Source of the DNA: Nonomuraea aurantiaca | GTDB lineage: Bacteria > Actinomycetota > Actinomycetes > Streptosporangiales > Streptosporangiaceae | DNA: 64,000 bases | Direction: 5' to 3' | NCBI RefSeq assembly: GCF_020215705.1 | Contig: NZ_JAIWNB010000003.1 | Location: forward strand, 1-64,000 | In this document: piece by piece, positions 1-64,000 of the stretch | Numbering within the stretch: position 1 is the stretch's first letter | Layout of the letters: every line of letters begins with the position of its first letter | Notes under the pieces: model-generated | Told to the model about the DNA's origin: nothing | Seen by the model: the letters and a program-made list of their open reading frames with translations, nothing else | Database searches by the model: none | Translations under genes and position numbers: made by a program

Positions 1-57
1 CATCTGCTCGGCCCGGTGCAACCGGCGGATCTCCGCCCAGTCTTCCACCTTGATCAC
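1..57 (-). CDS. istA: IstA-like IS21 transposase, N-terminal 19 residues only
   Basis: A GTG codon at 57, preceded by a GGAGG-like site on the minus strand, opens a frame reading VIKVEDWAEIRRLHRAEQM to the window edge. That sequence matches the conserved start of IS21-family IstA, just ahead of its first helix-turn-helix. IstA is the DDE transposase that acts with the IstB ATPase. Only the start is visible, so whether the gene is intact cannot be judged. Confidence 0.7.
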   Translation of the reverse strand, partial: MIKVEDWAEIRRLHRAEQM

Positions 58-75
58 CCTCCAGAGTGACTGAAG

Positions 76-121
76 GGGGTCAGTTTTCACCCGTCGCCAC
101 GGGGTCAGTTTTCACCCGTCG
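76..121. repeat. Two 21-bp IS21 terminal repeats
   Basis: Identical 21-bp copies lie at 76-96 and 101-121 (GGGGTCAGTTTTCACCCGTC plus G), separated by 4 bp. Such repeated blocks inside the element end are the expected IstA binding sites of IS21 elements. Confidence 0.8.
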
Positions 122-127
122 TCGACA

Positions 128-218
128 CGGTCACGTGGCCGGGCTCTATCTTGAAGGACAGATCGTCGACGGCGAGCGTGTCGCCGTAGCGTTTGGTCAG
201 GCGGTTGAGTTCGATCAC
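128..218 (-). pseudogene. ABC-transporter ATPase, cut by the IS21 insertion
   Basis: A GTG at 218 opens a minus-strand frame reading VIELNRLTKRYGDTLAVDDL and ending SFKIEPGHVT, the usual N-terminus of an ABC-2 type drug-exporter ATPase. The expected next residues are the Walker A segment (GFLGPNGAGKST), but the IS21 end begins there, so only 30 codons remain on this side. The gene is divergent from the two-component system at 331-2552, a common pairing in which the kinase and regulator control an exporter. The rest may survive beyond the element, outside the window. Nucleotide binding is impossible from this fragment. Confidence 0.7.
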
Positions 219-254
219 GCGGTTAAGAATGAAGTGCGGCGGGCGCTCACCACA

Positions 255-296
255 TCGGACCACGGTCCGAACCTCAAGGTCAGACCCTGGTCTGAC
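255..296. promoter_or_regulatory. Pair of palindromes between the ABC ATPase fragment and the histidine kinase
   Basis: TCGGACC-AC-GGTCCGA (255-270) and GTCAGACC-CT-GGTCTGAC (279-296) are both perfect inverted repeats with a 2-bp spacer. They share the pattern RGACC-N2-GGTCY and their centres are 25 bp apart. They lie in the divergent intergenic region, so they are likely operators, perhaps for the response regulator at 1911-2552 (inference). Confidence 0.5.
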
Positions 297-330
297 GTGC
301 GGGCCCACCTTCAACCACTACGGTCAACGC

Positions 331-1914
331 GTGAACGAATCCCCCTCCCTCTTCACCGCTCGCTTGAGCCGTCGCCAGTTGATCGGGCTGGACCTGCTGG
401 CAGGGTTGGGCTTCTGTCTCATGTTCCTCACAGCATCGACGAGTGGGTGGGCCCTGCCGCCGTGGGCGCGATTGGCTCTTCTCCTGGGGCTGAGTTTGCC
501 GCTGGCGATGCGCAGGGTGTGGCCGTTGCCGGTCTTCTGCCTCGTGCTGACGGTCTCCATCGTGGTCGCAGCGGTGTTAGGGGTGTCATCCGCTTATATC
601 TCGCCTGCCTACGCGCTCTATATCGTTGCCCTGGCCGATGACCGGGGTGCGTGGGTTCCGTCCTCGGCGATCGGTGTGCTCACGCTGGTCACCCTGGTCG
701 GGATGGTGGTCGCCGGCGGTGTGCCACAGCCGGCGGGCCCCGCGTGGTTGACGAATCTCGACCAGCCGCTCATCGGCATCGCCGCACTGGGCGGCGCGTG
801 GACGGTCGGGCGAGCCGTACGCGAACGAAGACACTATGCGGCGCGCGATGCCGAGCGCCTGGCTGGACAGGCCGTGACAGAGGAGCGGCTGCGCATCGCC
901 CGCGAGCTGCACGATGTCGTCGCGCACAGCGTGGGATTGATCGCGGTAAAGGCGGGCGTGGCCAATCATGTGATGGCCACCAGACCGGAAGAAGCACACG
1001 ATGCGTTGCGGGTGATCGAGACCGCCAGCCGGAGCGCGCTCGTCGAGATGCGCCACTTGCTCGGCGTCCTCCGCTCAGACGAGACGCCCGAGCGTGGCCC
1101 CGCACCGGACCTCAGCGGCCTCTCTGGCCTGGCCGACCAGGCCAGGTTGGCGGGAGTGGAGGTGGAGTTGGACCTTCGGTTGGCGCCAGGGGGAGGCCGC
1201 GACAGCGGAGATGATGTCGCACCGCATGCGCGGGCTGATCGTGAGGCCGCCAGGGGCAAGCGCACGGCTGGGGCAAGTAGCAATCGCGCAGACCGGGACA
1301 GTACGGCTATGGATGGTGCCGAGGGTGTGACCAGGGATGGTGGGGGAGGCCAGCAGTGGCCTGGTGGCCTGAATGATGCCCAGGGCGGGGCTGCTCAGAA
1401 AGCTACGGGTGGGGCTGATCAAACGGTCCAGGGTGGGGCCAGCCAGAGGACCGAGGGTGGGGCCGCTCAACGGACCCAAGAGGGAGCCGCTCAACGGGGC
1501 CGGGACGGGGGAGGTCAAAGAGGTCACGACAGAGCCAACCAGAGGGCTCGGGACACAGACGAGGGCCGTCTAGGCATGCGCGGGGGAGAAGAGATCTCGC
1601 GGCTGGGGGTGCGGCTGCCTGAGGGTGTGGAGTTGTCGGTCTATCGGATCGTCCAGGAAGCGCTCACCAACGTGGTGAAGCATGCGGCACCGGCCCGGTG
1701 CTGGATATCGGTGGTGGCCGATGTGATGGAGGTGCGGCTCGAGGTGATCGATGACGGTCCTGGCCGTCGCACCCTGCCGATCGAGGGAACAGGGCACGGG
1801 CTGATCGGAATGCGGGAGCGGGTCATGATGTACGACGGAGTGTTCGAGGCCGGGCGTCTACCTGGGCGAGGGTTTCGGGTGTCAGCCCGGTTGCCTTACG
1901 GGGGCATTTCGTGA
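331..1914 (+). CDS. NarL-type sensor histidine kinase with repeat insert
   Basis: A 527-residue membrane sensor kinase of the HisKA_3/HATPase type that would phosphorylate the overlapping response regulator. Residues about 15-165 form several hydrophobic segments. The dimerisation box contains the phospho-acceptor His194 in ARELHDVVAHS. The ATP-binding domain follows with the N box (EALTNVVKHA), DDGPG and GTGHGLIGMRER. Between DHp and ATPase domains, residues about 288-422 are a low-complexity Gly/Gln/Arg/Ala/Asp stretch that includes seven octapeptide repeats; family members normally have only a short linker here. The GTG at 331 was chosen because upstream in-frame sequence is intergenic with the two palindromes. 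The stop overlaps the next start (GTGA), indicating translational coupling. The neighbouring exporter ATPase is broken by an IS, so the system may have lost its target. Confidence 0.85.
   Translation: MNESPSLFTARLSRRQLIGLDLLAGLGFCLMFLTASTSGWALPPWARLALLLGLSLPLAMRRVWPLPVFCLVLTVSIVVAAVLGVSSAYISPAYALYIVALADDRGAWVPSSAIGVLTLVTLVGMVVAGGVPQPAGPAWLTNLDQPLIGIAALGGAWTVGRAVRERRHYAARDAERLAGQAVTEERLRIARELHDVVAHSVGLIAVKAGVANHVMATRPEEAHDALRVIETASRSALVEMRHLLGVLRSDETPERGPAPDLSGLSGLADQARLAGVEVELDLRLAPGGGRDSGDDVAPHARADREAARGKRTAGASSNRADRDSTAMDGAEGVTRDGGGGQQWPGGLNDAQGGAAQKATGGADQTVQGGASQRTEGGAAQRTQEGAAQRGRDGGGQRGHDRANQRARDTDEGRLGMRGGEEISRLGVRLPEGVELSVYRIVQEALTNVVKHAAPARCWISVVADVMEVRLEVIDDGPGRRTLPIEGTGHGLIGMRERVMMYDGVFEAGRLPGRGFRVSARLPYGGIS
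1384..1551 (+). repeat. Seven in-frame 24-bp repeats inside the histidine kinase gene
   Basis: The reading frame shows GGAAQKAT, GGADQTVQ, GGASQRTE, GGAAQRTQ, EGAAQRGR, DGGGQRGH and DRANQRAR in succession. The consensus is GGA(A/S)QR followed by two variable residues. The frame is kept through all copies. Confidence 0.9.
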
Positions 1915-2552
1915 TTCGTGTCCTTGTTGCCGATGACCAGGCGCTGTTGAGGGGCAGCTTCAAGGTGTTGGTCGACTCGGAGCCCGACCTGACGGTCGTC
2001 GGTGAGGCCGCGACGGGGGCCGAGGCGGTGACCGTGGCTCTGGAGCAGCGGCCTGATGTGGTCCTCATGGACGTGCGTATGCCGGAGATGGATGGCATCG
2101 AGGCCACTAGGCGGATCGGTGATGTGGCTCGGGTCCTGATCGTGACCATGTTCGACCTCGACGCCTACGTTTACGACGCACTCCGTGCTGGAGCCAGCGG
2201 GTTCCTCCTCAAAGACACTCCGCCGGCTGATCTGGTCGCCGCCATTCGGGTGGTCGCGGCTGGTGAGGCGTTGCTGGCTCCGAGGGTGACGCGCAGGCTG
2301 ATCGAGGAGTTCACCCGCACGCCTGCGTCGTTACAGGTCAAGGGGCTGCATGGAGTTACGGAGCGGGAACGGGAGGTTCTCACTCTGATCGCTCGGGGCC
2401 TGTCCAACAACGAGATCGCTGCCCATCTTCACCTCAGCCTTGCCACGGTCAAGACCCATATCGGTCGGCTCCTGGCCAAGCTCGATGCTCGGGACCGGGC
2501 GCAGCTGGTCATCATGGCGTACGAGAGCGGGCTCGTCTCTGCTGTTCGTTGA
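1911..2552 (+). CDS. NarL/FixJ-type response regulator
   Basis: A 213-residue regulator that should bind DNA when phosphorylated by the upstream kinase. The receiver domain has the acidic pocket (VADDQ) and phospho-acceptor Asp54 in VVLMDVRMPEMDG. The C-terminal LuxR-type helix-turn-helix is seen in TEREREVLTLIARGLSNNEI and ATVKTHIGRLLAKL. The GTG start overlaps the kinase stop, so the two are co-translated. The likely target is the divergent exporter promoter carrying two palindromes (inference). Confidence 0.93.
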   Translation: MIRVLVADDQALLRGSFKVLVDSEPDLTVVGEAATGAEAVTVALEQRPDVVLMDVRMPEMDGIEATRRIGDVARVLIVTMFDLDAYVYDALRAGASGFLLKDTPPADLVAAIRVVAAGEALLAPRVTRRLIEEFTRTPASLQVKGLHGVTEREREVLTLIARGLSNNEIAAHLHLSLATVKTHIGRLLAKLDARDRAQLVIMAYESGLVSAVR

Positions 2553-2705
2553 TCAGAGAGTTGGTTCGTTGGTCGGCGGGTTAGGAACGGGCGGCCCAGG
2601 GCTTTGGTCTGGGGAGGGAGTGCAGGTGGCGTGGTGAGTTGGCGGATGTTGAGCGGTTGATTGGCGAGCGCAGGATCCGGGAGATGGTCCGGTAGCGTCC
2701 CGGGA

Positions 2706-3218
2706 GTGACCGATGTGAGGATTGTCTTCCGGAAGTACGGCGGGGCGTTGCACTGGAACCATTCCGCGAAGGTGCTCGGCGAGGATGAGCATGGCGTGTG
2801 GGTCGCGGTGCCAGGCGGGACGGTTGCTCGTAAAGGGGACGGGCCGCCGGTTGTGTGGGAGACCACGGCCATCATGTTGTTCCCGCGCGACGGGTGGTGG
2901 ACGGCGTCGTTCAACTCCCCGCCGCATCGGGCTGAGGTGTATGTGGACGTCACTACCGTTCCCGAGTGGCGTGATGGTGAGGTGACCATGCTCGATCTCG
3001 ACCTCGACGTGATCAGGATGCGTGACGGGCGGTTGATTCTGGACGATGAGGACGAGTTCGCCGAGCACCAGGTGTTGCTGGGATATCCGCAACAGATGAT
3101 CGACCGGGCCGAGGAGACGGCCAGGTGGTTGATGGGCGCGGTGGGCGGGCGGCAAGGGCCGTTCGGGGGTGCGCATTCGAGGTGGCTTGATCAGGTGGGC
3201 GCCAGCGGCACGAGCTGA
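2706..3218 (+). CDS. DUF402 family protein
   Basis: A 170-residue soluble protein that resembles the DUF402 family: an N-terminal beta-rich part (VRIVFRKYGGALHWNHSAKV, TTAIMLFPRDGWWTASFN) then the conserved acidic segment VTMLDLDLDVIR, DGRLILDDEDEFAEHQ. Family members include nucleoside-diphosphatase-like and FomD-type phosphate-ester hydrolases that use acidic residues to bind metal; the substrate here is unknown. The start is the GTG at 2706 after a weak GGGAG; a second in-frame GTG lies at 2715. It stands alone and converges on the next gene. Confidence 0.7.
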   Translation: MTDVRIVFRKYGGALHWNHSAKVLGEDEHGVWVAVPGGTVARKGDGPPVVWETTAIMLFPRDGWWTASFNSPPHRAEVYVDVTTVPEWRDGEVTMLDLDLDVIRMRDGRLILDDEDEFAEHQVLLGYPQQMIDRAEETARWLMGAVGGRQGPFGGAHSRWLDQVGASGTS

Positions 3219-3317
3219 GTGGCGGACGGTCAGTGGAGATGACCTTCCGCTGAGCGATGTAGTTTCTCACTCGCTCAGCCCTGGCCGCCCACCTGGGAAG
3301 TACAACGAGATCGTTGA

Positions 3318-3333
3318 TCCACCACTGGGTGGA
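3318..3333. terminator. Short hairpin between convergent genes
   Basis: TCCACC-ACTG-GGTGGA forms a 6-bp stem with a 4-nt loop in the gap between the DUF402 gene and the converging gene at 3341. There is no T-run, so it is only a weak terminator candidate. Nothing else was recognised in 3219-3340. Confidence 0.25.
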
Positions 3334-3340
3334 CGCCACC

Positions 3341-4675
3341 TCAGCGGATGAGGCGTAGGGCTTCGGCCATGGCAGCGAGACGGCGGGGGGAGGCGAGGCC
3401 GGCATGGTAGAGGTGGAAATCCGTGGCGCCTGCCTTGGCGTACGTTCTGAGCTGTTCGGCGAGTGCCTGGCCGTCGGCGGGGCGTGGGGGAAGGGCCAGG
3501 ACATATGCGCCCACTCGCTGGCCGGGACCGCAGAGTTCGCCGAGTCTGGCGAGGCGGGCGGCGTCCGAGGTCGGGTCGCCCCAGCAGTTGCCTACCAGCA
3601 CCTCCGCTCCGGGCTCACCGGCGGGGAGGGCGGCGAACGAGCTGGCAGCCCAGGGGTCGGGGTTGGCGTGCAGGGTGATGGGTACGTTCGGCGCGGTCTC
3701 GCGGGCCACGGTGATGAGGCGGGTGCGCAATGATGCCGACAGGTCTACGCGTACGTTTCGGACATCATCGGCGAATGGGCCGAGGGCGGCCTCCACAGTC
3801 CCGGGGGAAGATGGCGAGCCAGAAGCCGGCGACGCAGCCGCTGGTGAGGCAGCGGTTGGCGATGCGGCTGCTGACGAGCCGGAAGCCCGCGACGCACCTG
3901 CTTGTGCGGCGGCAGACGGCGATGCAGGCGCAGGTGCTGGCGAGGTGGCAAACGGTGCGGAAGAGGTCGGTGCGGGAGATGTCGGGTCGTGCTTGCTCGA
4001 CGCGGGAGAGGTTACGGCGCTAGCGGTAGGGCCGTCGATGGCCGCGCGTACGCGTTCCCTGGTGCCCTCCGGGTAACGGGGAGCGCAGGCCGTACAGAAG
4101 CAGAGCGTCAGCAGGTCACTGTCTACGGATGTCCAGTCGGCGCCGGCCGTCTTCTCGTGCACGCTCTGGTGCCCGAAGCCCATGGGTCCGCACGCCTCGA
4201 GGATGAGGCCATCCGGTTCTCCGACGGTCAGGATCTCGCTGACCAGACGCTCGCAGTACTCGATCACGTCCTCGAAAGCCGGACACAGCGCATATGGATA
4301 AGGATCACCGAATGCGTTACGTACCACCAGGTCAGGGTGCATGCCGCCCAGGAAGGAGTTGTGTGTCAACACCGTCCATGCGTGTACCTGCAGTCCGACG
4401 GCCTTCAGGGCGTCCCGTGCCTGCAGGTAGGCGTCCGTGGGTGTCCAGGTTGGGGAGGCCGGTGTCAGGCGTCCCCACGAGGAGGGCCGCACTGGCAGGT
4501 AGAAAGCCGATTGTGGGACATCCAGCACCCGGTGGGCGGGGTGATACGGCGTTGCCGCGCGGGTGGAGTGATAGCTGGCCGCCAACGCGACGGCCTCGAC
4601 GCCCAGCTCCGCGAGGCGCGAAGGGGCCGACGGGTCGCCGACGATGTCCCAGGGGTAGGCGTAGGCCACGTTCAC
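3341..4675 (-). CDS. Uncharacterised protein linked to aldarate genes, with Ala/Ser/Pro insert
   Basis: A 444-residue protein of unknown function. The N-terminal half (VNVAYAYPWDIVGDP, VEAVALAASYHSTRAATPYH, GLQVHAWTVLTH) and the C-terminal segments (TLHANPDPWAASSF, EVLVGNCWGDP, GATDFHLYHAGLAS) alternate strands and helices like a TIM-barrel hydrolase, but no catalytic motif is recognised. Residues about 220-305 are an Ala/Ser/Pro-rich stretch interrupting the fold, encoded by repetitive DNA. The GTG at 4675 overlaps the stop of the glucarate-dehydratase-like gene (GTGA), so the two form one operon and a role in sugar-acid use is likely by context. No signal peptide is seen, so it should be cytoplasmic. 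Confidence 0.6.
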   Translation of the reverse strand: MNVAYAYPWDIVGDPSAPSRLAELGVEAVALAASYHSTRAATPYHPAHRVLDVPQSAFYLPVRPSSWGRLTPASPTWTPTDAYLQARDALKAVGLQVHAWTVLTHNSFLGGMHPDLVVRNAFGDPYPYALCPAFEDVIEYCERLVSEILTVGEPDGLILEACGPMGFGHQSVHEKTAGADWTSVDSDLLTLCFCTACAPRYPEGTRERVRAAIDGPTASAVTSPASSKHDPTSPAPTSSAPFATSPAPAPASPSAAAQAGASRASGSSAAASPTAASPAAASPASGSPSSPGTVEAALGPFADDVRNVRVDLSASLRTRLITVARETAPNVPITLHANPDPWAASSFAALPAGEPGAEVLVGNCWGDPTSDAARLARLGELCGPGQRVGAYVLALPPRPADGQALAEQLRTYAKAGATDFHLYHAGLASPRRLAAMAEALRLIR

Positions 4676-5928
4676 CAGCGCGGTCTCCTCGCAGTGAAAG
4701 CAGGCTCGAAGCGCTGCATATAGGTGGTGTCGTCGCGTTCGGTGATTCCGCACGCGAGATATTGCTCATGCATCACGGCCAGGGCGTCACGGTCCAGTTC
4801 GATGCCGAGACCGGGCCCCTCGGGCACGGGTACGGCGCCGTCGACGAACCGCAATGCGCCCGGCGCGACTACGTCCTGCCCGTTCTGCCACGGCGTGTGG
4901 GTGTCGCAGGCGTGGGTGAGGTTCGGCGTGGCGGCGGCCAGGTGGGTCATCGCGGCCAGGCTGATCCCAAGGTGCGAGTTGGAGTGCATGGACAGCTCCA
5001 GCCCGAACGTGTCACACAGCGCGGCGATATGCGAGGAGCGTACGAGTCCGCCCCAGTAATGATGGTCGAGCAGCAGCACGCCGATCGCCTTGGTGGCGAT
5101 GGCGGGCGGAAGGTGCTCGGGCGTCACCACGCACATGTTGGTGGCCAGCGGCATCGGGACTTCGGCGGCGACCTTCGACATCCCGGGGATTCCGGGCGTG
5201 GGGTCCTCCAGATACTGCAGGCTGCCTTCGAGGGCTTGTCCTACCTGGATCGAGGTCTCGACGGTCCAAGCGGCGTTCGGGTCGAGGCGGAGGGGCACGC
5301 CGGGGAAGGCCTCCCGCAGGGCTATGATTGCCTCGACTTCTTCCTGGGGCGCGAAGACGCCGCCTTTGAGCTTGATCGACGCGAAACCGTACTCCTTGAT
5401 CAGCATCGATGCCTGCTCGACCAGCCCTGCCGGGTCGAGCGCCGCGCCGAACCTGTCCGGCTCGCCGTCCGGATGTCCCGCCCACTTGTAGAAGAGATAG
5501 GCGCTGTACGGCACGGCTTCGCGTGCTCGGCCGCCCAGCAGATCGACGACGGGCACGCCGGCTGCCTTGCCGCGAATGTCCAGACAAGCCACCTCGAAGG
5601 CCGCGAACACCCGATCGATGCTCTTCTCCTGGGTTGCGGCCCCAGTCAAGCCGTGCATGTCGGTCACTACGTCGCCGACGATCGCGCTGATCCTGGCATA
5701 CATCTCATTCGTGGCATGCACATCCACGCCGACCAGTGCCTCGGCGCATTCGCGTACCTTGGTGAGATGTCCCAGGTCACCGTACGTCTCGCCGAGGCCG
5801 CTCAGCCCCTCATCGGTGACCACCTCGACGATCGTTCGCAGCGCCCAGGGTTCGTGCACGCCGGCGGCGTTCAAGAGCGGCGGATCCTTGAAAGCTACGG
5901 GGGTGACGTGGATCTGCCTGATGATCAT
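4672..5928 (-). CDS. gudD: Glucarate dehydratase-type enolase superfamily enzyme
   Basis: A 418-residue enzyme predicted to dehydrate D-glucarate (or galactarate) to 5-dehydro-4-deoxyglucarate using Mg2+. Enolase-superfamily residues are in place: K186-x-K188 (SIKLKGG), D216 and N218 (RLDPNAAW), E241 (YLEDP), N264 (ATNMCVV), D288 (LLLDHHYWGG) and H315. HSNSHLGIS and ATNMCV are signatures of the glucarate dehydratase subgroup. The ATG at 5928 was chosen because homology begins at MIIRQIHVTPV; an ATG at 5943 is also possible. The gene is divergent from the aldehyde dehydrogenase at 6033 and has a good promoter and a 16-bp palindrome in its leader. Substrate preference between glucarate and galactarate is not certain. 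Confidence 0.85.
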   Translation of the reverse strand: MIIRQIHVTPVAFKDPPLLNAAGVHEPWALRTIVEVVTDEGLSGLGETYGDLGHLTKVRECAEALVGVDVHATNEMYARISAIVGDVVTDMHGLTGAATQEKSIDRVFAAFEVACLDIRGKAAGVPVVDLLGGRAREAVPYSAYLFYKWAGHPDGEPDRFGAALDPAGLVEQASMLIKEYGFASIKLKGGVFAPQEEVEAIIALREAFPGVPLRLDPNAAWTVETSIQVGQALEGSLQYLEDPTPGIPGMSKVAAEVPMPLATNMCVVTPEHLPPAIATKAIGVLLLDHHYWGGLVRSSHIAALCDTFGLELSMHSNSHLGISLAAMTHLAAATPNLTHACDTHTPWQNGQDVVAPGALRFVDGAVPVPEGPGLGIELDRDALAVMHEQYLACGITERDDTTYMQRFEPAFTARRPRW

Positions 5929-5937
5929 ATGACCGCC

Positions 5938-5953
5938 GTCCATATATGTGAAC
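5938..5953. promoter_or_regulatory. Palindromic operator in the glucarate dehydratase leader
   Basis: Minus-strand GTTCACATATATGGAC differs at one base from GTTCACATATGTGGAC at 21874-21889, upstream of the IclR-linked ABC importer. A related half-site (TTTGTGGACA) lies at 5964-5973. Both full sites sit downstream of a predicted promoter, where a bound repressor would block transcription. The IclR protein at 17941-18708 is the natural candidate (inference). Confidence 0.65.
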
Positions 5954-5984
5954 AAGTGCCAGGTTTGTGGACAGGTTGTCGCAA

Positions 5985-6013
5985 CTGTAAGAATCAATAT
6001 GAAGAAGTGTCAA
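5985..6013 (-). promoter_or_regulatory. Predicted promoter of the glucarate dehydratase operon
   Basis: On the minus strand TTGACA (6013-6008) and TTACAG (5990-5985) are separated by 17 bp, close to a housekeeping actinobacterial promoter. Transcription would start just upstream of the 16-bp operator. Confidence 0.5.
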
Positions 6014-6032
6014 GACTCCGAAGGGCCATTCG

Positions 6033-7505
6033 ATGATCTACGGACACAACCCCAGGACCGGCGAGACCGTGGGCAGTGCCCTGCCTGAAACCGACCGCGC
6101 CGGGGTCGACATGGTTGTTTCCGCCGCGGCCGCCGCAGGTGCGGCCTGGCGGGCGACTCCCGCCGCCGAGCGGGCCGAAGCGCTGGAGGCCGTCGCCGAC
6201 GCTCTCGCCGCGAAGGTGGACGAGCTGTGGCAGATCGCCGACAGTGAGACCGCGCTGGGAGAGGTACGACTGCGCGGCGAGGTCGCTCGTACGGCCGGCC
6301 AGTTCCGGCTGTTCGCCCAGGTGATCAGAGATGGTGGCTACCTCGACGCCATCGTCGACCACGCCGACCCCTCGGCCACCCCGCCCAGGCCCGACGTGCG
6401 CCGGATGAAGCAGCCGCTGGCCGGCGTGGTCGCGGTGTTCGCGGCGAGCAACTTCCCGTTCGCGTTCTCCGTGGCGGGTGGCGACACCGCATCGGCGCTG
6501 GCCGCCGGTTGCGCGGTCGTGGTGAAGGCGCATCCCGGCCACCCCAACACCTCCGAGCAGGTCGCTCGCATCGTCCGCAAGGCCCTGCCGTACCCCGACC
6601 TGCTGGGACTGGTGCAGGGCATGCAGGCGGGTGCCGACCTGGTGCAGCACCCGAGCGTGGTCGCGGCCGGGTTCACCGGGTCGGTCCCGGGCGGCAAGGC
6701 GATCCAGGGGCTGATCGACCAGCGAGAGGTGCCGATCCCGTTCTTCGGAGAGCTGGGCAGTGTCAACCCGGTCGTCGTGCTGCCGTCCGCGCCTGTGGCG
6801 GAGGTGGCCACCGGGTTCGCTGCGTCGCTGACGATGGGGGTCGGGCAGTTCTGTACGAATCCCGGGCTGATGTTCGTGCCCGCGGGCGACGAGCTGCGCA
6901 AGGCGCTGGCCGAGGCCGTGGAGGGCACCACCGGCGGGCCGATGCTGGCTGAGCGGATCAGGGACGGCTACCTGGGCGGGCTGGAGCGGCTCGGCGAGCT
7001 GCCGGTGCTGGCCGAGGGCAAGGCGGGAGAGGGTAGCTTGGCCGTCACGCCCACGGTGTTCACCACGGATCTCGACTCGTTCGCGGCGAAGTTGCCGGGC
7101 ATCGGCGAAGAGTGCTTCGGCCCGGCGTCGATCGTCGTGACTTACCGCGAGATTTCGGACCTGCGGGCGGTGCTGGAGCGGCTGGATGGGTCGCTGACGG
7201 CCACCGTGCACGCGACCGACCCCAGCGAGGCCGGTGAGGTCGCCGAGGTGCTCGGGCGTAAGGCCGGGCGGCTGATCTGGAACGGCTGGCCCACCGGCGT
7301 GGCGGTGTGCTGGGCGATGCATCACGGCGGTCCGTGGCCGGCCTCGACGTCGGCAGCGCACACGTCGGTCGGCGCGACGGCCATCGACCGGTGGCTGGTG
7401 CCGACGGCGTACCAGGACTGGCCGGGTGAGCTGCTTCCGGAAGAGCTCAGGGACGACAACCCGCTGGGTGTGCCCCGACGGGTGGACGGCGCGCTGGGGC
7501 GTTAG
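6033..7505 (+). CDS. NADP-type aldehyde dehydrogenase (alpha-ketoglutarate semialdehyde class)
   Basis: A 490-residue aldehyde dehydrogenase. N140 (AASNFPF), K165 (VVVKAHPGHP), E240 (FFGELGSVNP) and nucleophile C274 (GVGQFCTNPG) are present. VVVKAHPGHP and GVGQFCTNPG are typical of the 2,5-dioxovalerate (alpha-ketoglutarate semialdehyde) dehydrogenase group, which makes alpha-ketoglutarate as the last step of oxidative aldarate or pentose breakdown. It is divergent from the glucarate dehydratase gene and likely shares its control region. Length is normal. A strong hairpin follows at 7526-7561. Confidence 0.88.
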   Translation: MIYGHNPRTGETVGSALPETDRAGVDMVVSAAAAAGAAWRATPAAERAEALEAVADALAAKVDELWQIADSETALGEVRLRGEVARTAGQFRLFAQVIRDGGYLDAIVDHADPSATPPRPDVRRMKQPLAGVVAVFAASNFPFAFSVAGGDTASALAAGCAVVVKAHPGHPNTSEQVARIVRKALPYPDLLGLVQGMQAGADLVQHPSVVAAGFTGSVPGGKAIQGLIDQREVPIPFFGELGSVNPVVVLPSAPVAEVATGFAASLTMGVGQFCTNPGLMFVPAGDELRKALAEAVEGTTGGPMLAERIRDGYLGGLERLGELPVLAEGKAGEGSLAVTPTVFTTDLDSFAAKLPGIGEECFGPASIVVTYREISDLRAVLERLDGSLTATVHATDPSEAGEVAEVLGRKAGRLIWNGWPTGVAVCWAMHHGGPWPASTSAAHTSVGATAIDRWLVPTAYQDWPGELLPEELRDDNPLGVPRRVDGALGR

Positions 7506-7525
7506 TTAGGAATGGGATGCGGCAG

Positions 7526-7561
7526 AGACGCGCCCTGGTGCTGGGGTGGGAGGGCGCGTCT
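7526..7561 (+). terminator. Hairpin terminator after the aldehyde dehydrogenase gene
   Basis: AGACGCGCCCT (7526-7536) and AGGGCGCGTCT (7551-7561) form an 11-bp perfect stem with a 14-nt loop, 20 bp after the stop. The following TTGCTGTCT is only weakly T-rich, as is usual in actinomycetes. Confidence 0.75.
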
Positions 7562-7607
7562 TGCTGTCTCGTGTCGCGCACGGCTGTCTGGCATGTCCAG
7601 CACCAGG

Positions 7608-7640
7608 ACCTGGGCATTCTTCATGGAGAAACGCCCAGGT
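7608..7640 (-). terminator. Stem-loop downstream of the 7735-8385 gene
   Basis: ACCTGGGC (7608-7615) pairs with GCCCAGGT (7633-7640), with an inner TTCT/AGAA pairing. It lies about 95 bp past the stop of the minus-strand gene at 7735 and could end its transcript. No other signal was seen in 7562-7734. Confidence 0.35.
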
Positions 7641-7734
7641 CGGCGGTTGAGGAAACTTCGGGCTTGGTGAAGCTTCTGCTTCTTCGTCGAGGTTTTTGCA
7701 GTGGCGCTGAAGCCGAGGAGGCGTGCCCTGCGGG

Positions 7735-8385
7735 TCAGAAGGCGGTGATCGTGGCGGGGGCGCGCTCGACCCGGGTCAGGGCGCGAAGGACGGCGACGGC
7801 GCCGTGCCGTCGCGCCGCCAGGGTGGCGAGGATGCCGATGACTGTGTCGGTGGCATCCGTGGGCAACGCGGGAGTCTCCATGCCGGCGCTGACCGCCAGG
7901 TCGTCTATGTGAACGACGAGTTCCATCATGCGGTTGATCAGAAGGTCGTCCAGGAGAAGCGAGGGCGGCCCCCAGGGGAACTGGACCACCCGGTTCTGCG
8001 GTTGCCGCGGCAGTTCCTTGTGCAGCCGGTCGAGGACCGCCGTGATCCCGGCCGCCAGCGCGTCGGGTCCCTTGGCGGCGTAGTCGGCGCCGCTGCGCCT
8101 GATTGCCAGGTGGACCTCGCCTTCGTGATCTGCGTTGAGCCAGCGGGCGCGCAGGAAGTAGTCGAGCAGGCAGATGGGCGGGGTGTCAGGGTCCTGGCCA
8201 TCGAGCGCTGTGGCCACCACGTTGATCTGGCCCGCCAGGTGTCCGGCCAGCCCACTGACCGTGTAGTGCATCAGCGCGCTCGGCCGGTCCCATGCGGCCG
8301 CCACGGCAGGCTCGGCGAGAAGTTTCGCCGCCACGTCGGCGACGGCGAGGTACTGCTCGCTGATGGAGCTATGAGTGATCACCAC
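7735..8385 (-). CDS. Mycothiol-dependent maleylpyruvate isomerase-like protein (DinB fold)
   Basis: About 216 residues, similar to actinobacterial proteins with the maleylpyruvate isomerase N-terminal domain, a DinB-like four-helix metal- and mycothiol-binding fold. Supporting segments are MHYTVSGLAGHLAGQ (first metal-site histidine region) and RMMELVVHIDDLAVSAG (H-x3-D motif region). Members include mycothiol S-transferases, but the substrate is unknown. Two adjacent GTG codons (8385 and 8382) could start it and neither has a strong ribosome site. It is alone between an aldarate operon and the transposon zone. Confidence 0.65.
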   Translation of the reverse strand: MVITHSSISEQYLAVADVAAKLLAEPAVAAAWDRPSALMHYTVSGLAGHLAGQINVVATALDGQDPDTPPICLLDYFLRARWLNADHEGEVHLAIRRSGADYAAKGPDALAAGITAVLDRLHKELPRQPQNRVVQFPWGPPSLLLDDLLINRMMELVVHIDDLAVSAGMETPALPTDATDTVIGILATLAARRHGAVAVLRALTRVERAPATITAF

Positions 8386-8610
8386 CGTAACTCTGGGGCC
8401 CCCGCGCGATGTCCGCAATCATTTGGCTGATGCTGTCGGGAATCTTCGAAAGTCTCGTGATCACCTGATTTCGCGCCAGGATCGGGAGCGGGCGATGCGG
8501 TCGAGGAACAAGACCCCGCCAGTCGTGACGAACCCAAGGGTCCAAACGCCCTATGAAGCTGAAGACCCCATGAGTTCATCCTGAAGACCCCTCAGGTCGC
8601 CTGAACTCTG

Positions 8611-8700
8611 GGATTTCAGCGGGGTTGAGCAGCATACGAACGAAAAGTCGCGTTAGGCGGCCCTCGGGGCTCGGCTTAGCGTGGATAGCCGTTCTGACGT
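8611..8700. repeat. Dispersed palindromic repeat, copy 1
   Basis: A block of GGATTTC, then GGGGTTGAGCAGCA, CGAACGA, GTCGCGTTAGG, a GC-rich spacer and GATAGCCGTTCTGA. It matches blocks at 11689-11776 and 14503-14580. The two flanks are weakly complementary, giving a hairpin. Apart from this repeat, 8386-8810 holds nothing I could identify. Confidence 0.55.
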
Positions 8701-8810
8701 GTTTGACCTGCGAAATCATGCAGTTCACGGGGTCGCCTGAGCTGTTTGCGGATCACAATTTGATCTTGCGCCTGGTCCGCTCTGGTGGATGAGTCCTACT
8801 TTCTGGGCCC

Positions 8811-9058
8811 ATGCCGGTTGAGTTCTTGAGCGATGATGAGGCGGCCGCCTACGGCCGCTACGTAGGGGCACCGACGCGGGCCGAGCTGGAGAAGATGTTC
8901 TTCCTCGACGACGCGGACCGGAGGCTGATCGGGCGTCGCCGTGGCGATCAGCACCGGCTCGGGTTCGCCCTGCAGCTGACCACGGCCGGTTCGTGGGCCG
9001 GTTCCTGCCGGATCCGCTGGAGGTCCCGGCCGAGGTGATAGCGATCGAGGGTTGTCCG
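8811..9058 (+). pseudogene. Tn3-family transposase, N-terminal fragment with frameshift
   Basis: The frame starting ATG 8811 reads MPVEFLSDDEAAAYGRYVGA and continues RRRGDQHRLGFALQLTT, the conserved N-terminus of Tn3-family TnpA. At about 8986 a base appears to be lost; the homology continues in another frame as RFVGRFLPDPLEVPAEV and then ends near 9045-9058. About 80 of roughly 1000 residues remain, so it is a remnant. No terminal inverted repeat was recognised. Confidence 0.75.
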
Positions 9059-9232
9059 TCGGCGCAGGTCGGCGAGGCTGGGCGAGCGGAATCATGGCAG
9101 CTCCTGGTGCGTGTGGCTGACGGGGCTGCCGGTAGAGGAGGGCTCGGCGTTGGCGGGAGCCGCGGCGGCGGGGACTTCCCCTTCCGGCGGCGGCCGTCAG
9201 CGGCGCGGGAAGCTGTCCGCGCAACCGCCTGT

Positions 9233-9286
9233 GTCTGGCCTGGGCAAGGTCTTTTGCGCTAGCAAAAGACCTTGCCCAGGCCAGAC
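9233..9286. repeat. Perfect 25-bp inverted repeat with 4-nt loop
   Basis: The left arm 9233-9257 (starting GTCTGGCCTGGGCAAGG) is exactly complementary to 9262-9286, with loop GCTA. It lies between the Tn3 remnant and the left end of the ISAs1-type element and belongs to no gene I can see. There is no T-run after it. The rest of 9059-9392 is GC-rich and unassigned. Confidence 0.9.
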
Positions 9287-9392
9287 CTCGCCCCCTTAGA
9301 GCCCCCGCTGCGCGGGGCGAGAGGGCGGTTGAGCGGAGCGGCGCCCCGTGACGCAGGCTGCGAAGTCGGAAGGGCAGGGCCCGCCCGTCCTG

Positions 9393-10741
9393 CAGGGGCG
9401 AAGCGTTCTGGCTGGTAGGACCTACGCGGGCTCGACGAGGCCGGGTGGTTGAGGGCACCCCCGGGGTGTGAATGACAAACGCGGCCCCTGATGATCGTTG
9501 GTTGTCTACGCCAGTCGATCAAGAACAGGCGCCGCGTTCGCGTGCCATCATCCCCGATCGACGTGCTCGCCCGCCACCTGGAGCACGTCGCCCTCACCGA
9601 CCCACTGACCGACCTGCTCGATCTGCCGGCCCTGCCCGAGGTGCTGGACACGGTGCCCGACCCGCGCAGCCGCCGGGGACGCCGCTACCGGCTCGGCCCA
9701 CTGCTGGCCTTATCCCTGCTCGCCGTGCTCGGCGGCGCAACTTCCCTGGCGAAGATCACCCGGGTCATCGCCGGATACGACCCACACCTTCGCGCCCGCG
9801 CCGGGCTGCCTGGCACGGCCAAGCTGGCCGCCAGCACCCTGGGGCGGCTGCTGTCCCGGCTGGACGGCGACGCCTTCGACACTGCCACCTGCGGCTACCT
9901 GGCCTCACTCGCCGCCTGCGGCCCGCCCTCCGACCGAACCCCGCTCATCGGCCTGGCCGTGGACGGCAAGACCCTGCGCGGCAGCCGCACCCCCGACACC
10001 ACGGTGCACCTGCTGGCCGCCACCCGCCACGACACCCAGACCGTCGTAGCTCAGCGGCAGGTCGAAGCCCACAGCAACGAGATCCCCGCGTTCACACCCC
10101 TGCTGCCCGGACTCGACCTCACCCACACGGTGATCACCGCCGACGCCCTGCACACCCAGCACGAACACGCCCGCCACATCATCGCCGCCGACGGCCACTA
10201 CCTGTTCTTATCGTCAAGGGCAACCAGCCCACCTTGCACCGCCGACTCAAGGCCCTGCCCTGGCGCGAAGCGATCCTCAACGACCGCACCGACGAGACCG
10301 GACACGGCCGCCGCGAGATCCGCCGCATGAAGATCTGCACCGTCCGCCCCGAGCTGCCCTTCCCCCACGCGGCCCAGGCGATCCAGGTCAAACGCGGCCG
10401 CACCGACCACCGCACCGGCAAGACCACCATCGTCACGATCTACGCCGTCACCAGCCTCCCACCAGGACGCATCACCCACGCCCAGCTCGCCGCGCTGATC
10501 CGCGGACACTGGAGCATCGAAGCCCTGCACCACATCCGCGACGTCACCTACCGCGAAGACGTCTCCAAAGTCCGCACCGGCACCGCACCCCGGATCATGG
10601 CCAGCCTCCGCAACCTGGCCATCGGCCTGGCCCGCCTGATCGGCTGGACCAACATCGCCGCCGCCACCGACCACTACCGCAGCCACCCCGCCGACGGCCT
10701 CCAGCTACTCGGTCTTACAACATGAGAACGCTTCGACCCTG
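9393..10741 (+). mobile_element. ISAs1-family insertion sequence, 1349 bp
   Basis: The ends are imperfect 17-bp inverted repeats: CAGGGGCGAAGCGTTCT at 9393-9409 and the complement of CAGGGTCGAAGCGTTCT at 10725-10741 (16 of 17 match). Between them is a single ISAs1-type transposase gene disrupted by a frameshift. No flanking target duplication is apparent. The right end abuts the promoter of the small secreted protein gene at 10818. Confidence 0.8.
9542..10725 (+). pseudogene. ISAs1-family DDE transposase, frameshifted
   Basis: The GTG at 9542 begins a frame with the ISAs1 N-terminal domain ([20 protein letters not shown]), catalytic-region motifs ([22 protein letters not shown]) and then a break at about 10208, where one base is lost relative to the family consensus. 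The rest continues in another frame ([41 protein letters not shown]) to the stop at 10723. Together the parts equal a full-length transposase of about 390 residues. The stop overlaps the right inverted repeat. Confidence 0.85.
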
Positions 10742-10748
10742 GGCTGAA

Positions 10749-10788
10749 AGCGATCGGTGAGCGATCTGTAAGCGCCGTTTCCTACGGT
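10749..10788 (+). promoter_or_regulatory. Three 11-bp-spaced direct repeats ahead of a small secreted protein gene
   Basis: AGCGATC (10749), AGCGATC (10760) and AGCGCCG (10771) recur at exactly 11-bp spacing, followed by a TACGGT at 10783-10788 that could be the -10 box. Heptamer repeats with this period just upstream of the -10 are typical of AfsR/SARP-type activator sites. No SARP gene is in the window. Confidence 0.5.
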
Positions 10789-10817
10789 TGCGGCATTCCC
10801 AACTTCGAGGAGAGTCG

Positions 10818-11114
10818 ATGCGAGTATCCAAGCGAAAGCCGACGCGAGTATCCAAGCTGGCCGCCGGTGCGCTGATGGCCGCCGCGCTCGTCACCCCCGC
10901 CCTGGCGGCCACCCCCGCCCTGGCGGCCACCGCAGCGCAGGCGGCGCCGCCGCCGACCACGACGGACTGGACCCAGGAGGGGCCGTTCTCCACGTTCGAC
11001 GCCTGCGATCACCGCAGGCGCTTCTGGGACCAGCTCGACGGGCGTTCGCACTACTGCCAATGGGCCGACGGCACCCACGAGAACCGCGGCTGGTGGATCC
11101 GCACTCGTGGCTGA
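10818..11114 (+). CDS. Small secreted protein with one GPF-Cys-Cys-GWW unit
   Basis: A 98-residue protein with a classic export signal: basic start (MRVSKRKPTRVSK), hydrophobic core and AAQA cleavage region near residue 45. The mature part has two cysteines in GPFSTFDACDHRRRFWDQLD and RSHYCQW, then GWW near the end. The same pattern occurs twice in the 120-residue protein at 13274-13636, so they are probable relatives. The signal peptide contains repeats (RVSK twice, TPALAA twice) reflecting DNA duplications. The ATG at 10818 has a GAGGAGA ribosome site. Function unknown; a disulfide-stabilised extracellular protein is likely. Confidence 0.7.
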   Translation: MRVSKRKPTRVSKLAAGALMAAALVTPALAATPALAATAAQAAPPPTTTDWTQEGPFSTFDACDHRRRFWDQLDGRSHYCQWADGTHENRGWWIRTRG

Positions 11115-11120
11115 GCCGCG

Positions 11121-11553
11121 CTAGCGCCGCCGCAGCAGGTACGTGTCCATGGTCCAGCCCTTGCGCGCGCGGGCCCGCGCACGCACCTGTTCGAGGTGGC
11201 CGGCCACCTCGGACAGCGGGCCGGCGATCAGGATCTCGTCGGGCGTGCCGGGGTAGGCACCCAGTAGATCGTGATGTCCTCGGCCGCGTATAGGGCGAAG
11301 GCGCACTGCGCGTCCAGCATCACCACGACGTCGTCCACGCCGGAGGGCCAGCCCTCGGCGAGGCGCCGCCCGGTGGTCACCACGAACGGCCGCCCGACCC
11401 GGTTCAACGCGACCCGGTGCCGGGCGGCCAGCGCCGCCACGCTGCTCACGCCCGGAACGACGGCGTACTCGAAGGCGATCTCGCCGCGCGCCAGGATGTC
11501 CTCGACGACGGCCAGCGTGCTGTCATAGAGGGCCGGGTCGCCCCAGACCAGGG
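11121..11553 (-). pseudogene. cobF: Precorrin-6A synthase (cobF) fragment, frameshifted
   Basis: The minus strand shows LVWGDPALYDSTLAVVEDIL, VVPGVSSVAALAARHRVALN, TTGRRLAEGWPSGVDDVVVM and, after a one-base loss near 11260, GAYPGTPDEILIAGPLSEVA and ARKGWTMDTYLLRRR. These match the C-terminal two thirds of CobF, the SAM-dependent C1-methyltransferase/deacetylase of aerobic cobalamin synthesis. The N-terminal third is missing and replaced by unrelated sequence, so the gene is doubly broken. No other cobalamin gene is in the window. Confidence 0.8.
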
Positions 11554-11657
11554 TTGATGTCGATGCCCTTGACGGTGACCACCTGCTCACCCCACAGGCT
11601 GGCCCATAGGGTGACCCTGTCGCCCTGGAGCAGGTCCTCGGCGTTCTTGGACCCCAT
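11523..11657 (-). CDS. Short open frame fused onto the cobF remnant (44 residues)
   Basis: An ATG at 11657 with a strong ribosome site (GAAGGAG, 5 nt upstream) opens a 44-codon frame, MGSKNAEDLLQGDRVTLWAS and on to VVTVKGIDI, after which it runs out of frame over the cobF fragment to a stop at 11523. The first 34 residues look like a real gene start that a deletion joined to cobF. No family is recognised. It may still be translated but is probably a truncated product. Confidence 0.35.
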   Translation of the reverse strand: MGSKNAEDLLQGDRVTLWASLWGEQVVTVKGIDINPGLGRPGPL

Positions 11658-11688
11658 GTGATCTCCTTCGGTTACCTTGTACGACTAA

Positions 11689-11776
11689 GGATTTCACGGG
11701 GCTTGAGCAGCAACCGAGCGGCCAGTCACGATTAGGAGCTCGGCGGGCGGCTCTTACCGTGACTGGCCGTTCTGAT
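11689..11776. repeat. Dispersed palindromic repeat, copy 2
   Basis: GGATTTCACGGGGCTTGAGC and following sequence match copies 1 and 3. Here the hairpin is clear: the arm 11716-11738 (GCGGCCAGTCACG core) pairs with 11751-11772 (CGTGACTGGCCG core) around a short GC-rich loop. Confidence 0.65.
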
Positions 11777-11827
11777 GCGGGTAGCCTGCGGCGCTCTCGG
11801 ATCCCAGCGCCGCGCCGCTAGCGCGGA

Positions 11828-11844
11828 GGCAGGTCAGACCTGCC
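11828..11844. other. 17-bp perfect palindrome
   Basis: GGCAGGTC-A-GACCTGCC lies 90 bp downstream of the regulator gene that ends at 11934. It could be an operator or a weak terminator. The remainder of 11777-11933 is unassigned. Confidence 0.4.
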
Positions 11845-11933
11845 CGGCACGTGCTCGCATTCCCACTGATCTTGATCAGTTCACGGTGCGTTGCTTTGCT
11901 TGATTGCTCAGGGAATCGAACGGATAGCGCAGC

Positions 11934-12905
11934 TCACCCGCCCATTTGGTCGCTCCGTTGGTAGATGACCGTTTGAGCCTGGCGTGTGCGCTTGATCAGT
12001 CCTTGCCGGTGCAGGGCTTGGAGATGGTAGGACACGGTCCCTGGTGACAAGTTCAGCCGTCGTGCCAGTTCCGTTGTCGAGGCCGGGGTGGTGATCTCCT
12101 GCAACAGTTGTGCCCGGGTCGCGCCCAGACGCGGCGGCCGGGTGCTGGATTGGGTCGGGGTCGTGTCGGCGATGGGATAGGTGATCATCGGTAGTCGGGG
12201 GCGTATAGCGCCCGGCGGGTCGATGGCGAAGGCGACCGGTCCCCGAAACAGGCCAGGTGCCAAGAGGAGCCCGTCGGCGCTGGCCGATCCTTCGTCGGCC
12301 GCGAGCGTCAGATCAAGGCCGCCGTCGCGCCACCGCAGCGATGGCGCCAGCCCGCTGAGCATGGTGGCGAGTCCGTCCCGGGCTGCTTGTGCACCGCGTA
12401 GGGCGATGTCGGCGTGCATCTGCTCTTTGATCCGTGGCCAGTGCGCGGCGAGGGCCCTGGTCCAGAACACCTTCAGCTCGGCGGCCAGGCGCCCAGCCAG
12501 CTCCTGTTCACCGTATTGGACCGCCTTGATCATCATCGGTGCCTGACCGAGTTTGCCTTTCAGGCACCACGGATGACCGTCGAGGATGATCGCGGCCTCG
12601 TAGGCGACCCGGTCGGTGGGGGCGGTCGCGACCCGGTGCAGTTGGTCGTCCAGGTCCTCATCGAAACAGGCCGGCTCGGGACTGATGAAGTCGGGGATGT
12701 ATCCGGTCGCCGCCTGCGCGACCAGCGCGTTCAGCAGCGGCAGGCCCTGCTCGGCTAGCGCCGCGGCAGTCCGATGCCGCCACACCGCGGGCAGCACATA
12801 TGGGTAGATGCCGAACTTCAGCAGCAGCTCCTTGGCCAGCTTCGTCTGCGACACCACGAAGCGCATCCCGGCTACACCCTCGGCATCCAACTCGACACGG
12901 ATCAC
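11934..12905 (-). CDS. ArsR-like winged-helix transcriptional regulator (DUF5937 type)
   Basis: A 323-residue regulator. The C-terminal 75 residues form a winged helix (LGATRAQLLQEI, ASTTELARRLNLSPGTVSYH, LQALHRQGLIKRTRQAQTVI). The longer N-terminal part (PDFISPEPACFDEDLDDQLH and others) resembles the ligand-binding or dimerisation domain found with such helices in actinobacteria. The start is GTG 12905. It stands alone beside transposase remnants, with no obvious target gene. It lacks the cysteine pair typical of metal-sensing ArsR proteins. Confidence 0.75.
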   Translation of the reverse strand: MIRVELDAEGVAGMRFVVSQTKLAKELLLKFGIYPYVLPAVWRHRTAAALAEQGLPLLNALVAQAATGYIPDFISPEPACFDEDLDDQLHRVATAPTDRVAYEAAIILDGHPWCLKGKLGQAPMMIKAVQYGEQELAGRLAAELKVFWTRALAAHWPRIKEQMHADIALRGAQAARDGLATMLSGLAPSLRWRDGGLDLTLAADEGSASADGLLLAPGLFRGPVAFAIDPPGAIRPRLPMITYPIADTTPTQSSTRPPRLGATRAQLLQEITTPASTTELARRLNLSPGTVSYHLQALHRQGLIKRTRQAQTVIYQRSDQMGG

Positions 12906-12948
12906 CGCGCCCGCCCCCAGCCATGATTCGAAATCGTCAAATCATCTT

Positions 12949-13150
12949 CTAGCCGACCATCTCTCCGAACAAGATCTGGAGCATGCACGGTCGGGCGGTA
13001 CGGGAGGCTCTTGAGCCGATTGCGGACAGTGTCACCAGGACGTCGACGTTGACGGCGGCCAGGCTGGCCAAGCGGCGTTTGACGTGAGACCACGCGCCTT
13101 CGGTGGGCTGCTGACCACCGGCGGCAAGGCGCGCACGGAGTTGCACAGGA
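12949..13150 (-). pseudogene. IS630-type transposase, C-terminal remnant with frameshift
   Basis: One minus-strand frame reads QPTEGAWSHVKRRLASLAAV then VDVLVT; from about 13035 the homology continues in a second frame as TVRNRLKSLPYRPTV. Together this resembles the C-terminal end of IS630-family transposases (NP-x-E-x-x-W and LK-x-x-x-YRP motifs). About 60 residues remain. Confidence 0.55.
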
Positions 13151-13273
13151 TCCGTGCGTCACCAGGGTGTCGGCCCACCATCGATGACAGCAGCCTCACA
13201 CCGAACCATGGCCGAGCAGTTCGCACCGGAGGTCCTGAAACACATCAGGCCCTTATATGCCAGGAGGTTGTCA

Positions 13274-13636
13274 ATGAAAAGGAAAATCGCCGCAGCCGCC
13301 ACGACCGGGGCGCTGGCCCTGACCGTGCTGGCCGGCACCGCCAGCGCGGCCACGGGGGACGGTGGCCCGCGGGGCCCGTTCGCCAACGCCGATCAGTGCG
13401 CCAGCTACGTCGCGGCGCACAACCAACTGGGCAACTGGGACTGCCAGGGGGTGGCGGGGCCTTTCGGTGGCTGGTGGGCGATCACCGGCTCCTGGACCGA
13501 CAGAGGGCCGTACACCTCCGAGAGTTGGTGCTACTACTACGTCAGGGAGCAAGGGATGCTGGGCCACTGGGACTGCGAGCACGTCTACGGCGCCTACGCT
13601 GGGTGGTACGTCTTCAAGGGCTCGTACAGGCCCTAA
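13274..13636 (+). CDS. Small secreted protein with two GPF-Cys-Cys-GWW units
   Basis: A 120-residue protein with a Sec signal (MKRKIAAAATTGALALTVLA, cleavage after ASA near residue 26). The mature part is a tandem duplication: GPFANADQCASYVAAHNQLG with NWDCQGVAGPFGGWW, then GPYTSESWCYYYVREQGMLG with HWDCEHVYGAYAGWY. Each unit has one cysteine pair and a GWW/GWY end. The protein at 10818-11114 carries one such unit. An AGGAGG ribosome site sits 6 nt ahead of the ATG. Function unknown; extracellular and disulfide-bonded by inference. Confidence 0.8.
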   Translation: MKRKIAAAATTGALALTVLAGTASAATGDGGPRGPFANADQCASYVAAHNQLGNWDCQGVAGPFGGWWAITGSWTDRGPYTSESWCYYYVREQGMLGHWDCEHVYGAYAGWYVFKGSYRP

Positions 13637-13703
13637 GAGGTCCTAGCAGAATGATCTCTGTTGTGCTTTGATCTCTCGCTGTAGCCGAGCGAGAGGGGTC
13701 CGA

Positions 13704-14513
13704 GTGGCCAAGCTGAAGCCATGAGAGGTCAGCGACGAACTGTGGGCGATGATCGAGCCGCTGTTGCCCCAGCGTCAGCGGCGGTTCCGCCATCCTGGGC
13801 GCCAAGCGGCTGGATGATCGACTGGCGCTGCAGGGCATCCTGTTCGTGCTGCACACCGGGATCGCCTGGGAGCACCTGCCGCAGGAGCTGGGCTACGGCT
13901 CGGGCATGACGTGTTGGCGGCGGCTGGCTGAGTGGAACGCCTCTGGGGTGTGGCAGCGGCTGCGCGAGGTACTGCTGGACCGGCTGCGAGCCGCCGACGC
14001 GCTCGACCTCTCGCGGGCTGCTGTGGACTCTTCGCAGGTCAGGGCGTTGAAAGGGGGGCGCAGACTGGCCCGTCCCCGGTCGATCGGGGGCGGGCCGGCA
14101 GCAAGCACCATCTGATCACCGACGCCACCGGCATCCCGCTCGCGCTCATCTTGACCGGTGCCAACCGCAACGACGTTACTCAACTTCGCCCGCTGCTGGA
14201 CGCCATCCCCAAGGTCCGCGGCAAACGCGGCCGGCCACGACAGCGCCCCGACGTCGTGCTCGCGGATCGCGGCTACGACCACGACAAGTACCGCCGCCTG
14301 GTCCGCGAGCTGCAGATCCGCCCGCTGATCGCCCGCCGCGGCACCGAACACGGCTCCGGTCTGGGCAAACAGCGATGGGCCGCCGAGCAGACCTTCGCCC
14401 TGCTGCACGCCTTCCGCCGCTTGCGTATCCGCTGGGAGGTTCGTGCCGACATTCATGAGGCCTTCCTCAAGCTGGCTTGCGCGCTCATCTGCTGGCGATT
14501 TCTGAGGGCTTGA
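13704..14513 (+). pseudogene. IS5-family (IS427 group) transposase, broken
   Basis: From GTG 13704 the frame reads VAKLKP, then TGA at 13722 where homologues have Trp (PWEVSDELW), then EVSDELWAMIEPLLPQRQRR. A one-base insertion near 13803 shifts the frame (LDDRLALQGILFVLHTGIAW). A further shift on the G-run at 14053-14058 leads to AQTGPSPVDRGRAGSKHHLI and ends ICWRFLRA at 14513. The last shift lies on AAAGGGGGG and may be the natural -1 programmed frameshift of this group, but the nonsense codon and the insertion inactivate it. Clear inverted repeats were not found; the 3' end runs into dispersed repeat copy 3. Confidence 0.85.
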
Positions 14514-14580
14514 GTAGCAAGCGAACGACCAGTGGCGTTAGGGAGCCGGGGCGGGCGAAGTTGCCGCCGTTCAGTGGTTC
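14503..14580. repeat. Dispersed palindromic repeat, copy 3
   Basis: TGAGGGCTTGAGTAGCAAGC and ACGACCAGTGGCGTTAGGGA resemble copies 1 and 2. It overlaps the final codons of the IS5 transposase remnant, so the repeat may mark an element boundary. Confidence 0.5.
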
Positions 14581-14681
14581 GAGGTGGGCGCGGGGCGTGG
14601 CCGTAGCCGAGGTGGGCGAGGGCGCGGTCGTAGCCGAGGTGGGCCCGGCCGGTGTGCGGGCCTGGCTGGCATTCCCTGCTC

Positions 14682-14839
14682 CGGTAAGGGCCTATGTGCG
14701 CTGGGTGGCGTCTACGCGTCTTGCTGTCTGGTGGTGTGGTGGGGATGGCCCTTGGTGTTGAGGTAAAGGGCGCCTTCGCCGTTTGGTGGGTGGCGCTCTC
14801 CGCTTCGGTAAGGGTCTATGCGCGCTGGGTGGCGTCTAC
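14682..14839. repeat. Duplicated 3' end of the proline dehydrogenase gene
   Basis: Positions 14682-14715 and 14806-14839 are 34-bp copies with two mismatches (shared core GCGCTGGGTGGCGTCTAC). The second is the true end of the proline dehydrogenase gene with its stop; the first lies downstream of it. The rest of 14581-14815 includes two copies of GTAGCCGAGGTGGGC and no gene. Confidence 0.8.
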
Positions 14840-15751
14840 CAGAGCCTGGAACAGGCGGGCCGGGTTCTCGGCGATGCGGTTGCAGACGTACAGCCACCAC
14901 TGGGTGCCGAACACGACGTACTCCCTGACCGGATGCCCGCGATCCCGCATCGTCCGCAGCTGATCGATGCCGAGTCCCAGCAGCATCTCGACCTCGTAGG
15001 CGCCGGAATCCTGCCGCATGTGTGGCTGCAGTTCGTCGAGGAGGTCGAGGTCGTGGGTGGCGATCGAGCATAGGTGGCCGCTGTCCAGCAGGCGGGTCGC
15101 GTACGCGAGGTAGGCCGCCCGCAGCTCGCGGCTGTCGCGGGGGTGGGCGATGGACTCGGGTTCGAGGTAGGAGCCCTTCACCAGGCGGATGCGGCCGGGT
15201 CGCGTCAGCAGGCGGGGCAGGTCCTCGTCCGTGCGGTGCAGGCGGGCCTGAATGGTGACGCCGACGTGGTCGAAACGCCCGCAGAGGCGTTCGTGAGTCC
15301 ACAGGATGAGGTCCGTACGATCGGTCCCCTCCATCGAGATCATCATCTCCTGGCCCGCGGCGGCGGTGGCCTCGGCCAGCCGGGTGGCGTTGGCCAGCCC
15401 CAGCTCGCGGTCCACCACGGAGCCGATGTGGGACAGGTCGAGGGACACCGAGCAGTTCACCCCGCGCGCTGCGGCCTGCCGTGACAGGTCCAGGAATACC
15501 TCGGTCTCGGCCGTGGCCAGGTCGGCGTCGCGGCAGCTCTCGCCCATGTAGTCAAGGGTGACGGCGCTGCCCTCCGCGTTGAGCAGGGCGGTCCGGGCGA
15601 GCGCCTCGCCGACGGTCTGGCCGCCGATGTACCGCTCGGCCACTCGCCAGGCCAGCTCGCGCAGTGCGGGATCTGCGGCGACCCGGTCCTTGAGGTCCTC
15701 ATCAAGGGCCAGTGCCCGCATTGTCTGGGCCGCCTGCTCCATCACGATCAT
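14816..15751 (-). CDS. Proline dehydrogenase
   Basis: A 311-residue monofunctional FAD-dependent proline dehydrogenase that oxidises L-proline to pyrroline-5-carboxylate. Family motifs are present: DYMGESCRDADLA, GVNCSVSLDLSHIGSVVDRE, MISMEGTDRTDLIL, RLVKGSYLEPESIAHP, SIATHD and YEVEMLLGLG. The ATG at 15751 is preceded by AAGGAAGACG. The upstream 40 bp are unusually AT-rich (a run of seven T) and may be the promoter. No pyrroline-5-carboxylate dehydrogenase gene is adjacent. The gene end is partly duplicated downstream. Confidence 0.88.
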   Translation of the reverse strand: MIVMEQAAQTMRALALDEDLKDRVAADPALRELAWRVAERYIGGQTVGEALARTALLNAEGSAVTLDYMGESCRDADLATAETEVFLDLSRQAAARGVNCSVSLDLSHIGSVVDRELGLANATRLAEATAAAGQEMMISMEGTDRTDLILWTHERLCGRFDHVGVTIQARLHRTDEDLPRLLTRPGRIRLVKGSYLEPESIAHPRDSRELRAAYLAYATRLLDSGHLCSIATHDLDLLDELQPHMRQDSGAYEVEMLLGLGIDQLRTMRDRGHPVREYVVFGTQWWLYVCNRIAENPARLFQALVDATQRA

Positions 15752-16009
15752 CGTCTTCCTTTCATCCGGAAGCCAGGACACTATCACCAATCTATATTTT
15801 TTTAGAAGGTGTCTGCCTTGCCGGTTGAGCGACCTCTCGATGCATCCGGCAGGAGGTGCGCGAACGCGCTTTGCGGGTAGCGGCCGCGCTGGAGACGCGC
15901 GGTGTAGGTGGAGGGGCACGTCGAACGCCTCAGGCAGGGAGGGGAAGGCGAAGTGCTCGGCGGCGTCGCGAGAGGGCCGTAGCCGCCGCTGATGACGTGT
16001 GCTTTCGCG

Positions 16010-16700
16010 GGTCCGTCGCTGTCCCGCTGTCCCGTCGTCCTGTCGTCTCCCTGTTCAGTCGTCCCGTCATCCCGTGGGCCAGTCAACGCGTCCGTCCCAT
16101 CGGTGGTGCGGGTCGCTGGCGCGCACGTCCGTCAGTGGGCGGGTCGGTCGGGGGCGGCTGGCCCGTCGTCCCGTTGCCCCCCTGTTCAGTCGTCCTGTCA
16201 TCCTGCCGGCCAGTCGCGTCCGTCCCATCGGTCGTGCGGGTCGCCGGCGCGCATGTTCGCTCGGTGGTGCAGGTCGCTGGCACGTACGTCCATCAGTGGG
16301 CGGGTCGGTCGGGGGCGGCGGGCCCGGCGTCGAGCCAGTCGGGGGACGGCTTCGAGACGGCGGCGACGCCGAGGTCGCCGTGGGGGGAAGCCGATCGCCG
16401 ATGGAGACATAACCGCCCCCTGGTGGTGGCGTAGCACGCTGCCGACCGTCTGTTGGTCGCGGAGCGGGTGAAGGCAACTGCGGGTGAAGGCAGCTGCGTG
16501 GGAGGGGCGGATCGGTTGGAGGGTGAGGCGAAGCCTCGGATCGGTTGCGGGTGGGTGAGGCAGCCGAGGCGGGGTGGCCTGGCTGCGGTTGGGGGGTGAG
16601 GCGAAGGCCTGGATTGGTTGTGGGGTGGGTGAAGGCAGTCGGTGGAGGCGGAGGTCAGGATCGGTCGCGGGGCTGGGGGAAGCGCCGCAACTCTTGAAAA
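16010..16700. repeat. Non-coding low-complexity tandem repeat region
   Basis: Two long copies, beginning at 16051 and 16182 (CTGTTCAGTCGTCC), share CGTCCGTCCCATCGGT and CAGTGGGCGGGTCGGTCGGG; the second has an internal partial duplication. From 16460 to 16700 shorter blocks such as GGTGAGGCGAAG and GATCGGTTG recur. Overlapping frames on both strands read as repetitive Arg/Gly/Thr/Pro and show no homology, so I see no gene between 15752 and 16717. Confidence 0.7.
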
Positions 16701-16717
16701 GCCTTCACAAGGACCGG

Positions 16718-17623
16718 TCAGGCCCCGGCGATCTCCAAGCCGATGGCCAGGATGCGCTCCAGCTCCCGCAGGTCCTCCGCAGAGGGATCGACCAGCGGAG
16801 CCCGTACGCCGCCGACCGCCAAGCCCCGCAACCGGACCCCTGCCTTGACCAGCGAGACCGCGTACCCCGGCACCCGGTCCCGTAGCTCCACCAGCGGCAG
16901 GTAGAAGTCGGTGAGCAGTCGCCGCACCAGCACCTCGTCGTCCCCGGTCACCGCCTTGTGGAAAGCCAGTGCGATCTCCGGGGCGAAGGCGAAGACGGCG
17001 CTGGAGTACAGCGTCACGCCCAGCCCTCGGTAGGCGGGGACGGTCAATTCGGCGGTGGGCAGGCCGTTGAAGAAGGTGAACTCCCGGTCCGTAGACCGCC
17101 GTACGGTCAGGATGATGCGCTGGAGCAGGTCGAAGTCGCCGAGTCCGTCCTTGAAACCGATGATCTCGGGCAGTTGGGCCAGCTCGGCCACCGCTGAGGG
17201 GGAGAAGCGGGCGGTGGCGCGGTGATAGATGATGACGGGCAGCCCACCGGCTGAAGCCACCTCACGTACGTAGCGGACCAGGCCGTCCGGGGGAGCGGTC
17301 ACCAGGTAGGGGGGCATCAGCAGCAGGCCGTCGGCTCCGTTGTCCGCCGCCGCGCGGGCGAACGCCTTGGCGGTGGGGAGCGGGCCGCCCGCGCCCGCGA
17401 AGACCGGGACCCGGCCGCCCGTGGCCCTCACCGACGTGGCCACGACCTTGGTGTAGTCGGCGACGTCGAGCGCGTTGAACTCGCCTGTGCCGCATGCGGT
17501 GAACACTCCTCCGGCTCCGGCGGCGACCCCATTGGCGACGTGCTCCGCCATCGCCTGTTCGGCTATGTCGCCGTCAGTGCCATAAGGGGTCACGGGAAAG
17601 AAGAGAACACCATCTAGCCGCAT
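16718..17623 (-). CDS. kdgD: 5-dehydro-4-deoxyglucarate dehydratase
   Basis: A 301-residue DHDPS-superfamily TIM barrel predicted to dehydrate and decarboxylate 5-dehydro-4-deoxyglucarate to alpha-ketoglutarate semialdehyde. Schiff-base Lys158 is in GFKDGLGDFD, Tyr133 in VIIYHR and the substrate loop in ACGTGEF. LFFPVTPY, FFNGLPTAELT and LYSSAVFAFAP are typical of this subgroup rather than of dihydrodipicolinate synthase. The ATG at 17623 has a GGAAGGA site. It is the last gene of the minus-strand importer/IclR group and supplies the step between the dehydratase at 4672-5928 and the aldehyde dehydrogenase at 6033-7505. A paralogue lies at 31566-32444. Confidence 0.9.
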   Translation of the reverse strand: MRLDGVLFFPVTPYGTDGDIAEQAMAEHVANGVAAGAGGVFTACGTGEFNALDVADYTKVVATSVRATGGRVPVFAGAGGPLPTAKAFARAAADNGADGLLLMPPYLVTAPPDGLVRYVREVASAGGLPVIIYHRATARFSPSAVAELAQLPEIIGFKDGLGDFDLLQRIILTVRRSTDREFTFFNGLPTAELTVPAYRGLGVTLYSSAVFAFAPEIALAFHKAVTGDDEVLVRRLLTDFYLPLVELRDRVPGYAVSLVKAGVRLRGLAVGGVRAPLVDPSAEDLRELERILAIGLEIAGA

Positions 17624-17659
17624 CAACAATCCTTCCTAGCAAGCGGATGATCAGATAAG

Positions 17660-17940
17660 CGGACGCCGATAGGCCCGAAGTGGTTGTGCGGGTGGGTGGG
17701 CCCGAGGTGGGTGTGCGGGTGGGCCCGAGGTGGGTGTGCGGGTGGGCCCGAGATGGTTGTGTAGGTGGGCCCGAAATGGGTGGATGCGGGTCAGCCGAAG
17801 TGGGCGTGCCCGAAGTGGATGTCCGGGGATGCGGGTCAGCCGAAGCGGGTGTGCCCGAAGCCGAAGCGGGTGTGCCCGAAGCCGGTGCGCGTGAGCCCGC
17901 AGCGGATGCGGATCAGCGGAGCCCGATGACCCGGAGCCGA
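17660..17940. repeat. Minisatellite between the IclR gene and kdgD
   Basis: A 23-bp unit starting GGGCCCGAGGTGGGTGTGCG recurs at 17698, 17721, 17744 and 17767 with increasing divergence. Further on, GCGGGTCAGCCGAAG and GATCAGCGGA-type units repeat up to the IclR stop; the last ones copy the IclR gene end (GATCAGCGGATGCC). There are no unique spacers and no coding signal. Confidence 0.8.
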
Positions 17941-18708
17941 TCAGCGGATGCCCTCCCGGCGAAGCGTGGCGGCCAGCTTGCGCGTGTGTCTGGTCACCGC
18001 TTCCGTGACCCGCTCGATCTCGTCGGGTGCCAAACCCGCCGGCATCGAGCAGCTGATCGCGTCCGTCGCCGGGATCCGGTAGTCGACGGCCACCGCCACG
18101 CAGGCCACGCCCGGAGTGCCCTGTTCGCGTTCGTAGGCCCAGCCCCGGGTGCGTACCTGGTCGAGTTCCCCGATCAGCTTGGCCGGATCGGTGAAGCTGT
18201 GCTCGGTGATCGGCGCCAGCGGGTCCGGCAGCAGGGCCGCGACCTCGTCGTCGGTGAGCTGGGCGAGCAGCACCTGGCCGAGCGCCGTGACGTGGGCGGG
18301 CAGCCGCCGGCCCACCCTGGGGATCACGTGGTGGGCCTCCCGCGACTCCCTGGTCGCCAGGTAGAGGACGTGGGCCTCGTCGCGGCGGGCGAAATGCGCG
18401 GTCTGGCCGGTCTCCGCGCGCAGGTCCTCCAGCGTCTCCTGGGCCAGGGGCAGCGCGGGGTCCTTGTCGAGGTACGCGGTGCCGGTCAGCAGCGCGTGCG
18501 GCCCGATGCCGAAGGCCGATCTGGCGGAGTCGGTCTCGACCCAGTTCAGCTCGACCAGGGTGCGCATCAGGGCGTGCAGGGAGCTGCGCGGAAATCCGGT
18601 GTGCTGCTGGAGCTCCGACAGTGTCAGGGTCTCGTGGGAGGCGGCCAGGGTCTCGAGGATGCGGACCGTCCGCTCGGCGGACTTGACTAGCTGGGGCTCC
18701 ATACTCAT
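17941..18708 (-). CDS. IclR-family transcriptional regulator
   Basis: A 255-residue regulator. The N-terminal winged helix (SAERTVRILETLAASHETLT, LQQHTGFPRSSLHALMRTL) is followed by the IclR ligand domain (GQTAHFARRDEAHVLYLATR, PAHVTALGQVLLAQL, GVACVAVAVDYR). Related IclR proteins control sugar-acid and aromatic catabolism. It lies between the importer genes (62 bp upstream) and kdgD on the same strand. The shared palindrome at 5938 and 21874 is the best candidate operator, which would tie the two aldarate loci together (inference). ATG 18708 is used; ATG 18702 is possible. Confidence 0.88.
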   Translation of the reverse strand: MSMEPQLVKSAERTVRILETLAASHETLTLSELQQHTGFPRSSLHALMRTLVELNWVETDSARSAFGIGPHALLTGTAYLDKDPALPLAQETLEDLRAETGQTAHFARRDEAHVLYLATRESREAHHVIPRVGRRLPAHVTALGQVLLAQLTDDEVAALLPDPLAPITEHSFTDPAKLIGELDQVRTRGWAYEREQGTPGVACVAVAVDYRIPATDAISCSMPAGLAPDEIERVTEAVTRHTRKLAATLRREGIR

Positions 18709-18769
18709 CCCATCTTGACAGAGGCTTCAGTGTGTCAGCATATGGGATTCCATCCAGATACATGGACGC

Positions 18770-19633
18770 CTAGCCCTTGATGGCGCCGCTTGTCAGGCCG
18801 CGCATGAACTGCCGCTGGAAGGCCAGGAACGCGATGATCGACGGCAGCAGCGCGAGCAGTGATGCCGCGAGCAGTACGCCGATGCCGACCTCCTCGTCGG
18901 AGCGCAGGGAGCGCAGCGCGATGGGCAGCGTCCACATGCTGGACTCGGGCGCCACGATCAGCGGGAGCAGATACTGGTCCCAGATCATGGTGAAGCCGAA
19001 GACGCCGATGACGCCGAGCGCGGGCCGGCACAGCGGCAGGATGATGCCGAAGAAGATGCGCAGCTCGCCCGCGCCGTCGATGCGCGCGGCCTCCTCCAGC
19101 TCGACCGGCACCTCTTTCATGAACTCGGTCATGACCAGGATGGAGAAGCCCCAGGCGCCCACCGGGAGGATCATGCCCGCGTACGTACCGATGAGATCGG
19201 CGTGGATGATGGGCATGTCGGCGAGCACCAGCGAGAGCGGGATCGCGATGATCTCCTCGGGCAGCATCATCGTCGCCAGCATGATCAGCATCACGAACGC
19301 CATGCCCCTGAACTTCTTGCGAGCGAGCGCGTAGGCGGCGAAGACGCTGACGAGCATCTGGAGCAGCAGCCCGAACCCGACCACCACGAACGAGTTGAAC
19401 AGGTAGTGGTAGACGTTCTTGTTGCCGGCCTGGACGAAGTTCTCCAGGGTGAAGTCGTCGGGCCAGAGCGTGAATCTGGTCGGGTCGAGCGTCTTGCTGA
19501 AGGCGCTGACCAGCAGCCCGACCAGCGGCCCGGTGAAGATGATCACCATGAAGGCGTAGACCAGCACCTTGAGGGTCGTGGCGAGAGGCCCCCGCCTGGA
19601 CTCCAGGCCGAGAGCGCTGTCGAATCTCATCAT
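18770..19633 (-). CDS. Sugar ABC importer permease (MalG-like)
   Basis: A 287-residue inner-membrane permease with six predicted helices and the EAA coupling loop EEAARIDGAGELRIFFGIIL, for contact with an ATPase encoded elsewhere. It overlaps the preceding permease by ATGA. By context the importer should bring in a uronate, aldarate or oligouronide (inference). No ATPase gene is present, as is usual for actinobacterial sugar importers served by a shared MsiK-type ATPase. Confidence 0.88.
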   Translation of the reverse strand: MMRFDSALGLESRRGPLATTLKVLVYAFMVIIFTGPLVGLLVSAFSKTLDPTRFTLWPDDFTLENFVQAGNKNVYHYLFNSFVVVGFGLLLQMLVSVFAAYALARKKFRGMAFVMLIMLATMMLPEEIIAIPLSLVLADMPIIHADLIGTYAGMILPVGAWGFSILVMTEFMKEVPVELEEAARIDGAGELRIFFGIILPLCRPALGVIGVFGFTMIWDQYLLPLIVAPESSMWTLPIALRSLRSDEEVGIGVLLAASLLALLPSIIAFLAFQRQFMRGLTSGAIKG

Positions 19634-20556
19634 GCGTTCTGCCTCCTGCGCATGACCTGGGTCAGCACCGTGAGCAGCAGGGTCACCGCGAACAGCACGA
19701 TCCCGCCGGCCGACGCGGTGCCCAGGTCACCCTTCTGGAACCCGAGCTTGTAGATCAACGTCATCAGCACTTCGGTCGATCCGTTCGGCCCGCCGTTCGT
19801 CAGCACGTACACCTCGACGAAGACGCGTATGCCGCGGATGGCGGCGAGGGTGAACAGGATCCAGAACACCGGGCGCAGCGCGGGCAGCGTGATGTGCCGC
19901 AGCCGGTGCCAGGTGGTGGCCCCGTCGACGGCGGCGGCCTCGTACAGCGTGCGGTCCACGCCGACCAGGCCGGCCAGGAAGATCATCATGTCGTACGGCG
20001 TGCCGCGCCAGATGCTCATGCCCATGATCGACAGCAGCGAGGAGTGCTCGCTGGCCAGGAAGGGCTGCGGATCCAGGGAGATCCAGCCGAGAATGGTGTT
20101 GATCATGCCACTGTCGGCGGGGTGATACATGATCCGCCAGACCTCGGCCACCGCCGCCATCGTGGTCACCACCGGCAGGAACGCCGCGGTCCTGATGAAC
20201 CACAGGTAGCGTGCCGGACCTTCGATGAGCAGCGCGAACAGCAGGCCGAGGACGAGCGAGCCCGCGGTCGTGCCCAGGGCCAGCACGATGCTGTGCCAGA
20301 TGGCCGAGACGAAGGCGTCGTCGGTCATGATCGTGGCGTAGTTGTCGAGGCCCACCCATCGATCACCGACGTAGCGGACCTCGAAGAAGCTCATCCGCAG
20401 GCCCTCGAACATGGGGATGAACTTGAAGAACAGAAACAGCAGCAAGGCCGGCGACAGGAACGCCCACGCGATGAGAGTCCCCCGCCGCCGCATCCGCTTG
20501 GGACGGCGGCGGGGGGTCTCCGTGCGGCTCCGCGCCTGGGTGAGCGTGGGGGTCAT
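19630..20556 (-). CDS. Sugar ABC importer permease (MalF-like)
   Basis: A 308-residue permease with a basic N-terminus, six hydrophobic segments and the EAA loop YEAAAVDGATTWHRLRHITL. ATG 20556 overlaps the stop of the binding-protein gene (ATGA). It pairs with the permease at 18770-19633. Confidence 0.88.
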   Translation of the reverse strand: MTPTLTQARSRTETPRRRPKRMRRRGTLIAWAFLSPALLLFLFFKFIPMFEGLRMSFFEVRYVGDRWVGLDNYATIMTDDAFVSAIWHSIVLALGTTAGSLVLGLLFALLIEGPARYLWFIRTAAFLPVVTTMAAVAEVWRIMYHPADSGMINTILGWISLDPQPFLASEHSSLLSIMGMSIWRGTPYDMMIFLAGLVGVDRTLYEAAAVDGATTWHRLRHITLPALRPVFWILFTLAAIRGIRVFVEVYVLTNGGPNGSTEVLMTLIYKLGFQKGDLGTASAGGIVLFAVTLLLTVLTQVMRRRQNA

Positions 20557-21860
20557 GATGCTTTCTGGGTCTGCAGTTCCTGGGTGAGCTTGGTGCTCAA
20601 GGTGTCCATCGCCGTCTTGACGTTGGCTGAGCAGTCGGCCCACACCGTGTTGATGGAGTCGGCGGAGTCCTGGCGGATCGGCGCCCAGTTCGGCACCGGC
20701 GGCGCGTAGACGGCGTTGGCGTACGCCTCCTGGAACACCTTCCAGCGCGGATCCTGGCGTTCGGCGGCCATGTCGACCTGGGAGTTGACGGGCAGGCGGA
20801 CGATGGCGCCGTTGGCGTCCTTGTTCATGCCGATGCGCTGGCCGTCGGGGGAGACCGCGAACTCGGCGAACTTCTTCTGGCCCTCGACGTTGTCGGAACC
20901 GGCCATCATGTAGACGTTCTCGCCCTCACCGAGGGTGCCGGGGCCGCCCGACGGGCCCTTGGGCACCGGTACGACCTCGATCTTGTCGGTCCCGATGCTC
21001 TTGACGAACCTGGCGAGCACGTACGGACCGACCAGGTAGATGCCGCCCTGCCCCTTCTCGAACACCTCGTGCGTGACGGTCGTGTCGTTGCTGACGGCGC
21101 CCGGGTTGACGGTCTTGGCCTTGCAGAACTGGTCCTGGAGGTACTGGACCGCCTCCACGGTCTTGGGGTCGTTCACGACGGGGCTGAACTTGCCGCCGCC
21201 GTTGGCCTTCACGAAGTCGCCGCCGTTGGCGTAGATCAGCGAGGAGGCGTACCAGGAGGCGTAGCCACGCTTGGTGCCCGCCGGGATCACGAAGCCGGCC
21301 GTGTCCTTCTGGCCGTTGCCGTCCGGGTCCTTGTCGGTGAAGGCCGCGGCCAGCTTGGCCAGGTCGTCCCAGGTCTTGGGCGGCTCCATGCCGACCTTCT
21401 CCCGCCAGTCCTTGCGGATGATCAGGGCGAAGGCCTGGGCGGAGAACGGCGTGCCGTAGTACTTGCCGTCGGAGCCCTGGGCGGCCTTCCATGCCTGCTC
21501 CGACACCTTGTCGGCGCCGGCCAGCTTGGCCTTGTCGACCTCCTGCAGCCAGCCCTGCGTGTGCATGTTGCCGAGTTGGGCCGTGTCGTTGATGACGATG
21601 TCAGGTAGCTTCTTCTGAGCTGCCTGCTGTTGAAGCTTCGTCTCGAAGTCATCGAAGAGTGCGACGACTTTCGTCTTGATACCGCTGGCCTTCGTGAACG
21701 CGTCGGCCAGTTTCACAGCCGTTTTGGCGGAGTCGGAATCGGGCGCCTGCCTGATCCAGATCTCCAACGCGTCATCCGAACTTGATCCCCCGGAGCCGCA
21801 GCCTGTCAGCGTTACGGCCAGGGCCGTCGCAATCGCGGCCCCGAGCAGCTGGCGTGACAT
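20553..21860 (-). CDS. Sugar-binding lipoprotein of ABC importer
   Basis: A 435-residue extracellular solute-binding protein (family 1). The lipobox is LTGC with Cys21; the mature part starts with a Gly/Ser linker and EIWIRQAPDSDS. It is first in the operon with the two permeases, IclR and kdgD. The ATG at 21860 has a GGGAGGCGG ribosome site, and a 16-bp operator lies directly upstream. Ligand likely a uronic or aldaric acid or oligosaccharide, inferred from the neighbouring uronate dehydrogenase. Confidence 0.9.
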   Translation of the reverse strand: MSRQLLGAAIATALAVTLTGCGSGGSSSDDALEIWIRQAPDSDSAKTAVKLADAFTKASGIKTKVVALFDDFETKLQQQAAQKKLPDIVINDTAQLGNMHTQGWLQEVDKAKLAGADKVSEQAWKAAQGSDGKYYGTPFSAQAFALIIRKDWREKVGMEPPKTWDDLAKLAAAFTDKDPDGNGQKDTAGFVIPAGTKRGYASWYASSLIYANGGDFVKANGGGKFSPVVNDPKTVEAVQYLQDQFCKAKTVNPGAVSNDTTVTHEVFEKGQGGIYLVGPYVLARFVKSIGTDKIEVVPVPKGPSGGPGTLGEGENVYMMAGSDNVEGQKKFAEFAVSPDGQRIGMNKDANGAIVRLPVNSQVDMAAERQDPRWKVFQEAYANAVYAPPVPNWAPIRQDSADSINTVWADCSANVKTAMDTLSTKLTQELQTQKAS

Positions 21861-21873
21861 CAGACCGCCTCCC

Positions 21874-21889
21874 GTTCACATATGTGGAC
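21874..21889. promoter_or_regulatory. Palindromic operator in the importer leader
   Basis: GTTCACATATGTGGAC is a near-perfect palindrome (one mismatched pair) and matches 15 of 16 bases of the site at 5938-5953. The adjacent GCGACA-type element is also shared between the two leaders. It lies between the predicted promoter and the ribosome site of the binding-protein gene. Confidence 0.65.
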
Positions 21890-21921
21890 ACCTGTCGCAG
21901 ACGTGGAGCCTGTCCGTGTGA

Positions 21922-21950
21922 ACGTAACGAGTGACATAGGTCACGGTCAA
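21922..21950 (-). promoter_or_regulatory. Predicted promoter of the importer operon
   Basis: On the minus strand TTGACC (21950-21945) and TTACGT (21927-21922) are spaced 17 bp. The arrangement (promoter, then 16-bp operator, then gene) mirrors the glucarate dehydratase leader. Confidence 0.5.
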
Positions 21951-21990
21951 TATTCAGGAATGTGAATTTGGACCAGGGTTGTGTACAACA

Positions 21991-22794
21991 ATGAGCCCTA
22001 TGCGCATTCTCATGACCGGCGCCGCCGGCAAGGTCGGTACGCTGCTCCGCCCCCGCCTCGCCCGTGACGGCCGCACGCTGCGCCTATCCGACCTTTATCC
22101 GCTGGAGACCGCGCCCGGCGAGGAGATGGTGACGGCCGATCTCGTCGACGAGGCGGCCATGGCCGAGGCGATGAAGGGCGTCGACGCGGTGATCCACCTG
22201 GGCGGCCAGAGCCGGGAGCATCCGTGGGCCGACATCGTACGGGCCAACATGGACGGCATGCACGTCCTGCTCGAAGCCGCCCGGCGGGAGGGCGTCGAGC
22301 ACCTCGTGCTCATGGGCAGCCACCACGCGGCCGGCTTCCACACCCGCCCGGCCGATGGCGCGGAGCTGCCCGACTACGCCTTCCCCCGGCCCGACACCTT
22401 CTACGGCGTGAGCAAGGTCGTCATGGAGGCCCTCGGCAGCCTCTATCACGACAGGTTCGGCATGAACGTGACCGTGATCCGGCTGGGCACCTGCAACGAG
22501 GCCTCGGGCGACACGCGCGGCCTGGCCACCTGGACCTCCCCTGACGACCTCGCCCGCCTGGTGGAGGCCGCGCTGACCGCGCCCGGCTACCACGTCGTCT
22601 GGGGCGTCTCCGACAACGCGCGCCGCTGGTGGTCGCTGGAGGAGGCCCGGTCGATCGGATACGTCTCGCGGGACGACTCGGAGGGCCAGGCCGCCGCGCT
22701 GATCGCCGAGCAGGGTGAGCCCGATCTGAGCGAGCCGCTGCACGACCGCGCGGGCGGCGTCTTCACGCTGAGGGACCTCGGAGGCAAGTGGTAG
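21991..22794 (+). CDS. udh: Uronate dehydrogenase-like NAD-dependent SDR
   Basis: About 267 residues of extended short-chain dehydrogenase fold, predicted to oxidise D-glucuronate or D-galacturonate to the aldarolactone with NAD+. The Rossmann motif is TGAAGKVG; the catalytic triad is Ser110, Tyr138 and Lys142 (FYGVSK). HLGGQSREHPWADI, LGTCNEASGDTRGLATW, SPDDLARLVEAAL and VVWGVSDNARRWW align well with bacterial uronate dehydrogenases. It is divergent from the importer operon. The start may be ATG 21991 or 22000. The product would feed the dehydratase at 4672-5928. Confidence 0.82.
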   Translation: MSPMRILMTGAAGKVGTLLRPRLARDGRTLRLSDLYPLETAPGEEMVTADLVDEAAMAEAMKGVDAVIHLGGQSREHPWADIVRANMDGMHVLLEAARREGVEHLVLMGSHHAAGFHTRPADGAELPDYAFPRPDTFYGVSKVVMEALGSLYHDRFGMNVTVIRLGTCNEASGDTRGLATWTSPDDLARLVEAALTAPGYHVVWGVSDNARRWWSLEEARSIGYVSRDDSEGQAAALIAEQGEPDLSEPLHDRAGGVFTLRDLGGKW

Positions 22795-22830
22795 GACGTT
22801 TCCCCAGCGTGACGCCCCCACGGAGTGCGG

Positions 22831-22844
22831 TGCAACCGGTTGTA
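22831..22844. promoter_or_regulatory. LacI-type operator upstream of the second importer operon
   Basis: TGCAACCGGTTGTA is a palindrome with the CG centre of LacI-family operators. It shares CAACCGGTTG with the site at 33362-33373 next to the LacI gene. It lies about 110 bp before the -35 of the promoter at 22951, so it may work through looping or on an unseen promoter. Confidence 0.6.
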
Positions 22845-22950
22845 TTCATCCACAAGACATTCATCCGACCCTTTCCTCTCGACCATCGATTGACCTGGTA
22901 CGGCATAGATCACGATATATCGATAACGTCTATGTAACGTCTGCAAAGGG

Positions 22951-22978
22951 TTGACGAAACTTTTGGCACCCCTATAGG
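22951..22978 (+). promoter_or_regulatory. Predicted promoter of the second importer operon
   Basis: TTGACG and TATAGG are separated by 16 bp, 55 bp before the first gene. Just upstream is the inverted pair CATAGA (22904) / TCTATG (22929) enclosing CGATATATCG, another possible regulator site. Confidence 0.55.
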
Positions 22979-23033
22979 AAGGCGCTATCCGATCCCGCCG
23001 AGCCGGGCAAGCCCTGATACGAGGGGTGCATGA

Positions 23034-24008
23034 ATGTCTGTAACCCCGGACAGCGCGGTTGCGACCGTGCCACCACGCGCGCAACCGCCCGGTGGGCGTC
23101 GCCGCATCTCACGCGTTAACGCTCACAAACGGCGTGAGGCCCGCACGGCCTACGTCTTCCTCGCCCCATGGTTCATCGGCCTGTTCGTGATCACGGTCGG
23201 CCCGATCCTGGCGTCGCTGTACTTGTCGTTCACCGACTACAACCTGCTCGAAGCGGCCAAGTGGGTGGGGTGGGACAACTACAGCAAGCTCTTCACCGTC
23301 GACACGCGGTTCCTCACCTCGCTGAAGGTGACCACGATCTACGTGGTCGTGTCGGTGCCCTTGCAGCTGGCCTTCGCGCTCGGGCTGGCCCTGGCGCTCG
23401 ATCGCGGGCTGCGGGGTCTGTCGTTCTACCGTTCGATCTACTACCTGCCCTCCCTGCTGGGTGGCAGCGTGGCGATCGCCATTCTCTGGCGCAAGCTCTT
23501 CGGTAGCGACGGCCTGGTCAACGCCTTGCTGGACGTCTTCGGCATTCAGGGCGCGGGCTGGGTCTCCGACCCCGACACCGCGCTGGGGACGTTGATCCTC
23601 CTGCACGTGTGGACGTTCGGCGCGCCCATGGTGATCTTCCTGGCGGGGCTGCGGCAGATTCCGCAGAGCTATTACGAGGCGGCCCAGGTGGACGGGGCCG
23701 GCAAGCTCCGCCAGTTCCGCTCGATCACGCTGCCCCTGCTGACGCCGATCATCTTCTTCAACCTCGTACTCGAAGTGATCAAGTCGTTCCAGTCCTTCAC
23801 CCAGTCGTTCATCGTCAGCAGCGGCACCGGCGGACCGGTCGACTCGACGCTCTTCTACACGCTCTACCTGTATCTGAAGGGCTTCAAGAGTTACGAGATG
23901 GGCTACGCGGCCGCCATGGCCTGGGTCCTCCTGCTCATCATCGCCGGCCTGACCGGCGTGAATTTCCTCGCGTCGAAGTATTGGGTCTTCTATGGCGACA
24001 CGAAGTAA
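23034..24008 (+). CDS. Sugar ABC importer permease (MalF-like), second system
   Basis: A 324-residue permease: about 40 polar residues, then six helices and the EAA loop YEAAQVDGAGKLRQFRSITL. It is first in a plus-strand operon with another permease, binding protein, Gfo/Idh oxidoreductase and hydrolase. The gene lies downstream of a LacI-type operator. Confidence 0.88.
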   Translation: MSVTPDSAVATVPPRAQPPGGRRRISRVNAHKRREARTAYVFLAPWFIGLFVITVGPILASLYLSFTDYNLLEAAKWVGWDNYSKLFTVDTRFLTSLKVTTIYVVVSVPLQLAFALGLALALDRGLRGLSFYRSIYYLPSLLGGSVAIAILWRKLFGSDGLVNALLDVFGIQGAGWVSDPDTALGTLILLHVWTFGAPMVIFLAGLRQIPQSYYEAAQVDGAGKLRQFRSITLPLLTPIIFFNLVLEVIKSFQSFTQSFIVSSGTGGPVDSTLFYTLYLYLKGFKSYEMGYAAAMAWVLLLIIAGLTGVNFLASKYWVFYGDTK

Positions 24009-24861
24009 GCCGCTTCCGCTGCTGTTCCGCCCGCTCCCTCGCGGCAGCCGCGTCCTCAAGCACATCCTGCTGATCGCGTTCGGCCTGGTGATGCTCTATC
24101 CGCTGCTCTGGATGGTGTCCAGCTCGCTGAAGCCGGAGGACCTGATCTTCCGCGAGCCCGGCCTGTGGCCGAGCACCTTCACGCTGGAGAACTACAGCGA
24201 GGGCTGGACCGCGCTCAAGCACTCCTTCGGCTACTACCTGTGGAACTCCGCCGTCCTTACGGGCTTGACCGTGGTGGCGAATCTGGTCGCCTGCTCGCTG
24301 GCCGCGTACGCGTTCGCCCGGCTGGACTTCCCGCTGAAGAAGCTCTGGTTCGCGGTCATGCTCGGCTCGATCATGCTGCCGTACCACGTGACGGTCGTGC
24401 CGCAGTACATCGTGTTCTCCAAGCTCGACTGGATCAACACGATCTGGCCGCTGATCGTGCCCAAGTTCCTGGCCACGGACGCGTTCTTCATCTTCCTGAT
24501 GGTGCAGTTCATCCGGACCCTGCCGAGGGAGCTGGACGAGGCCGCGGCCATCGACGGCGCGGGTTACTGGCGGGTCTTCCTCCAGGTGATCCTTCCGCTC
24601 TGCACCCCGGCGCTCGCGACGACCGGCATCTTCACTTTTATCTGGACGTGGAACGACTTCTTCAGTCAGAACCTTTACCTGACAAACTCGGACAATCTCA
24701 CAGTGGCCGTTGCACTCCGCTCCTTCCTAGACTCCAGTGGCGAGTCGTCGTGGGGCCCCATGTTCGCGATGTCGATCGTGTCATTGGGGCCGATCTTCGG
24801 CTTCTTCCTTGCCGGTCAGAAATATCTGATTCGTGGTGTAGCGACCACCGGACTGAAGTAA
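23992..24861 (+). CDS. Sugar ABC importer permease (MalG-like), second system
   Basis: A 289-residue permease with six helices and EAA loop DEAAAIDGAGYWRVFLQVIL. It overlaps the previous gene by 17 bp, so it is translated with it. No ATPase is encoded nearby. Confidence 0.88.
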   Translation: MATRSKPLPLLFRPLPRGSRVLKHILLIAFGLVMLYPLLWMVSSSLKPEDLIFREPGLWPSTFTLENYSEGWTALKHSFGYYLWNSAVLTGLTVVANLVACSLAAYAFARLDFPLKKLWFAVMLGSIMLPYHVTVVPQYIVFSKLDWINTIWPLIVPKFLATDAFFIFLMVQFIRTLPRELDEAAAIDGAGYWRVFLQVILPLCTPALATTGIFTFIWTWNDFFSQNLYLTNSDNLTVAVALRSFLDSSGESSWGPMFAMSIVSLGPIFGFFLAGQKYLIRGVATTGLK

Positions 24862-24895
24862 CACCCCCCGCAACTCTTCACCAGGAGGTAGAGCT

Positions 24896-26170
24896 GTGAA
24901 GCCTAGGATGATGTGGACGGTCGCCCTGCTGTCGGCGGCCGTGATGACGGCCGCGGCCGGCTGTGGCGGCGGTAGCGGCGACAAGGCGGGCGGCGACAAG
25001 ATTCATCTCCGCTTCTCCTACTGGGGCAGTGACGCGCGGCAGAAGCTCACCGAACAGGTCATCAAGAAGTTCGAGGAGAAGAACCCGACCATCGACATCG
25101 AAGGCGACTTCTCCAACTGGGAGAGCTACTACGAGAAGCTGGCCACCAAGGTGGCCGCCAACGACGCGCCCGACGTCATCAGCATCGAGATCCGCGGCCT
25201 GAGCGAGTACGCCGGCCGCAACGCCTTAGCCGACCTGGCGGGCAAGGTCACCACGGGCGACCTCGACCAGCAGGTGCTCACCAGCGGCCAAGTGGACGGC
25301 AAGCAGTACGCCATCCCGAGCGGCGTCAACACCTTCTCGATGCTGGTCAACAAGTCGGCGCTGGACAAGGCCAAGCAGAAGCTGCCCGACGACAAGTCCT
25401 GGACCTGGGACGACTGGATCAACCTGGCCAAGCAGATCTCCGCGGCCGGCAACGGGGTCAACGGAGCCGAGTACAACTACAACCCCGCCTGGCTGCAGAT
25501 CTTCGCGGCGCAGCGCGGCGAGAAGTTCTACGACGGCAACAAGATCGGGGTGACGCCCGAGACGCTCAAGGCGTGGTGGGGCATCCACCAGCAGCTCATC
25601 CAGACCAAGGGCTCCGCCGACGCCGCCAAGAGCGCCGAACTGATCTCCGTGGGCCCCGAGCAGTCGCTGCTGGCCACCAACGCGGGCGCGATGGGCATGT
25701 GGTGGAGCAACCAGCTCAACGCCCTGTCCAAGGCGTCGGGCCAGGAGCTGACCCTGATGCGGATGCCCAAGACGGCGGGTGCGACCACCGGCGGCATGTT
25801 CCTGCAGCCGTCGATGTTCTACACGGCCTCCGCCAAGTCCGACCACCTCGCGGAAGCCGGCAAGTTCATCGACTTCCTGGTCAACGACCCGGACGCGGCC
25901 TCGATCCTGCTGAGTGACCGTGGCCTGCCGACCAACGCCAAGGTGCTCGCCGCCGTCAAGGGCAAGCTGCCGGCCGTCGACCAGAAGACGCTGACCTTCA
26001 TCGACGCGGTCAAGAGCGAGCTGAGCCCGATCGTCGCCCCGCCGAAGGGCGCCCTGCAGATGGAGGACATCCTCAAGCGCAACAGCGAAGAGGTCCTCTT
26101 CGGCAAGACGACACCGGAAGCCGGCGCGCAGAAGTTCCTGACCGAGGCCAACGCGGCCATCGCCGGCTGA
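24896..26170 (+). CDS. Sugar-binding lipoprotein, second ABC importer
   Basis: A 424-residue solute-binding protein with lipobox AAGC in VMTAAAGCGGGSGDKAGG. FSYWGSDARQK near the mature N-terminus and PAWLQIFAAQRGEKFYDG are typical of carbohydrate-binding family 1. The GTG start follows an AGGAGGT ribosome site. It is 34 bp after the second permease. Ligand unknown; sugar-acid glycosides or oligouronides are plausible from the operon partners. Confidence 0.9.
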   Translation: MKPRMMWTVALLSAAVMTAAAGCGGGSGDKAGGDKIHLRFSYWGSDARQKLTEQVIKKFEEKNPTIDIEGDFSNWESYYEKLATKVAANDAPDVISIEIRGLSEYAGRNALADLAGKVTTGDLDQQVLTSGQVDGKQYAIPSGVNTFSMLVNKSALDKAKQKLPDDKSWTWDDWINLAKQISAAGNGVNGAEYNYNPAWLQIFAAQRGEKFYDGNKIGVTPETLKAWWGIHQQLIQTKGSADAAKSAELISVGPEQSLLATNAGAMGMWWSNQLNALSKASGQELTLMRMPKTAGATTGGMFLQPSMFYTASAKSDHLAEAGKFIDFLVNDPDAASILLSDRGLPTNAKVLAAVKGKLPAVDQKTLTFIDAVKSELSPIVAPPKGALQMEDILKRNSEEVLFGKTTPEAGAQKFLTEANAAIAG

Positions 26171-26232
26171 GGTCTGATCCGGGCTGGGGGCACGACGCCC
26201 CCAGCCTCCACTCCACGACTCGGGGAGAGAAG

Positions 26233-27513
26233 TTGAGCACCAGGTACGCCTTCGTCGGACTCGGCCATCGCGCCCAGATGTACGTCGACGCCCTGCTGGG
26301 TGACTGGCGGGACACCGGGACGATCGCCGGCCTCTGCGACGTCAACCAGACGCGCATGAACTACTACGTCGAGCGCATCGGCGAGCCGGTGCCGTGCTTC
26401 ACCCCCGACGATTTCGGCAAGCTGCTGGAGCTGGCCGACGCGGTCGTGGTCACCACGGTGGACGCGACGCACGCCCGCTACGTCGTCGCCGCCCTCGACG
26501 CGGGCCTCGACGTCATCGTGGAGAAGCCGCTCACCATCGACGCCGAGGGCTGCGAGGCCATCGCCGCGGCCGCCGAGCGCAACCCGGGCAAACTGGTGGT
26601 CACCTTCAACTACCGCTACTCGCCCCGCAACTCGGCGGTCAAGAAGCTGATCAGCGAAGGCGCGATCGGCGAGGTCACCTCGGTCCACTTCGACTGGGCG
26701 CTGGACACCATCCACGGCGCCGACTACTTCCGCCGCTGGCACCGCGACAAGGCCAACTCGGGCAGCCTGCTGGTGCACAAGTCCACCCACCACTTCGACC
26801 TGGTCAACTGGTGGCTCGCGGCGGCGCCGGAGCTCGTCTTCGCCCAGACCGACCTGCGCTTCTACGGCCAGGCCCTGCCCCGAGGCCCACGCCCCGCCCG
26901 CGGCCAAGGCGCGCCCGGCCTCGGCACCGACCCCTTCATCCTGGACATCTCCACCGATGAGCGGCTCAAGCGGCTCTACCTGGACGCCGAGCACGAGGAC
27001 GGCTACATCCGCGACCAGGACGTCTTCGGACCGGGCGTGACCATCGACGACAACATGTCGGTCCTGGTCCGCTACGCCAACCGGGCCATGCTCACCTACT
27101 CGCTCACCGCGCACGCCCCGTACGAGGGCTACCGGGTCGTCTTCAACGGCACGGAGGGCCGGATCGAGCTGGAGGTCATCGAGCGGCCCTGGACGCCGGA
27201 GCAGGCCGCGATCGACCCGAGCGCCGCGGGCAAGGAGCACATGGCCGGCGCCGGGGAGAAGCTCATCCTGCACCGGCACTGGCAGGAGCGCGAGGAGATC
27301 GTGATCGAGCAGGGGGAGGGCGGTCACGGCGGCGGCGACCGGCTGCTGCTCGACGACGTCTTCCGCGGCCCCGGCGACGACCCGCTCGGGCGTCCGGCGG
27401 GTTACCGCGACGGCATCCGCAGCGTGCTGGTCGGCGTGGCCGCCACCCGCTCGGCCACCACCGGCACGCCCGTCCGCCTGGCGGCCGACGGCACCCGCCT
27501 CGTGGGCGCCTGA
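26233..27513 (+). CDS. Gfo/Idh/MocA family oxidoreductase
   Basis: A 426-residue NAD(P)-dependent sugar oxidoreductase: Rossmann start YAFVGLGHRAQMYV, EKP motif in VIVEKPLTID and the C-terminal sheet domain with STHHFDLVNWWLA. It starts at TTG 26233 with a GGGGAGAGA site. Related proteins oxidise or epimerise sugars and polyols or cleave glycosides by oxidation. The C-terminal region (about residues 215-235) has a Gly/Arg/Pro-rich loop. Substrate unknown. Confidence 0.85.
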   Translation: MSTRYAFVGLGHRAQMYVDALLGDWRDTGTIAGLCDVNQTRMNYYVERIGEPVPCFTPDDFGKLLELADAVVVTTVDATHARYVVAALDAGLDVIVEKPLTIDAEGCEAIAAAAERNPGKLVVTFNYRYSPRNSAVKKLISEGAIGEVTSVHFDWALDTIHGADYFRRWHRDKANSGSLLVHKSTHHFDLVNWWLAAAPELVFAQTDLRFYGQALPRGPRPARGQGAPGLGTDPFILDISTDERLKRLYLDAEHEDGYIRDQDVFGPGVTIDDNMSVLVRYANRAMLTYSLTAHAPYEGYRVVFNGTEGRIELEVIERPWTPEQAAIDPSAAGKEHMAGAGEKLILHRHWQEREEIVIEQGEGGHGGGDRLLLDDVFRGPGDDPLGRPAGYRDGIRSVLVGVAATRSATTGTPVRLAADGTRLVGA

Positions 27514-27599
27514 CCGATGCGTGAGCTGCGCCACCTGCGGCCGTTCTCCGGGCCGGCCGATGCGTGAGCTGCGCCACCTCGGGCCGTTCTCCGGGCTGG
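27514..27599 (+). repeat. 43-bp tandem duplication over a gene start
   Basis: Units 27514-27556 and 27557-27599 match at 40 of 43 bases. Each contains ATGCGTGAGCTGCGCCACCT. Because 43 is not a multiple of three, the first ATG gives only a 16-codon peptide that stops just after the second ATG. Confidence 0.95.
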
Positions 27600-28648
27600 C
27601 CGAGCTCGCGGAGCGCCGGCACGGCCTGTTTCCCGAGGCCGCGCCCGGCCCCGCGCTCAGGAAGGCCGCCCGCGAGGCCATCGGGACGCTCGACCTCGCC
27701 GTACGAGAGGTGCGGGTCGAGCGCTCCTGGACGACGCGCGACCTCAGCGGCGAGGAACTGTCCTGGTCGGTGGGGTTCGGCCCGCGTACCCACGCCTACC
27801 TGCTCAAGCCCCGCCACGCGGAAGGACCGCTGCCCGGCGTGCTCGCGTTGCACTGCCACGCGGGCATGAAGTGGGCGGGCAAGGAGAAGATCGCGGACGG
27901 CCCCGAGCCGGCCACACCCGAGGTGCTGCGGCTGCGCGAGCAGATCTACGGCGGCCGGGCCTACGCGAGCGAGCTGGCCAGGCGGGGCTTCGCCGTGCTC
28001 GTCCCCGACGCGATCGGCTGGGGCAGCCGCCGGTTCGACCGGGCGGACATGCCCGAGCGCGTGCTCGCCCAGGCGGACGATCCCGGCATGTCCGAGGCGG
28101 ACCGCTACGACGTCGCGGCCGGGCACCACGAGCACGTGCTGGAGAAGTACTGCACCCTGCTCGGCACCTCGCTGGCCGGCGTGGTGGCGGGCGAGGACCT
28201 GGCCGCCGCGGCCTACCTGCGCTCACGCCCCGACGTCGGGCGGATCGGCTGCGTGGGGCTGTCGGGGGGCGGCCTGCGGGCGGCGCTGCTCGGCGCGTTC
28301 GACACCGGCGTCGCCGCGGTCGCCGTCGCCGCGATGGTCTCCACCTACCGCGAGCTCCTGGACGGCTACGTCGCCGGGCACACCTGGATGTTCTTCCCGC
28401 CCGGCCTGTCACGCGTCTGCGACTGGCCGGCGCTGGTCGCCGCCCGCGCGCCAGAACCGCTCCTGGTCATGTACGGCGAGCGCGACCAGCTGTTCCCGCC
28501 GGCCGGGATGCGGGCGGCGCACGAGGCCATCGCGCGCCGCCACCCGGACGGCGGCTACGAGGGGGTCTTCTTCGACGCCCCGCACGCCTTCGACGTCCCC
28601 ATGCAGGAGCACGCCTTCACCTGGCTAGAGCGCCGCCTCGGCGGCTAG
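27560..28648 (+). CDS. Alpha/beta hydrolase (dienelactone hydrolase-like)
   Basis: A 362-residue hydrolase. The nucleophile elbow is GLSGGG, the acid is in MYGERDQLFPP and the histidine in DAPHAFD. LALHCHAGMKWAGKEKIADG and DAIGWGSRRF are typical of acetyl-xylan-esterase or dienelactone-like enzymes in sugar loci. It follows the Gfo/Idh gene directly. ATG 27560 is used because the upstream copy of the start (ATG 27517) leads to an early stop; translational coupling through that short frame is possible. Its 3' end overlaps the converging gene at 28625 by 24 bp. Confidence 0.8.
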   Translation: MRELRHLGPFSGLAELAERRHGLFPEAAPGPALRKAAREAIGTLDLAVREVRVERSWTTRDLSGEELSWSVGFGPRTHAYLLKPRHAEGPLPGVLALHCHAGMKWAGKEKIADGPEPATPEVLRLREQIYGGRAYASELARRGFAVLVPDAIGWGSRRFDRADMPERVLAQADDPGMSEADRYDVAAGHHEHVLEKYCTLLGTSLAGVVAGEDLAAAAYLRSRPDVGRIGCVGLSGGGLRAALLGAFDTGVAAVAVAAMVSTYRELLDGYVAGHTWMFFPPGLSRVCDWPALVAARAPEPLLVMYGERDQLFPPAGMRAAHEAIARRHPDGGYEGVFFDAPHAFDVPMQEHAFTWLERRLGG

Positions 28649-30523
28649 CCCGGCCGCCTCGGCGGCGGACAGGCGCCCGTCGGCCACGACCACGGACACG
28701 CCCCGGGTCAGCTCGTCCTCGAAGACCAGCGGCGTGTCCCAGGCCAGCGCGGTGCCCACACCGGGATACTGCGCCACCCTGACGAACCACGGATCGTCCC
28801 CCGCCCGGACGAACACCAGCGTCCAGTCCTCGCCCGCCAGCGCCAGCCACGGCGCACGGGAGCCGTGAACCCGCTCCTCGCCGTCCTCTGACGAGGTGAA
28901 CACCCGCAACCCCCGCGACCCCGCCGGCGCCCGCCAGAAGAAGCCGCCGTAGCCCGCCCCGTCCCGGCCCTTGGTGGCCGAGCTCTGGATCGTCAGCGGC
29001 GCGCCCGTGAGGTTGCGCAGCGTGAAGCCGAAGTCCAGCGCCCACCCCCGCGACAGCGGGACGGCCCGCACGGTCCGCTCCTCACGGACCACCGGCTCCT
29101 CGCCCGGCCGCTGCCACAGCAGGGTCTCGGCGAAGCCCGAGGAGTCGCGCCCGGTGAACGACACATGCCGCTGGATCCCGTGGTCGTCCAGCCACTGAGG
29201 CCCCTGGTCCCTGACGAACGTCCGGCCGCCCCAGAAGTTGCGCCCGCCGACATCGGTCACGGCCACCCCGGCGCCGAGGTGGTGCGGGTGGTCCGCGGGC
29301 TGCAGCTCGGTCACCACCGTGCCGCACAGCGTGCGGACCGGGTGGAGATAGGGCCGCGGAGCCGCGGTGATCGGCAGGTCGGGCCGCGTGACGTACTCGG
29401 CGACCACCCGGTCGGCCACCATCAGCGGCACGGCCCAGCTCACGCCCAGCTCGGAGAAGAGCTCCAGCCGTTCCGCGCAGGACTCGACCATCTGGGCGAT
29501 GCCGGGCAGCACCGGCCCGTCACCGGAGAGATCCTGGTGGTCCTGGTCGATCGGCAGCGGATCGGGCGCGACCCTGATGGCCTCCAGGACCTCCATGAAC
29601 GCCCCGGTCCGGTGGATCGGCACGATCAGGCCGGCGCCGGAGCGTACGTGCTCGACGAGGTTCTCCAGCAGGTCGGCGCGGGGGAAGCGGCGCACGGGGC
29701 CGTCGCCGACGCGGACCTCGTCCACCGTGTACGTGAACGTGATGGTGCCCCGCTCACCATGGACGACCACGTACGGCTCGTCGCGGCCGGTGGCGCAGAG
29801 CGTCACGGCGGCCACGATCGGCGGCCCGTCCGCCAGGTGGATGCGGATGGCCGAGGTGTCGTCCGACTCGATGGCGTTGGCGTGGAACAGCTCCGCCTCG
29901 ACCGACGTGACCGTGCCGCGCTCCTCGGCGCCCGCCACGGCGAGCGCGGTGGCGACGGCGTGCGCGAAGGGGTTGGTCAGCGCGCCGTCCACGATGTCCA
30001 CGCCGTCGAGCCGACGCCGCCCCGACCAGGAGCTGCGGGTGAAGTAGGAGGCGGGCCGCGGCCACGCCCCCGCCACCCCGATGCCGGTCACGCGGCCGAT
30101 CGTGTCCTCGGCGATCAGCCGGCGCACCTCCGGCAGGGCCGCGGACGCGAGACTCTGGAAGCCCACCTGGCAGGCCAGACCGGCCTCGGCGGCGGCCTGC
30201 TCCATGCGCTCGAAGTCGGCGAGCGTGGCCGCCGTCGGCTTCTCCACCAGCACGTGCGCGCCGGCCGACAATGCCGCCAGCGTCAGGTCCGCGTGCGTCG
30301 GGATCGGGGTCGCCAGGATGGCGATCTTCGCGCCGGTCCGCTTGATCAGCTCGGGCAGGTCGGTGGAGAACTCCGGCGTGCCGAGCCCGTCGAGGTCCTC
30401 GGGGGAGACCGGCCGCACGTCACAGACGCCCGCCAGCTCGATCTGGCCGGCCAGCTTCCGCAGCCGGTTGAGGTAGTGGGCGCCGAACCCGTGCGCTCCG
30501 GCGAGTACGACCCGCATGCTCAT
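28625..30523 (-). CDS. Gfo/Idh oxidoreductase fused to a DUF6807 (PmoA-like) domain
   Basis: A 632-residue two-domain protein. Residues 1-330 form a Gfo/Idh/MocA oxidoreductase (VVLAGAHGFGAHYLNRL, LVEKPTAATL, EVLEAIR). Residues about 355-615 match the DUF6807/PmoA-like beta domain (VVTELQPADHPHHLGAGVAV, NFWGGRTFVRDQG, GYGGFFWRAP). The two are normally separate neighbouring genes in sugar clusters; here they are one chain. It ends the minus-strand operon from 33331 and overlaps the enolase-type gene (ATGA). ATG 30523 or 30517. Substrate unknown. Confidence 0.8.
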   Translation of the reverse strand: MSMRVVLAGAHGFGAHYLNRLRKLAGQIELAGVCDVRPVSPEDLDGLGTPEFSTDLPELIKRTGAKIAILATPIPTHADLTLAALSAGAHVLVEKPTAATLADFERMEQAAAEAGLACQVGFQSLASAALPEVRRLIAEDTIGRVTGIGVAGAWPRPASYFTRSSWSGRRRLDGVDIVDGALTNPFAHAVATALAVAGAEERGTVTSVEAELFHANAIESDDTSAIRIHLADGPPIVAAVTLCATGRDEPYVVVHGERGTITFTYTVDEVRVGDGPVRRFPRADLLENLVEHVRSGAGLIVPIHRTGAFMEVLEAIRVAPDPLPIDQDHQDLSGDGPVLPGIAQMVESCAERLELFSELGVSWAVPLMVADRVVAEYVTRPDLPITAAPRPYLHPVRTLCGTVVTELQPADHPHHLGAGVAVTDVGGRNFWGGRTFVRDQGPQWLDDHGIQRHVSFTGRDSSGFAETLLWQRPGEEPVVREERTVRAVPLSRGWALDFGFTLRNLTGAPLTIQSSATKGRDGAGYGGFFWRAPAGSRGLRVFTSSEDGEERVHGSRAPWLALAGEDWTLVFVRAGDDPWFVRVAQYPGVGTALAWDTPLVFEDELTRGVSVVVADGRLSAAEAAGLAAEAAL

Positions 30524-31569
30524 CTCCAGTGGAGGCCGAGCCCCCGGTGCTCACCGACGCGCACCTTCGCGTCGCTCACGTGGACGGGATACGGCTCGGC
30601 CAGCAGCCCCAGCGCGGCGAACGAGGCGTCCTCGACCTCCTCGGCCATGCACGGCAGCGGCAGAGCCAGCGCGAGCTGCGCCGACAGGTCGGGCAGCAGG
30701 TGCGGATAGACCGGTACGTCGAAGGTCCGGGCCAGCTCGGCGATGCGGAGGAACGGGGTGATTCCCCCCACCCTGACCACATTGGGCTGCACGATGTCGC
30801 AGGCCCCCGCCGTCAGCAGGTCGCGGAAGCCGTAGACGGTGTAGACGTTCTCGCCGACCGCGATGGGCACGTCCACGGACCGCCGCAGCTCCACGTGCGC
30901 GGCGACGTCGTCGGCGGGTAGCGGCTCCTCCAGCCAGTGCAGGTCGTACGGGGCCAGCGCCTCGACGGCGCGGCGGGCCCGGTGCAGGTCCCAGCGCTGG
31001 TTGGCGTCGATCATCAGCAGCGTGCCGGGGCCGACGACCTCGCGGACCGCGGCCACCCGCTCGACGTCCTCGGCGAGGTCGGGCCGGCCCACCTTCATCT
31101 TGATCCCGGGATAGCCCGCGGCCTTCCACCGCCCGGCCTGGGCGACCAGCTCCTCCAGCGAGTAATGCAGGTTCACGCCGCTGCCGTACACCGGAACCGT
31201 GTCCCTGCGCCGCCCCAGCACGTCGGCCAGGCCGCGCTCGCCGCAGCGCAGATCCCACAGCGCCAGGTCCACCCCGGCCAGCGCGACGGTGGTGATCCCG
31301 CCGGGCCCGGCCTCGCGCAGGTGCCGCCAGAGCCGGTCCCACACCACCTCGGGGTGGGGGTCCAGGCCGATGACCGCCTCGCGGATGTCGTTCTCCAGCA
31401 GCGCCTGTACGGCCCGCGCCCCGATCTGCGGCGTCCAGGAGAAGCCGGTGCCCGTCCGGCCGTCGTCGAGCGTGAGCTCCACGACCATGACGTGGTTGAC
31501 GGGCACGTCCGGCCCCCACGGTCTGGACAGCTCGGCGGTGTGAGCGCTCACTTTCAGGTCGCGGATCAT
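30520..31569 (-). CDS. Mandelate racemase/muconate lactonizing-type sugar acid dehydratase or cycloisomerase
   Basis: A 349-residue enolase-superfamily enzyme with K157-x-K159 (IKMKVG), D188 and N190 (MIDANQRW), E214 (HWLEEPL), E240 (AVGENVY), D258 and H290 (VYPHLLPD). It lacks the HSNSHLGIS signature of the 4672 enzyme, so it should act on another acid sugar, such as galactarate, galactonate or galactarolactone. It is followed in the same operon by nothing but the Gfo/Idh-DUF6807 gene and preceded by a 5-dehydro-4-deoxyglucarate dehydratase, which implies a six-carbon diacid product. Confidence 0.82.
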   Translation of the reverse strand: MIRDLKVSAHTAELSRPWGPDVPVNHVMVVELTLDDGRTGTGFSWTPQIGARAVQALLENDIREAVIGLDPHPEVVWDRLWRHLREAGPGGITTVALAGVDLALWDLRCGERGLADVLGRRRDTVPVYGSGVNLHYSLEELVAQAGRWKAAGYPGIKMKVGRPDLAEDVERVAAVREVVGPGTLLMIDANQRWDLHRARRAVEALAPYDLHWLEEPLPADDVAAHVELRRSVDVPIAVGENVYTVYGFRDLLTAGACDIVQPNVVRVGGITPFLRIAELARTFDVPVYPHLLPDLSAQLALALPLPCMAEEVEDASFAALGLLAEPYPVHVSDAKVRVGEHRGLGLHWR

Positions 31570-32444
31570 GAGACGCCTGCCAGCGACCGCCCGTGTTCGA
31601 TCAGGGCCTTCAGTTCGGCCACGTGCTCGGGCGAGGCGTCGACCAGGGGTGGGCGCACCGGTCCCGCGTCCAGGCCGCCGAGCCGTACGCCGGCCTTGAC
31701 CAGGGAGACGGCGTAGCCGGGGACCTTGGAGCGCAGCCGTACGAGCGGCTCGTAGAACTCGGTGAGCAGGTGGTCGGCGCCGTTCAGGAACGCGGTGGCG
31801 ATCTCCGGCGCGAAGGCGAAGACGGCGGAGGAGTAGAGCTCCACGCCGATGCCCCGGTAGGCGCCCATCGTCAGCTCGGCCGTCGGCAGCCCGTTGAAGA
31901 ACTTGAACTCCTCGCCGATCTCCCTGCGCACCGCCAGCACCGTGCGCTGGATGAGGTCGATGTCGCCCAGGCCGTCCTTGAGACCGATCACGCCCGGGAT
32001 CCTGGCCAGCGCCACGACCTGCTCGGGAGTGGGCACCACCGCGTCGCGCTGGTAGATGATGACCGGCAGGATCGCGGCGACCGCGCGCACGTAGGCGGTG
32101 AAGCCTTCGTTGGGGCCCTTGGCCAGGTAAGGCGGCATGAGCAGCAGGCCGTCGGCGCCCGCCTCGCGGGCCGCGCGGGCCTGGGCGAGCGCCGACCCGA
32201 GCGGGCCGCCGGCGCCCGCGAACACCGGTACCTGGCCGGCCGTGGTCTCGACGGCCACCCGGACGACCGCGGCGTGCTCCGCCTCCGACAGCGCGGGGAA
32301 CTCACCCGTGCCGCAGGCCGCGAACACCGCGCCGGGCCGATGCCGGAGCCCGCGCCTGATGTGCTCGGCCAGTACCTCCTCGGCGAGCCCGTGGTCGGGG
32401 TCGAAGGGGGTCACGGGGAAGAAGAGGACTCCGCTGAGGTTCAT
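31566..32444 (-). CDS. 5-dehydro-4-deoxyglucarate dehydratase, second copy
   Basis: A 292-residue paralogue of the enzyme at 16718-17623: Lys156 in GLKDGLGDID, Tyr131 in VIIYQR, loop ACGTGEF, with FFNGLPTAELTMGAYRGIGV and LYSSAVFAFAPEIA. Predicted reaction is the same dehydration-decarboxylation to alpha-ketoglutarate semialdehyde. ATG 32444 overlaps the stop of the epimerase-type gene (ATGA). The clearly different flanks and regulator suggest a second, separately controlled aldarate branch. Confidence 0.88.
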   Translation of the reverse strand: MNLSGVLFFPVTPFDPDHGLAEEVLAEHIRRGLRHRPGAVFAACGTGEFPALSEAEHAAVVRVAVETTAGQVPVFAGAGGPLGSALAQARAAREAGADGLLLMPPYLAKGPNEGFTAYVRAVAAILPVIIYQRDAVVPTPEQVVALARIPGVIGLKDGLGDIDLIQRTVLAVRREIGEEFKFFNGLPTAELTMGAYRGIGVELYSSAVFAFAPEIATAFLNGADHLLTEFYEPLVRLRSKVPGYAVSLVKAGVRLGGLDAGPVRPPLVDASPEHVAELKALIEHGRSLAGVS

Positions 32445-33331
32445 CCGGTCTCCAGTTCGGTGTGCCACGATCTCTTGGGCGTCCAGCCCAGCATCCGCCC
32501 GGCCTTGGCGGAGGTGAAGGCGGGAGCGGTCCCGGTGAGGTTCGCGGCCGCGGCGGCGGTCGAGGGGATGACGGCGGGGAGCAGCTCCGCCAGGGGCTCG
32601 CGGGCCAGCGCGTCGGCCGCCCCCGCGAAGAACACCTCGCCGTTGGGCAGGTCGGGCAGGCGTTCGAGGAGCACCGAGATCAGGTCGGAGGCGTCCCTGG
32701 CGTCGAGGTAGTTGAACAGCGAGGCCCCGGCGATGTCCGGCCGGTCCAGCCGTTCGGCGATCGTGTGGCCCGACTGGGTGGGCGCGCCCGTCCACTCCTC
32801 GGGAGCCACCACGAAGCACGGCCGCACCGCCGCGAACCGCGTCTCCGAGCCGCTGCGCGCGAACGACGCCATCGTCTGCTCGGCCACGACCTTGGACAGG
32901 TTGTAGGCGTTCCACGGCGCGACGGGGTGCTCCTCGTCGATGGGCAGATAGCTGGGCGTCCAGCCGCCGGGCGCGCCGTAGCCGATGACGGTCGGGCTGC
33001 TGGCCACGACCACCTTGCCGACTCCGGTGTTGCTCGCCGCCGCGCACACGTTGAAGGCGAGCTGGGTGTTGGTACGGAAGGTCAGCCCGTCGGTACGGCT
33101 GAAGGGGGTCGCGATCGCGGCCAGGTGGATCACCGCGTCGGGCCGGAAGCGGGCCATGACGTCATACGCCTCGCCCAGGTTCGTCAGGTCGGCGGGCAGG
33201 GTGACCGCGGCCTCGGGGGGACTGCCCGGGGTGACGTCGATGCCGATCACCTCGTGACCGGCCTGAGCCAATGAGGCGACCACGCTGCGCCCTAGCCGGC
33301 CGGCGCTGCCGGTCACCAGTGTTCGTGTCAT
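32441..33331 (-). CDS. NAD-dependent epimerase/dehydratase family protein
   Basis: A 296-residue extended SDR: TLVTGSAGRLGRSV, HLAAIATPF, SSPTVIGYG and catalytic Tyr-x3-Lys in AYNLSK. It could oxidise a sugar or uronate to a lactone, as the enzyme at 21991 does, but it lacks the uronate dehydrogenase signatures seen there, so substrate is open. First gene of the minus-strand operon running to 28625, with a promoter at 33378-33407 and a LacI-type operator at 33362. Confidence 0.75.
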   Translation of the reverse strand: MTRTLVTGSAGRLGRSVVASLAQAGHEVIGIDVTPGSPPEAAVTLPADLTNLGEAYDVMARFRPDAVIHLAAIATPFSRTDGLTFRTNTQLAFNVCAAASNTGVGKVVVASSPTVIGYGAPGGWTPSYLPIDEEHPVAPWNAYNLSKVVAEQTMASFARSGSETRFAAVRPCFVVAPEEWTGAPTQSGHTIAERLDRPDIAGASLFNYLDARDASDLISVLLERLPDLPNGEVFFAGAADALAREPLAELLPAVIPSTAAAAANLTGTAPAFTSAKAGRMLGWTPKRSWHTELETG

Positions 33332-33361
33332 CGGTCGTTCACCACTCCTGCTTGGGATACG

Positions 33362-33373
33362 GCAACCGGTTGC
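33362..33373. promoter_or_regulatory. LacI-type operator of the minus-strand operon
   Basis: GCAACCGGTTGC is a perfect 12-bp palindrome just downstream of the -10 box of the minus-strand promoter, so a repressor would cover the transcription start. Confidence 0.75.
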
Positions 33374-33377
33374 AGAA

Positions 33378-33407
33378 AGTATCGAGCCAGGGCCGGGAGA
33401 ACGTCAA
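33378..33407 (-). promoter_or_regulatory. Predicted promoter of the 33331-28625 operon
   Basis: On the minus strand TTGACG (33407-33402) and GATACT (33383-33378) are spaced 18 bp, directly upstream of the palindromic operator. Confidence 0.6.
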
Positions 33408-33494
33408 GCGGCACGGCCTTCTCCTACCAGGAGGTCTGGCCATATGAAGAGATATGGTGGGGATTTAGGTGAAAAATCCGGCGGAGATGGCTGA

Positions 33495-33525
33495 TTGACA
33501 GTGATACAAACGATTGCACTAAAGT
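33495..33525 (+). promoter_or_regulatory. Promoter of the LacI gene with embedded operator
   Basis: TTGACA (33495-33500) is followed after 19 bp by TAAAGT (33520-33525). Between them TACAAACGATTGCA (33505-33518) resembles TGCAACCGGTTGTA at 22831, with the same CAA-CG-TTG frame, suggesting autoregulation. The rest of 33408-33494 is unassigned. Confidence 0.55.
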
Positions 33526-33552
33526 ACTAGGTACGGTCGGAGGAGGCCAAGC

Positions 33553-34524
33553 GTGGCGGTGACGATTCGTGACGTGGCTGAGGCGTCGGGCGTGCATGTT
33601 TCCACGGTGTCCCGGGCGTTCTCCGCGCCCCACCTGGTCAACCCCGAGACGCGCACCCGCGTGCTCGCCATCGCCGAGGACCTCGGCTACCGGCCCAACC
33701 GCGCCGCCCGTGCGCTGACCACGGGCCGCACCCACAACATCGGCCTCATCGTGGCCGACATCGCCAACCCCTTCTTCCCTCCGCTGATCAAGGCCGCCCA
33801 GGCGCAGGCCAGGCTCCGTGACTACCACGTGTTCGTGGCCGACACCGACGAGGACCCGCAGGTGGAGGAGGATCTGATCCAGACCCTCACCAAGCAGGTC
33901 GACGGCGTGCTGCTGTGCAGCCCGCGCCTGACGAACCGGACGATAGAGCGGCTGCGCGAGGAGGTGCCGTTCGTCGTGGTCAACCGCCGGGCCAAGGGCA
34001 TGCCGACCGTGCTCATGGACGTGGGCCGCGGGGCCAGGCAGGCCGTCGAGCACCTCACCGCGCTCGGGCACCGGCGCATCGCGCTGGTCACCGGGCCCAG
34101 CGGCTCGTGGACCAGCAAGGAGATGCAGGAGGCGGCCGCCGCGATGAACGACGTGGACGTCGTCTTCCTCGGCCCCAACCCGCCGACGGAGCTGGGCGGC
34201 CTGGCCGCGGCCACCGACGTCATCGCCTCGGGCGCGACGGGCGTGCTGGCCTACAACGACCTGGTGGCCATCGGCCTCATCGAAGGGCTCGCCGAGCGGG
34301 GCAAGAACGTCCCCGGAGACGTCAGTGTCATCGGCGTGGACGACATCGTGCCGGGCCGGCTGAGCCGCCCGAAGCTGACCACGATCGCCATGCCCACCGC
34401 CGCCGCCGGCCGCATCGCCGTAGACCTGCTGCTCCAGTCGGTCGATTCGGCGGCCACCGCCGCCGCCACGATGCTGGAGACGGCCCTGATCGTCCGCGAG
34501 TCCACGGGAAAGGCACACAGATGA
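33553..34524 (+). CDS. LacI-family transcriptional regulator
   Basis: A 323-residue regulator. The DNA-binding domain (TIRDVAEASGVHVSTVSRAF, hinge ALTTGRTHNIG) is followed by a periplasmic-binding-protein-like sensor (GLIVADIANPFFPP, VIGVDDIVPG). The recognition helix (VHVSTVSRAF) and hinge fit operators with a CG centre, three of which flank this locus and the operon at 22.8-28.6 kb. GTG 33553 follows GGAGGAGG. The stop overlaps the aldose epimerase gene (ATGA). Effector unknown, likely a sugar acid. Confidence 0.9.
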   Translation: MAVTIRDVAEASGVHVSTVSRAFSAPHLVNPETRTRVLAIAEDLGYRPNRAARALTTGRTHNIGLIVADIANPFFPPLIKAAQAQARLRDYHVFVADTDEDPQVEEDLIQTLTKQVDGVLLCSPRLTNRTIERLREEVPFVVVNRRAKGMPTVLMDVGRGARQAVEHLTALGHRRIALVTGPSGSWTSKEMQEAAAAMNDVDVVFLGPNPPTELGGLAAATDVIASGATGVLAYNDLVAIGLIEGLAERGKNVPGDVSVIGVDDIVPGRLSRPKLTTIAMPTAAAGRIAVDLLLQSVDSAATAAATMLETALIVRESTGKAHR

Positions 34525-35462
34525 TGTTCGGAACGCTGCCGTCGGGTGAAGAGGTCGAGCGCGTCGAGCTGTCCTCGGGACGGCTGCGCGCGAGCGTGCT
34601 CACGTACGGCGCCATCCTGCAGTCGCTGGAGGTGTCCGGCGTCAACGTGGTGCTCGGACTGCCCACGCTGGAGGACTACCTCACCCGCAGCCGCTACTTC
34701 GGCGCCGTCGTCGGCAGATACGGCAACCGCATAGCGGGCGGCCGCTTCACCCTCGACGGGGTCGAGCACCGCCTGCCGCTCAACAACGGGCCCAACAGCC
34801 TGCACGGCGGTAACCACGGCTTCGACCGCAAGGTGTGGACGGTCTCCGCGGCCACCGGCTCCTCCGTGACGCTCACGCTGACCAGCCCCGACGGCGACCA
34901 GGGCTATCCGGGCACGCTGACCGCCTCGGTCACCTACACGCTCGAGGACGACGCCCTGCGCCTGGACTACACGGCCCAGACCGACGCGCCCACCGTCGTC
35001 AACCTCACCAACCACTCCTACTTCAACCTGGCGGGCGGCGGCGACGTGCTCGGGCACGTGATCCAGATGGATGCCGAGCACTACCTGCCCGTCGACGAGG
35101 ACAAGATCCCCACGGGCGAGCCGGCGCCGGTCAAGGGCACGCCGTTCGACTTCACCACGCCGCACGCGGTGGGCGAGCGCTACGACGGCGGCTACGACCA
35201 CTGCTTCGTGCTCGACGGCGGCATCCGGGTGACCGAGCCGGTCGGCGGCCTGACCATGGAGGTCACGACCACCGAGCCGGGCGTCCAGTTCTACGCGGGC
35301 GGCATGCTCGACGGGGTCGCCACGCCGTACGGGCCGCACGCGGGTCTGTGCCTGGAGACGCAGCACTTCCCCGACTCGCCCAACCAGCCGCAGTTCCCCT
35401 CGACCGTGCTGCGGCCGGGCGAGACCCGCACCTCGACGACCTCCTACCGGTTCACCACCTGA
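34521..35462 (+). CDS. galM: Aldose 1-epimerase
   Basis: A 313-residue galactose mutarotase-type enzyme that interconverts sugar anomers. Motifs VVGRYGNRIAGGRF, NGPNSLHGG, LTNHSYFNLAG (catalytic His) and the C-terminal LCLETQHFPDSPN (general-base Glu) are present. It is coupled to the LacI gene by ATGA. Its 3' end overlaps the converging phosphatase gene by 19 bp. Confidence 0.93.
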   Translation: MMFGTLPSGEEVERVELSSGRLRASVLTYGAILQSLEVSGVNVVLGLPTLEDYLTRSRYFGAVVGRYGNRIAGGRFTLDGVEHRLPLNNGPNSLHGGNHGFDRKVWTVSAATGSSVTLTLTSPDGDQGYPGTLTASVTYTLEDDALRLDYTAQTDAPTVVNLTNHSYFNLAGGGDVLGHVIQMDAEHYLPVDEDKIPTGEPAPVKGTPFDFTTPHAVGERYDGGYDHCFVLDGGIRVTEPVGGLTMEVTTTEPGVQFYAGGMLDGVATPYGPHAGLCLETQHFPDSPNQPQFPSTVLRPGETRTSTTSYRFTT

Positions 35463-37915
35463 CCGCCCGCTCGCAGCGCGGTCGTGGCCCGGAGCACCAG
35501 CAGCGCCACGTCGTCGTGTGACGGCTCGGTGGCGAACGACTCGACCGCCTGCCGGATCCGCTCGGCCACGGCGTGCGCGCTCAGCCCCGAGCAGCCCGAC
35601 AGGATCGCGGTCAGCCCGTCGTCGTCATCGAGCAGCCGGTCGCCGTCGCGCCGCTCGGTGACGCCGTCGGTGACGCACAGCAGCAGCTCCTCGGGCAGCA
35701 GCTCGAACGTCTCGGTGTAGAACCGCGCGTCGCCGTCGATGCCCAGCAGCAGCTGCGAGGTGGCGACGGGCTGGACCTCGCCGTTCGCGCGCAGCAGCAG
35801 GGGCGGGGGATGGCCCGCCGAGGCGAGCGTGCACAGCGCGCCGCCCTGGGGCAGCGGCGTCAGCTCGCCGCAGAGCAGGCTGAGGAAGCGGCCGTCCTCG
35901 CCCTCGTCGAGCAGCGTCTGGTTGAGCCGGTCGAGGATGTCGGCCACGGTGTAGTTCTCCTTGGCCAGCAGCCGTACGGCGTGGCGGGCCAGCCCGGTCA
36001 CCGCGGCGGCCTCCGGACCGCTGCCGCAGACGTCGCCGAGGGCGAAGCACCAGTGGTCGCCGACGGTGAACAGGTCGTAGAAGTCGCCGCCGACGTGCGC
36101 ACCCTCTTCGGCGGGCTCGTAGACGACCGCCGACTCCAGCCCCGGCATCGGCGCCACCCGCATGGGCAGCAGGCTGCGCTGCAGCACGCTTGACGTGGTC
36201 GCCTGCCGCGAGTAGAGCATGGCCGTGTGGAGGTTGAGTGCCACCAGGCGGCACAGGTCGGCGAGCAGGTCGGCCAGCTCCAGCGGCAGGGTCGGCTCGA
36301 CGCGCCCGATCACCAGCGCGCCGTGCGAGCGGCCCTGGGTGAGCAGCGGGAACGACAGCACGCTCTCCGGCCCGACCGGCCAGGTCACCTCGCCCAGCGC
36401 CGAACGCGGGATGACGGGCAGGACCTGGCGCAGCTCGGCGTTGTGGCGTTCCTCGCTGTGCCACACGTGCGCGAGCCTGGTCATGCCTGCCAGGTCGGTC
36501 AGGTAGACCGCCGCCCAGGTGGCGATCTTGGGTACGACCAGCTGGGCCGTCAGAGCCGCGATCAGCTCCTCGTCGTGTACGCCCGCCAGCAGTTCGCCGG
36601 CCTCCGCCAGGAACGACAGCCGGCCCCGATGCGCCCGGTCCCGCTCGGCCAGTCGCTCGCGCTGCACGGTCACCGCCACCTGGTCCGCGATGTACTGCAG
36701 GCTCGCGGTGAGCGCCTGGTCGAACCGGCCGGGCTCGGCGGCGGTCGCCACGAGGTAGCCGGTCACCTCGCCCGCCACCATGAGCGGCGCGCACGCCAGC
36801 GACCTGGCCTGGAGCCGCTGGGCCAGCTCGACGTCGGTGGCCAGCAGGTCGTCGAACATCGCCGGCGCCTTCTGCTCCACGCCGAACACGCCCGCGGTCA
36901 CCACACCCACCAGCCCCGCCGTCGCCCCGGTGCCCGCCGCGACGCCGAACCGGTTGCCGCCCTCGGCCCGTACCAGCACATAGGCGGCGTCGGCCGCGCT
37001 GGACAGCTGGACGATCTGCGCGATGGTGTCGAGCAACTCGTCGAGCGGCATGTCGTTGTCGAGCAGGTCCTTGATGCGGCCGCCCGGCTCCCGCTTGAGC
37101 GGGGCCGGTGGGGAGGCCAGGACGTAGCGGTGGTCGCTGGACACCACGATCCAGATCGACCGGCGGTCCTGGGCGCGGCCGTCGGTACGCAGGTGGGAGA
37201 TGTAGACCGGGAGCAGGTCCCCGTCGCGGTGCCGCATCCTGGACTCGCCGCGCCAGCGGCCGAGGCCGAGCGTGTCCGACAGCGACAGCGCGCACGGGCC
37301 GTGCCTGCGCCAGGCGACCAGCTCCGCCAGCGGCCGGCCGGCGACCTGGGCGGCGGACCAGCCGAGCAGCGCCTCCGCCTCGGCGTTCCAGGTGACGATC
37401 CGGCCGTCGAGGTCGCTCACGATGACGGCGACGTGCAGGGTCTCCGTGGAGGCGGCGATCGCGGCGGCCTTCGTGGCGGGGATGCCGGACGCGCTCTCGT
37501 GGCCGCACCCCTTGTCGAGCTCCATGCGGACCCAGACCCGCTTGGCGGCGCCCGTGTACGTGACGCCCCAGGCGTCGGCGAGCATGCCCGCCAGCGCGAG
37601 CCCGCGCCCCGTGGTGGCCATGCCGTCGGGCGGTGGCGACTCGGCGGCGGGCACGATCAGGGTCGGGTGATGGTCGTCGACCTCGATCTCCAGCCTGGTC
37701 GGGACGGCGTTCGGGTCGAGCCGGCAGGTCAGCTCCAGCCCCGTTCCCGCGTGCACCACGGCATTGGTGACGAGTTCGCTGGTCAGCAGCACGGCGTCTT
37801 CGGTCAGGTGGCTCAGCTGCCATTCGCCGAGCACCTGACGTACGAAGCGCCGTGCGGCCGCGGGGGCCTGCGGGGTGCCGTCGAAGGCCGTGCTCGACAC
37901 GCGGGTCGTGTCCAC
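35444..37915 (-). CDS. Multidomain SpoIIE/RsbU phosphatase with anti-sigma kinase, PAS and GAF domains
   Basis: An 823-residue signalling protein. Residues about 15-135 are a GHKL ATPase of the RsbW anti-sigma type (LLTSELVTNAVVHA, GRGLALAGMLADAWG). A PAS domain follows (VAVIVSDLDGRIVTWNAEAE), then two GAF-like domains (about 295-585), then a PP2C-type phosphatase (HVGGDFYDLF, GDVCGSGPEAA, CVTDGVTERRDGD, SHDDVALLVL). Such proteins switch partner anti-sigma antagonists through dephosphorylation. The fused kinase and phosphatase make it a self-contained partner-switch module. GTG start at 37915. A receiver protein gene diverges at 38107. Confidence 0.88.
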   Translation of the reverse strand: MDTTRVSSTAFDGTPQAPAAARRFVRQVLGEWQLSHLTEDAVLLTSELVTNAVVHAGTGLELTCRLDPNAVPTRLEIEVDDHHPTLIVPAAESPPPDGMATTGRGLALAGMLADAWGVTYTGAAKRVWVRMELDKGCGHESASGIPATKAAAIAASTETLHVAVIVSDLDGRIVTWNAEAEALLGWSAAQVAGRPLAELVAWRRHGPCALSLSDTLGLGRWRGESRMRHRDGDLLPVYISHLRTDGRAQDRRSIWIVVSSDHRYVLASPPAPLKREPGGRIKDLLDNDMPLDELLDTIAQIVQLSSAADAAYVLVRAEGGNRFGVAAGTGATAGLVGVVTAGVFGVEQKAPAMFDDLLATDVELAQRLQARSLACAPLMVAGEVTGYLVATAAEPGRFDQALTASLQYIADQVAVTVQRERLAERDRAHRGRLSFLAEAGELLAGVHDEELIAALTAQLVVPKIATWAAVYLTDLAGMTRLAHVWHSEERHNAELRQVLPVIPRSALGEVTWPVGPESVLSFPLLTQGRSHGALVIGRVEPTLPLELADLLADLCRLVALNLHTAMLYSRQATTSSVLQRSLLPMRVAPMPGLESAVVYEPAEEGAHVGGDFYDLFTVGDHWCFALGDVCGSGPEAAAVTGLARHAVRLLAKENYTVADILDRLNQTLLDEGEDGRFLSLLCGELTPLPQGGALCTLASAGHPPPLLLRANGEVQPVATSQLLLGIDGDARFYTETFELLPEELLLCVTDGVTERRDGDRLLDDDDGLTAILSGCSGLSAHAVAERIRQAVESFATEPSHDDVALLVLRATTALRAGGQVVNR

Positions 37916-38106
37916 TATGCGTCCTAGAACATCACTCGATGTGGCAGTTCGGTCACTCTCAGAGTGGCAGACTGGACGGCTCCAATACCCCCACTTGCAA
38001 AGAAGGCCTCCATGGTCGTGCTGTTGGAGCCCCTGGCGGTGAGGTATGGACGGGTCTCGGATGGTCTCGGCTGGTTTCAGGTGATTTCGGGGAAAGGAAG
38101 GTCGTG

Positions 38107-38727
38107 ATGAATCGCCGGGTGAAGATCTTGCTGGTCGACGACAAGGACGAGAGCCTGGTCGCGCTGGAGGCGGTCTTACGCCCGCTTCAGCAGCAGCTGT
38201 TCAAGGCCAGGTCGGGGCAGGAGGCGATGAAGCTGATGCTCCGCCACGACTTCGCGGTGGTGCTGCTCGACGTGCTCATGCCCGGCATGGACGGCTTCGA
38301 GACGGCCACCCACATCAAGCGGTTCGACCAGGCGCGTGACGTGCCCATCATCTTCCTGACCAGCACCGAGCCGGGATCCGGCGCCACGTTCCGGGGCTAC
38401 GCCGTGGGGGCGGTCGACTACATCACCAAGCCGTTCGATCCGTGGGTGGTGCGCTCCAAGGTCGCGGTCTTCATCGAGTTGTTCCGCAAGAACGCGGTGC
38501 TGCGCGAGCAGTCGGCCCTGCTGGGCGACCTCGTGAAGAACGACGCGGTGCTGTCGAGGAACGCGCAGGTGCTGTGCGGATTCTCCGAGCGGCTCGGCGC
38601 CGTCGAGGCGCGGCTCGACGAACTGGCCCGCTCCTGCGCCGACGACGAGGCGTTGCGGGAGGCGATCAGGGACACGGCCGAGCTGGTCGCCGACATGCAG
38701 GCGGCCTTCGACACGGTTCGGCTGTGA
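38107..38727 (+). CDS. Response regulator receiver protein with coiled-coil tail
   Basis: A 206-residue protein. The receiver domain has ILLVDDKDESL, phospho-acceptor Asp in VVLLDVLMPGMDGFE, and KPFDPWVVRSKV. The C-terminal 75 residues are helical and charged (VEARLDELARSCADDEALRE) with no DNA-binding motif, so it is probably a protein-protein switch. It is divergent from the SpoIIE phosphatase, a likely partner. ATG 38107; GTG 38104 is also in frame. Confidence 0.8.
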   Translation: MNRRVKILLVDDKDESLVALEAVLRPLQQQLFKARSGQEAMKLMLRHDFAVVLLDVLMPGMDGFETATHIKRFDQARDVPIIFLTSTEPGSGATFRGYAVGAVDYITKPFDPWVVRSKVAVFIELFRKNAVLREQSALLGDLVKNDAVLSRNAQVLCGFSERLGAVEARLDELARSCADDEALREAIRDTAELVADMQAAFDTVRL

Positions 38728-38796
38728 CGGACTCGGGGTAGGACACTCGGCGAGCCTGTGTGCGTTCCGCGGTGTCTCCGTCGTACCTTTGGCATC

Positions 38797-41304
38797 ATGG
38801 CCACCCGTACGCCGAAAAGCGCATCGAAGGGGCCGGCGAAGCGGTCGACCTCCGCCCGCTCGACCCCCGCCAAGCGCGCATCCAGCTCGACCGGGCGGCC
38901 GAGGGCGAAGGGGGCCGGGTCGGCCCGCAAGCCGGGCCTGACCCACCATGACCCGATCACGTGGGTCTTCACGATGATCGGCAAGCTGATCGTCGGGCTC
39001 TGGATGCTGCTCGCCAACGGCATCGGCAGCACCGCCCGGGCGCTCGGCAAGAACGCGCGCGACCTCGATCCGGCGCACCGGCGCGACGGGGTGGGACTGT
39101 CCGTGCTCGCCGGCGCCATCGTGCTGGCCGCGATGACCTGGCGCCAGGCAGACAGCACGGTCTCCGGCGTGGTCAACGTCACCGTGCACAGCGTGTTCGG
39201 GTCGCTGGCGTGGGCGCTGCCGCTGCTGCTCGGCCTGCTCGCCTGGCGCTACCTGCGCCACCCCGACCAGAACGCCGACACCGGGCGCATGGTGATCGGG
39301 TGGAGCGCGCTGCTCGTCGGCGTGCTCGGCGTCATCCACGTCGCCAACGACACGCCCTACCCCGCCGGCACCGCCAACGACGGCATGGAGCGGGTGTCGC
39401 AGGCGGGCGGCATCATCGGGTTCATCGTGTCGGCGCCGCCGATGAGCATCCTGCCCGCCTGGATCACGATCCCGCTGCTGCTGATCCTTTCGGGCTTCGG
39501 CGTGCTGGTCATCACGGCGACCCCCGTCCACCGCGTCCCGGAGCGGCTGGCCGAGCTCACGCACCTGCTGTTCGAACGGCACGCGCTCGCCGAGCAGGCG
39601 ACGCCCGTCAGGAAGCGGCCCAGGACCAAGAAGGGCGAGACGGGCGACAAGCCGGATCTCGTCAAGCCGTACGACACGCCGGTGCTCTCCGAGCAGGACA
39701 AGCGGGCCGAGCACTCGCCCGAGATCGTGCCGGGGCTGACGGACGAGGAGGAGCCGCCTCCCGCGCCGGTCAAGAAGGCCGAGCCGCCGGAGCCCACTCC
39801 CGCGCCCCGCAAGGTCGAGCAGCTGGTGCTCTCGCCCCAGGCAGGGCCGTACAGTCTGCCTGATCTGCAGTTCCTCAAGCCGGGCAGCGCGCCCAAGCCG
39901 CAGACCAAGGCCAACACCGTCGTCGTCAACGCGCTGACCAGCGTCCTTGAGCAGTTCGTCATCGACGCGCAGGTGATCGGGTTCACCCGCGGCCCGACCG
40001 TGACCCGCTACGAGATCGAGCTGGGCCCCGCGGTCAAGGTGGAGAAGGTGACGGCGCTCACCAAGAACATCGCTTACGCCGTTAAATCGGCAGATGTTCG
40101 GATCTTGTCGCCGATTCCGGGGAAGTCGGCGATCGGGGTGGAGATCCCGAACGCGGACAAGGACCTGGTCTCCCTGGGCGACGTGCTGAAGTCCCAGGTG
40201 GCGCAGAGCGACCACCATCCGATGATCGTGGGACTGGGCAAGGACGTCGAGGGCCGCACGATCGTGGCGAACCTCGCCAAGATGCCCCACCTGCTCATCG
40301 CGGGCGCCACCGGCGCCGGCAAGTCGGTCTGCGTCAACGGCCTGATCACCTCCATCCTGATGCGGGCCACGCCCGACGAGGTACGCATGGTGCTGGTCGA
40401 CCCCAAACGGGTGGAGCTGTCGGTCTATGAGGGCATCCCTCACCTGATCACGCCCATCATCACCAACCCGAAGAAGGCCGCGGAGGCCCTCGAATGGGTG
40501 GTGGGGGAGATGGACCGTCGCTACGACGACCTGGCCGCCAGCGGGTTCCGGCACGTCGACGAGTTCAACAAGGCCGTACGGGCCGGCAAGCTGCAGCCGC
40601 CGCCGGGCAGCGAGCGGGTCTACCAGCCCTACCCGTACCTCCTGGTGATCGTCGACGAGCTGGCCGACCTGATGATGGTCGCCCCGCGTGACGTCGAGGA
40701 CTCCATCGTGCGCATCACGCAGCTCGCCCGCGCGGCCGGCATCCACCTGGTCATCGCCACGCAGCGGCCCTCCGTCGACGTGGTCACCGGCCTGATCAAG
40801 GCGAACGTGCCCTCGCGGCTGGCCTTCGCCGTGTCGAGTCTCACCGACTCGCGGGTCATCCTCGACCAGCCGGGCGCCGACAAGCTGGTCGGCCAGGGTG
40901 ACGCGCTGTTCCTGCCGATGGGCGCCAGCAAGCCCATCCGCATCCAGAACGCGTTCGTCTCGGAGAAGGAGATCGCCGAGATCGTCACGCACTGCAAGAC
41001 GCAGATGCAGGCCGAATACCGCGACGACGTCGCCGCGGCGCCGGTCAAGCGGGAGATCGACGGGGACATCGGCGACGACCTCGACCTGCTCGTCCAGGCG
41101 GCCGAGCTGATCGTGACCACGCAGTTCGGCTCGACCTCGATGCTGCAGCGCAAGCTCCGCGTCGGCTTCGCCAAGGCGGGCCGGCTCATGGACCTGCTGG
41201 AGAGCCGCAACGTGGTCGGCCCCAGCGAGGGTTCGAAGGCCCGCGAAGTGATCGTGAAGCCCGATGATCTGCCCGGTTTGCTAGCTGACTTGCGTGGCGA
41301 ATGA
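38797..41304 (+). CDS. ftsK: DNA translocase FtsK/SpoIIIE
   Basis: An 835-residue septal DNA pump that clears chromosome arms during division or sporulation. A basic Ser/Thr/Lys-rich start is followed by several membrane helices (to about residue 260), a charged Pro/Glu linker, the alpha domain and the RecA-like motor with Walker A GATGAGKS and Walker B LLVIVDELADLMM, then the gamma winged helix (TTQFGSTSMLQRKLRVGFAK). ATG 38797 begins the usual lysine-rich start. It heads a conserved block running to clgR. Confidence 0.96.
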   Translation: MATRTPKSASKGPAKRSTSARSTPAKRASSSTGRPRAKGAGSARKPGLTHHDPITWVFTMIGKLIVGLWMLLANGIGSTARALGKNARDLDPAHRRDGVGLSVLAGAIVLAAMTWRQADSTVSGVVNVTVHSVFGSLAWALPLLLGLLAWRYLRHPDQNADTGRMVIGWSALLVGVLGVIHVANDTPYPAGTANDGMERVSQAGGIIGFIVSAPPMSILPAWITIPLLLILSGFGVLVITATPVHRVPERLAELTHLLFERHALAEQATPVRKRPRTKKGETGDKPDLVKPYDTPVLSEQDKRAEHSPEIVPGLTDEEEPPPAPVKKAEPPEPTPAPRKVEQLVLSPQAGPYSLPDLQFLKPGSAPKPQTKANTVVVNALTSVLEQFVIDAQVIGFTRGPTVTRYEIELGPAVKVEKVTALTKNIAYAVKSADVRILSPIPGKSAIGVEIPNADKDLVSLGDVLKSQVAQSDHHPMIVGLGKDVEGRTIVANLAKMPHLLIAGATGAGKSVCVNGLITSILMRATPDEVRMVLVDPKRVELSVYEGIPHLITPIITNPKKAAEALEWVVGEMDRRYDDLAASGFRHVDEFNKAVRAGKLQPPPGSERVYQPYPYLLVIVDELADLMMVAPRDVEDSIVRITQLARAAGIHLVIATQRPSVDVVTGLIKANVPSRLAFAVSSLTDSRVILDQPGADKLVGQGDALFLPMGASKPIRIQNAFVSEKEIAEIVTHCKTQMQAEYRDDVAAAPVKREIDGDIGDDLDLLVQAAELIVTTQFGSTSMLQRKLRVGFAKAGRLMDLLESRNVVGPSEGSKAREVIVKPDDLPGLLADLRGE

Positions 41305-41382
41305 CCCCAATGCACGTTCGCCCGACGACTACTGATTGAATGTGAATCATTACAGAACGTCGTGGGACGGAAGGCGCTAGCC

Positions 41383-42147
41383 ATGCCGGAACAGAGCACA
41401 GGGGCCATGCTGGCGGCGGCCCGGCGGTCAGCCGGGCTGACGGTCGCGCAACTGAGCGAGACCACCCGCATTCGCGAGGCGATCATCTACGCGATCGAGC
41501 GTGACGACTTCTCGCAGTGCGGTGGTGATTTCTATGCGAGGGGACATGTCAGGGCCGTAGCCAAGGCCGTCGGGCTCGATCCCGTGGCGACCGTCCACCT
41601 CTATGACGAAGAACACAGCGGGGCGGTCACGCCCATCCGGGCCGCGGCCGTGTTCCAGGCCGAGCGCAAGATCAGGATCAACGAGCGGCGCGGTCTCAAC
41701 TGGACGATGGCACTGGGCGTGGCCCTGGCCATCACCATGGTCTTCGGGGCGGTCAGGGTGCTCGGCGGCGGCACGTCGGACGAGATGCGCACCGCCGACT
41801 CCCACCTCATCCCGCCGAACGTCCCGATCAACGAGCACGCTCCCAAGCCGTCGCACGCCAAGGGGAAGGCGTCCAACGCGGCCGCCAAGGACGTCGTCGT
41901 CGTCAAGGTCAAGGCCAAGCGCCCGTCATACCTGAACGTCAGCGACGACAAGGGGCGCAAGCTGTTCTCGGGCACGTTGCCGGCGGGCAAGAGCAAGACC
42001 TACCGGTCCGACACCGAGGTCCATCTTCTGATCGGCGACGCGGGCGCCGTGTCGTTGCAGGTCGACGGCAAGGACCTGGGTCATCCGGGGGCTCTGGGGG
42101 AGATGGTGACGCGCTCGTTCAAGCCTTCCAAGGCACAACCTAGGTAG
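41383..42147 (+). CDS. RodZ-like helix-turn-helix membrane protein
   Basis: A 254-residue protein with N-terminal HTH ([40 protein letters not shown]), one membrane helix ([20 protein letters not shown]) and an extracellular DUF4115 beta domain ([20 protein letters not shown]). This is the RodZ architecture, a bacterial morphogenesis factor linked to MreB. ATG 41383 with GGACGGAAGG upstream; 79 bp after ftsK. Confidence 0.85.
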
Positions 42148-42193
42148 CCCGTGCGCCCGGTGGTGGCCAACTGCCGATACCGTAGTGTTCACC

Positions 42194-43603
42194 ATGTCAT
42201 CCCGCCGAACCGCATCGCTGATCACTCTGGGCTGCGCGCGCAACGAGGTCGACTCCGAGGAGCTGGCCGCGCGACTCGAGGCTGCCGGTTGGCAGCTGGG
42301 CGACGACGACCCCGATGTCGTCGTCGTCAACACGTGTGGCTTCATCGACTCGGCGAAGAAGGACTCCATCGACACGCTGCTGGCCGCGGCCGACTCCGGG
42401 GCCAAGGTGGTCGCCGCGGGCTGCATGGCCGAGCGCTACGGCAACGAGCTCGCCGACGCTCTGCCCGAGGCCAGCGCCGTCATCTCCTTCGACGACTACA
42501 CCGAGATCGGCGGCCGACTCGACGACGTGCTCGCCGGCCGGCCGCTCAAGCCGCACACGCCAAGAGACCGCCGCACCCTGCTGCCCATCTCTCCGGTGGA
42601 TCGTGCCAGCGCGCACACGACCGCCATTCCCGGCCACGGCGACCTGCCCGACGGGCTGGCGCCCGCGAGCGGGCCGCGCGTGCTGCGCAAACGGCTCGAC
42701 GAGAGCCCCGTGGCCTCGCTCAAGCTGGCCTCCGGCTGCGACCGGCGCTGCACGTTCTGCGCCATCCCGGCCTTCCGCGGCGCCTACGTCTCGCGCGACC
42801 CTGAGGAGCTCCTGGCCGAGGCCGACTGGCTGGGCCATCGGGGCGTCCGTGAGCTCGTCCTCGTCAGCGAGAACTCGACGTCCTACGGCAAGGACCTGGG
42901 CGACCTGAGGGCGCTGGAGAAGCTGCTGCCGCGGCTCGCGGCGGTCGAGGGCATCGAGCGGGTGCGGGCCAGCTACCTGCAACCGGCCGAGCTGCGCCCG
43001 GGGCTGATCGACGTGCTCGCCGGCACCGAGGGCATCGCCCCCTACTTCGACCTGTCCTTCCAGCACGCCAGTGGCACCGTCCTGCGCCGGATGCGCCGCT
43101 TCGGCGACCCTGAGCGCTTCCTGGGACTGCTGGACAGCATCCGTGAGGGCGCGCCCGAGGCGGGCGTGCGCTCCAACTTCATCGTCGGCTTCCCCGGTGA
43201 GACCGAGGAGGAGTTCGGCGAGCTGGTCGGGTTCCTGGAGCAGGCCAGGCTCGACGTGATCGGCGTGTTCGGCTACTCCGACGAGGACGGCACCGAGGCG
43301 GCCGGCTTCGCCGGCAAGCTCGACCAGGACGTCATCGACGAGCGCGTGCGCGTCCTGACCGAGCTCGCCGAGGAGCTGACCGCGCAGCGCGCGGAGGAGC
43401 GCATCGGCACGGAGGTCGACGTGCTCATCGACGACGACCTGGGTGACGGCGGCTATGAGGGACGGGCCGCCCACCAGGGTCCCGAGGTCGACGGGTCCGT
43501 CACGGTCCAGGGCATCGGCCTGGTCCGCGGTCAGATCGTGCGCGCGGTGGTGGTCGACGCCGAGGGGGTTGACCTGATCGCGCGCATCAAGGCCGGTCCA
43601 TGA
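42194..43603 (+). CDS. rimO: Ribosomal protein S12 methylthiotransferase RimO
   Basis: A 469-residue radical-SAM enzyme that adds a methylthio group to the conserved aspartate of ribosomal protein S12. The N-terminal cluster domain has [25 protein letters not shown] and AAGCMAERY; the radical-SAM motif is [11 protein letters not shown]; the TRAM domain ends the protein. ATG 42194. Confidence 0.96.
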
Positions 43604-44172
43604 CCAAGGACGAGCGCCGCGTGGTGAGCCCGTGGAACATCGCCAACGTCCTCACGGTCCTCCGGTTGGTGCTCGTCCCCTTCTTCGTCGTCTGTCTCCT
43701 GCTGCCCGGCATGGGCTGGCGCCTGGCCGCGCTGGCGGTGTTCGCCGTGGCCTCGCTCACCGACCATCTGGACGGCGAGCTGGCCAGGCGCTACGGGCTG
43801 ATCACCGATTTCGGGAAGATCGCCGACCCGATCGCCGACAAGGCGCTGACCGGCGCGGCCCTGGTGTCCCTGTCGATCCTAGGCGAGCTGCCGTGGTGGG
43901 TGACGGTCACCGTCCTGGGCCGCGAGCTGGGCATCACCGCCCTGCGGTTCGTGCTGCTCCGGCACGCGGTCATCCCGGCCAGCTACGGCGGCAAGGTCAA
44001 GACCGTGCTGCAGATCGCGGCCATCGTCCTCTACATCCTGCCCGGCGTGCCCGACCCGATCCGCTGGGTGGTGATGGGCGCGGCCCTGGTCGTCACGGTG
44101 GCCACAGGCGTCGACTACGTGGTGCGCGCGATCAAGCTACGACAGGTGGCCAGACGGGCTCGCGGGGAGTGA
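43600..44172 (+). CDS. pgsA: CDP-diacylglycerol-glycerol-3-phosphate 3-phosphatidyltransferase
   Basis: A 190-residue membrane enzyme of phosphatidylglycerol synthesis. The CDP-alcohol phosphotransferase motif is complete: [20 protein letters not shown] followed by [10 protein letters not shown]. Start overlaps the rimO stop (ATGA). Confidence 0.94.
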
Positions 44173-44174
44173 TC

Positions 44175-44666
44175 ATGGTGGGTGCCGCGGAGGTTCTCTC
44201 CTTGCTCGTACGCCGGGCCGCCACGCTCGCCGTGGCCGAATCGCTGACCGGCGGGCTCATCGGGGCGGCGTTCACCTCGGTCTCGGGGGCCTCCAAGTCG
44301 TTCAGAGGCGGGGTCATCTCCTACGCCACCGATCTGAAGCACCGGCTCCTGGAGGTGCCGGACGAGCTGCTGCGCCGGGAAGGGGCCGTGCATCCTGAGG
44401 TGGCGGCGGCGATGGCGGCGGGGGTCGCCCGGCTGTGCGAGGCGACATATGGCCTGGCCGTGACCGGTGTGGCGGGGCCGGAGCCACAGGACGGCAAGCC
44501 CGTCGGCACCGTGCATGTGGCCGTCAGCGGACCCGGCGATCAGATTTGGCGGAGACAGTTGAGGCTTGAGGGGTCTCGCGAACGTATCAGGGTAGAGACG
44601 GTGGACGAGGCTATCGATCTACTGGCAAGTGTGCTGAAGGGGAACAATGGGGAACATACCGGGTGA
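44175..44666 (+). CDS. CinA C-terminal domain protein (nicotinamide-nucleotide amidase type)
   Basis: A 163-residue single-domain CinA protein: VAESLTGGLIGAAFTSVSGA, RGGVISYATDLK, AVTGVAGPEPQDGKPVGTVH. Stand-alone copies can deamidate nicotinamide mononucleotide. ATG 44175 is placed 5 nt after GGGGAG; a GTG at 44169 overlaps the pgsA stop but is too close to that site. Confidence 0.9.
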   Translation: MVGAAEVLSLLVRRAATLAVAESLTGGLIGAAFTSVSGASKSFRGGVISYATDLKHRLLEVPDELLRREGAVHPEVAAAMAAGVARLCEATYGLAVTGVAGPEPQDGKPVGTVHVAVSGPGDQIWRRQLRLEGSRERIRVETVDEAIDLLASVLKGNNGEHTG

Positions 44667-44787
44667 TTACCGTGTTACGTCCCCAGCGAACATCCGAGGC
44701 ACGGTCTCACACGGTGTCGGTTGATACGGGTACGGTGGAGCTGTGAGTGAGGTCCGTGAGCCATCTGCAAGCACCGAGCGCCCGGCA

Positions 44788-44862
44788 GGCGGGCCTAACG
44801 AGTCACGTAACGAACCTTCACGTAATGAGCTGTCACGCACTGAGCCATTGCGCAATGAAGGA
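44788..44862 (+). repeat. Five imperfect 15-bp direct repeats upstream of clgR
   Basis: TCACGTAACGAACCT (44803), TCACGTAATGAGCTG (44818), TCACGCACTGAGCCA (44833) and TTGCGCAATGAAGGA (44848), with a weaker unit at 44788. They lie in the 44667-44997 gap. If a GTG at 44743 were used they would encode NEPSR-type pentapeptides; otherwise they may be a control region for clgR. Confidence 0.7.
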
Positions 44863-44997
44863 AGCGCGGCGGGGCAGGGACGGAGACGTCCGATGATGAC
44901 GGCGAGGAGCATGTACGAGCCGAAGAAAAAGACCGGACGGCACGATCCGACCGCGCGGGGCGTGGTGAAGCCATCCACGCCGGGGAGGGAGCGACAG

Positions 44998-45354
44998 ATG
45001 ATTCTGCTGCGTCAGCTGCTCGGCGACGTGCTGAGGCGGTTGAGGGTGCGGCAGGGACGCACTCTTCGTGAGGTGTCCACGCTGGCGCGTGTCTCGCTTG
45101 GCTACTTGTCCGAGGTTGAGCGCGGTCAGAAGGAGGCGTCATCGGAGCTGCTGGCGTCGATCTGTGGCGCTCTCGGAGTGCCGCTGTCGCAGGTGTTGCG
45201 TGAGGTGTCCGACCAGTTCGCGCTGGCGGAGCTCCAGGCCACCCCTGTGCTCGCCGACGCGCCGGAGCACGAGCGCATCCCCCTTCCCGAGACGGTGCCC
45301 GGGTCGATCTCCGACTCCGTGTTTCCCGACGTCAAGGACATGGTGGCCGCCTAA
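44998..45354 (+). CDS. clgR: XRE-type regulator of the ClgR family
   Basis: A 118-residue helix-turn-helix protein ([60 protein letters not shown]) that closely follows the ClgR pattern. ClgR activates Clp protease and stress genes in actinobacteria. Start chosen at ATG 44998 because it has GGGGAGGGA 7 nt upstream and matches the family start; an in-frame GTG at 44743 would add 85 repeat-rich residues. Position after pgsA-cinA is conserved in the phylum. Confidence 0.85.
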
Positions 45355-46130
45355 CGCGGTTGGCAGTCACCACACCACAGGATGAGGCGTTCCTGTGGTT
45401 GTGCTCCCATCTCCCCGCGACTGATGCGCGTACCGCATCGGCGGCAGGGTCGGCCTGCCCTGCCGTAAACCCACGTCTGGCCGGCCGGTCTGCGGTCGCC
45501 CGTGGTCACTGTGGCGGCGTGTGTCCTGTTCGCCGCCAGAAGCCGCTGGGCGAGTGTCACGAGCGCGTCCAGGTCCTCGATGTCGCCGACCTTCCGCCAT
45601 GGCCAGATGCCGCGCAGGAAGAGTGTCTCGGCGCGATAGATGGTGCCGATTCCCGAAAGATTGCGCTGATCGAGCAGCGCCTCCCCGATCGTCCGTTCCG
45701 GCGCCTCGCGCAGACGGCGCACGGCCTCGGCCGGATCCCAGTCGTCGCCGAGCAGATCGGGCCCCAGATGCCCCACGACGCGATGCTCGTCGGCGGTCTT
45801 CAGCAGGTCCACCACCCCCAGCCGCACACCCACGGCCTGCCACTGCTCGTTGGCCAGCACCAGCCGGACCTGGTCACCGGGGGCGGTGCGACGGCCCGCG
45901 GGCAGCACCCGCCAGCTGCCGTCCATGCGCAGGTGGGTGTGCACGGTCAGGCCGCCCTCGACCCGGGTCAGCAGGTGCTTGCCGCGTGAGAGGCTCTCCA
46001 GGACCGTCCGGCCGCTGAGGTCGGCTGTGGCGTGCCGGGGGACGCGAAAGTCCGAACGGGTCAGGACCCGGCCGTCGAGCGCGCCGCGGAGCCGTGCGGC
46101 CGTGCGGTAGACGGCATCTCCTTCGGGCAT
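45351..46130 (-). CDS. nei: Fpg/Nei family DNA glycosylase (endonuclease VIII-like)
   Basis: A 259-residue base-excision repair enzyme that removes oxidised bases and nicks the strand. Catalytic Pro2-Glu3 start (MPEGD), the conserved Lys-containing [17 protein letters not shown], and a zinc finger CRRC to CGDC at the C-terminus. The stop overlaps the converging clgR stop by 4 bp. Confidence 0.93.
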
Positions 46131-46194
46131 GCCCCCAGTCTAGGAACCCGGGCCGACCGGCCGGTCGCACGGCGTCCCGGCTGAGCCGCCGCGC

Positions 46195-46375
46195 GGGGTC
46201 GGTCCCAGGCGGCGAGCTGGCCGCGTTGTACGGAGTGACTCGCAGAGAACGAGTTGGCCCGGCGGGCGGGGTCAGTCTCAGGGCGGCGAGTTGGCCCGGC
46301 GAGTGGTCTGCCAGGGCGGCGAGCTGGCCCGGCGGGTGGGGTCAGTCCCAGGCGGCGGGGTCGGCGGCGAGCTGG
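46195..46375. repeat. Repeated 3' end of the Rrf2-type gene
   Basis: Blocks around 46195, 46268, 46311 and 46338 share GGGGTCAGTCCCAGGCGGC and GGCGAGCTGGCCCGGCG. The block at 46338 contains the real stop (46342-46344) and final codons of the Rrf2-type gene; the others lie beyond it. The rest of 46131-46194 is unassigned. Confidence 0.75.
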
Positions 46376-46791
46376 CGGACGCGGTCGGGGAGTGCGCCGC
46401 TGGCCACCTGGTCCAGCGTGACCTCCTCCAGGATGGCGCGTTCGGTGGCCCGCAGGGCGATCCACACCTGCTGCAGCGACTCCGCCGGTCCCCGGTAGCC
46501 CACGTGCTCCGGACGCTCACCTCGTACGTTGGCCAGTGGCCCGTCCACCGCCCTGATGACGTCGGCGAGGGAGATCTCCGCGGCGGCCCTGGCCAGGACG
46601 TAGCCGCCTTCCGGACCCCGCTGGCCGCGGACCAGCCCGGCCCGGCGCATCTGCAGCAGGATGTTTTCCAGGTATTTGGGGGGCATGTCCTGCTCTTTGG
46701 CGAGCTCGCCCACGGTGGTCGGGCCGGCGCCGGCCGCGGCGAGTTCGGCGGCAGCACGGAGGGCGTAGTCGACACGAGCGGAAAGGCGCAT
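46342..46791 (-). CDS. Rrf2-family transcriptional regulator lacking cluster cysteines
   Basis: A 149-residue winged-helix regulator: MRLSARVDYALRAAAELAAA, TVGELAKEQDMPPKYLENIL, GPEGGYVLARAAAEISLADV. Iron-sulfur members carry three Cys in the segment after the dimer helix; here that part (ERPEHVGYRGPAESLQQVW) has none, and there is no Cys in the protein. It therefore probably senses something other than an iron-sulfur cluster. Confidence 0.9.
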   Translation of the reverse strand: MRLSARVDYALRAAAELAAAGAGPTTVGELAKEQDMPPKYLENILLQMRRAGLVRGQRGPEGGYVLARAAAEISLADVIRAVDGPLANVRGERPEHVGYRGPAESLQQVWIALRATERAILEEVTLDQVASGALPDRVRQLAADPAAWD

Positions 46792-46982
46792 GTTGTCGAT
46801 TATCCCTCCTGGTCAACACTGGTTATGCGCACCGCCGCCAGAATGGGCGGTCGATCCCGGTGTGGCAGGCGCGGTGCCTGGGCGGACACCGTGATCAGTG
46901 TGTTGTCGGGGCGCCGCAGGACGGATGGGATGATCGTGAGACATCCTCGCGTTCACCTGCGGTGATAAGCAAGGTTCAGGAC

Positions 46983-47006
46983 GCTAAACTTCCAACAACC
47001 TTTTCG
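46983..47006 (+). promoter_or_regulatory. Promoter element of the first ROK gene
   Basis: GCTAAACTTCCAACAACC and the next bases match the region 53082-53105 ahead of the second ROK gene at 17 of 24 positions. TAAACT may be the -10. The 46792-46982 stretch holds no other feature I recognise. Confidence 0.45.
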
Positions 47007-47026
47007 ATTTGACGGTGGGATTCAGC

Positions 47027-48208
47027 GTGGAGCGACGCCCTGGTGTGCCCAGACTGCTCAGGGAGATCAACGACCGGGCCGCGCTGGAGTTGTTGCTGGC
47101 CACGGGCCCGATGACGCGGGGGCAGATCGGCGATCGGACCGGGTTGTCCAAGGTCACCGCTTCGCAGACGCTGTCCAGGCTGGAGGAGCGCGGGCTGGTC
47201 GAGGTCGTCGGCACGCAGGCCGGCGGGCGCGGCCCCAACGCGGCGCTCTACTCCGTCATCCCCTCCAGCGCCTACGTGGCCGGGCTCGAGGTGGGGCCCG
47301 AGCTGATCTCCGCGGCCGTCGCCGACATCCACGGCCGGACGATCGCCGAGGTCACCGTCGACCCCACCGACCTCGACGACCCGGTCTCGGTGGTGCACGG
47401 CGCGATCATGAAGGCCTGCCGCAGCGCCAAGATCAGCATCGGCCGGCTGCGCGGCGTGGTCATCGGCACCCCTGGCGTGGTCGATCCGCGCAGCGGCGAC
47501 GTGCGCTTCTCCTTCGACTTGCCGGGCTGGCACGAGGGCATCCACGAGGCGCTCGCCGGTGACCTCAAACGCGAGGTGACGATCGAGAACGACGTCAACC
47601 TGGCCGCGATCGCCGAGCGCGCCGACGGCGCCGCCCAGGGGCTCGACGACTTCGTGCTGCTCTGGTCCGCCCGTGGCCTCGGTCTCGCGGTGATGCTCGG
47701 CGGCAAGCTGCACCGGGGCCGTTCGGGCAGCGCGGGCGAGATCGGCTACCTGCCGGTGCCCGGCGTACCCCTGCCCGAGGACATCCGCACCGAGCCGGGC
47801 CGCCTGCCCTCGCTCGCGGGCGGTCTGCAGTCGCTCGTCAGCGCCGAGGCCGTGGGCGAGCTGGCGGGGAGCTACGGGTTCACGGCGGAGAGCGCCGGGC
47901 AGTGCGTGAAGGTCGCCGTGGCGGCCGGAGCCGAGGGCGAGCCCTTTCTGGACGAGATCGCGCACCGGCTCGCGCTCGGTGTGGCCTCGGTCTGCGTGAT
48001 CCTCGATCCGGGCCTGGTCGTGCTGGCGGGCGAGGTGGGCCAGGCCGGTGGCACCGCGCTGACGGCCCGGGTGGAGGAGGCCGTGGCGCGCATCTGCCCC
48101 GTACGCCCCCAGGTCGTCACCACCACGGTCACCGACAAGAACCCGGTGCTGCGCGGCGCCGTCCTCGCGGCCCTGGACCAGGCCCGCGAGGCCCTCCTCA
48201 AGCCGTGA
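47027..48208 (+). CDS. ROK-family transcriptional regulator
   Basis: A 393-residue regulator: winged helix (LLREINDRAALELLLATGPM, IGDRTGLSKVTASQTLSRLE) followed by the ROK/sugar-kinase-like sensor (VIENDVNLAAIAERADGA-type segment, SGSAGEIGYLPVPG, VILDPGLVVLAGEV). The kinase catalytic context is not complete, fitting a sensor. GTG 47027 is used, with GGTGGGA upstream. The second ROK protein at 53151-54296 is a close paralogue. It converges on the hexosaminidase gene and probably helps control the amino-sugar operon. Confidence 0.87.
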   Translation: MERRPGVPRLLREINDRAALELLLATGPMTRGQIGDRTGLSKVTASQTLSRLEERGLVEVVGTQAGGRGPNAALYSVIPSSAYVAGLEVGPELISAAVADIHGRTIAEVTVDPTDLDDPVSVVHGAIMKACRSAKISIGRLRGVVIGTPGVVDPRSGDVRFSFDLPGWHEGIHEALAGDLKREVTIENDVNLAAIAERADGAAQGLDDFVLLWSARGLGLAVMLGGKLHRGRSGSAGEIGYLPVPGVPLPEDIRTEPGRLPSLAGGLQSLVSAEAVGELAGSYGFTAESAGQCVKVAVAAGAEGEPFLDEIAHRLALGVASVCVILDPGLVVLAGEVGQAGGTALTARVEEAVARICPVRPQVVTTTVTDKNPVLRGAVLAALDQAREALLKP

Positions 48209-48255
48209 CCGGTCCGGCCCGGGCCACGAGGGGTCGGGCTCGGGCCACGATCTGC

Positions 48256-48297
48256 CCGGCTGAGACGGTGAGCAGTCCGGCTCAGACGGTGAGCAGT
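48256..48297. repeat. 21-bp tandem repeat over the end of the hexosaminidase gene
   Basis: 48256-48276 and 48277-48297 match at 20 of 21 bases (CCGGCTCAGACGGTGAGCAG core). The second copy contains the gene's stop and last codons. Confidence 0.85.
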
Positions 48298-49721
48298 TCC
48301 ACGGCCGCCTGGGCGTTCGCCCGGGCCGCGCCGTACGTCGCGATGTAGGCCGCGCTGTCCGGCCGCCAGACCGGCAGCCCCATCTCGATCACCGTCGCGT
48401 CGGGCCGGGCCGCCACCAGGGCGGAGACCAGCTCGCGGCTGGCCTCATTGCGGTGCGCGTCCTTGATCACCAGGACCAGCGACCGGTGCGTGGCCTTCGC
48501 CAGCAGCACCGGCACGTCCGCGTCGGCCGGCTTCACCCGGATGATCTCGGCCTGGGGCAGCCACGGCCCCACGCCCCAGGGCACGTCCCCGACGGCGATC
48601 GTCGGCGGTGTGTCCACCTCGATCACCAGCGGCTCGACCAGCGGTCTTGTCACGCCCGTGAGCCGCACCGCGCGCCTGGCGGCGTGCAGGCCGACCCCGT
48701 TCTGCTCGGCCGCGGGCGAAGCGGGCGAGCCGAACCACTCGCGCAGTGCCGCCAGCCGGGCCGCGGCCTCCTCCAGCCGGGCCGCGGGCAGCCGCCCCTC
48801 CCGTACGGCCGTGACGATCTCGTCGATGATGTGCCGCACGTCGTCGTAGGAAGGCAGCGGGCCCAGGCAGAGCAGATCGGAGCCCGCGGCCAGCGACAGC
48901 ACGGCGCCACCGGCCAGGCCGACGCTCTTGGTGATCGCGTGCATGTCCATCGCGTCGCTGATGACCGCGCCGTCGTACCCGAGCTCGCCCCTGAGCAGTT
49001 CGGTGAGCGCGGCGGGCGACAGCGTCGCCGGCGTCGGGCCGGTCAGCGTGGGCACCGCCACGTGCGCTGTCATGATCGACTTGGTCCCCGCGCCGATCGC
49101 CGCCCGGAACGGCACCAGCTCGCGGGCGCGCAGCACGTCGAGCGTGACGTCCACGACGGGCACGGACACGTGCGAGTCGACCCGGGTGGCGCCGTGGCCG
49201 GGGAAGTGCTTGACGCAGGCGGCCACGTTCACCGACTGCAGGCCCTGGACGGCGGCCACCGTGTGCCTGGCCACCAGCTCGGGGTCGTCGCCGAACGATC
49301 TGGTGCCGATCACCGGGTTGTCGGCCTCGGTGTTGACGTCGGCATCGGGCGCCATGTCCAGGTTGATGCCGCAGGCGGCCAGCTCCGAGCCGATCGCCCG
49401 GTAGACCCGGTGCGTGAGCTCGGTGTCGTCCACCGCGCCCAGCGCCGCGTTGCCCGGGTACGGGCTGCCGACGTGGTAGGCCAGGCGGGTGACGTCGCCG
49501 CCCTCCTCGTCCAGCGAGATGACGGGCTCGCCGGCCGCGCGCAGGGACGCGGTCAGTGACCGCAACCGGTCCGGGTCGGCGACGTTGAAGCCGAAGAGGG
49601 TGACACCACCCAGGCCGTTCTCGAGCTCGCGCAGCACCCAGCCGGGCGCCGTGGTGCCCTGGAAGGCGACGAGCAGCGTGCCGGCCGCGAGACGGCGCAG
49701 CCCCCGATCACTCTGACTCAT
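48282..49721 (-). CDS. GH3 beta-N-acetylhexosaminidase (NagZ-like)
   Basis: A 479-residue glycoside hydrolase family 3 enzyme: SLDEEGGDVTRL, acid/base loop KHFPGHGATRVDSH (K171, H172, D182, H184) and nucleophile D256 in ISDAMDM, all typical of NagZ-type N-acetylglucosaminidases. An extra C-terminal Rossmann-like domain of about 150 residues follows. No signal peptide, so it should act in the cytoplasm on imported amino-sugar or muropeptide fragments. It ends the operon that begins with the binding protein at 53012. Confidence 0.87.
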   Translation of the reverse strand: MSQSDRGLRRLAAGTLLVAFQGTTAPGWVLRELENGLGGVTLFGFNVADPDRLRSLTASLRAAGEPVISLDEEGGDVTRLAYHVGSPYPGNAALGAVDDTELTHRVYRAIGSELAACGINLDMAPDADVNTEADNPVIGTRSFGDDPELVARHTVAAVQGLQSVNVAACVKHFPGHGATRVDSHVSVPVVDVTLDVLRARELVPFRAAIGAGTKSIMTAHVAVPTLTGPTPATLSPAALTELLRGELGYDGAVISDAMDMHAITKSVGLAGGAVLSLAAGSDLLCLGPLPSYDDVRHIIDEIVTAVREGRLPAARLEEAAARLAALREWFGSPASPAAEQNGVGLHAARRAVRLTGVTRPLVEPLVIEVDTPPTIAVGDVPWGVGPWLPQAEIIRVKPADADVPVLLAKATHRSLVLVIKDAHRNEASRELVSALVAARPDATVIEMGLPVWRPDSAAYIATYGAARANAQAAVELLTV

Positions 49722-49820
49722 AGCTCCTCATCAATGGGACGTTCAGGCATTCAAGTTCAGGCATTGGAGTTTCAGGCACGGTCAGGGCGCGGCGAGGCCG
49801 CACGAAGAACCGTGGATGGG

Positions 49821-50672
49821 TCAGCCCTTGACGGCCCCGGCCACCAGACCGGAGACCATGCGGCGCTGAACCAGCAGGAAGAAGACGACGACCGGGATGG
49901 TCATCATCGTGGAGCTGGCCATGATGGCGCCCCAGTCGGTGCCCTTCTGCCCGAAGAAGTACTGCATGGCGACCGGCATCGTGTAGCCCTCCGAGCCGCT
50001 CATCAGGACCAGCGCGAAGATCAGCTCGTTCCACGCGGTGATGAACGAGAAGATGCTGGTGGCCACCAGTCCCGGCGCGACCAGGGGGAAGAGCACCTTC
50101 CAGAACGTGGTCATCCGCCCCGCGCCGTCGATCCAGGCCGCCTCCTCCAGCGACTTGGGCACGGCGGCGACGAACGTGCGCAGCATCCAGATGCCGAAGG
50201 GCAGCGTGAGCCCCACATTGACGACGATCAGGCCGGCCAGCTGGTCGTACAGGCCGAGCCGCTTGACGCTCAGGAACAGCGGGATGAGCAGCGCCTCGGA
50301 GGGGATCATCTGCACGATCAGCAGCAGGATCAGGAACGTGTTGCGCCCCTTGAACCGGAAGCGGGCCACCGCGGTCGCCGCCAGCAGGGAGAAGACCGCC
50401 CCGATGAGCACGGTGCCCACCGCCACGATCGCGCTGTTGCGCATGTAGAGCCAGATCGAGTGCCCGGCCACGCCCTCGCTCAGCACCCGGTCGACGTGCT
50501 CGAAGGTGAAATGGGTGGGGAACGGGATGAAGTCGGTGGTGAAGATCTGGTCGTTGGCCTTGAACGAGGTCGAGGCCATCCAGTACACCGGGAAGATCGC
50601 GATCAGGAACACCAGCAGCCCGGCCGCGTTCAGCGTGATCTTGCCGAGCCGTTTGCGGGCGAGCGGGGTCAC
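49821..50672 (-). CDS. Amino-sugar ABC importer permease (MalG-like)
   Basis: A 283-residue permease with six helices and EAA loop EEAAWIDGAGRMTTFWKVLF. GTG 50672 overlaps the preceding stop. The 49722-49820 gap carries three TTCAGGCA-type direct repeats. Confidence 0.87.
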   Translation of the reverse strand: MTPLARKRLGKITLNAAGLLVFLIAIFPVYWMASTSFKANDQIFTTDFIPFPTHFTFEHVDRVLSEGVAGHSIWLYMRNSAIVAVGTVLIGAVFSLLAATAVARFRFKGRNTFLILLLIVQMIPSEALLIPLFLSVKRLGLYDQLAGLIVVNVGLTLPFGIWMLRTFVAAVPKSLEEAAWIDGAGRMTTFWKVLFPLVAPGLVATSIFSFITAWNELIFALVLMSGSEGYTMPVAMQYFFGQKGTDWGAIMASSTMMTIPVVVFFLLVQRRMVSGLVAGAVKG

Positions 50673-51676
50673 ATCTCCTCCTGCTTGATGAGCTGCCTGA
50701 CGTACACCGCGGTGACGACGAGCAGGATCGCGGTCAGCACCAGGGCGATCGCCGCGCCGGAGCCCATCTTGGGCGGCGGCCGGAACGCCTCGGCATAGGA
50801 GTAGATCGACAGGTTGAACGCCTCACGGTTCGACGGCCCGCCCATGAGCACGTAGAGCTGGGCGAAGACCTTGAAGTCCCAGATGATCGACAGTACGGTC
50901 AGCACCGCGAAGACCGGCTTGAGCAGCGGAAAGGTGATCTTCCTGAACGTCCGCCATGCCGACGACCCGTCCACCCGCGCGGCCTCGTACAGCTCGGCCG
51001 GGATGCCCTTGAGCCCCGCCAGCACCGACACGGCCACGAACGGGAAGCTCGCCCAGACGACGCAGATGATCAGCACCATGTAGATGGACCACGCGTCGTT
51101 GAGCCAGGGCTGGCCGGTCCAGTCGGTCCGGCCGAAGAGCAGGCTCGACAGCCAGTCGGGCAGCAGGTTGAGTGCCCAGTTGATGACCCCGGCCTCCGCG
51201 TCGAACAGCCACTTCCAGATGATTCCCTGCGCCACCGGCGGCACGGCCCACGCGAACATGATGCCGACCACCACGAACGTGGACATCTTTCTGCCGAGCT
51301 TGTTGAGCAGGACGCCCACCGCCGTGCCGACGATCAGCGTCAGCGACACCGTGACGACGGCGAAGACGAGCGTGTTGCGCAGTGAGGACCAGAAGATCTC
51401 GTTGTCGAAGATGCGGGTGAAGTTGTCCCAGCCGACCCAGGTGGCGGGCTTCTTGCCGCTGATCTGGACCAGGCCCACCTTCTGGAAGGCGATGATCCCG
51501 ACCTGGAACAGCGGGTAGAGCAGGAGTGCCCCGATCACCAGCAGGCCGGGGATCAGCAGCACGTACGGCACCGACCAGGTGGGCAGGCCGCTGGCCCGGG
51601 CCGGGCGGTGGGAGTCGGGCCGCCGCGGGGTGGCGGACTGGCCGCCACCCCTGGCGAGCGTCGAGGTGTTCGTCAT
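50669..51676 (-). CDS. Amino-sugar ABC importer permease (MalF-like)
   Basis: A 335-residue permease with six helices and EAA loop YEAARVDGSSAWRTFRKITF. It lies 4 bp after the binding-protein gene and is coupled to the next permease. Confidence 0.87.
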   Translation of the reverse strand: MTNTSTLARGGGQSATPRRPDSHRPARASGLPTWSVPYVLLIPGLLVIGALLLYPLFQVGIIAFQKVGLVQISGKKPATWVGWDNFTRIFDNEIFWSSLRNTLVFAVVTVSLTLIVGTAVGVLLNKLGRKMSTFVVVGIMFAWAVPPVAQGIIWKWLFDAEAGVINWALNLLPDWLSSLLFGRTDWTGQPWLNDAWSIYMVLIICVVWASFPFVAVSVLAGLKGIPAELYEAARVDGSSAWRTFRKITFPLLKPVFAVLTVLSIIWDFKVFAQLYVLMGGPSNREAFNLSIYSYAEAFRPPPKMGSGAAIALVLTAILLVVTAVYVRQLIKQEEM

Positions 51677-51680
51677 AGGG

Positions 51681-53012
51681 CTAGGAGGCGGCGTTGAGGA
51701 TGTCTTCGAGCTCCTTGTTGGCCTTGGCCAGCGCGTCGTCGGCCGACGACTTGCCCTCGATCACCGTGCGGGCCGCGTTCTGCAGCACCGCCTTGGTCTC
51801 GTTGGCCTCGGTCCAGTGCGGGCTGGCCGGGAAGGCCTTGGCCTTGGCGAAGGCGGCGGCGAACGGCGCCTGGGCCGGGTCGCTGGCCAGCGCGGCCAGG
51901 GCGTCCGGGTAGACGGGGAGCAGGCCGCCGTCCTTGGCGTACTTGTCGCCCCACTCCTTGCCGGAGGCCAGCTTCACGAACTCCTTGGCCGCGTCCTTCT
52001 CCTTGGCGCCACCCCACACGGCGATGTCGTTGCCGCCGAGGAAGGACTGCGCCTCGCCGCCGTCCTTGGACGGGAGCGGGAAGAAGGCCAGCTTGTCGCC
52101 CTTGAGCTTGCCCTTGCTGTCCTCGGCGATGCCCGGCAGGTCCCACGACGCGGTGAGGTACATGCCCACCTTGTTGTTGGCGAAGCGGGTGCGGATGTCC
52201 GTGGTGTTCTGGGTGAGCCGCGACTTGCTGGACAGGCCGTCGGTGACCAGGCCGGTGTACTGGGCGAAGCCGGACTTGAAGGCGGGGTCGGTCAGCTTGC
52301 CGACCCACTTGTCGCCCTCCTTGACGGCGTAGTCGCCGCCGGCGGTCCAGGCGAGGGCGCCCAGCAGGTGGTTGGCGTCGGAGCCGCCGTTGAAGGCGAA
52401 CCCGTCGACGTCCTTGCCCTTCTTGGACTGGATCTTCTTGGCCGCGGCGACCAGGTCGTCCCAGGTCTTCGGGACCTCGAGCTTGAGCTCCTTGAACCAG
52501 TCGGCCCGGTACAGGACCGCCCGGCTGCCGCCGCCCCACGGCACGGCGTAGGTCTCACCGTCGATCGTCTCCAGGCCCATCAGGTTCTTCGGGATCTGCG
52601 CCTGGTCGCCCGAGGCGACGATGTCGGTGACGGGTTCGAGGGCCTCCTGGCTCTGCCACAGCGGCACCTGGTCGTTGCCGATCTCGGTGACGTCGGGGCC
52701 GGTGCCACCGGCCGCCGCGGCGGTGAACTTGTCGTTCACCTGCGGCCACGGGATCCACTCCACCTTCACCTTGGCGCCGGTCTGCTGCTCGAAGGCGGCG
52801 ACCAGCTCGTCGGTGTACTTCTGTGCGGCGGGGTTGCTGTCGCCCAGTCGCCAGAAGGTCAGCTCCTTGCCCGCGTACTTGGGGCCGGACGCGGGGGCGG
52901 AGGCCGCCGCACTCGGCGAAGCCGCGGGCGTCCCGCCGGAACCACAGGCGGCCAGGCCCAGGGCCAGAGCGGCCGTGGTGACCGTAGTGGCGGTGATCTG
53001 CGCGATCCTCAC
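51681..53012 (-). CDS. Amino-sugar-binding lipoprotein
   Basis: A 443-residue solute-binding protein, lipobox LAAC near residue 22 (ALALGLAACGSGG), Ala/Ser/Pro linker, then LTFWRLGDSNPAAQK. GTG 53012 has GGGAGAA upstream. With the two permeases, a GH3 hexosaminidase and ROK regulators it resembles chitosan/chitobiose or muropeptide-sugar importers of actinomycetes. Like the other sugar importers here it has no dedicated ATPase. Confidence 0.87.
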   Translation of the reverse strand: MRIAQITATTVTTAALALGLAACGSGGTPAASPSAAASAPASGPKYAGKELTFWRLGDSNPAAQKYTDELVAAFEQQTGAKVKVEWIPWPQVNDKFTAAAAGGTGPDVTEIGNDQVPLWQSQEALEPVTDIVASGDQAQIPKNLMGLETIDGETYAVPWGGGSRAVLYRADWFKELKLEVPKTWDDLVAAAKKIQSKKGKDVDGFAFNGGSDANHLLGALAWTAGGDYAVKEGDKWVGKLTDPAFKSGFAQYTGLVTDGLSSKSRLTQNTTDIRTRFANNKVGMYLTASWDLPGIAEDSKGKLKGDKLAFFPLPSKDGGEAQSFLGGNDIAVWGGAKEKDAAKEFVKLASGKEWGDKYAKDGGLLPVYPDALAALASDPAQAPFAAAFAKAKAFPASPHWTEANETKAVLQNAARTVIEGKSSADDALAKANKELEDILNAAS

Positions 53013-53081
53013 AGGGTTCTCCCTTCCCGGGTGCTCGCTTGCGGTCCGCACCAGGCTGATCTGCATGTCCGAACGACTGCT

Positions 53082-53105
53082 GCTAAACTAACAAGAAACT
53101 TTCTT
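53082..53105. promoter_or_regulatory. Divergent ROK operator region
   Basis: AAGAAA-C-TTTCTT at 53093-53105 is a perfect palindrome between the binding-protein gene and the second ROK gene. The adjacent GCTAAACT is shared with the promoter of the first ROK gene. GAAACTTTC-type palindromes are, from memory, used by ROK regulators of chitosan genes in Streptomyces. Confidence 0.6.
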
Positions 53106-53150
53106 AAAAAAAACGCCCGTTAGCCATTCGTGACGAGAGGGAGCGCGTCG

Positions 53151-54296
53151 ATGAGCCGAAGCCCGGGGACCCCTCGGCTGCTCCGCCGGTTGAACGACCG
53201 CACGGCACTCGAACTCCTCCTGGAGGACGGGCCGCTGACCCGTGCGGAGCTCGGTGAGCGGACCGGCTTGTCCAAGGTGACCGCAGGTCAGCTGCTCGCC
53301 CGGCTGGAGGAGCGGGGGCTGGTCCGGGTGGCGGGGGAGCGGGCGGGCGGCAGGGGTCCGCACGCGGCCCTGTACGCGGTGAACCCGTCCAGCGCGTACG
53401 TCGCCGGGCTCGAAGTGCTGCCCGACAGCCTCACCGTGGGTGTGGCGGACATCACAGGACAGATCGTGGTCGAGGTCACCGTCAACCCGGCGGACGGGGA
53501 TCCGGTCAAGGCCGTGCACTCCGCCGTCCAGCGGGCCTGCGCCTCGGCTCGCGTCAGCCTGTCACAGCTGCGCGCCTTCGTGATCGGCACCAGAGGCGTG
53601 GTCGATCCGGGCAGCGGCGACGTGCGCTTCTCCTACGACCTGCCGGCCTGGCACGTCGGCGTGCTGGCCAGCCTGCGCCAGACGCTGGGCGTCCCGGTGA
53701 TCATCGAGAACGACGTGAACCTGGTCGCGCTGGCCGAGCACCGCTACGGCGCCGCCGCCGGATACGACGATTTCGTGGTCATCTGGGCGGGTGTCGGCCA
53801 GGGGCTGGGCGTCATGCTCGGTGGCCGGCTGCACCGGGGCATCACCGGGACGGCGGGTGAGATCGGCTGGCTGCCCGTGCCGGGCGAGCCGCTGCCCGTC
53901 GACGTGTCGCAGCCGACCTCGGGCTCCTTCCAGCGGCTGGTCGGGCACGACGCGCTGAGCGGGCTCGCCACCGCGCACGGCGTGCTCGGCACCACGGTCC
54001 CCGACCAGGTACGCAACGGCTGCGACGGGTACCTGGACGAGGTGGCGGCCCGCCTGGCGGTGGGAGCGGCGGCCGTGACGGTCGTGCTCGACCCGGGCCT
54101 GATCGTGCTCAGCGGCGACGTCGGGCGGGCGGGCGGCGAACGCCTGGCCGCCAAGGTCGAGGAGGCCGTCGCCCGGGTCTGCCCGACCCGGCCCAAGGTC
54201 GTCACGACCGGGGTGGCGGGCAATCCGGTGCTGCGCGGCGCCCTGGTCGCGGCTTTGGCGCAGGCCCGAGATCAGGTTTTCTCCGACACTGTGTGA
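53151..54296 (+). CDS. ROK-family transcriptional regulator, second copy
   Basis: A 381-residue paralogue of the protein at 47027-48208: PRLLRRLNDRTALELLLEDG, ELGERTGLSKVTAGQLLARL, then VVDPGSGDVRFSYDLPAWH, IENDVNLVALAEH, GTAGEIGWLPVPG. ATG 53151 has GAGGGAG upstream; a GTG at 53130 is also in frame. It is divergent from the importer operon it probably represses. Confidence 0.88.
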   Translation: MSRSPGTPRLLRRLNDRTALELLLEDGPLTRAELGERTGLSKVTAGQLLARLEERGLVRVAGERAGGRGPHAALYAVNPSSAYVAGLEVLPDSLTVGVADITGQIVVEVTVNPADGDPVKAVHSAVQRACASARVSLSQLRAFVIGTRGVVDPGSGDVRFSYDLPAWHVGVLASLRQTLGVPVIIENDVNLVALAEHRYGAAAGYDDFVVIWAGVGQGLGVMLGGRLHRGITGTAGEIGWLPVPGEPLPVDVSQPTSGSFQRLVGHDALSGLATAHGVLGTTVPDQVRNGCDGYLDEVAARLAVGAAAVTVVLDPGLIVLSGDVGRAGGERLAAKVEEAVARVCPTRPKVVTTGVAGNPVLRGALVAALAQARDQVFSDTV

Positions 54297-54308
54297 GAAT
54301 TTCTGCCT

Positions 54309-54968
54309 ATGTGGCAGCCCACGAGCGACATCGTGTTGATCTCTGATCCCCGCGTCGCCGCGATCCCGGTGCGCGACAACGGCGAGGAACTGGCGGACGT
54401 ACGCGGCCGCCTGCGCGTGGACGAGCGGATGGCCGACCACGCGGGTGCCTACGCGCACCTGCGGTCCGGGCTGCTGGCGCGGCTGGAGCGGGCCGAGCGG
54501 CGGCTGCCCGACGGCTTCCATTTGCTGGTCGTCGAGGGCTATCGGCCGATCGACACGCAGCGCCGCATCTTCGAGGAGTACCGCGACGGGCTGCGCGCCG
54601 CCTTCCCCGACATGTCGCCTGACGAGGCATATATCGCGGCAAGTCGGTATGTGTCGCCAGTCGAGGTGGCCCCGCACACCGCCGGAGCCGCCGTCGACCT
54701 GACGCTCAGCGCGCCCGACGGCACGGAGTACGACATGGGCACCCAGGTCAACGACAACCCGGAGGAGAGCGACGGCGCCTGCTACATGGAGGCCACGAAC
54801 ATCTCGGCCGACGCCCGCGCCCATCGCAAGATCCTCGCTGACGCCCTGGAGCCTGTCGGCCTGGTCAACTACCCGACGGAGTGGTGGCACTGGTCCTTCG
54901 GCGACCGGTATTGGGCACTGGCCGAGGGAAGACCGTACGCACTCTATGGCCCACACCGCTTTGCCTAG
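54309..54968 (+). CDS. D-alanyl-D-alanine dipeptidase (VanX/DdpX-like)
   Basis: A 219-residue zinc dipeptidase with H123 and D130 (PHTAGAAVDL), E191 and H194 (EWWHWS) and R79 (VEGYRP), matching VanX catalytic positions. It hydrolyses D-Ala-D-Ala, either for wall recycling or vancomycin-type protection. No vanH/vanA genes are adjacent, so recycling in concert with the hexosaminidase is more likely. No signal peptide. It starts 12 bp after the ROK gene, as a probable operon. Confidence 0.92.
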   Translation: MWQPTSDIVLISDPRVAAIPVRDNGEELADVRGRLRVDERMADHAGAYAHLRSGLLARLERAERRLPDGFHLLVVEGYRPIDTQRRIFEEYRDGLRAAFPDMSPDEAYIAASRYVSPVEVAPHTAGAAVDLTLSAPDGTEYDMGTQVNDNPEESDGACYMEATNISADARAHRKILADALEPVGLVNYPTEWWHWSFGDRYWALAEGRPYALYGPHRFA

Positions 54969-54991
54969 CGGAAAAGGGGCATAAAAGGGAT

Positions 54992-56077
54992 GTGACTCCT
55001 CTTATCGGGATCGAGGAGGAGTACCTCATCGTCGATCCCTGGTCGCGCCACGTGGCTCCCCGGGCGGCAGAGGTGTTGGCCGCCGCGACGGACGTCCTAG
55101 ACGTCGTTCACGAGATCACCCGTTTCCAGGTCGAGGCCCGTACCGCTCCTTCGGCCGACCTCGGTGAGTTAGGCACGCGGCTGAGGGCCGCGCGCAAGGA
55201 GGTGTCCCAGGCGGCCCGCTCGTGCGGGCTGGCCGTGGTCGCCAGCGGCATTCCCGTCCTCGGTGACGTCGTGCCGATTCCGCTCACCGACGACGTCCGT
55301 TACGAGCAGGGCCGGATCCTCTACCGCGCGCTGCAGGACGAGCTCACCATCTGCGCCCTGCACGTGCACGTGGACGTCCCTGACGAAGAACAGGCCGTCT
55401 ACGTCGGCAACCATCTGCGCCCGTGGCTGCCCACGCTGATCGCGCTGGCCGCGAACTCGCCCTTCTTCGTGGGGCGCGACACCGGCTACGCGTCCTGGCG
55501 GGTGATCAGCTGGGGCCGCTGGCCGGTCTCGGGCGCACCGCCGTACTTCCCGTCGTACGCCGACTACGAGCTGGCGCTGCGCGCGCTGTCGCAGTCGGGC
55601 GCGCTGATGGACCCCAAGACGGTGTACTGGGACGCGCGCCCGTCACCCTCGCTGCCGACCGTCGAGGTGCGCGTCGCCGACGTGCCGCTGGACGTCAGCG
55701 ACAGCCTCACCATCATCGGGTTGATCCGCGGTCTGGTCGTGACCGCGCTGGCCGCCGTGGCGCGCGGTGACCGCGGCCTGCCGATCCCGTCGGAGGTCGT
55801 ACGGGCCGCCTACTGGCGAGCGGCCCGCGACGGCCTGGGCGGCCACAGTCTCGACGTACGCGAGGGTGCGCTGGTGCCGGCGCGGGTGATGGCGGGCCGT
55901 CTCCTGGATCACGTACGGGACGCCACGGCCGAGGCCGGTGACCTGCCGTTGGTCGAAGAAGGGCTGGACCGGCTGCTCGGCAGGGGTTCCGGAGCGGAGC
56001 GGCAGCGCAGGGCGCACGCCCGCACCGGGCACCTGGCGGCGGTCGTGGACGACCTGATCGAAGCCACTGTCGCCTGA
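54992..56077 (+). CDS. Carboxylate-amine ligase (YbdK/GCS2 family)
   Basis: A 361-residue ATP-dependent ligase of the glutamate-cysteine ligase type 2 family: IGIEEEYLIVDP, HVHVDVPDEEQAV, TVEVRVADVPLDV. Related enzymes form gamma-glutamyl bonds weakly or act on unknown amines. GTG 54992 is used; extension upstream would run into the VanX-like gene. It converges on the gamma-glutamyltransferase operon, 4 bp from its last gene. Confidence 0.85.
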   Translation: MTPLIGIEEEYLIVDPWSRHVAPRAAEVLAAATDVLDVVHEITRFQVEARTAPSADLGELGTRLRAARKEVSQAARSCGLAVVASGIPVLGDVVPIPLTDDVRYEQGRILYRALQDELTICALHVHVDVPDEEQAVYVGNHLRPWLPTLIALAANSPFFVGRDTGYASWRVISWGRWPVSGAPPYFPSYADYELALRALSQSGALMDPKTVYWDARPSPSLPTVEVRVADVPLDVSDSLTIIGLIRGLVVTALAAVARGDRGLPIPSEVVRAAYWRAARDGLGGHSLDVREGALVPARVMAGRLLDHVRDATAEAGDLPLVEEGLDRLLGRGSGAERQRRAHARTGHLAAVVDDLIEATVA

Positions 56078-56081
56078 CCGG

Positions 56082-56831
56082 TCAGCGCAGGGCGAGCACG
56101 GTTGCCACGCCGAGCCCGAAGACGACCACCACGCCGCGCAGCACCGCGGGCGGCATGAGCCGGGCCAGACGGGTGCCGAGGAAGCCACCCGCCAGGCTCG
56201 CCGGCGCGACCACCGCCACCGCCTCCCACCGCACGGGCCCGAACAGCGAGAACGCCACCACCGACACCGTGCTGATCACCAGTGACAGGGTGGCCCGCAC
56301 GGCGTTGACCCGATGCAGGTCGTCATGGAGGAACAGCCCGAGCACCGCCAGCAGCAGCACCCCCATGCCGCCGTTGAAGTAGGCGCCGTAGCAGCCGCCC
56401 AGGAACACCCCGACGTGGACCAGCCCGCTGGTGCCCTGCCGCCCGTCACCCTCGAAGCGCCCGCGCAGCCACGGCTGGGCCAGCAGCGCCAGGCTGGCGA
56501 AGGCCACCAGCCACGGCACCAGCGAGTCGAACAGCCGCCCCGGTGTGAGCAGCAGCAGCGAGCTGCCCGCGATCGCGCCGAGCACGGTGGTGGCCGAGAG
56601 CACGGTGGCCCGGCGCCGCTGCCCGCGCAGCTCGGCCCGGTAGCCCAGGACGCCGCCCAGGTAGCCGGGCCACAGCGCCACCGCGTTCGTCACCGAGGCG
56701 GTGATGCTCGGATAGCCGAGCGTCAGCAGCGCCGGGAAGGAGATCAGCGTGCCCCCGCCGGCCAGGGCGTTGACCGCCCCGGCCAGCAGTCCCGCCCCGG
56801 CCAGGAAGGCCAGCTCGGACAGCTCGATCAT
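56082..56831 (-). CDS. TauE/SafE-family anion (sulfite) exporter
   Basis: A 249-residue membrane protein of about eight helices: LLAGAVNALAGGGTLISFPA, VTNAVALWPGYLGGVLGYR, GGCYGAYFNGGMGVLLLAVL, SLAGGFLGTRLARLMP. Family members export sulfite or sulfoacetate or import sulfur anions. ATG 56831 overlaps the gamma-glutamyltransferase stop (ATGA), so it is the last gene of that operon; disposal of sulfite from thiol breakdown would fit. Confidence 0.85.
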   Translation of the reverse strand: MIELSELAFLAGAGLLAGAVNALAGGGTLISFPALLTLGYPSITASVTNAVALWPGYLGGVLGYRAELRGQRRRATVLSATTVLGAIAGSSLLLLTPGRLFDSLVPWLVAFASLALLAQPWLRGRFEGDGRQGTSGLVHVGVFLGGCYGAYFNGGMGVLLLAVLGLFLHDDLHRVNAVRATLSLVISTVSVVAFSLFGPVRWEAVAVVAPASLAGGFLGTRLARLMPPAVLRGVVVVFGLGVATVLALR

Positions 56832-58639
56832 CGGCCGGCCGCGTAGCCCTGGGCGCCGCGCGGGTTGGCGGCGGCCTTCAGGAAGCCGCCGTCACGGGCG
56901 ACGGCGCTGAGCCGGCCGAGCGACCACGGCCCCTGCACCTCCACCTGGTGGCCACGTCGCCGTAGCTCGGCGACGACCGCCGGGTCCACCCGGTTCTCGA
57001 TGTGCATGACGCCCGGCCGGGAGCCGCGCGGGAAGAACGAGCTGGGGAAGTGCTCGGAGTGGAACATGGGGGCGTCGACGGCCTGCTGCAGGTTGAGCCC
57101 GCCGTTGGCGAGGGAGCCGTGGACGAGGGAGAGGAAGAAATTCAGGCTCCACTGGTCCTGCTGGTCGCCGCCGGGCGTGCCGAACGCCAGCCACGGCTTG
57201 CCGTCGCGCAGCGCGAACGACGGCGACAGCGTGGTGCGCGGGCGCGTGCCCGGTCGCAGCGAGGCGGGCAGCCCCTCCTGCAGCCAGAACATCTGCGCCC
57301 GGGTGCCGAGGCAGAAGCCCAGCTCGGGAATGGTGGGCGAGCTCTGCAGCCAGCCGCCGCTCGGCGTGGCGGAGACCATGTTGCCGTGCCGGTCCACGAC
57401 GTCCACGTGACAGGTGTCGCCACGGGTGGAGCCGTCGGAGCCGACCGTGGGCTCGCCCACACCGGACCGTACGCCCGAGATGCCCGGCGCGGTGCTGCCC
57501 GTGCCGGCACCCGGGAACACCCGCAGCCGAGGCGTGCGCCCGCCGGGCGCGCCCGGCCGCAGCTCCATGCTGGCCTCGACGCCGATGATCGCGCGCCGCT
57601 TGGCGCTGTACTCGTCATCGAGCAGGTCGGCCATCGGTACTTCGGTGTCGCCGTACCAGGCTTCGCGATCGGCGAAGGCGAGCTTGGCGCTCTCGATCAC
57701 CGTGTGCACGTAGTCGGCGCTGAGCTGCCCCATCCCGTCCAGGTCGAACCCCGACAGCAGGGCGAGCTGCTGCAGGAAGACCGGCCCCTGCCCCCACGGG
57801 CCCGTCTTGCAGACTGTGTGCCCGTGGTAGTCGAAGGTGACCGGCTCCTCGACCGACGCCGACCAGCCCGCCAGGTCGTCGCCGGTGAGCAGGCCGCCGT
57901 GGACCTCGCCCGAGCTGTCGCGCCAGGCGGTCTCGGCGCTGAACCGGGCGATCGCCTCGGCGACGAACCCCTGGTACCAGGCGTCGCGGGCGGCCGCGAT
58001 CTGCCCCTCGCGGGTGCTCGACGCGGCCCGCGCCTCAGAGACGAGCCGGCGGTAGGTGGCGGCGAGCACGGGATTGGTCAGCTTGGCTCCTGGTACCTTC
58101 CCCTGCGGCAGCCAGGTCGCGGCGGACGTCGGCCAGTCCTCGAGGAAGAGGCGCTCGACCGACGAGACCGTGGCGGCGATCCGGTCGAGCACCGGGACGC
58201 CGTGGGTGGCGTAGTGGATGGCGGGTTCGAGCACGTCGGCCAGCGTCCAGGTGCCCCAGCGCTCCAGCATGAGCATCCAGCCGCCGAACGCCCCGGGCAC
58301 GGTGGCCGCCAGCAGCCCGGTGCCGGGCACCACGTCGAGCCCCAGGCCGGTGAACCGGTCGATCGTGGCGGCGGCGGGGGCGACGCCCTGCCCGCACACG
58401 ACCGACACCTGCTCCTCGTCCTGGCTCCACAGCAGGATGGGCACCTCGCCGGCGGGCCCGTTCAGGTGCGGCTCCGCCACCTGAAGGACGAACCCGGCGG
58501 CGACGGCCGCGTCGAAGGCGTTGCCGCCGCGTTCGAGCACGCTCATGCCGGTAGCGGAGGCCAGCCAGTGCGTGCTGGCCACCATGCCGAAGTCTCCGGT
58601 CAGCTCGGGCCTGGTGGTGAACAAACTGCGTCCCTTCAT
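56828..58639 (-). CDS. Gamma-glutamyltransferase family protein
   Basis: A 603-residue Ntn-hydrolase that should self-cleave ahead of the catalytic Thr in GDTCHVDVVDRHGNMV. MVASTHWLASATGMSVLERG, GGNAFDAAVAAGF and FGTPGGDQQDQW are family motifs. Known members release glutamate from glutathione or gamma-glutamyl amides. There is no signal peptide, so it appears cytoplasmic, unlike the periplasmic classic enzyme. It is coupled to the upstream ATPase gene (ATGA) and to the downstream TauE-type gene. Confidence 0.87.
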   Translation of the reverse strand: MKGRSLFTTRPELTGDFGMVASTHWLASATGMSVLERGGNAFDAAVAAGFVLQVAEPHLNGPAGEVPILLWSQDEEQVSVVCGQGVAPAAATIDRFTGLGLDVVPGTGLLAATVPGAFGGWMLMLERWGTWTLADVLEPAIHYATHGVPVLDRIAATVSSVERLFLEDWPTSAATWLPQGKVPGAKLTNPVLAATYRRLVSEARAASSTREGQIAAARDAWYQGFVAEAIARFSAETAWRDSSGEVHGGLLTGDDLAGWSASVEEPVTFDYHGHTVCKTGPWGQGPVFLQQLALLSGFDLDGMGQLSADYVHTVIESAKLAFADREAWYGDTEVPMADLLDDEYSAKRRAIIGVEASMELRPGAPGGRTPRLRVFPGAGTGSTAPGISGVRSGVGEPTVGSDGSTRGDTCHVDVVDRHGNMVSATPSGGWLQSSPTIPELGFCLGTRAQMFWLQEGLPASLRPGTRPRTTLSPSFALRDGKPWLAFGTPGGDQQDQWSLNFFLSLVHGSLANGGLNLQQAVDAPMFHSEHFPSSFFPRGSRPGVMHIENRVDPAVVAELRRRGHQVEVQGPWSLGRLSAVARDGGFLKAAANPRGAQGYAAGR

Positions 58640-59600
58640 CGATTGACGGCTGCGTCGGGTACGTGATCCGCCGTGACCAGGTGACAGGCGACCGGGTGGC
58701 CGCTCGTACGGGGGTCTGTCAGTGCCGGCTCGCTCGTCCGGCAGGCGTCGTACGCCAGCGGGCACCGGGTGTGGAAGCGGCAGCCGGCGGGCGGATCGAC
58801 CGGGCTCGGCACGTCGCCGCCCAGCACGATCCGGCGCCGCTCGCGCTGCCTGACCGGGTCGGCCACCGGCGCCGCCGACAGCAGCGCCTGGGTGTAGGGG
58901 TGGCGGGGTTCGGCGAAGATCTGGGCCGTCGGCCCGGACTCCACGATCTTGCCCAGGTACATCACCGCGACCCGGTCGGCCAGGAACTCCACCACCGACA
59001 GGTCATGGGTGATGAACAGGCAGGAGAAGCCCATCTCCCGCTGCAGGTCGGTGATCAGGTTGAGCACCGACGCCTGCACCGACACGTCCAGCGCGGACAC
59101 CGGCTCGTCGGCCACCACCAGCTTGGGCTCCAGGATCAGCGCGCGGGCCAGCCCCACCCGCTGCCGCTGCCCGCCGGACAGCTCGTGCGGGAAGCGCGAC
59201 CTCATCTCCGGGCGCAGCCCGACCTGCTCCAGCATGGCGGCGACCCGCCCGCCCGCCTCGCGGCGGCTCGCGATCCCGTGGTGCAGCAGCGGCTCGCCGA
59301 CGATCTGCTCGATCGTGAAGCGCGGGTTGAGCGAGGAGTAGGGGTCCTGGAAGACCATGTGGACGTCCCTGCGCAGCGGGCGCATGGCCCGGCGCGACAG
59401 GTGGGTGATGTCCCGGCCGTCGAGCCGGATGCCGCCCGAGGTGGGCTCGGTCAGCCGCAGCACGCACTTGCCGACGGTCGACTTGCCGCTGCCAGACTCG
59501 CCGACCAGGCCGAGCACCTCGCCCTGGCCGATGCTCAGCGACAGGCCGTCCACTGCGCGTACCTGGCCGTAGTGCTTGACCAGATTGTCGATCTCCAGGA

Positions 59601-59604
<4 letters not shown>
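58636..59604 (-). CDS. Oligopeptide ABC transporter ATPase (DppF/OppF-like)
   Basis: A 322-residue ATPase: Walker A GESGSGKST, Q-loop VFQDPYSSLNP, signature LSGGQRQRV, Walker B LVVADEPVSALDVS and the C-terminal oligopeptide-transporter domain with Cys-rich GCRFHTRCPLAYDAC. GTG 59604 overlaps the preceding stop (GTGA). Confidence 0.93.
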
Positions 59605-60565
<961 letters not shown>

Positions 60566-60569
<4 letters not shown>

Positions 60570-61441
60570 CGGCCGCTCCTCGGGTCGAGAACGTCACGCA
60601 GCCCGTCGCCCAGCAGGTTGAAGCCGAGCGTGGCCAGCGCGATCATCAGTCCCGGCCAGATCGCCAGCCACGGGGCGACGTCCAGGTACTGCTGGGCGGT
60701 GGTGAGCATCACGCCCCACGACGGCGTCGGCGGCTGGACCCCCAGGCCGAGGAACGACAGGGTCGACTCACCGATGATCGCCGCCGGGATCGCCACCGTG
60801 GCCTGCACGATGAGCGGGCTGGAGCAGTTCGGCAGCACGTAGCGGAGCAGGATGTGGCGGTCGGTCGCGCCGTCGGCGATGGCCGCGGCCACGTAGTCCA
60901 TCTCCCTGATCGCCAGCACCTCGCCGCGGGTGATCCGGATGACCGCCGGCAGCTGGGAGAAGCCGAGCGCCAGCACCACACCCTTCAGCGAGGGGCCGAT
61001 GATCGCCGCCAGCCCCACCGCGAACACCAGGAACGGGAAGGCCAGCGTCACGTCGACCAGCCGCATCACGACCGGGTCCAGCCAGCGCCGGTAGAACCCG
61101 GCCACCAGCCCGATCGGGATGCCGATCACCATGGCCAGCAGCGTGGAAAGCACGCCGGCCTGTAGCGAGACCTGCGCCCCGTGCGCGATCCTGGCCAGGG
61201 CGTCGCGGCCCAGGTCGTCGGTGCCGAGCGGGTGCGCACCCGAGGGCGGGGCGAGCGTGGCGGTGTAGTCCTGCGCCGACGGATCGCCGGTCAGCAGCGG
61301 TCCGAGCAGCGCCAGCAGCAGGAACCCGGCGACGAGCACCAGCCCCGCCATCGGCATCGGGCGCCGCCTGAAGCGCCGCCACAGCCTGCGGCGGCGATCG
61401 GCCCGGCCCGTCGTCACCGGTACGGCGAGCGCGTCAGCCAT
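60566..61441 (-). CDS. Oligopeptide ABC transporter permease (DppC-like)
   Basis: A 291-residue permease with an N-terminal helix, the periplasmic loop HPLGTDDLGRDALARIAHGA characteristic of DppC, further helices and the EAA-like segment with GATDRHILLRYVLPN. Confidence 0.92.
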
Positions 61442-62393
61442 GCCCGCCTCCCGACAGCCGGATGCGGGGGTTGAGGAAGGCGTACGCGATGTCGACCAGG
61501 AGGTTGACCAGCACGTACCCGATGACCGTGATCAGCACCACGGCCTGGATGACGGGGTAGTTGCGGGTGAGCACGGCGTCCACGGTCAGCTTGCCGAAAC
61601 CGGGGATGACGAAGATCTGCTCCGTCACCACCGCGCCGCTGATCAGCGCGCCGAGCTGCAGGCCCAGGACGGTCACCACGGTCGTGAGGCTGTTGCGCAG
61701 CGCGTGCGCGCCCACCACCTTGGCCTCCGACAGGCCCTTGGACCGGGCGGTCCGTACATAGTCGGCCGACAGCGCGCCCAGCATGGCCGAGCGCGTCTGC
61801 CGCATCAGGATCGCCGCGAACCCGGTGCCGAGCACCAGGGCCGGAAGGATCATGCGCTGCAGGTTCTGGCCGGGGTCCTGGGTGAACGGGACGTACCCGG
61901 AGGCGGGCAGCCAGCGCAGCGTCACCGCGAACAGCAGGATGCCGAGCAGCCCCAGCCAGAAGTGCGGCACGGACAGCCCCGCCAGGCCGAAGCCGGTGGC
62001 CACGTAGTCGGGCAGCCGGCCCCGCTTCATCGCGGCCACGATGCCCGCGCCCAGGCCCACGACGATCGCCACCAGCAGGGCCAGCGCCGACAGCTCCAGC
62101 GTCACCGGCAGCCGCTCGGCCAGGATGTCGGCCACCGGCAGCTGGTCCTGGGTGGAGCGGCCGAGGTTGCCGGACAGGGTCTGGCCGACGTAGTCGACGT
62201 ACTGGGCCAGCAGGGGCTTGTCCAGGCCGAACTCGTGGCGGATCGCCTCGACCATGGCGGGCGAGGCCTCCTCGCCGGCCATCACCACGGCCGGGTCCCC
62301 GGGCAGCGCCCTGATCCCGAGGAAGATCAGGATGCTGGCCAGGAACAGCACGATCACCGCCGAGCCCGCTCTGCGGAGGATGAACCAGACCAT
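61434..62393 (-). CDS. Oligopeptide ABC transporter permease (DppB-like)
   Basis: A 319-residue permease: FILRRAGSAVIVLFLASILI, DKPLLAQYVDYVGQTLSGNL, YVRTARSKGLSEAKVVGAHA (coupling loop). Overlaps DppC-like gene by 8 bp and the binding-protein stop by 1 bp. Confidence 0.92.
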   Translation of the reverse strand: MVWFILRRAGSAVIVLFLASILIFLGIRALPGDPAVVMAGEEASPAMVEAIRHEFGLDKPLLAQYVDYVGQTLSGNLGRSTQDQLPVADILAERLPVTLELSALALLVAIVVGLGAGIVAAMKRGRLPDYVATGFGLAGLSVPHFWLGLLGILLFAVTLRWLPASGYVPFTQDPGQNLQRMILPALVLGTGFAAILMRQTRSAMLGALSADYVRTARSKGLSEAKVVGAHALRNSLTTVVTVLGLQLGALISGAVVTEQIFVIPGFGKLTVDAVLTRNYPVIQAVVLITVIGYVLVNLLVDIAYAFLNPRIRLSGGGHG

Positions 62394-64000
62394 CAGGCGG
62401 CGAACCCAGCGGTGACGAAGCGGGGCAGGCCATCCTTGAAGTACTGGACACCGGCGACGGTCTTGTTCATGCCCAGGTAGTACTTGTTGTGGTACAGGTA
62501 CACCACGCCGCGCACCTCGGCCGCCCGCTGCAACGCCTTGGCGTACAGCTCGGCGCGCTGGGCCGGCTCCGTGACCGCCGCGGCCTCCTTGATCGGGTCG
62601 TCGATGCCGGGGTCGGACATGCCGCTGTAGTTGTTACTGCCCCGGCTGGTGATCAGGTTCGACAGGTTGCCGTCCGGGTCCACCCGGCCCGACCAGCCGT
62701 TGAGCACGGTGTCGAACTTGCCGGCCTTGCCCTGCTCCAGCGTGCTGACGAACTCGGCCGTCTGCACCGTGACGGTGAAGCCCGCCTCCTTGGTCATCTG
62801 CTGGATGACCTGCGCCAGGCGCTGGTTGGTGGCGTCGTTGGGCGTGGTCAGCGTGACCGGGATCGGCGTCGGCACACCGGACGCCTGCACCAGCTGCTTG
62901 GCCTTGGCCAGGTCGCGCTTGGCGCACTGGAGCGCGGGCGAGCGGTAGGGGCTGTCGGCGGGCAGCGGGAAGCAGTCGGCCTCGTACAGGCCGTTGTAGA
63001 CGGTCTTGTTGATCTGGTCGCGGTCCAGCGCCAGCTCGAACGCCTCCCGCAGCTGCGGGCTCTTGGCCAGCGGGGTGTCGACCGTGCCCGGCTTCTCGGT
63101 GGAGCCGTTGGCGTTGCCGGTGTTGATCGTGAGGCCGTAGTAGCCGAGGCCGCCGCCGGACACGACGGTGAGGTTCGGGTCGGCCTGCACGCCCTTGACC
63201 GTGGTCGTGGCCAGCTGGTCGGCCACCTGGACGTCGCCGGACTTCAGGTTCGCGGCCCGTACGTTCGGGTCGACGATGATTTTGTATACGAGCTTGTCGA
63301 GCTTCACCTTGGCGGCGTCGTAGTAGTCGGACGCCTTGTCCAGCACGATCTGGCTGCCGGAGGTGCGACTGGCGAACTTGAACGGCCCGACGCACACCGG
63401 GCTGGCGCCGAAGTTGTCGCCCGCCGCCTCCAGCGCCTTGGGCGACATGATCATCCCGGCGCGGTCGGCGAGCTGCGCCGTCAGCGGCGTGAACGCGCGC
63501 GCCAGCGTGAGCTTGACGGTGGCCGGATCGACCACGCTCACCTTCGACACGGCGGCCAGGTCGGCCTGGCGGGCCGACTTCTCCCAGGTACGGTGGCGAT
63601 CCAGCGACTTCTTGACCGCCTCCGCGTCGAAGGCGGTGCCGTCGTTGAACTTCACGCCCTCGCGCAGCTTGATCGTCACTTCCCTGCCGTCGGCCGAGAC
63701 CTCGGGCAGGGCGGTCGCGAGCTGCGGGACCAGCGCGGCCTTCGCGTCGATGTCGAAGAGCTTCTCGCACATGCTCGCGAACACCTCGCGGCCCACCAGC
63801 GTGGTGGACACGCTCGGGTCCAGCGCGTCGGGGTCGGCGTTGAGCGCGATGTTCAGGGTGCCACCGCTCTTGACGGCGCGGCTGTCGGACGAGGCGTCGG
63901 CCACTGACGGGGCGACGGGGGTGCCGCTCGAACCGCCTCCACCGCAAGCCGTCAGGGCTATAGGGAGTACGGCGAGCGTCAAGACCAGCCTGGGTCTCAT
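62393..64000 (-). CDS. Peptide-binding lipoprotein (family 5)
   Basis: A 535-residue solute-binding protein; lipobox LTAC near residue 19 (VLPIALTACGGG). GGTLNIALNADPDALDPS is the usual start of family 5 binding domains for peptides or glutathione; YSGMSDPGIDDPIKEAA is near the end. The ATG lies at the last base of the window and gives a complete signal peptide, but an upstream start cannot be excluded. It heads the operon with the permeases, ATPases, gamma-glutamyltransferase and TauE-like exporter, so glutathione or gamma-glutamyl peptides are plausible ligands. Confidence 0.9.
   Translation of the reverse strand: MRPRLVLTLAVLPIALTACGGGGSSGTPVAPSVADASSDSRAVKSGGTLNIALNADPDALDPSVSTTLVGREVFASMCEKLFDIDAKAALVPQLATALPEVSADGREVTIKLREGVKFNDGTAFDAEAVKKSLDRHRTWEKSARQADLAAVSKVSVVDPATVKLTLARAFTPLTAQLADRAGMIMSPKALEAAGDNFGASPVCVGPFKFASRTSGSQIVLDKASDYYDAAKVKLDKLVYKIIVDPNVRAANLKSGDVQVADQLATTTVKGVQADPNLTVVSGGGLGYYGLTINTGNANGSTEKPGTVDTPLAKSPQLREAFELALDRDQINKTVYNGLYEADCFPLPADSPYRSPALQCAKRDLAKAKQLVQASGVPTPIPVTLTTPNDATNQRLAQVIQQMTKEAGFTVTVQTAEFVSTLEQGKAGKFDTVLNGWSGRVDPDGNLSNLITSRGSNNYSGMSDPGIDDPIKEAAAVTEPAQRAELYAKALQRAAEVRGVVYLYHNKYYLGMNKTVAGVQYFKDGLPRFVTAGFAA

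Follow-up and report, generated by a model that had tools for sequence, protein, structure and literature searches.

The soil bacterium Nonomuraea aurantiaca carries one uronate-catabolism locus with an insert in it, located within the 64,000-nucleotide stretch of DNA analysed here (the window), and this locus is very probably an actinobacterial oxidative hexuronate regulon that was ancestrally one cluster and was opened by the inserted DNA, with an IclR-family protein as its probable regulator (Table 1). Family-level matches agree with the earlier note on the positions of four pathway genes, as well as on the presence of an IclR regulator and an importer in one part of the locus, the importer consisting of a solute-binding lipoprotein (SBP) and two permeases. 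In the proposed route, this ABC importer would take up a uronate or uronide, uronate dehydrogenase (UDH) would convert the uronate to an aldarolactone with NAD and, following ring opening, the aldarate would be dehydrated by a GlucD-like enzyme. The product would then be dehydrated and decarboxylated by a KdgD-type enzyme, and an aldehyde dehydrogenase would convert the semialdehyde to alpha-ketoglutarate, the uronic acids being presumably of plant origin.

Table 1. Features of the uronate locus and its insert, in window coordinates.
Feature	Position	Strand	Remarks
ORPH, conserved protein, predicted glycosidase-like TIM barrel	3341..4675	-	4-nt overlap between its start and the stop of glucD
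GlucD-like aldarate dehydratase (enolase superfamily)	4672..5928	-	domain, profile and PDB matches
Operator palindrome 1, GTCCATATATGTGAAC	5938..5953	.	divergent glucD/KGSADH promoter
KGSADH-type aldehyde dehydrogenase	6033..7505	+	domain and PDB matches, genus comparison
Lineage-specific mosaic insert, 9,145 bp	7573..16717	.	breakpoints against L010; intervals in 26 congeners
MDMPI-domain gene within insert	7735..8418		
IS copy (DDE_Tnp_1 transposase) within insert	9392..10743	+	frame broken
HTH gene within insert	11934..12905		
Second IS element within insert	13629..14498	+	partial
Proline dehydrogenase gene within insert	14816..15919	-	Pro_dh domain; neither transposon nor pathway member
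KdgD-type 5-dehydro-4-deoxyglucarate dehydratase	16718..17629	-	profile and PDB matches
IclR-family regulator	17941..18708	-	domain/profile match
Weaker operator copy, ATCCAGATACATGGAC	18752..18767	.	before iclR; PWM scan
ABC permease B	18770..19633	-	domain/profile match
ABC permease A, longest frame	19630..20643	-	true start probably near 20559
ABC solute-binding lipoprotein (SBP)	20553..21860	-	domain/profile match
Operator palindrome 2, GTTCACATATGTGGAC	21874..21889	.	divergent SBP/udh promoter
Uronate dehydrogenase (UDH)	21979..22794	+	start 21979 or 21994

The enzymes were placed in families by profile and structure matches, and their substrate specificities are presumed. For UDH, which has the YxxxK motif, the top solved matches are uronate dehydrogenases (E 2.5e-53 to 4e-48). 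The KdgD-type protein matches the keto-deoxy-D-galactarate dehydratase 4ur7 (E 3e-57), carries the Schiff-base Lys in GFKDG and scores 407 bits against the PRK03620 subfamily, above the cut-off of 278; the narrower TIGR03249 was missed (300 vs 374). The best solved relative of the GlucD-like protein is 3vc5 (E 1e-222). Both this structure and 3vdg are actinobacterial and very closely homologous to the dehydratase of the window; their PDB names go no further than MR/MLE protein or probable glucarate dehydratase. Against the glucarate dehydratase profile TIGR03247 the protein reaches 247 bits, far under the curated equivalog cut-off of 828.7, and it is therefore named GlucD-like. The aldehyde dehydrogenase, whose best solved relatives are 1eyy and 3v4c, has both the catalytic Cys (GQFCTNPG) and Glu (FGELGSVNP); it reached none of the curated equivalog cut-offs in the profile scan, and its identity as KGSADH is presumed from gene context.

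The oxidative uronate pathway proposed in the earlier note is supported, but calling it complete went too far: the product of UDH is an aldarolactone (PMC4476818), the cluster has no recognised lactonase, and the GlucD-like enzyme falls well under the glucarate dehydratase cut-off. No SGL or PF10282 domain was found among the cluster proteins scanned, and no Gli, UxuL or UxuF was recognised in the cluster. Proteins of the SGL and PF10282 types are encoded elsewhere in the genome, so that the notion of a cell devoid of lactonases was given up. The UDH, KdgD and putative KGSADH steps and the predicted end product alpha-ketoglutarate are common to the window and to the oxidative route for hexuronates in Agrobacterium and Pseudomonas (reviewed in PMC6353982). 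However, the latter uses a galactarolactone cycloisomerase (Gci) where the window has a GlucD-like dehydratase, and the window cluster adds the ORPH gene and an actinobacterial operator. The Streptomyces viridochromogenes UDH is of the actinobacterial SDR type, like the predicted UDH of the window, and has been shown to oxidise both glucuronate and galacturonate; the enzyme was studied in isolation, and neither a gene cluster nor an operon turned up when the text of the paper was searched (PMC4476818). Searches of the available literature gave no paper on an IclR-controlled uronate regulon of Streptomyces or on the actinobacterial GlucD clade.

Gene-order comparison across more than 30 Nonomuraea genomes and outgroup genera supports a common origin of the two parts in a single ancestral cluster that inserted DNA later opened. 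The earlier note had spoken of distant loci; gene order instead shows one locus with an insert. The parts are separated by 62-3,808 bp (median 335) in 26 congeners, compared with 9.2 kb in this strain. Outgroup genera have kdgD-glucD-ORPH in one operon; a single operon of the order SBP-permA-permB-kdgD-glucD-ORPH, divergent from udh-KGSADH, is probably ancestral. An older rearrangement in the Nonomuraea ancestor appears to have brought KGSADH, inverted, between kdgD and glucD; the 9.1 kb of mosaic DNA would then have entered the convergent KGSADH/kdgD gap in the window strain, separating the cluster parts physically while leaving both promoters and their operators intact.

The exact breakpoints of the insert were defined against the congener locus L010. 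It is flanked by the convergent 3' ends of KGSADH and kdgD, and no operon is cut. Rather than about 7 kb of broken transposons, as first described, it is a mosaic with intact-looking genes, in which repeated IS copies account for only about 2.2 kb. No target-site duplication is evident at the insert ends, and no single transposition event is therefore claimed. A tRNA- or riboswitch-linked insertion site was also considered and dropped, Rfam and tRNA scans being empty.

Regulation of the locus is suggested by a 16-bp palindrome, GTYCACATATGTGRAC, that occurs once to either side of the insert, each time in a divergent promoter. Within the window, 2 were found against 0.02 expected, and across the 11.8 Mb genome these two are the only sites with at most one mismatch. 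The palindrome is present in 100% of the genus promoter regions examined, and it occurs upstream of SBP or kdgD in other actinobacterial genera. In the congener locus L038, glucD, udh, the in-cluster kdgD, ORPH and the operators are all missing together. By linkage, the IclR-family protein is the putative regulator that probably acts through this palindrome; it would bind the copies in the two divergent promoters, plus the weaker one before iclR, and so control the transcription units and their induction. The shared operators give indirect support for co-regulation of both sides. Four two-mismatch sites exist elsewhere in the genome; of the two inspected, one (L052) adjoins a sugar-binding-protein/pfkB-like gene pair and the other (L055) a TetR-like gene; these neighbours were judged by eye, and the sites were not counted as regulon members.

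Three other explanations of the locus were weighed. The two sides could be functionally separate neighbouring gene sets, with KGSADH/glucD serving imported aldarates and importer/kdgD/udh another acid sugar, the latter perhaps paired with a second acid-sugar module at 28625-32450. The genome does carry kdgD paralogs (31566-32450) as well as another GlucD/KdgD/IclR cluster, and an in-cluster kdgD is absent from four congener loci. Yet this explanation is improbable in view of the contiguity of the genes in congeners, their single operon in outgroups and an operator that is common to both promoters and found almost nowhere else in the genome.

It is likewise very unlikely that the insertion reflects decay, with the route out of use and the locus disintegrating. 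The large insert in this strain, the glucD gene interrupted in one congener genome (L035), the in-frame TGA of KGSADH in two others (G006, G032) and a paralogous cluster that could substitute would fit such a process. Against it, all pathway reading frames in the window are intact and 91-97% identical to those of close relatives where compared, and both strong operators are preserved, which would fit continued function. Finally, the 9-kb stretch might be ancestral and the short interval derived through loss of DNA in G026 and others, as the 1-4 kb found at the same place in several congeners could suggest. This is extremely unlikely, considering that the interval is at most 151 bp in 10 of the 26 congeners, that its contents vary by genome and that pieces of the 9-kb stretch have matches elsewhere in congener genomes. 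A single ancestral cluster later opened by an insert is the preferred reading.

Neither ORPH nor the shared operators figured in the earlier note. The ORPH gene, located in relatives by tblastn on their loci, is conserved across the genus. In 79 of 80 loci it is the gene immediately following GlucD, and relatives of the family occur in actinobacteria, rhizobia and haloarchaea. The protein, which has a low-complexity linker at about residues 215-300, gave no match in Pfam and NCBIfam scans, and no PDB sequence relative was found with either the single sequence or a profile. Against Pfam GHL10 the best score of the family was 22.3 bits (a Haloferax homolog), under the gathering cut-off of 27.9, and against GHL6 the best E among 33 members was 0.03. 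An ortholog is predicted to form a TIM barrel (pLDDT 94.4), with VIA Z up to 23.5 over 279/362 residues at an rmsd of 3.2 A. The model shares its fold with the GH-like barrels Cwp19, GH29 and PgaB (13-16% identity) and GH42 (about 10-13%), and its Foldseek and VIA matches are scattered over many such barrels, none being singled out. Glu E160, the acidic residue ending strand 4 of the barrel, is invariant in the family. ORPH may act next to UDH and GlucD, either in the release of uronate from a glycoside or in the opening of an aldarolactone. As a tentative proposal, somewhat less than evenly likely, the GlucD-linked ORPH would constitute a new family of enzymes acting in the catabolism of acid sugars, a uronide-cleaving glycosidase or an aldarolactonase of a new type.

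These results replace the guess of a split pathway by a proposed uronate regulon of actinobacteria that is open to testing and whose 16-bp operator is defined. They also suggest that catabolic clusters may withstand large insertions, provided that these fall between convergent gene ends and interrupt no operon. Aldarates are in demand as chemical feedstocks, and ORPH represents a so far uncharacterised family, strongly conserved and enzyme-like, that is linked to an aldarate dehydratase. It may provide the uronate or close the lactone gap; if it is indeed an aldarolactonase, it would connect uronate dehydrogenase with the dehydratase.

The four enzymes that the earlier note had assigned to an oxidative uronate route (uronate to alpha-ketoglutarate) are all encoded by intact reading frames at the coordinates it gave, and the reported IclR regulator and importer (two permeases and a solute-binding protein, SBP) were found between kdgD and udh. 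The pathway belongs to a known kind and has a form conserved in actinobacteria, and that reading is largely right, with its distance, transposon content and completeness in need of correction. The dehydratase encoded by glucD scored 247 bits, far under the 828.7 cut-off of the curated glucarate-dehydratase model; it is therefore named GlucD-like, and its aldarate may be glucarate, galactarate or idarate.

Features of the uronate locus and its insert
Feature	Position	Strand	Remarks
ORPH	3341-4675	-	4-nt overlap with the glucD stop
glucD, GlucD-like dehydratase	4672-5928	-	enolase superfamily; nearest solved structures GlucD-like (3vc5, E 1e-222)
Operator 1	5938		GTCCATATATGTGAAC, 16-bp palindrome, divergent glucD/KGSADH interval
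KGSADH-type aldehyde dehydrogenase	6033-7505	+	catalytic Cys and Glu present; nearest 1eyy, 3v4c
IS copy, DDE_Tnp_1	9392-10743		many copies in congeners; transposase frame broken in window
Second IS, partial	13629-14498
kdgD, KdgD-type protein	16718-17629	-	curated subfamily cut-off passed (407 vs 278 bits); nearest solved structure 4ur7, keto-deoxy-D-galactarate dehydratase
Third, weaker operator site	18752		before iclR; position occupied in nearly all congeners
Operator 2	21874		GTTCACATATGTGGAC, 16-bp palindrome, divergent SBP/udh interval
udh, UDH	start 21979 or 21994	+	best PDB matches are uronate dehydrogenases

The proposal of one ancestral cluster was borne out by gene-order comparison with congeners, the check that had been named for it. 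By using the four proteins as queries against 58 other genomes and reading about 35 loci, a single conserved layout was found: ORPH-glucD (-), KGSADH (+), kdgD-iclR-permB-permA-SBP (-) and udh (+). In the close relative G026, 94 bp separate the KGSADH and kdgD ends; DNA homology with its locus stops at 7572, just past a terminator-like hairpin behind KGSADH, and restarts at 16722, inside the last codons of kdgD. This interval spans 62-3,808 bp in 26 congeners (median 335 bp; at most 151 bp in ten), the window's 9.2 kb being the longest. Given such short intervals, this is one locus carrying an insert, and its description as distant loci was wrong.

Individual congeners depart from the layout. 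Four Nonomuraea clusters (L017, L025, L071, L086) lack the in-cluster kdgD and keep the rest; a kdgD paralog may substitute there. In congener G013 (L038), glucD, udh, the in-cluster kdgD, ORPH and the operators are absent together. The glucD match of N. fuscirosea (L035, 2863-4380) is split, with some 320 bp between its two parts, as if a small insertion interrupted it, and the KGSADH orthologs G006:C1:5507414-5508847 (L020) and G032:C1:7501942-7503378 (L023) each hold one in-frame TGA, which may reflect either decay or a sequence error.

The insert is a mosaic, several segments of which match places elsewhere in congener genomes. It had been described as about 7 kb of broken transposons; IS DNA is present and one transposase frame is broken (copies of this IS in three further genomes have an open frame at least about 410 codons long), but the two IS stretches add up to only about 2.2 kb. 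Elsewhere in the insert are genes for an MDMPI-domain protein, for an HTH protein and for a protein with a full Pro_dh domain. No target-site duplication is evident for the insert. Because it is located between two convergent gene ends, no operon or promoter is broken. A segment of about 230 bp within it (8809-9037) matches many genomes, other orders included, at about 73%, and is neither a tRNA nor an Rfam family.

Predicted operators lie on both sides of the insert, which thus separates genes but probably not the regulon. The two palindromes are near reverse complements of one another, and the window holds 2 matches against 0.02 expected. No other site in the 11.8-Mb genome has one mismatch or fewer, and four further sites have two; when the window was scanned with a matrix, only three sites exceeded 8 bits, all within the uronate cluster. 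Of 62 extracted genus intervals (32 + 30), 60 contain a copy that agrees at 13 or more of the 16 positions, and in the other two (L020, L023) it overlaps an annotated gene start outside the extracted interval and is present in the full locus. In Lentzea, Microbispora, Planotetraspora and others, too, the motif is found immediately ahead of the start of SBP or kdgD. From linkage we infer that an IclR-family protein binds the palindrome. Two congeners carry an extra near-perfect copy right at the KGSADH end (L026:9885, L042:5118).

The genome holds further sugar-related genes. After udh, 23034-28648 (+) encodes a second sugar ABC importer with GFO/IDH/MocA and dienelactone-hydrolase-like genes, and no strong operator copy precedes them. 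A second acid-sugar module with overlapping gene ends (28625-32450, -) comprises an enolase-superfamily gene, a GFO/IDH/MocA-DUF6807 fusion and a KdgD paralog, 61% identical to the cluster KdgD and found in most congeners. A second cluster elsewhere in the same genome (L048, G000:C41, 7329-11596) encodes GlucD-like (51-53% identical), KdgD-like (50%) and IclR (44%) proteins and has another enolase-superfamily gene.

The position of KGSADH points to an earlier reordering. Acrocarpospora, Microbispora, Planotetraspora, Lentzea and two Streptomyces loci have glucD and ORPH immediately behind kdgD and co-directional with it. Among 80 loci that ORPH was used to fetch, 38 show this order, and 31, all of them from Nonomuraea, have KGSADH placed between kdgD and glucD; the KGSADH of Microbispora, Planotetraspora and Lentzea is next to udh. 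Measured against these outgroups, the Nonomuraea order is derived, and together with the insert this therefore implies a split in two steps: KGSADH would have moved into the main operon in the ancestor of the genus, and foreign DNA would then have built up in the new convergent interval.

The route had also been called complete. Its four enzymes are present, but the UDH product is a lactone (PMC4476818), for which other bacteria have the dedicated lactonases UxuL and UxuF (PMC6353982), and no dedicated lactonase was recognised in the uronate cluster. Lactonase-family proteins encoded elsewhere in the genome could stand in.

ORPH, overlooked by the earlier note, matches no Pfam or NCBIfam model and has no sequence relative in the PDB. 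In 79 of the 80 loci, themselves retrieved via ORPH, its immediate upstream neighbour is a co-directional GlucD gene, which touches or overlaps it in 60; in the exception, Streptomyces sp. ISL-66, ORPH is divergent from udh with an operator-like site between and no glucD nearby. The N. soli ortholog, which lacks the window protein's long low-complexity linker, was modelled with AlphaFold as a TIM barrel (pLDDT 94.4, pTM 0.92), with VIA Z of about 20-23.5 to its closest structures, Cwp19, GH29, PgaB and GH42 proteins. Distant homologs (Rhizobium, haloarchaea) have in common an invariant Glu where strand 4 ends, together with His105-Asn106, His173, Lys175 and four cysteines, CFCxxC among them; on three haloarchaeal plasmids the homolog accompanies ABC importer, enolase-superfamily, SDR and IclR genes. 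The modelled fold favours a glycosidase, and a lactonase would also fit the pathway position. Since genes for a sugar dehydrogenase and for an acid-sugar dehydratase keep recurring beside it, ORPH is suggested to supply or process their substrate. Beyond the pathway itself, the new elements are the predicted operator, the proposed history in two steps and the ORPH family.

Follow-up and report, generated by a model that had tools for sequence, protein, structure and literature searches.

Organization of the Locus

Within the window, that is the whole 64,000-nucleotide stretch of Nonomuraea aurantiaca DNA analysed here, seven genes form an island at positions 47027-54968. At its left end, ROK1 (47027-48208, + strand; PF00480, 119 bits) encodes a ROK-family repressor with an N-terminal winged HTH. 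The - strand then carries NagZ1 (48282-49721; PF00933, 235 bits), a NagZ-type GH3 beta-N-acetylglucosaminidase predicted to be cytosolic, a MalG-like (49821-50672) and a MalF-like (50669-51676) ABC sugar permease, the ORFs of which overlap by 4 bp, and a lipoprotein solute-binding protein of the sugar class (SBP, 51681-53012; PF01547, 145.6 bits). Divergently from the SBP gene, ROK2 (53151-54296, + strand; PF00480, 106.6 bits) encodes a second ROK-family repressor, and a VanX-like M15 metallopeptidase gene (54309-54968, + strand; PF01427, 57.5 bits for a cut-off of 27) begins 12 bp after it. A putative operator, composed of CTAAACTAACAAGAAACTTTCTTAAAA and a downstream GTTAG half (53083-53122, strand not assigned), lies in the intergenic region from which SBP and ROK2 diverge. 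An operator-like site is found in the ROK1 promoter (46984-47010, + strand), 16 bp before the ROK1 start. The initial annotation had described an importer, a cytoplasmic NagZ-like hexosaminidase and a VanX-like dipeptidase bracketed by two paralogous ROK regulators, and all of these genes are indeed present.

The island core is kept in all 64 Streptosporangiaceae loci examined. These synteny counts leave aside L079-L085, where the SBP matches are at 26-30%, as well as L086-L114, which are largely repeats of named loci. The VanX-like gene is present in 58 of the 64 loci, and in 57 of the 61 having more than 1 kb of sequence past ROK2. Four loci lack it despite sufficient room, which weighs against the salvage reading developed below. 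In 52 of the 58 VanX-bearing loci, the gene is within 60 bp of ROK2, with a spacing of -4 to +23 bp. In Thermomonosporaceae, the NagZ and permease genes overlap by 4 bp in 6/6 loci. To the right of the island, the GCS2, TauE-like, GGT and Opp genes were considered as possible members and left out because of their limited distribution: GCS2 occurs in 28/64 Streptosporangiaceae loci and, among the matches listed, GGT, TauE and a close Opp match occur in Nonomuraea loci only, [Actinomadura] parvosata (L049) being grouped with Nonomuraea for this purpose.

The Importer and NagZ1

The SBP carries a LAAC lipobox, the A22-C23 pair of which is invariant in the SBP alignment. Its structural model (pLDDT 86) is closest to folds that bind beta-glucosides and other saccharides; the best 50 matches of the structure search fall within Z 39.0-41.1 and have many different saccharide ligands. 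Cellobiose and sophorose are among the ligands of the solved relatives, which also include the chitin-oligosaccharide protein NagB1. The best-scoring binding-protein profile is that of NgcE (TIGR03851), at 54.6 bits, far under its cut-off of 399.65 bits.

NagZ1 has the N-terminal domain and the KHFPGHG....DSH catalytic loop of NagZ-type GH3 enzymes, and this loop aligns with those of 6k5j and 4zm6, its best solved relatives. The protein scores 175.7 bits against NF003740, below the 207 bits required by this NCBI equivalog, and no signal peptide was seen by eye. The earlier proposal of an amino-sugar importer paired with a cytosolic NagZ-type enzyme is supported. It may be imagined that the island instead takes up an unrelated beta-glycoside, for instance cello- or sopho-oligosaccharides, and that its GH3 has another specificity. 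The closest binding proteins of known structure have ligands such as cellobiose and sophorose, in agreement with this idea, and the same resemblance to beta-glucoside binders counts against the salvage of a GlcNAc disaccharide. However, the GH3 has the NagZ-type KHFPGHG....DSH motif and finds its best matches among beta-GlcNAcases, and the sister clade of the importer is linked to NagZ, AnmK and MurQ, so that uptake of such a beta-glycoside appears quite unlikely.

The VanX-like Dipeptidase

In 34 VanX-like sequences, the zinc and catalytic residues R79, H123, D130, E191 and H194 are invariant. They match those of VanX (1r44) in an alignment consistent with an M15 fold, and the model superimposes on 1r44 with Z 13.8 and an rmsd of 3.7 over 166 aligned residues, its pLDDT being only 71.7. 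The score against NF033115 is 42.3 bits, below the 320-bit cut-off of this NCBI VanX family. The protein thus shares its M15D fold and catalytic residues with the VanX of the vanHAX glycopeptide-resistance system. In contrast with that system, vanH, vanA and vanRS are absent from the island, where the VanX-like gene is paired with ROK2 and has ROK2 and a GCS2-family gene as neighbours. A second VanX-like protein of the same genome, encoded beside a PafA-like gene, is 56% identical to that of the island. ROK2 and the VanX-like gene apparently form a widely conserved operon, and this conserved pairing points to a wall component.

With NagZ and the VanX-like gene both adjoining the importer, sugar-peptide fragments could be imagined to enter through it and to have their peptide ends attacked by the dipeptidase. 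Nevertheless, the SBP belongs to the sugar class (PF01547) and most closely resembles folds that have plain saccharides as ligands, VanX is known for acting on free dipeptides, and Opp-type peptide importers (named by eye, on contig C78) are encoded elsewhere. Moreover, AnmK and MurQ are found at separate loci. The uptake of peptides or muropeptides suggested by the initial annotation is therefore not upheld, and we consider it very unlikely.

The Two ROK Proteins and Their Operators

Alignment of ROK1 with ROK2 gives 59% over 392 residues. Both match the ROK domain (PF00480) and MarR_2, as expected for ROK repressors, and their recognition helices are near-identical. The CxCGxxGC zinc motif, a feature of Mlc and NagC, is absent from both, as well as from the CsnR-like ROK encoded elsewhere in the genome. 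Judging from their sequences, ROK1 and ROK2 are the products of one duplication that predates the radiation of the family.

The proposed 17/24 match between the two ROK promoters was recovered exactly (46983/53082), and the best register gives 18/24 (46980/53079), a value reached by none of 300 dinucleotide shuffles of both upstream regions. In the whole 11.85-Mb genome, the CTAAACTNNCAANAA pattern occurs in these two promoters only, with no occurrence of the reversed-pattern controls. Scanning the window with a weight matrix built from the ROK2 sites of relatives ranks the ROK2/SBP operator first (60.2 bits), the ROK1 site second (14.6) and the next hit third (7.2). Because the background of the matrix may contain the ROK2 operator itself, single exceedances in it are not clean.

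The core of the SBP/ROK2 operator is AAGAAACTTTCTT, and the exact 18-mer core occurs once in the genome. Two further 18-mer matches with three mismatches were discarded as CsnR-like boxes, one of them at a GH18 chitinase. The operator contains the palindrome AAGAAA-C-TTTCTT, flanked by outer CTAAC...GTTAG; an inverted-repeat search of both promoters with a minimum length of 8 returned nothing, the AAGAAA-C-TTTCTT arms being shorter. In the operator alignment, from which L037 and L040 were left out, TAAACTAAC is invariant because it was used as anchor; the independent figure is its presence upstream of ROK2 in 63 of 64 relatives. The operator is near-identical in six Thermomonosporaceae loci. 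By comparison, the site in the ROK1 promoter reads as an eroded descendant of the ROK2/SBP operator: a near-complete copy stands upstream of ROK1 in L065, and the site is unrecognisable in L018 and L053. This erosion is another point against the preferred reading. The view of the two ROKs as paralogous twins is borne out, and they have a common operator ancestor as well as near-identical recognition helices. Cross-talk, each ROK acting on the site of the other, is plausible, but tempered by the erosion of the ROK1 site.

Comparison With CsnR and Das Systems

The published CsnR box is AGGAAANTTTCCT, and Streptosporangium roseum is reported to have many such boxes at chitin genes, and no DasR (PMC6097792). 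This box is the closest counterpart of the SBP/ROK2 operator and a relative of it. As in the csnREFGHK chitosan-oligosaccharide system of Streptomyces, where binding of CsnR is weakened by chitosan oligomers, the gene for a ROK repressor lies beside those for an ABC-type sugar importer and a cytosolic hydrolase, and both operators are based on A(A/G)GAAANTTTC(C/T)T. However, AGGAAANTTTCCT was not found in the island, where the core is AAGAAACTTTCTT and the operator has AAGAAA...TTTCTT plus outer CTAAC...GTTAG. The importer is followed by a GH3 NagZ rather than by GH4 and a kinase, and there are two ROKs and a VanX-like gene. In addition, the same genome holds a separate CsnR-like locus (C67) with an importer, with GH4-like and BadF-like ORFs (named by eye) and a CsnR box starting 36 bp before the ORF of the CsnR-like ROK. 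Nine perfect CsnR boxes occur in the genome, outside the island, including sites at two GH18 chitinases, at NagZ2 and at the CsnR-like locus.

The gene content also recalls the chitobiose system DasABC-DasD of Streptomyces, with an SBP, two permeases, a shared ATPase and an intracellular beta-N-acetylglucosaminidase. The Das system is controlled by DasR, of the GntR type, whereas the island regulators are ROK repressors. A second model can be drawn from these systems, in which chitobiose or short chito-oligosaccharides would be imported and cleaved to GlcNAc by NagZ1, as in DasABC-DasD, with VanX hitchhiking on the ROK2 transcript or acting on another substrate. The resemblance of the ROKs and operator to CsnR and its box, the situation in S. 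roseum, the NgcE profile, NagB1 and the separate sister importer in genome G175 (see below) all argue for it. Conversely, the genome's own chitin genes have the CsnR box and not the island operator, the CsnR-like locus already provides an importer, and the VanX pairing is kept in 52/58 loci. We regard chitin salvage as a serious possibility, somewhat short of probable.

Possible Links to Wall Recycling

Sister importers occur in SBP-permF-permG-NagZ-AnmK-(SSF)-MurQ operons (L216 and L218), which favours wall fragments as substrates. When one of the L218 permeases is compared with the N. aurantiaca genome, the island permease is the top match (55%, 4.5e-80), followed by one at 39%. The linkage to AnmK and MurQ was seen in 2 of the 14 regions read, in the sister clade only and not with the island importer, and this low count speaks against a wall source. 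In NagZ trees, the long branches L216, L217 and L218 group together, so that their order is unsure. Genome G175 has both importer types (L221 and L222), which suggests that island and sister importers may differ in substrate and also goes against the wall reading.

All enzymes of the AnmK-NagZ-MurQ anhydroMurNAc recycling modules, which in L216 and L218 comprise the sister importer and NagZ, are encoded in the N. aurantiaca genome. Compared with these modules, the island is without AnmK and MurQ, has ROK instead of RpiR/MurR, and has VanX in addition. AnmK (contig C2) and MurQ (contig C78) lie outside it. A separate AnmK-GHL10-NagZ3-RpiR locus has its own NagZ, which likewise disfavours a wall role for the island. 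Matrix scans found no island operator at the MurQ locus L152 (best -5.4 bits), the AnmK locus L232 (-1.9 bits), the RpiR/amidase locus L233 (3.4), L216 (-10.8) or L218 (-12.1). Its lack at the genome's own AnmK-NagZ3 and MurQ loci is a further argument against the wall reading.

A Model for Disaccharide Salvage

Considering these data together, we give about even chances to the view that the island forms a salvage operon, kept under repression, for a beta-linked disaccharide of GlcNAc that stems more likely from wall turnover; between wall and chitin as the origin of the disaccharide, the wall is somewhat more likely. In such a model, the SBP lipoprotein would capture the disaccharide, and the two permeases would import it using a shared ATPase encoded elsewhere. 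In the cytosol, NagZ1 would release GlcNAc from it. ROK2, and probably ROK1 too, would bind the CsnR-like operator in the SBP-ROK2 intergenic region, from which the imported sugar, or GlcNAc derived from it, would release them, thereby opening the importer-NagZ1 and ROK2-VanX transcripts together. With a wall source, the substrate would be GlcNAc-MurNAc or GlcNAc-anhydroMurNAc. D-Ala-D-Ala is the final unit that goes into the wall precursor. VanX would clear this dipeptide during wall salvage, and repression would stop it from draining the precursor pool while salvage is off.

As far as the titles and abstract openings of the literature searched show, the island itself has not been described, and wall-sugar import in Nonomuraea and its relatives, which produce glycopeptide antibiotics, has been little studied. 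If right, the model names a conserved importer, hydrolase, operator and dipeptidase, each of which can be tested separately. It would also make a duplicated repressor and its operator traceable from the duplication, as in Rhizohabitans with its near-complete operator copy, to divergence, as in Nonomuraea with its eroded one. It is tempting to go further and to imagine a wall-salvage switch common to the Streptosporangiaceae: when the family arose, one ROK duplicate would have come to share an operon with a VanX-type dipeptidase, and detection of a wall disaccharide would directly license D-Ala-D-Ala hydrolysis. Such a scenario is rather unlikely; if true, it would couple salvage with the synthesis of the wall and perhaps with tolerance to glycopeptides.

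Organization and conservation of the island

At 47027-54968 of the window, the genes occur in the order ROK1 (+), a NagZ-type GH3 hydrolase (NagZ1, -), two ABC permeases (-), a sugar-class binding lipoprotein (SBP, -), ROK2 (+) and a VanX-like M15 peptidase (+). The gene coordinates of the initial annotation agree with this reading to the base. No ATPase gene was seen within 47027-54968; in streptomycetes, sugar importers usually lack an ATPase of their own and share MsiK, as described in the available part of PMC6167110. The genome is a draft of 11.85 Mb. Further downstream (54992-59724 and 62393-64000) are found a GCS2-family ligase, a TauE-like permease, a gamma-glutamyltransferase and a dipeptide/GsiB-like ABC system, a set linked to the island only in Nonomuraea loci.

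One scan of named genomes, restricted to the best 80 of 113 relatives, gave 77 distinct loci, of which 64 from Streptosporangiaceae and 6 from Thermomonosporaceae were analysed, 7 distant loci being left out. Among these best 80, the closest named loci are the Nonomuraea loci L009 and L067, with 96-97% identity in SBP. All 64 Streptosporangiaceae loci have a ROK gene in divergent orientation to the SBP gene, and NagZ after the permeases. ROK1 lies directly after NagZ in 50 of the 59 loci with room, and slightly farther from it in L025. It is absent from this spot in nine loci with room; in these nine genomes and in two with incomplete loci, ROK1 (77-89%) and ROK2 are both present, ROK1 being elsewhere in the assembly. 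VanX accompanies 58 of the 64 loci (57/61 where more than 1 kb extends beyond ROK2) and was not found in L031, L033, L038 and L062, all with room. The distance from the ROK2 stop to the VanX start is -4 to +23 bp in 52 of these 58 loci, 134 and 149 bp in two, and 1.2-2.8 kb in four. The six Thermomonosporaceae loci have a single ROK, with neither a second ROK nor VanX, and their NagZ and permease genes overlap by 4 bp, whereas a gap of 33-242 bp is found in the 64 Streptosporangiaceae loci. Four SBP matches (L093, L096 and genomes G004 and G070) carry one TAG within the aligned stretch, possibly because the alignment extends past the stop.

Nature of the imported substrate

NagZ1 has a GH3 N-terminal domain and a KHFPGHG....DSH loop. 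Its best solved relatives, 6k5j and 4zm6, are both named beta-N-acetylglucosaminidases, and it scores under the NCBI NagZ equivalog cut-off (175.7 vs 207). Alignment of the VanX-like protein to VanX 1r44 spans the GYRP, H..G.A.DLT and EWWH motifs, which in VanX contain zinc-binding residues; across 34 sequences, including that of a paralogue, the motif residues do not vary. This second VanX-like protein (L124:6271-6966, contig C45 of the same genome) is 56% identical to that of the island, and its gene adjoins one that is PafA-like (Pup ligase) by eye. The model of the island protein (pLDDT 71.7) matches 1r44 at Z 13.8, followed by LdcB at Z 10.0. With the SBP model (pLDDT 86.1), numerous saccharide-binding proteins score Z 39-41, and those ranking highest mostly bind beta-glucosides; the model thus does not single out a ligand.

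That wall disaccharides are imported may be given an even chance. Permeases were searched for across the class; matches at E <= 1e-75 came from 42 of 345 genomes, and 14 regions were then read. Two actinobacterial ones (L216:4276-13655 and L218:4451-12300) are SBP-permF-permG-NagZ-AnmK-MurQ operons, with an SSF gene before MurQ in L216, RpiR regulators and BadF-type kinase genes. MurQ is labelled there from 45-55% identity to the MurQ of N. aurantiaca, which itself passes TIGR00274. These operons apparently provide ABC-type uptake of anhydroMurNAc disaccharides, and within the N. aurantiaca genome no other permease matches that of L218 nearly as well as the one in the island. A wall source is favoured because sister-type importers thus occur in AnmK-MurQ operons, and VanX favours it too, since D-Ala-D-Ala is a wall building block. 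The competing idea, import of chito-oligosaccharides, is tentative but deserves serious weight. Several observations count against a wall source. In the permease tree, L216-L219 and L222, among them the two AnmK-MurQ importers, form a sister clade to the island type, and one genome (G175) has both types. N. aurantiaca also has separate AnmK and MurQ loci. On contig C2 (L232:8237-13603), adjacent genes encode AnmK, a protein resembling GHL10 glycosyl hydrolases, NagZ3 (the third GH3 of the NagZ type) and an RpiR regulator, likely a dedicated wall-sugar locus; contig C78 (L152:1-9593) carries an Opp-type importer (by eye), a NamZ exo-muramidase that shows no obvious signal peptide, MurQ and a gene resembling those of beta-lactamases. 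The island operator was found at neither locus.

Operator and history of the two regulators

The promoters of ROK1 and ROK2 had been said to match at 17 of 24 positions, which is exact. The top 24-base match between the two upstream regions is 18, a value reached in none of 300 dinucleotide shuffles (mean 14.3, maximum 17), and the common pattern CTAAACTNNCAANAA occurs at these two places only in the whole genome. TAAACTAAC is present upstream of ROK2 in 63 of 64 relatives; aligned on it, the 62 usable sites have the form CTAAACTAACAAGAAACTTTCTTAAAAGAAAC..CGTTAG, and the six Thermomonosporaceae sites the form GTAAACTAACAAGAAACTTTCCTAA... With a weight matrix built from the relatives' ROK2 sites, the ROK1 promoter site has the second-best score in the window. 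Among 50 ROK1 upstream regions scored, 37 exceed every sampled window of their own locus and 13 do not, those of L018 and L053 having no recognisable site. Rhizohabitans (L065) retains a nearly complete copy upstream of ROK1, CTAAACTAACAAGAAGGGTTCTTAAGA. We read the putative ROK1-promoter site as a copied operator undergoing decay.

A tree of 36 ROK proteins places ROK1 (16 rows, support 96/88) and ROK2 (14 rows, support 94/99) in one group each, with Rhizohabitans basal in both. A single ROK duplication therefore took place before the Streptosporangiaceae radiated, the tree leaving the root among the ROK1, ROK2 and single-ROK groups unplaced. In the recognition-helix region, ROK1 and the single ROKs carry TGLSKVTASQ, and most ROK2 proteins have TGLSKVTAGQ or TGLSKVTSGQ there. 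Mean identity between ROK1 and ROK2 is 74% in the HTH and 58% in the ligand domain.

Relation to known systems

The Csn system of Streptomyces, with a ROK, an ABC importer and an intracellular hydrolase, is of the same kind as the island. The Das operon shares importer and hydrolase but has another regulator, according to the portion of PMC12370203 available. As far as the literature searched shows, the duplicated ROKs, the distinct operator and the ROK2-VanX pair are new. In a survey of actinobacterial van genes, vanHAX is reported within Streptosporangiales only in Actinomadura, and the accessible sections make no mention of a ROK-linked VanX (PMC8698665).

The island operator core is similar to the CsnR consensus AGGAAANTTTCCT published in PMC6097792. 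ARGAAANTTTCYT is matched exactly at 11 places in the genome (21 sites at <=1 mismatch; 6 for the reversed-pattern control). Nine of the 11 are perfect CsnR boxes, another is a hybrid, and the last is the island core AAGAAACTTTCTT, unique in this genome. One of the CsnR boxes begins 36 bp upstream of a ROK ORF whose product is 46% identical to ROK1. Others are found at two GH18 chitinases and at a second NagZ (47% to NagZ1). The remaining boxes have as neighbours an ABC importer, an alginate-lyase-like gene, a sugar dehydrogenase bearing carbohydrate-binding modules, and genes without assignment. Loci with perfect CsnR boxes include L123, L153, L156 and L158. The presence of such boxes at two GH18 chitinases, at a GH3 of the NagZ type and at an importer locus of the CsnR kind agrees with published findings on Streptosporangium roseum. 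Judging from the distribution of these sites, the chitin genes of N. aurantiaca appear to be under the CsnR box and the island under an operator of its own.
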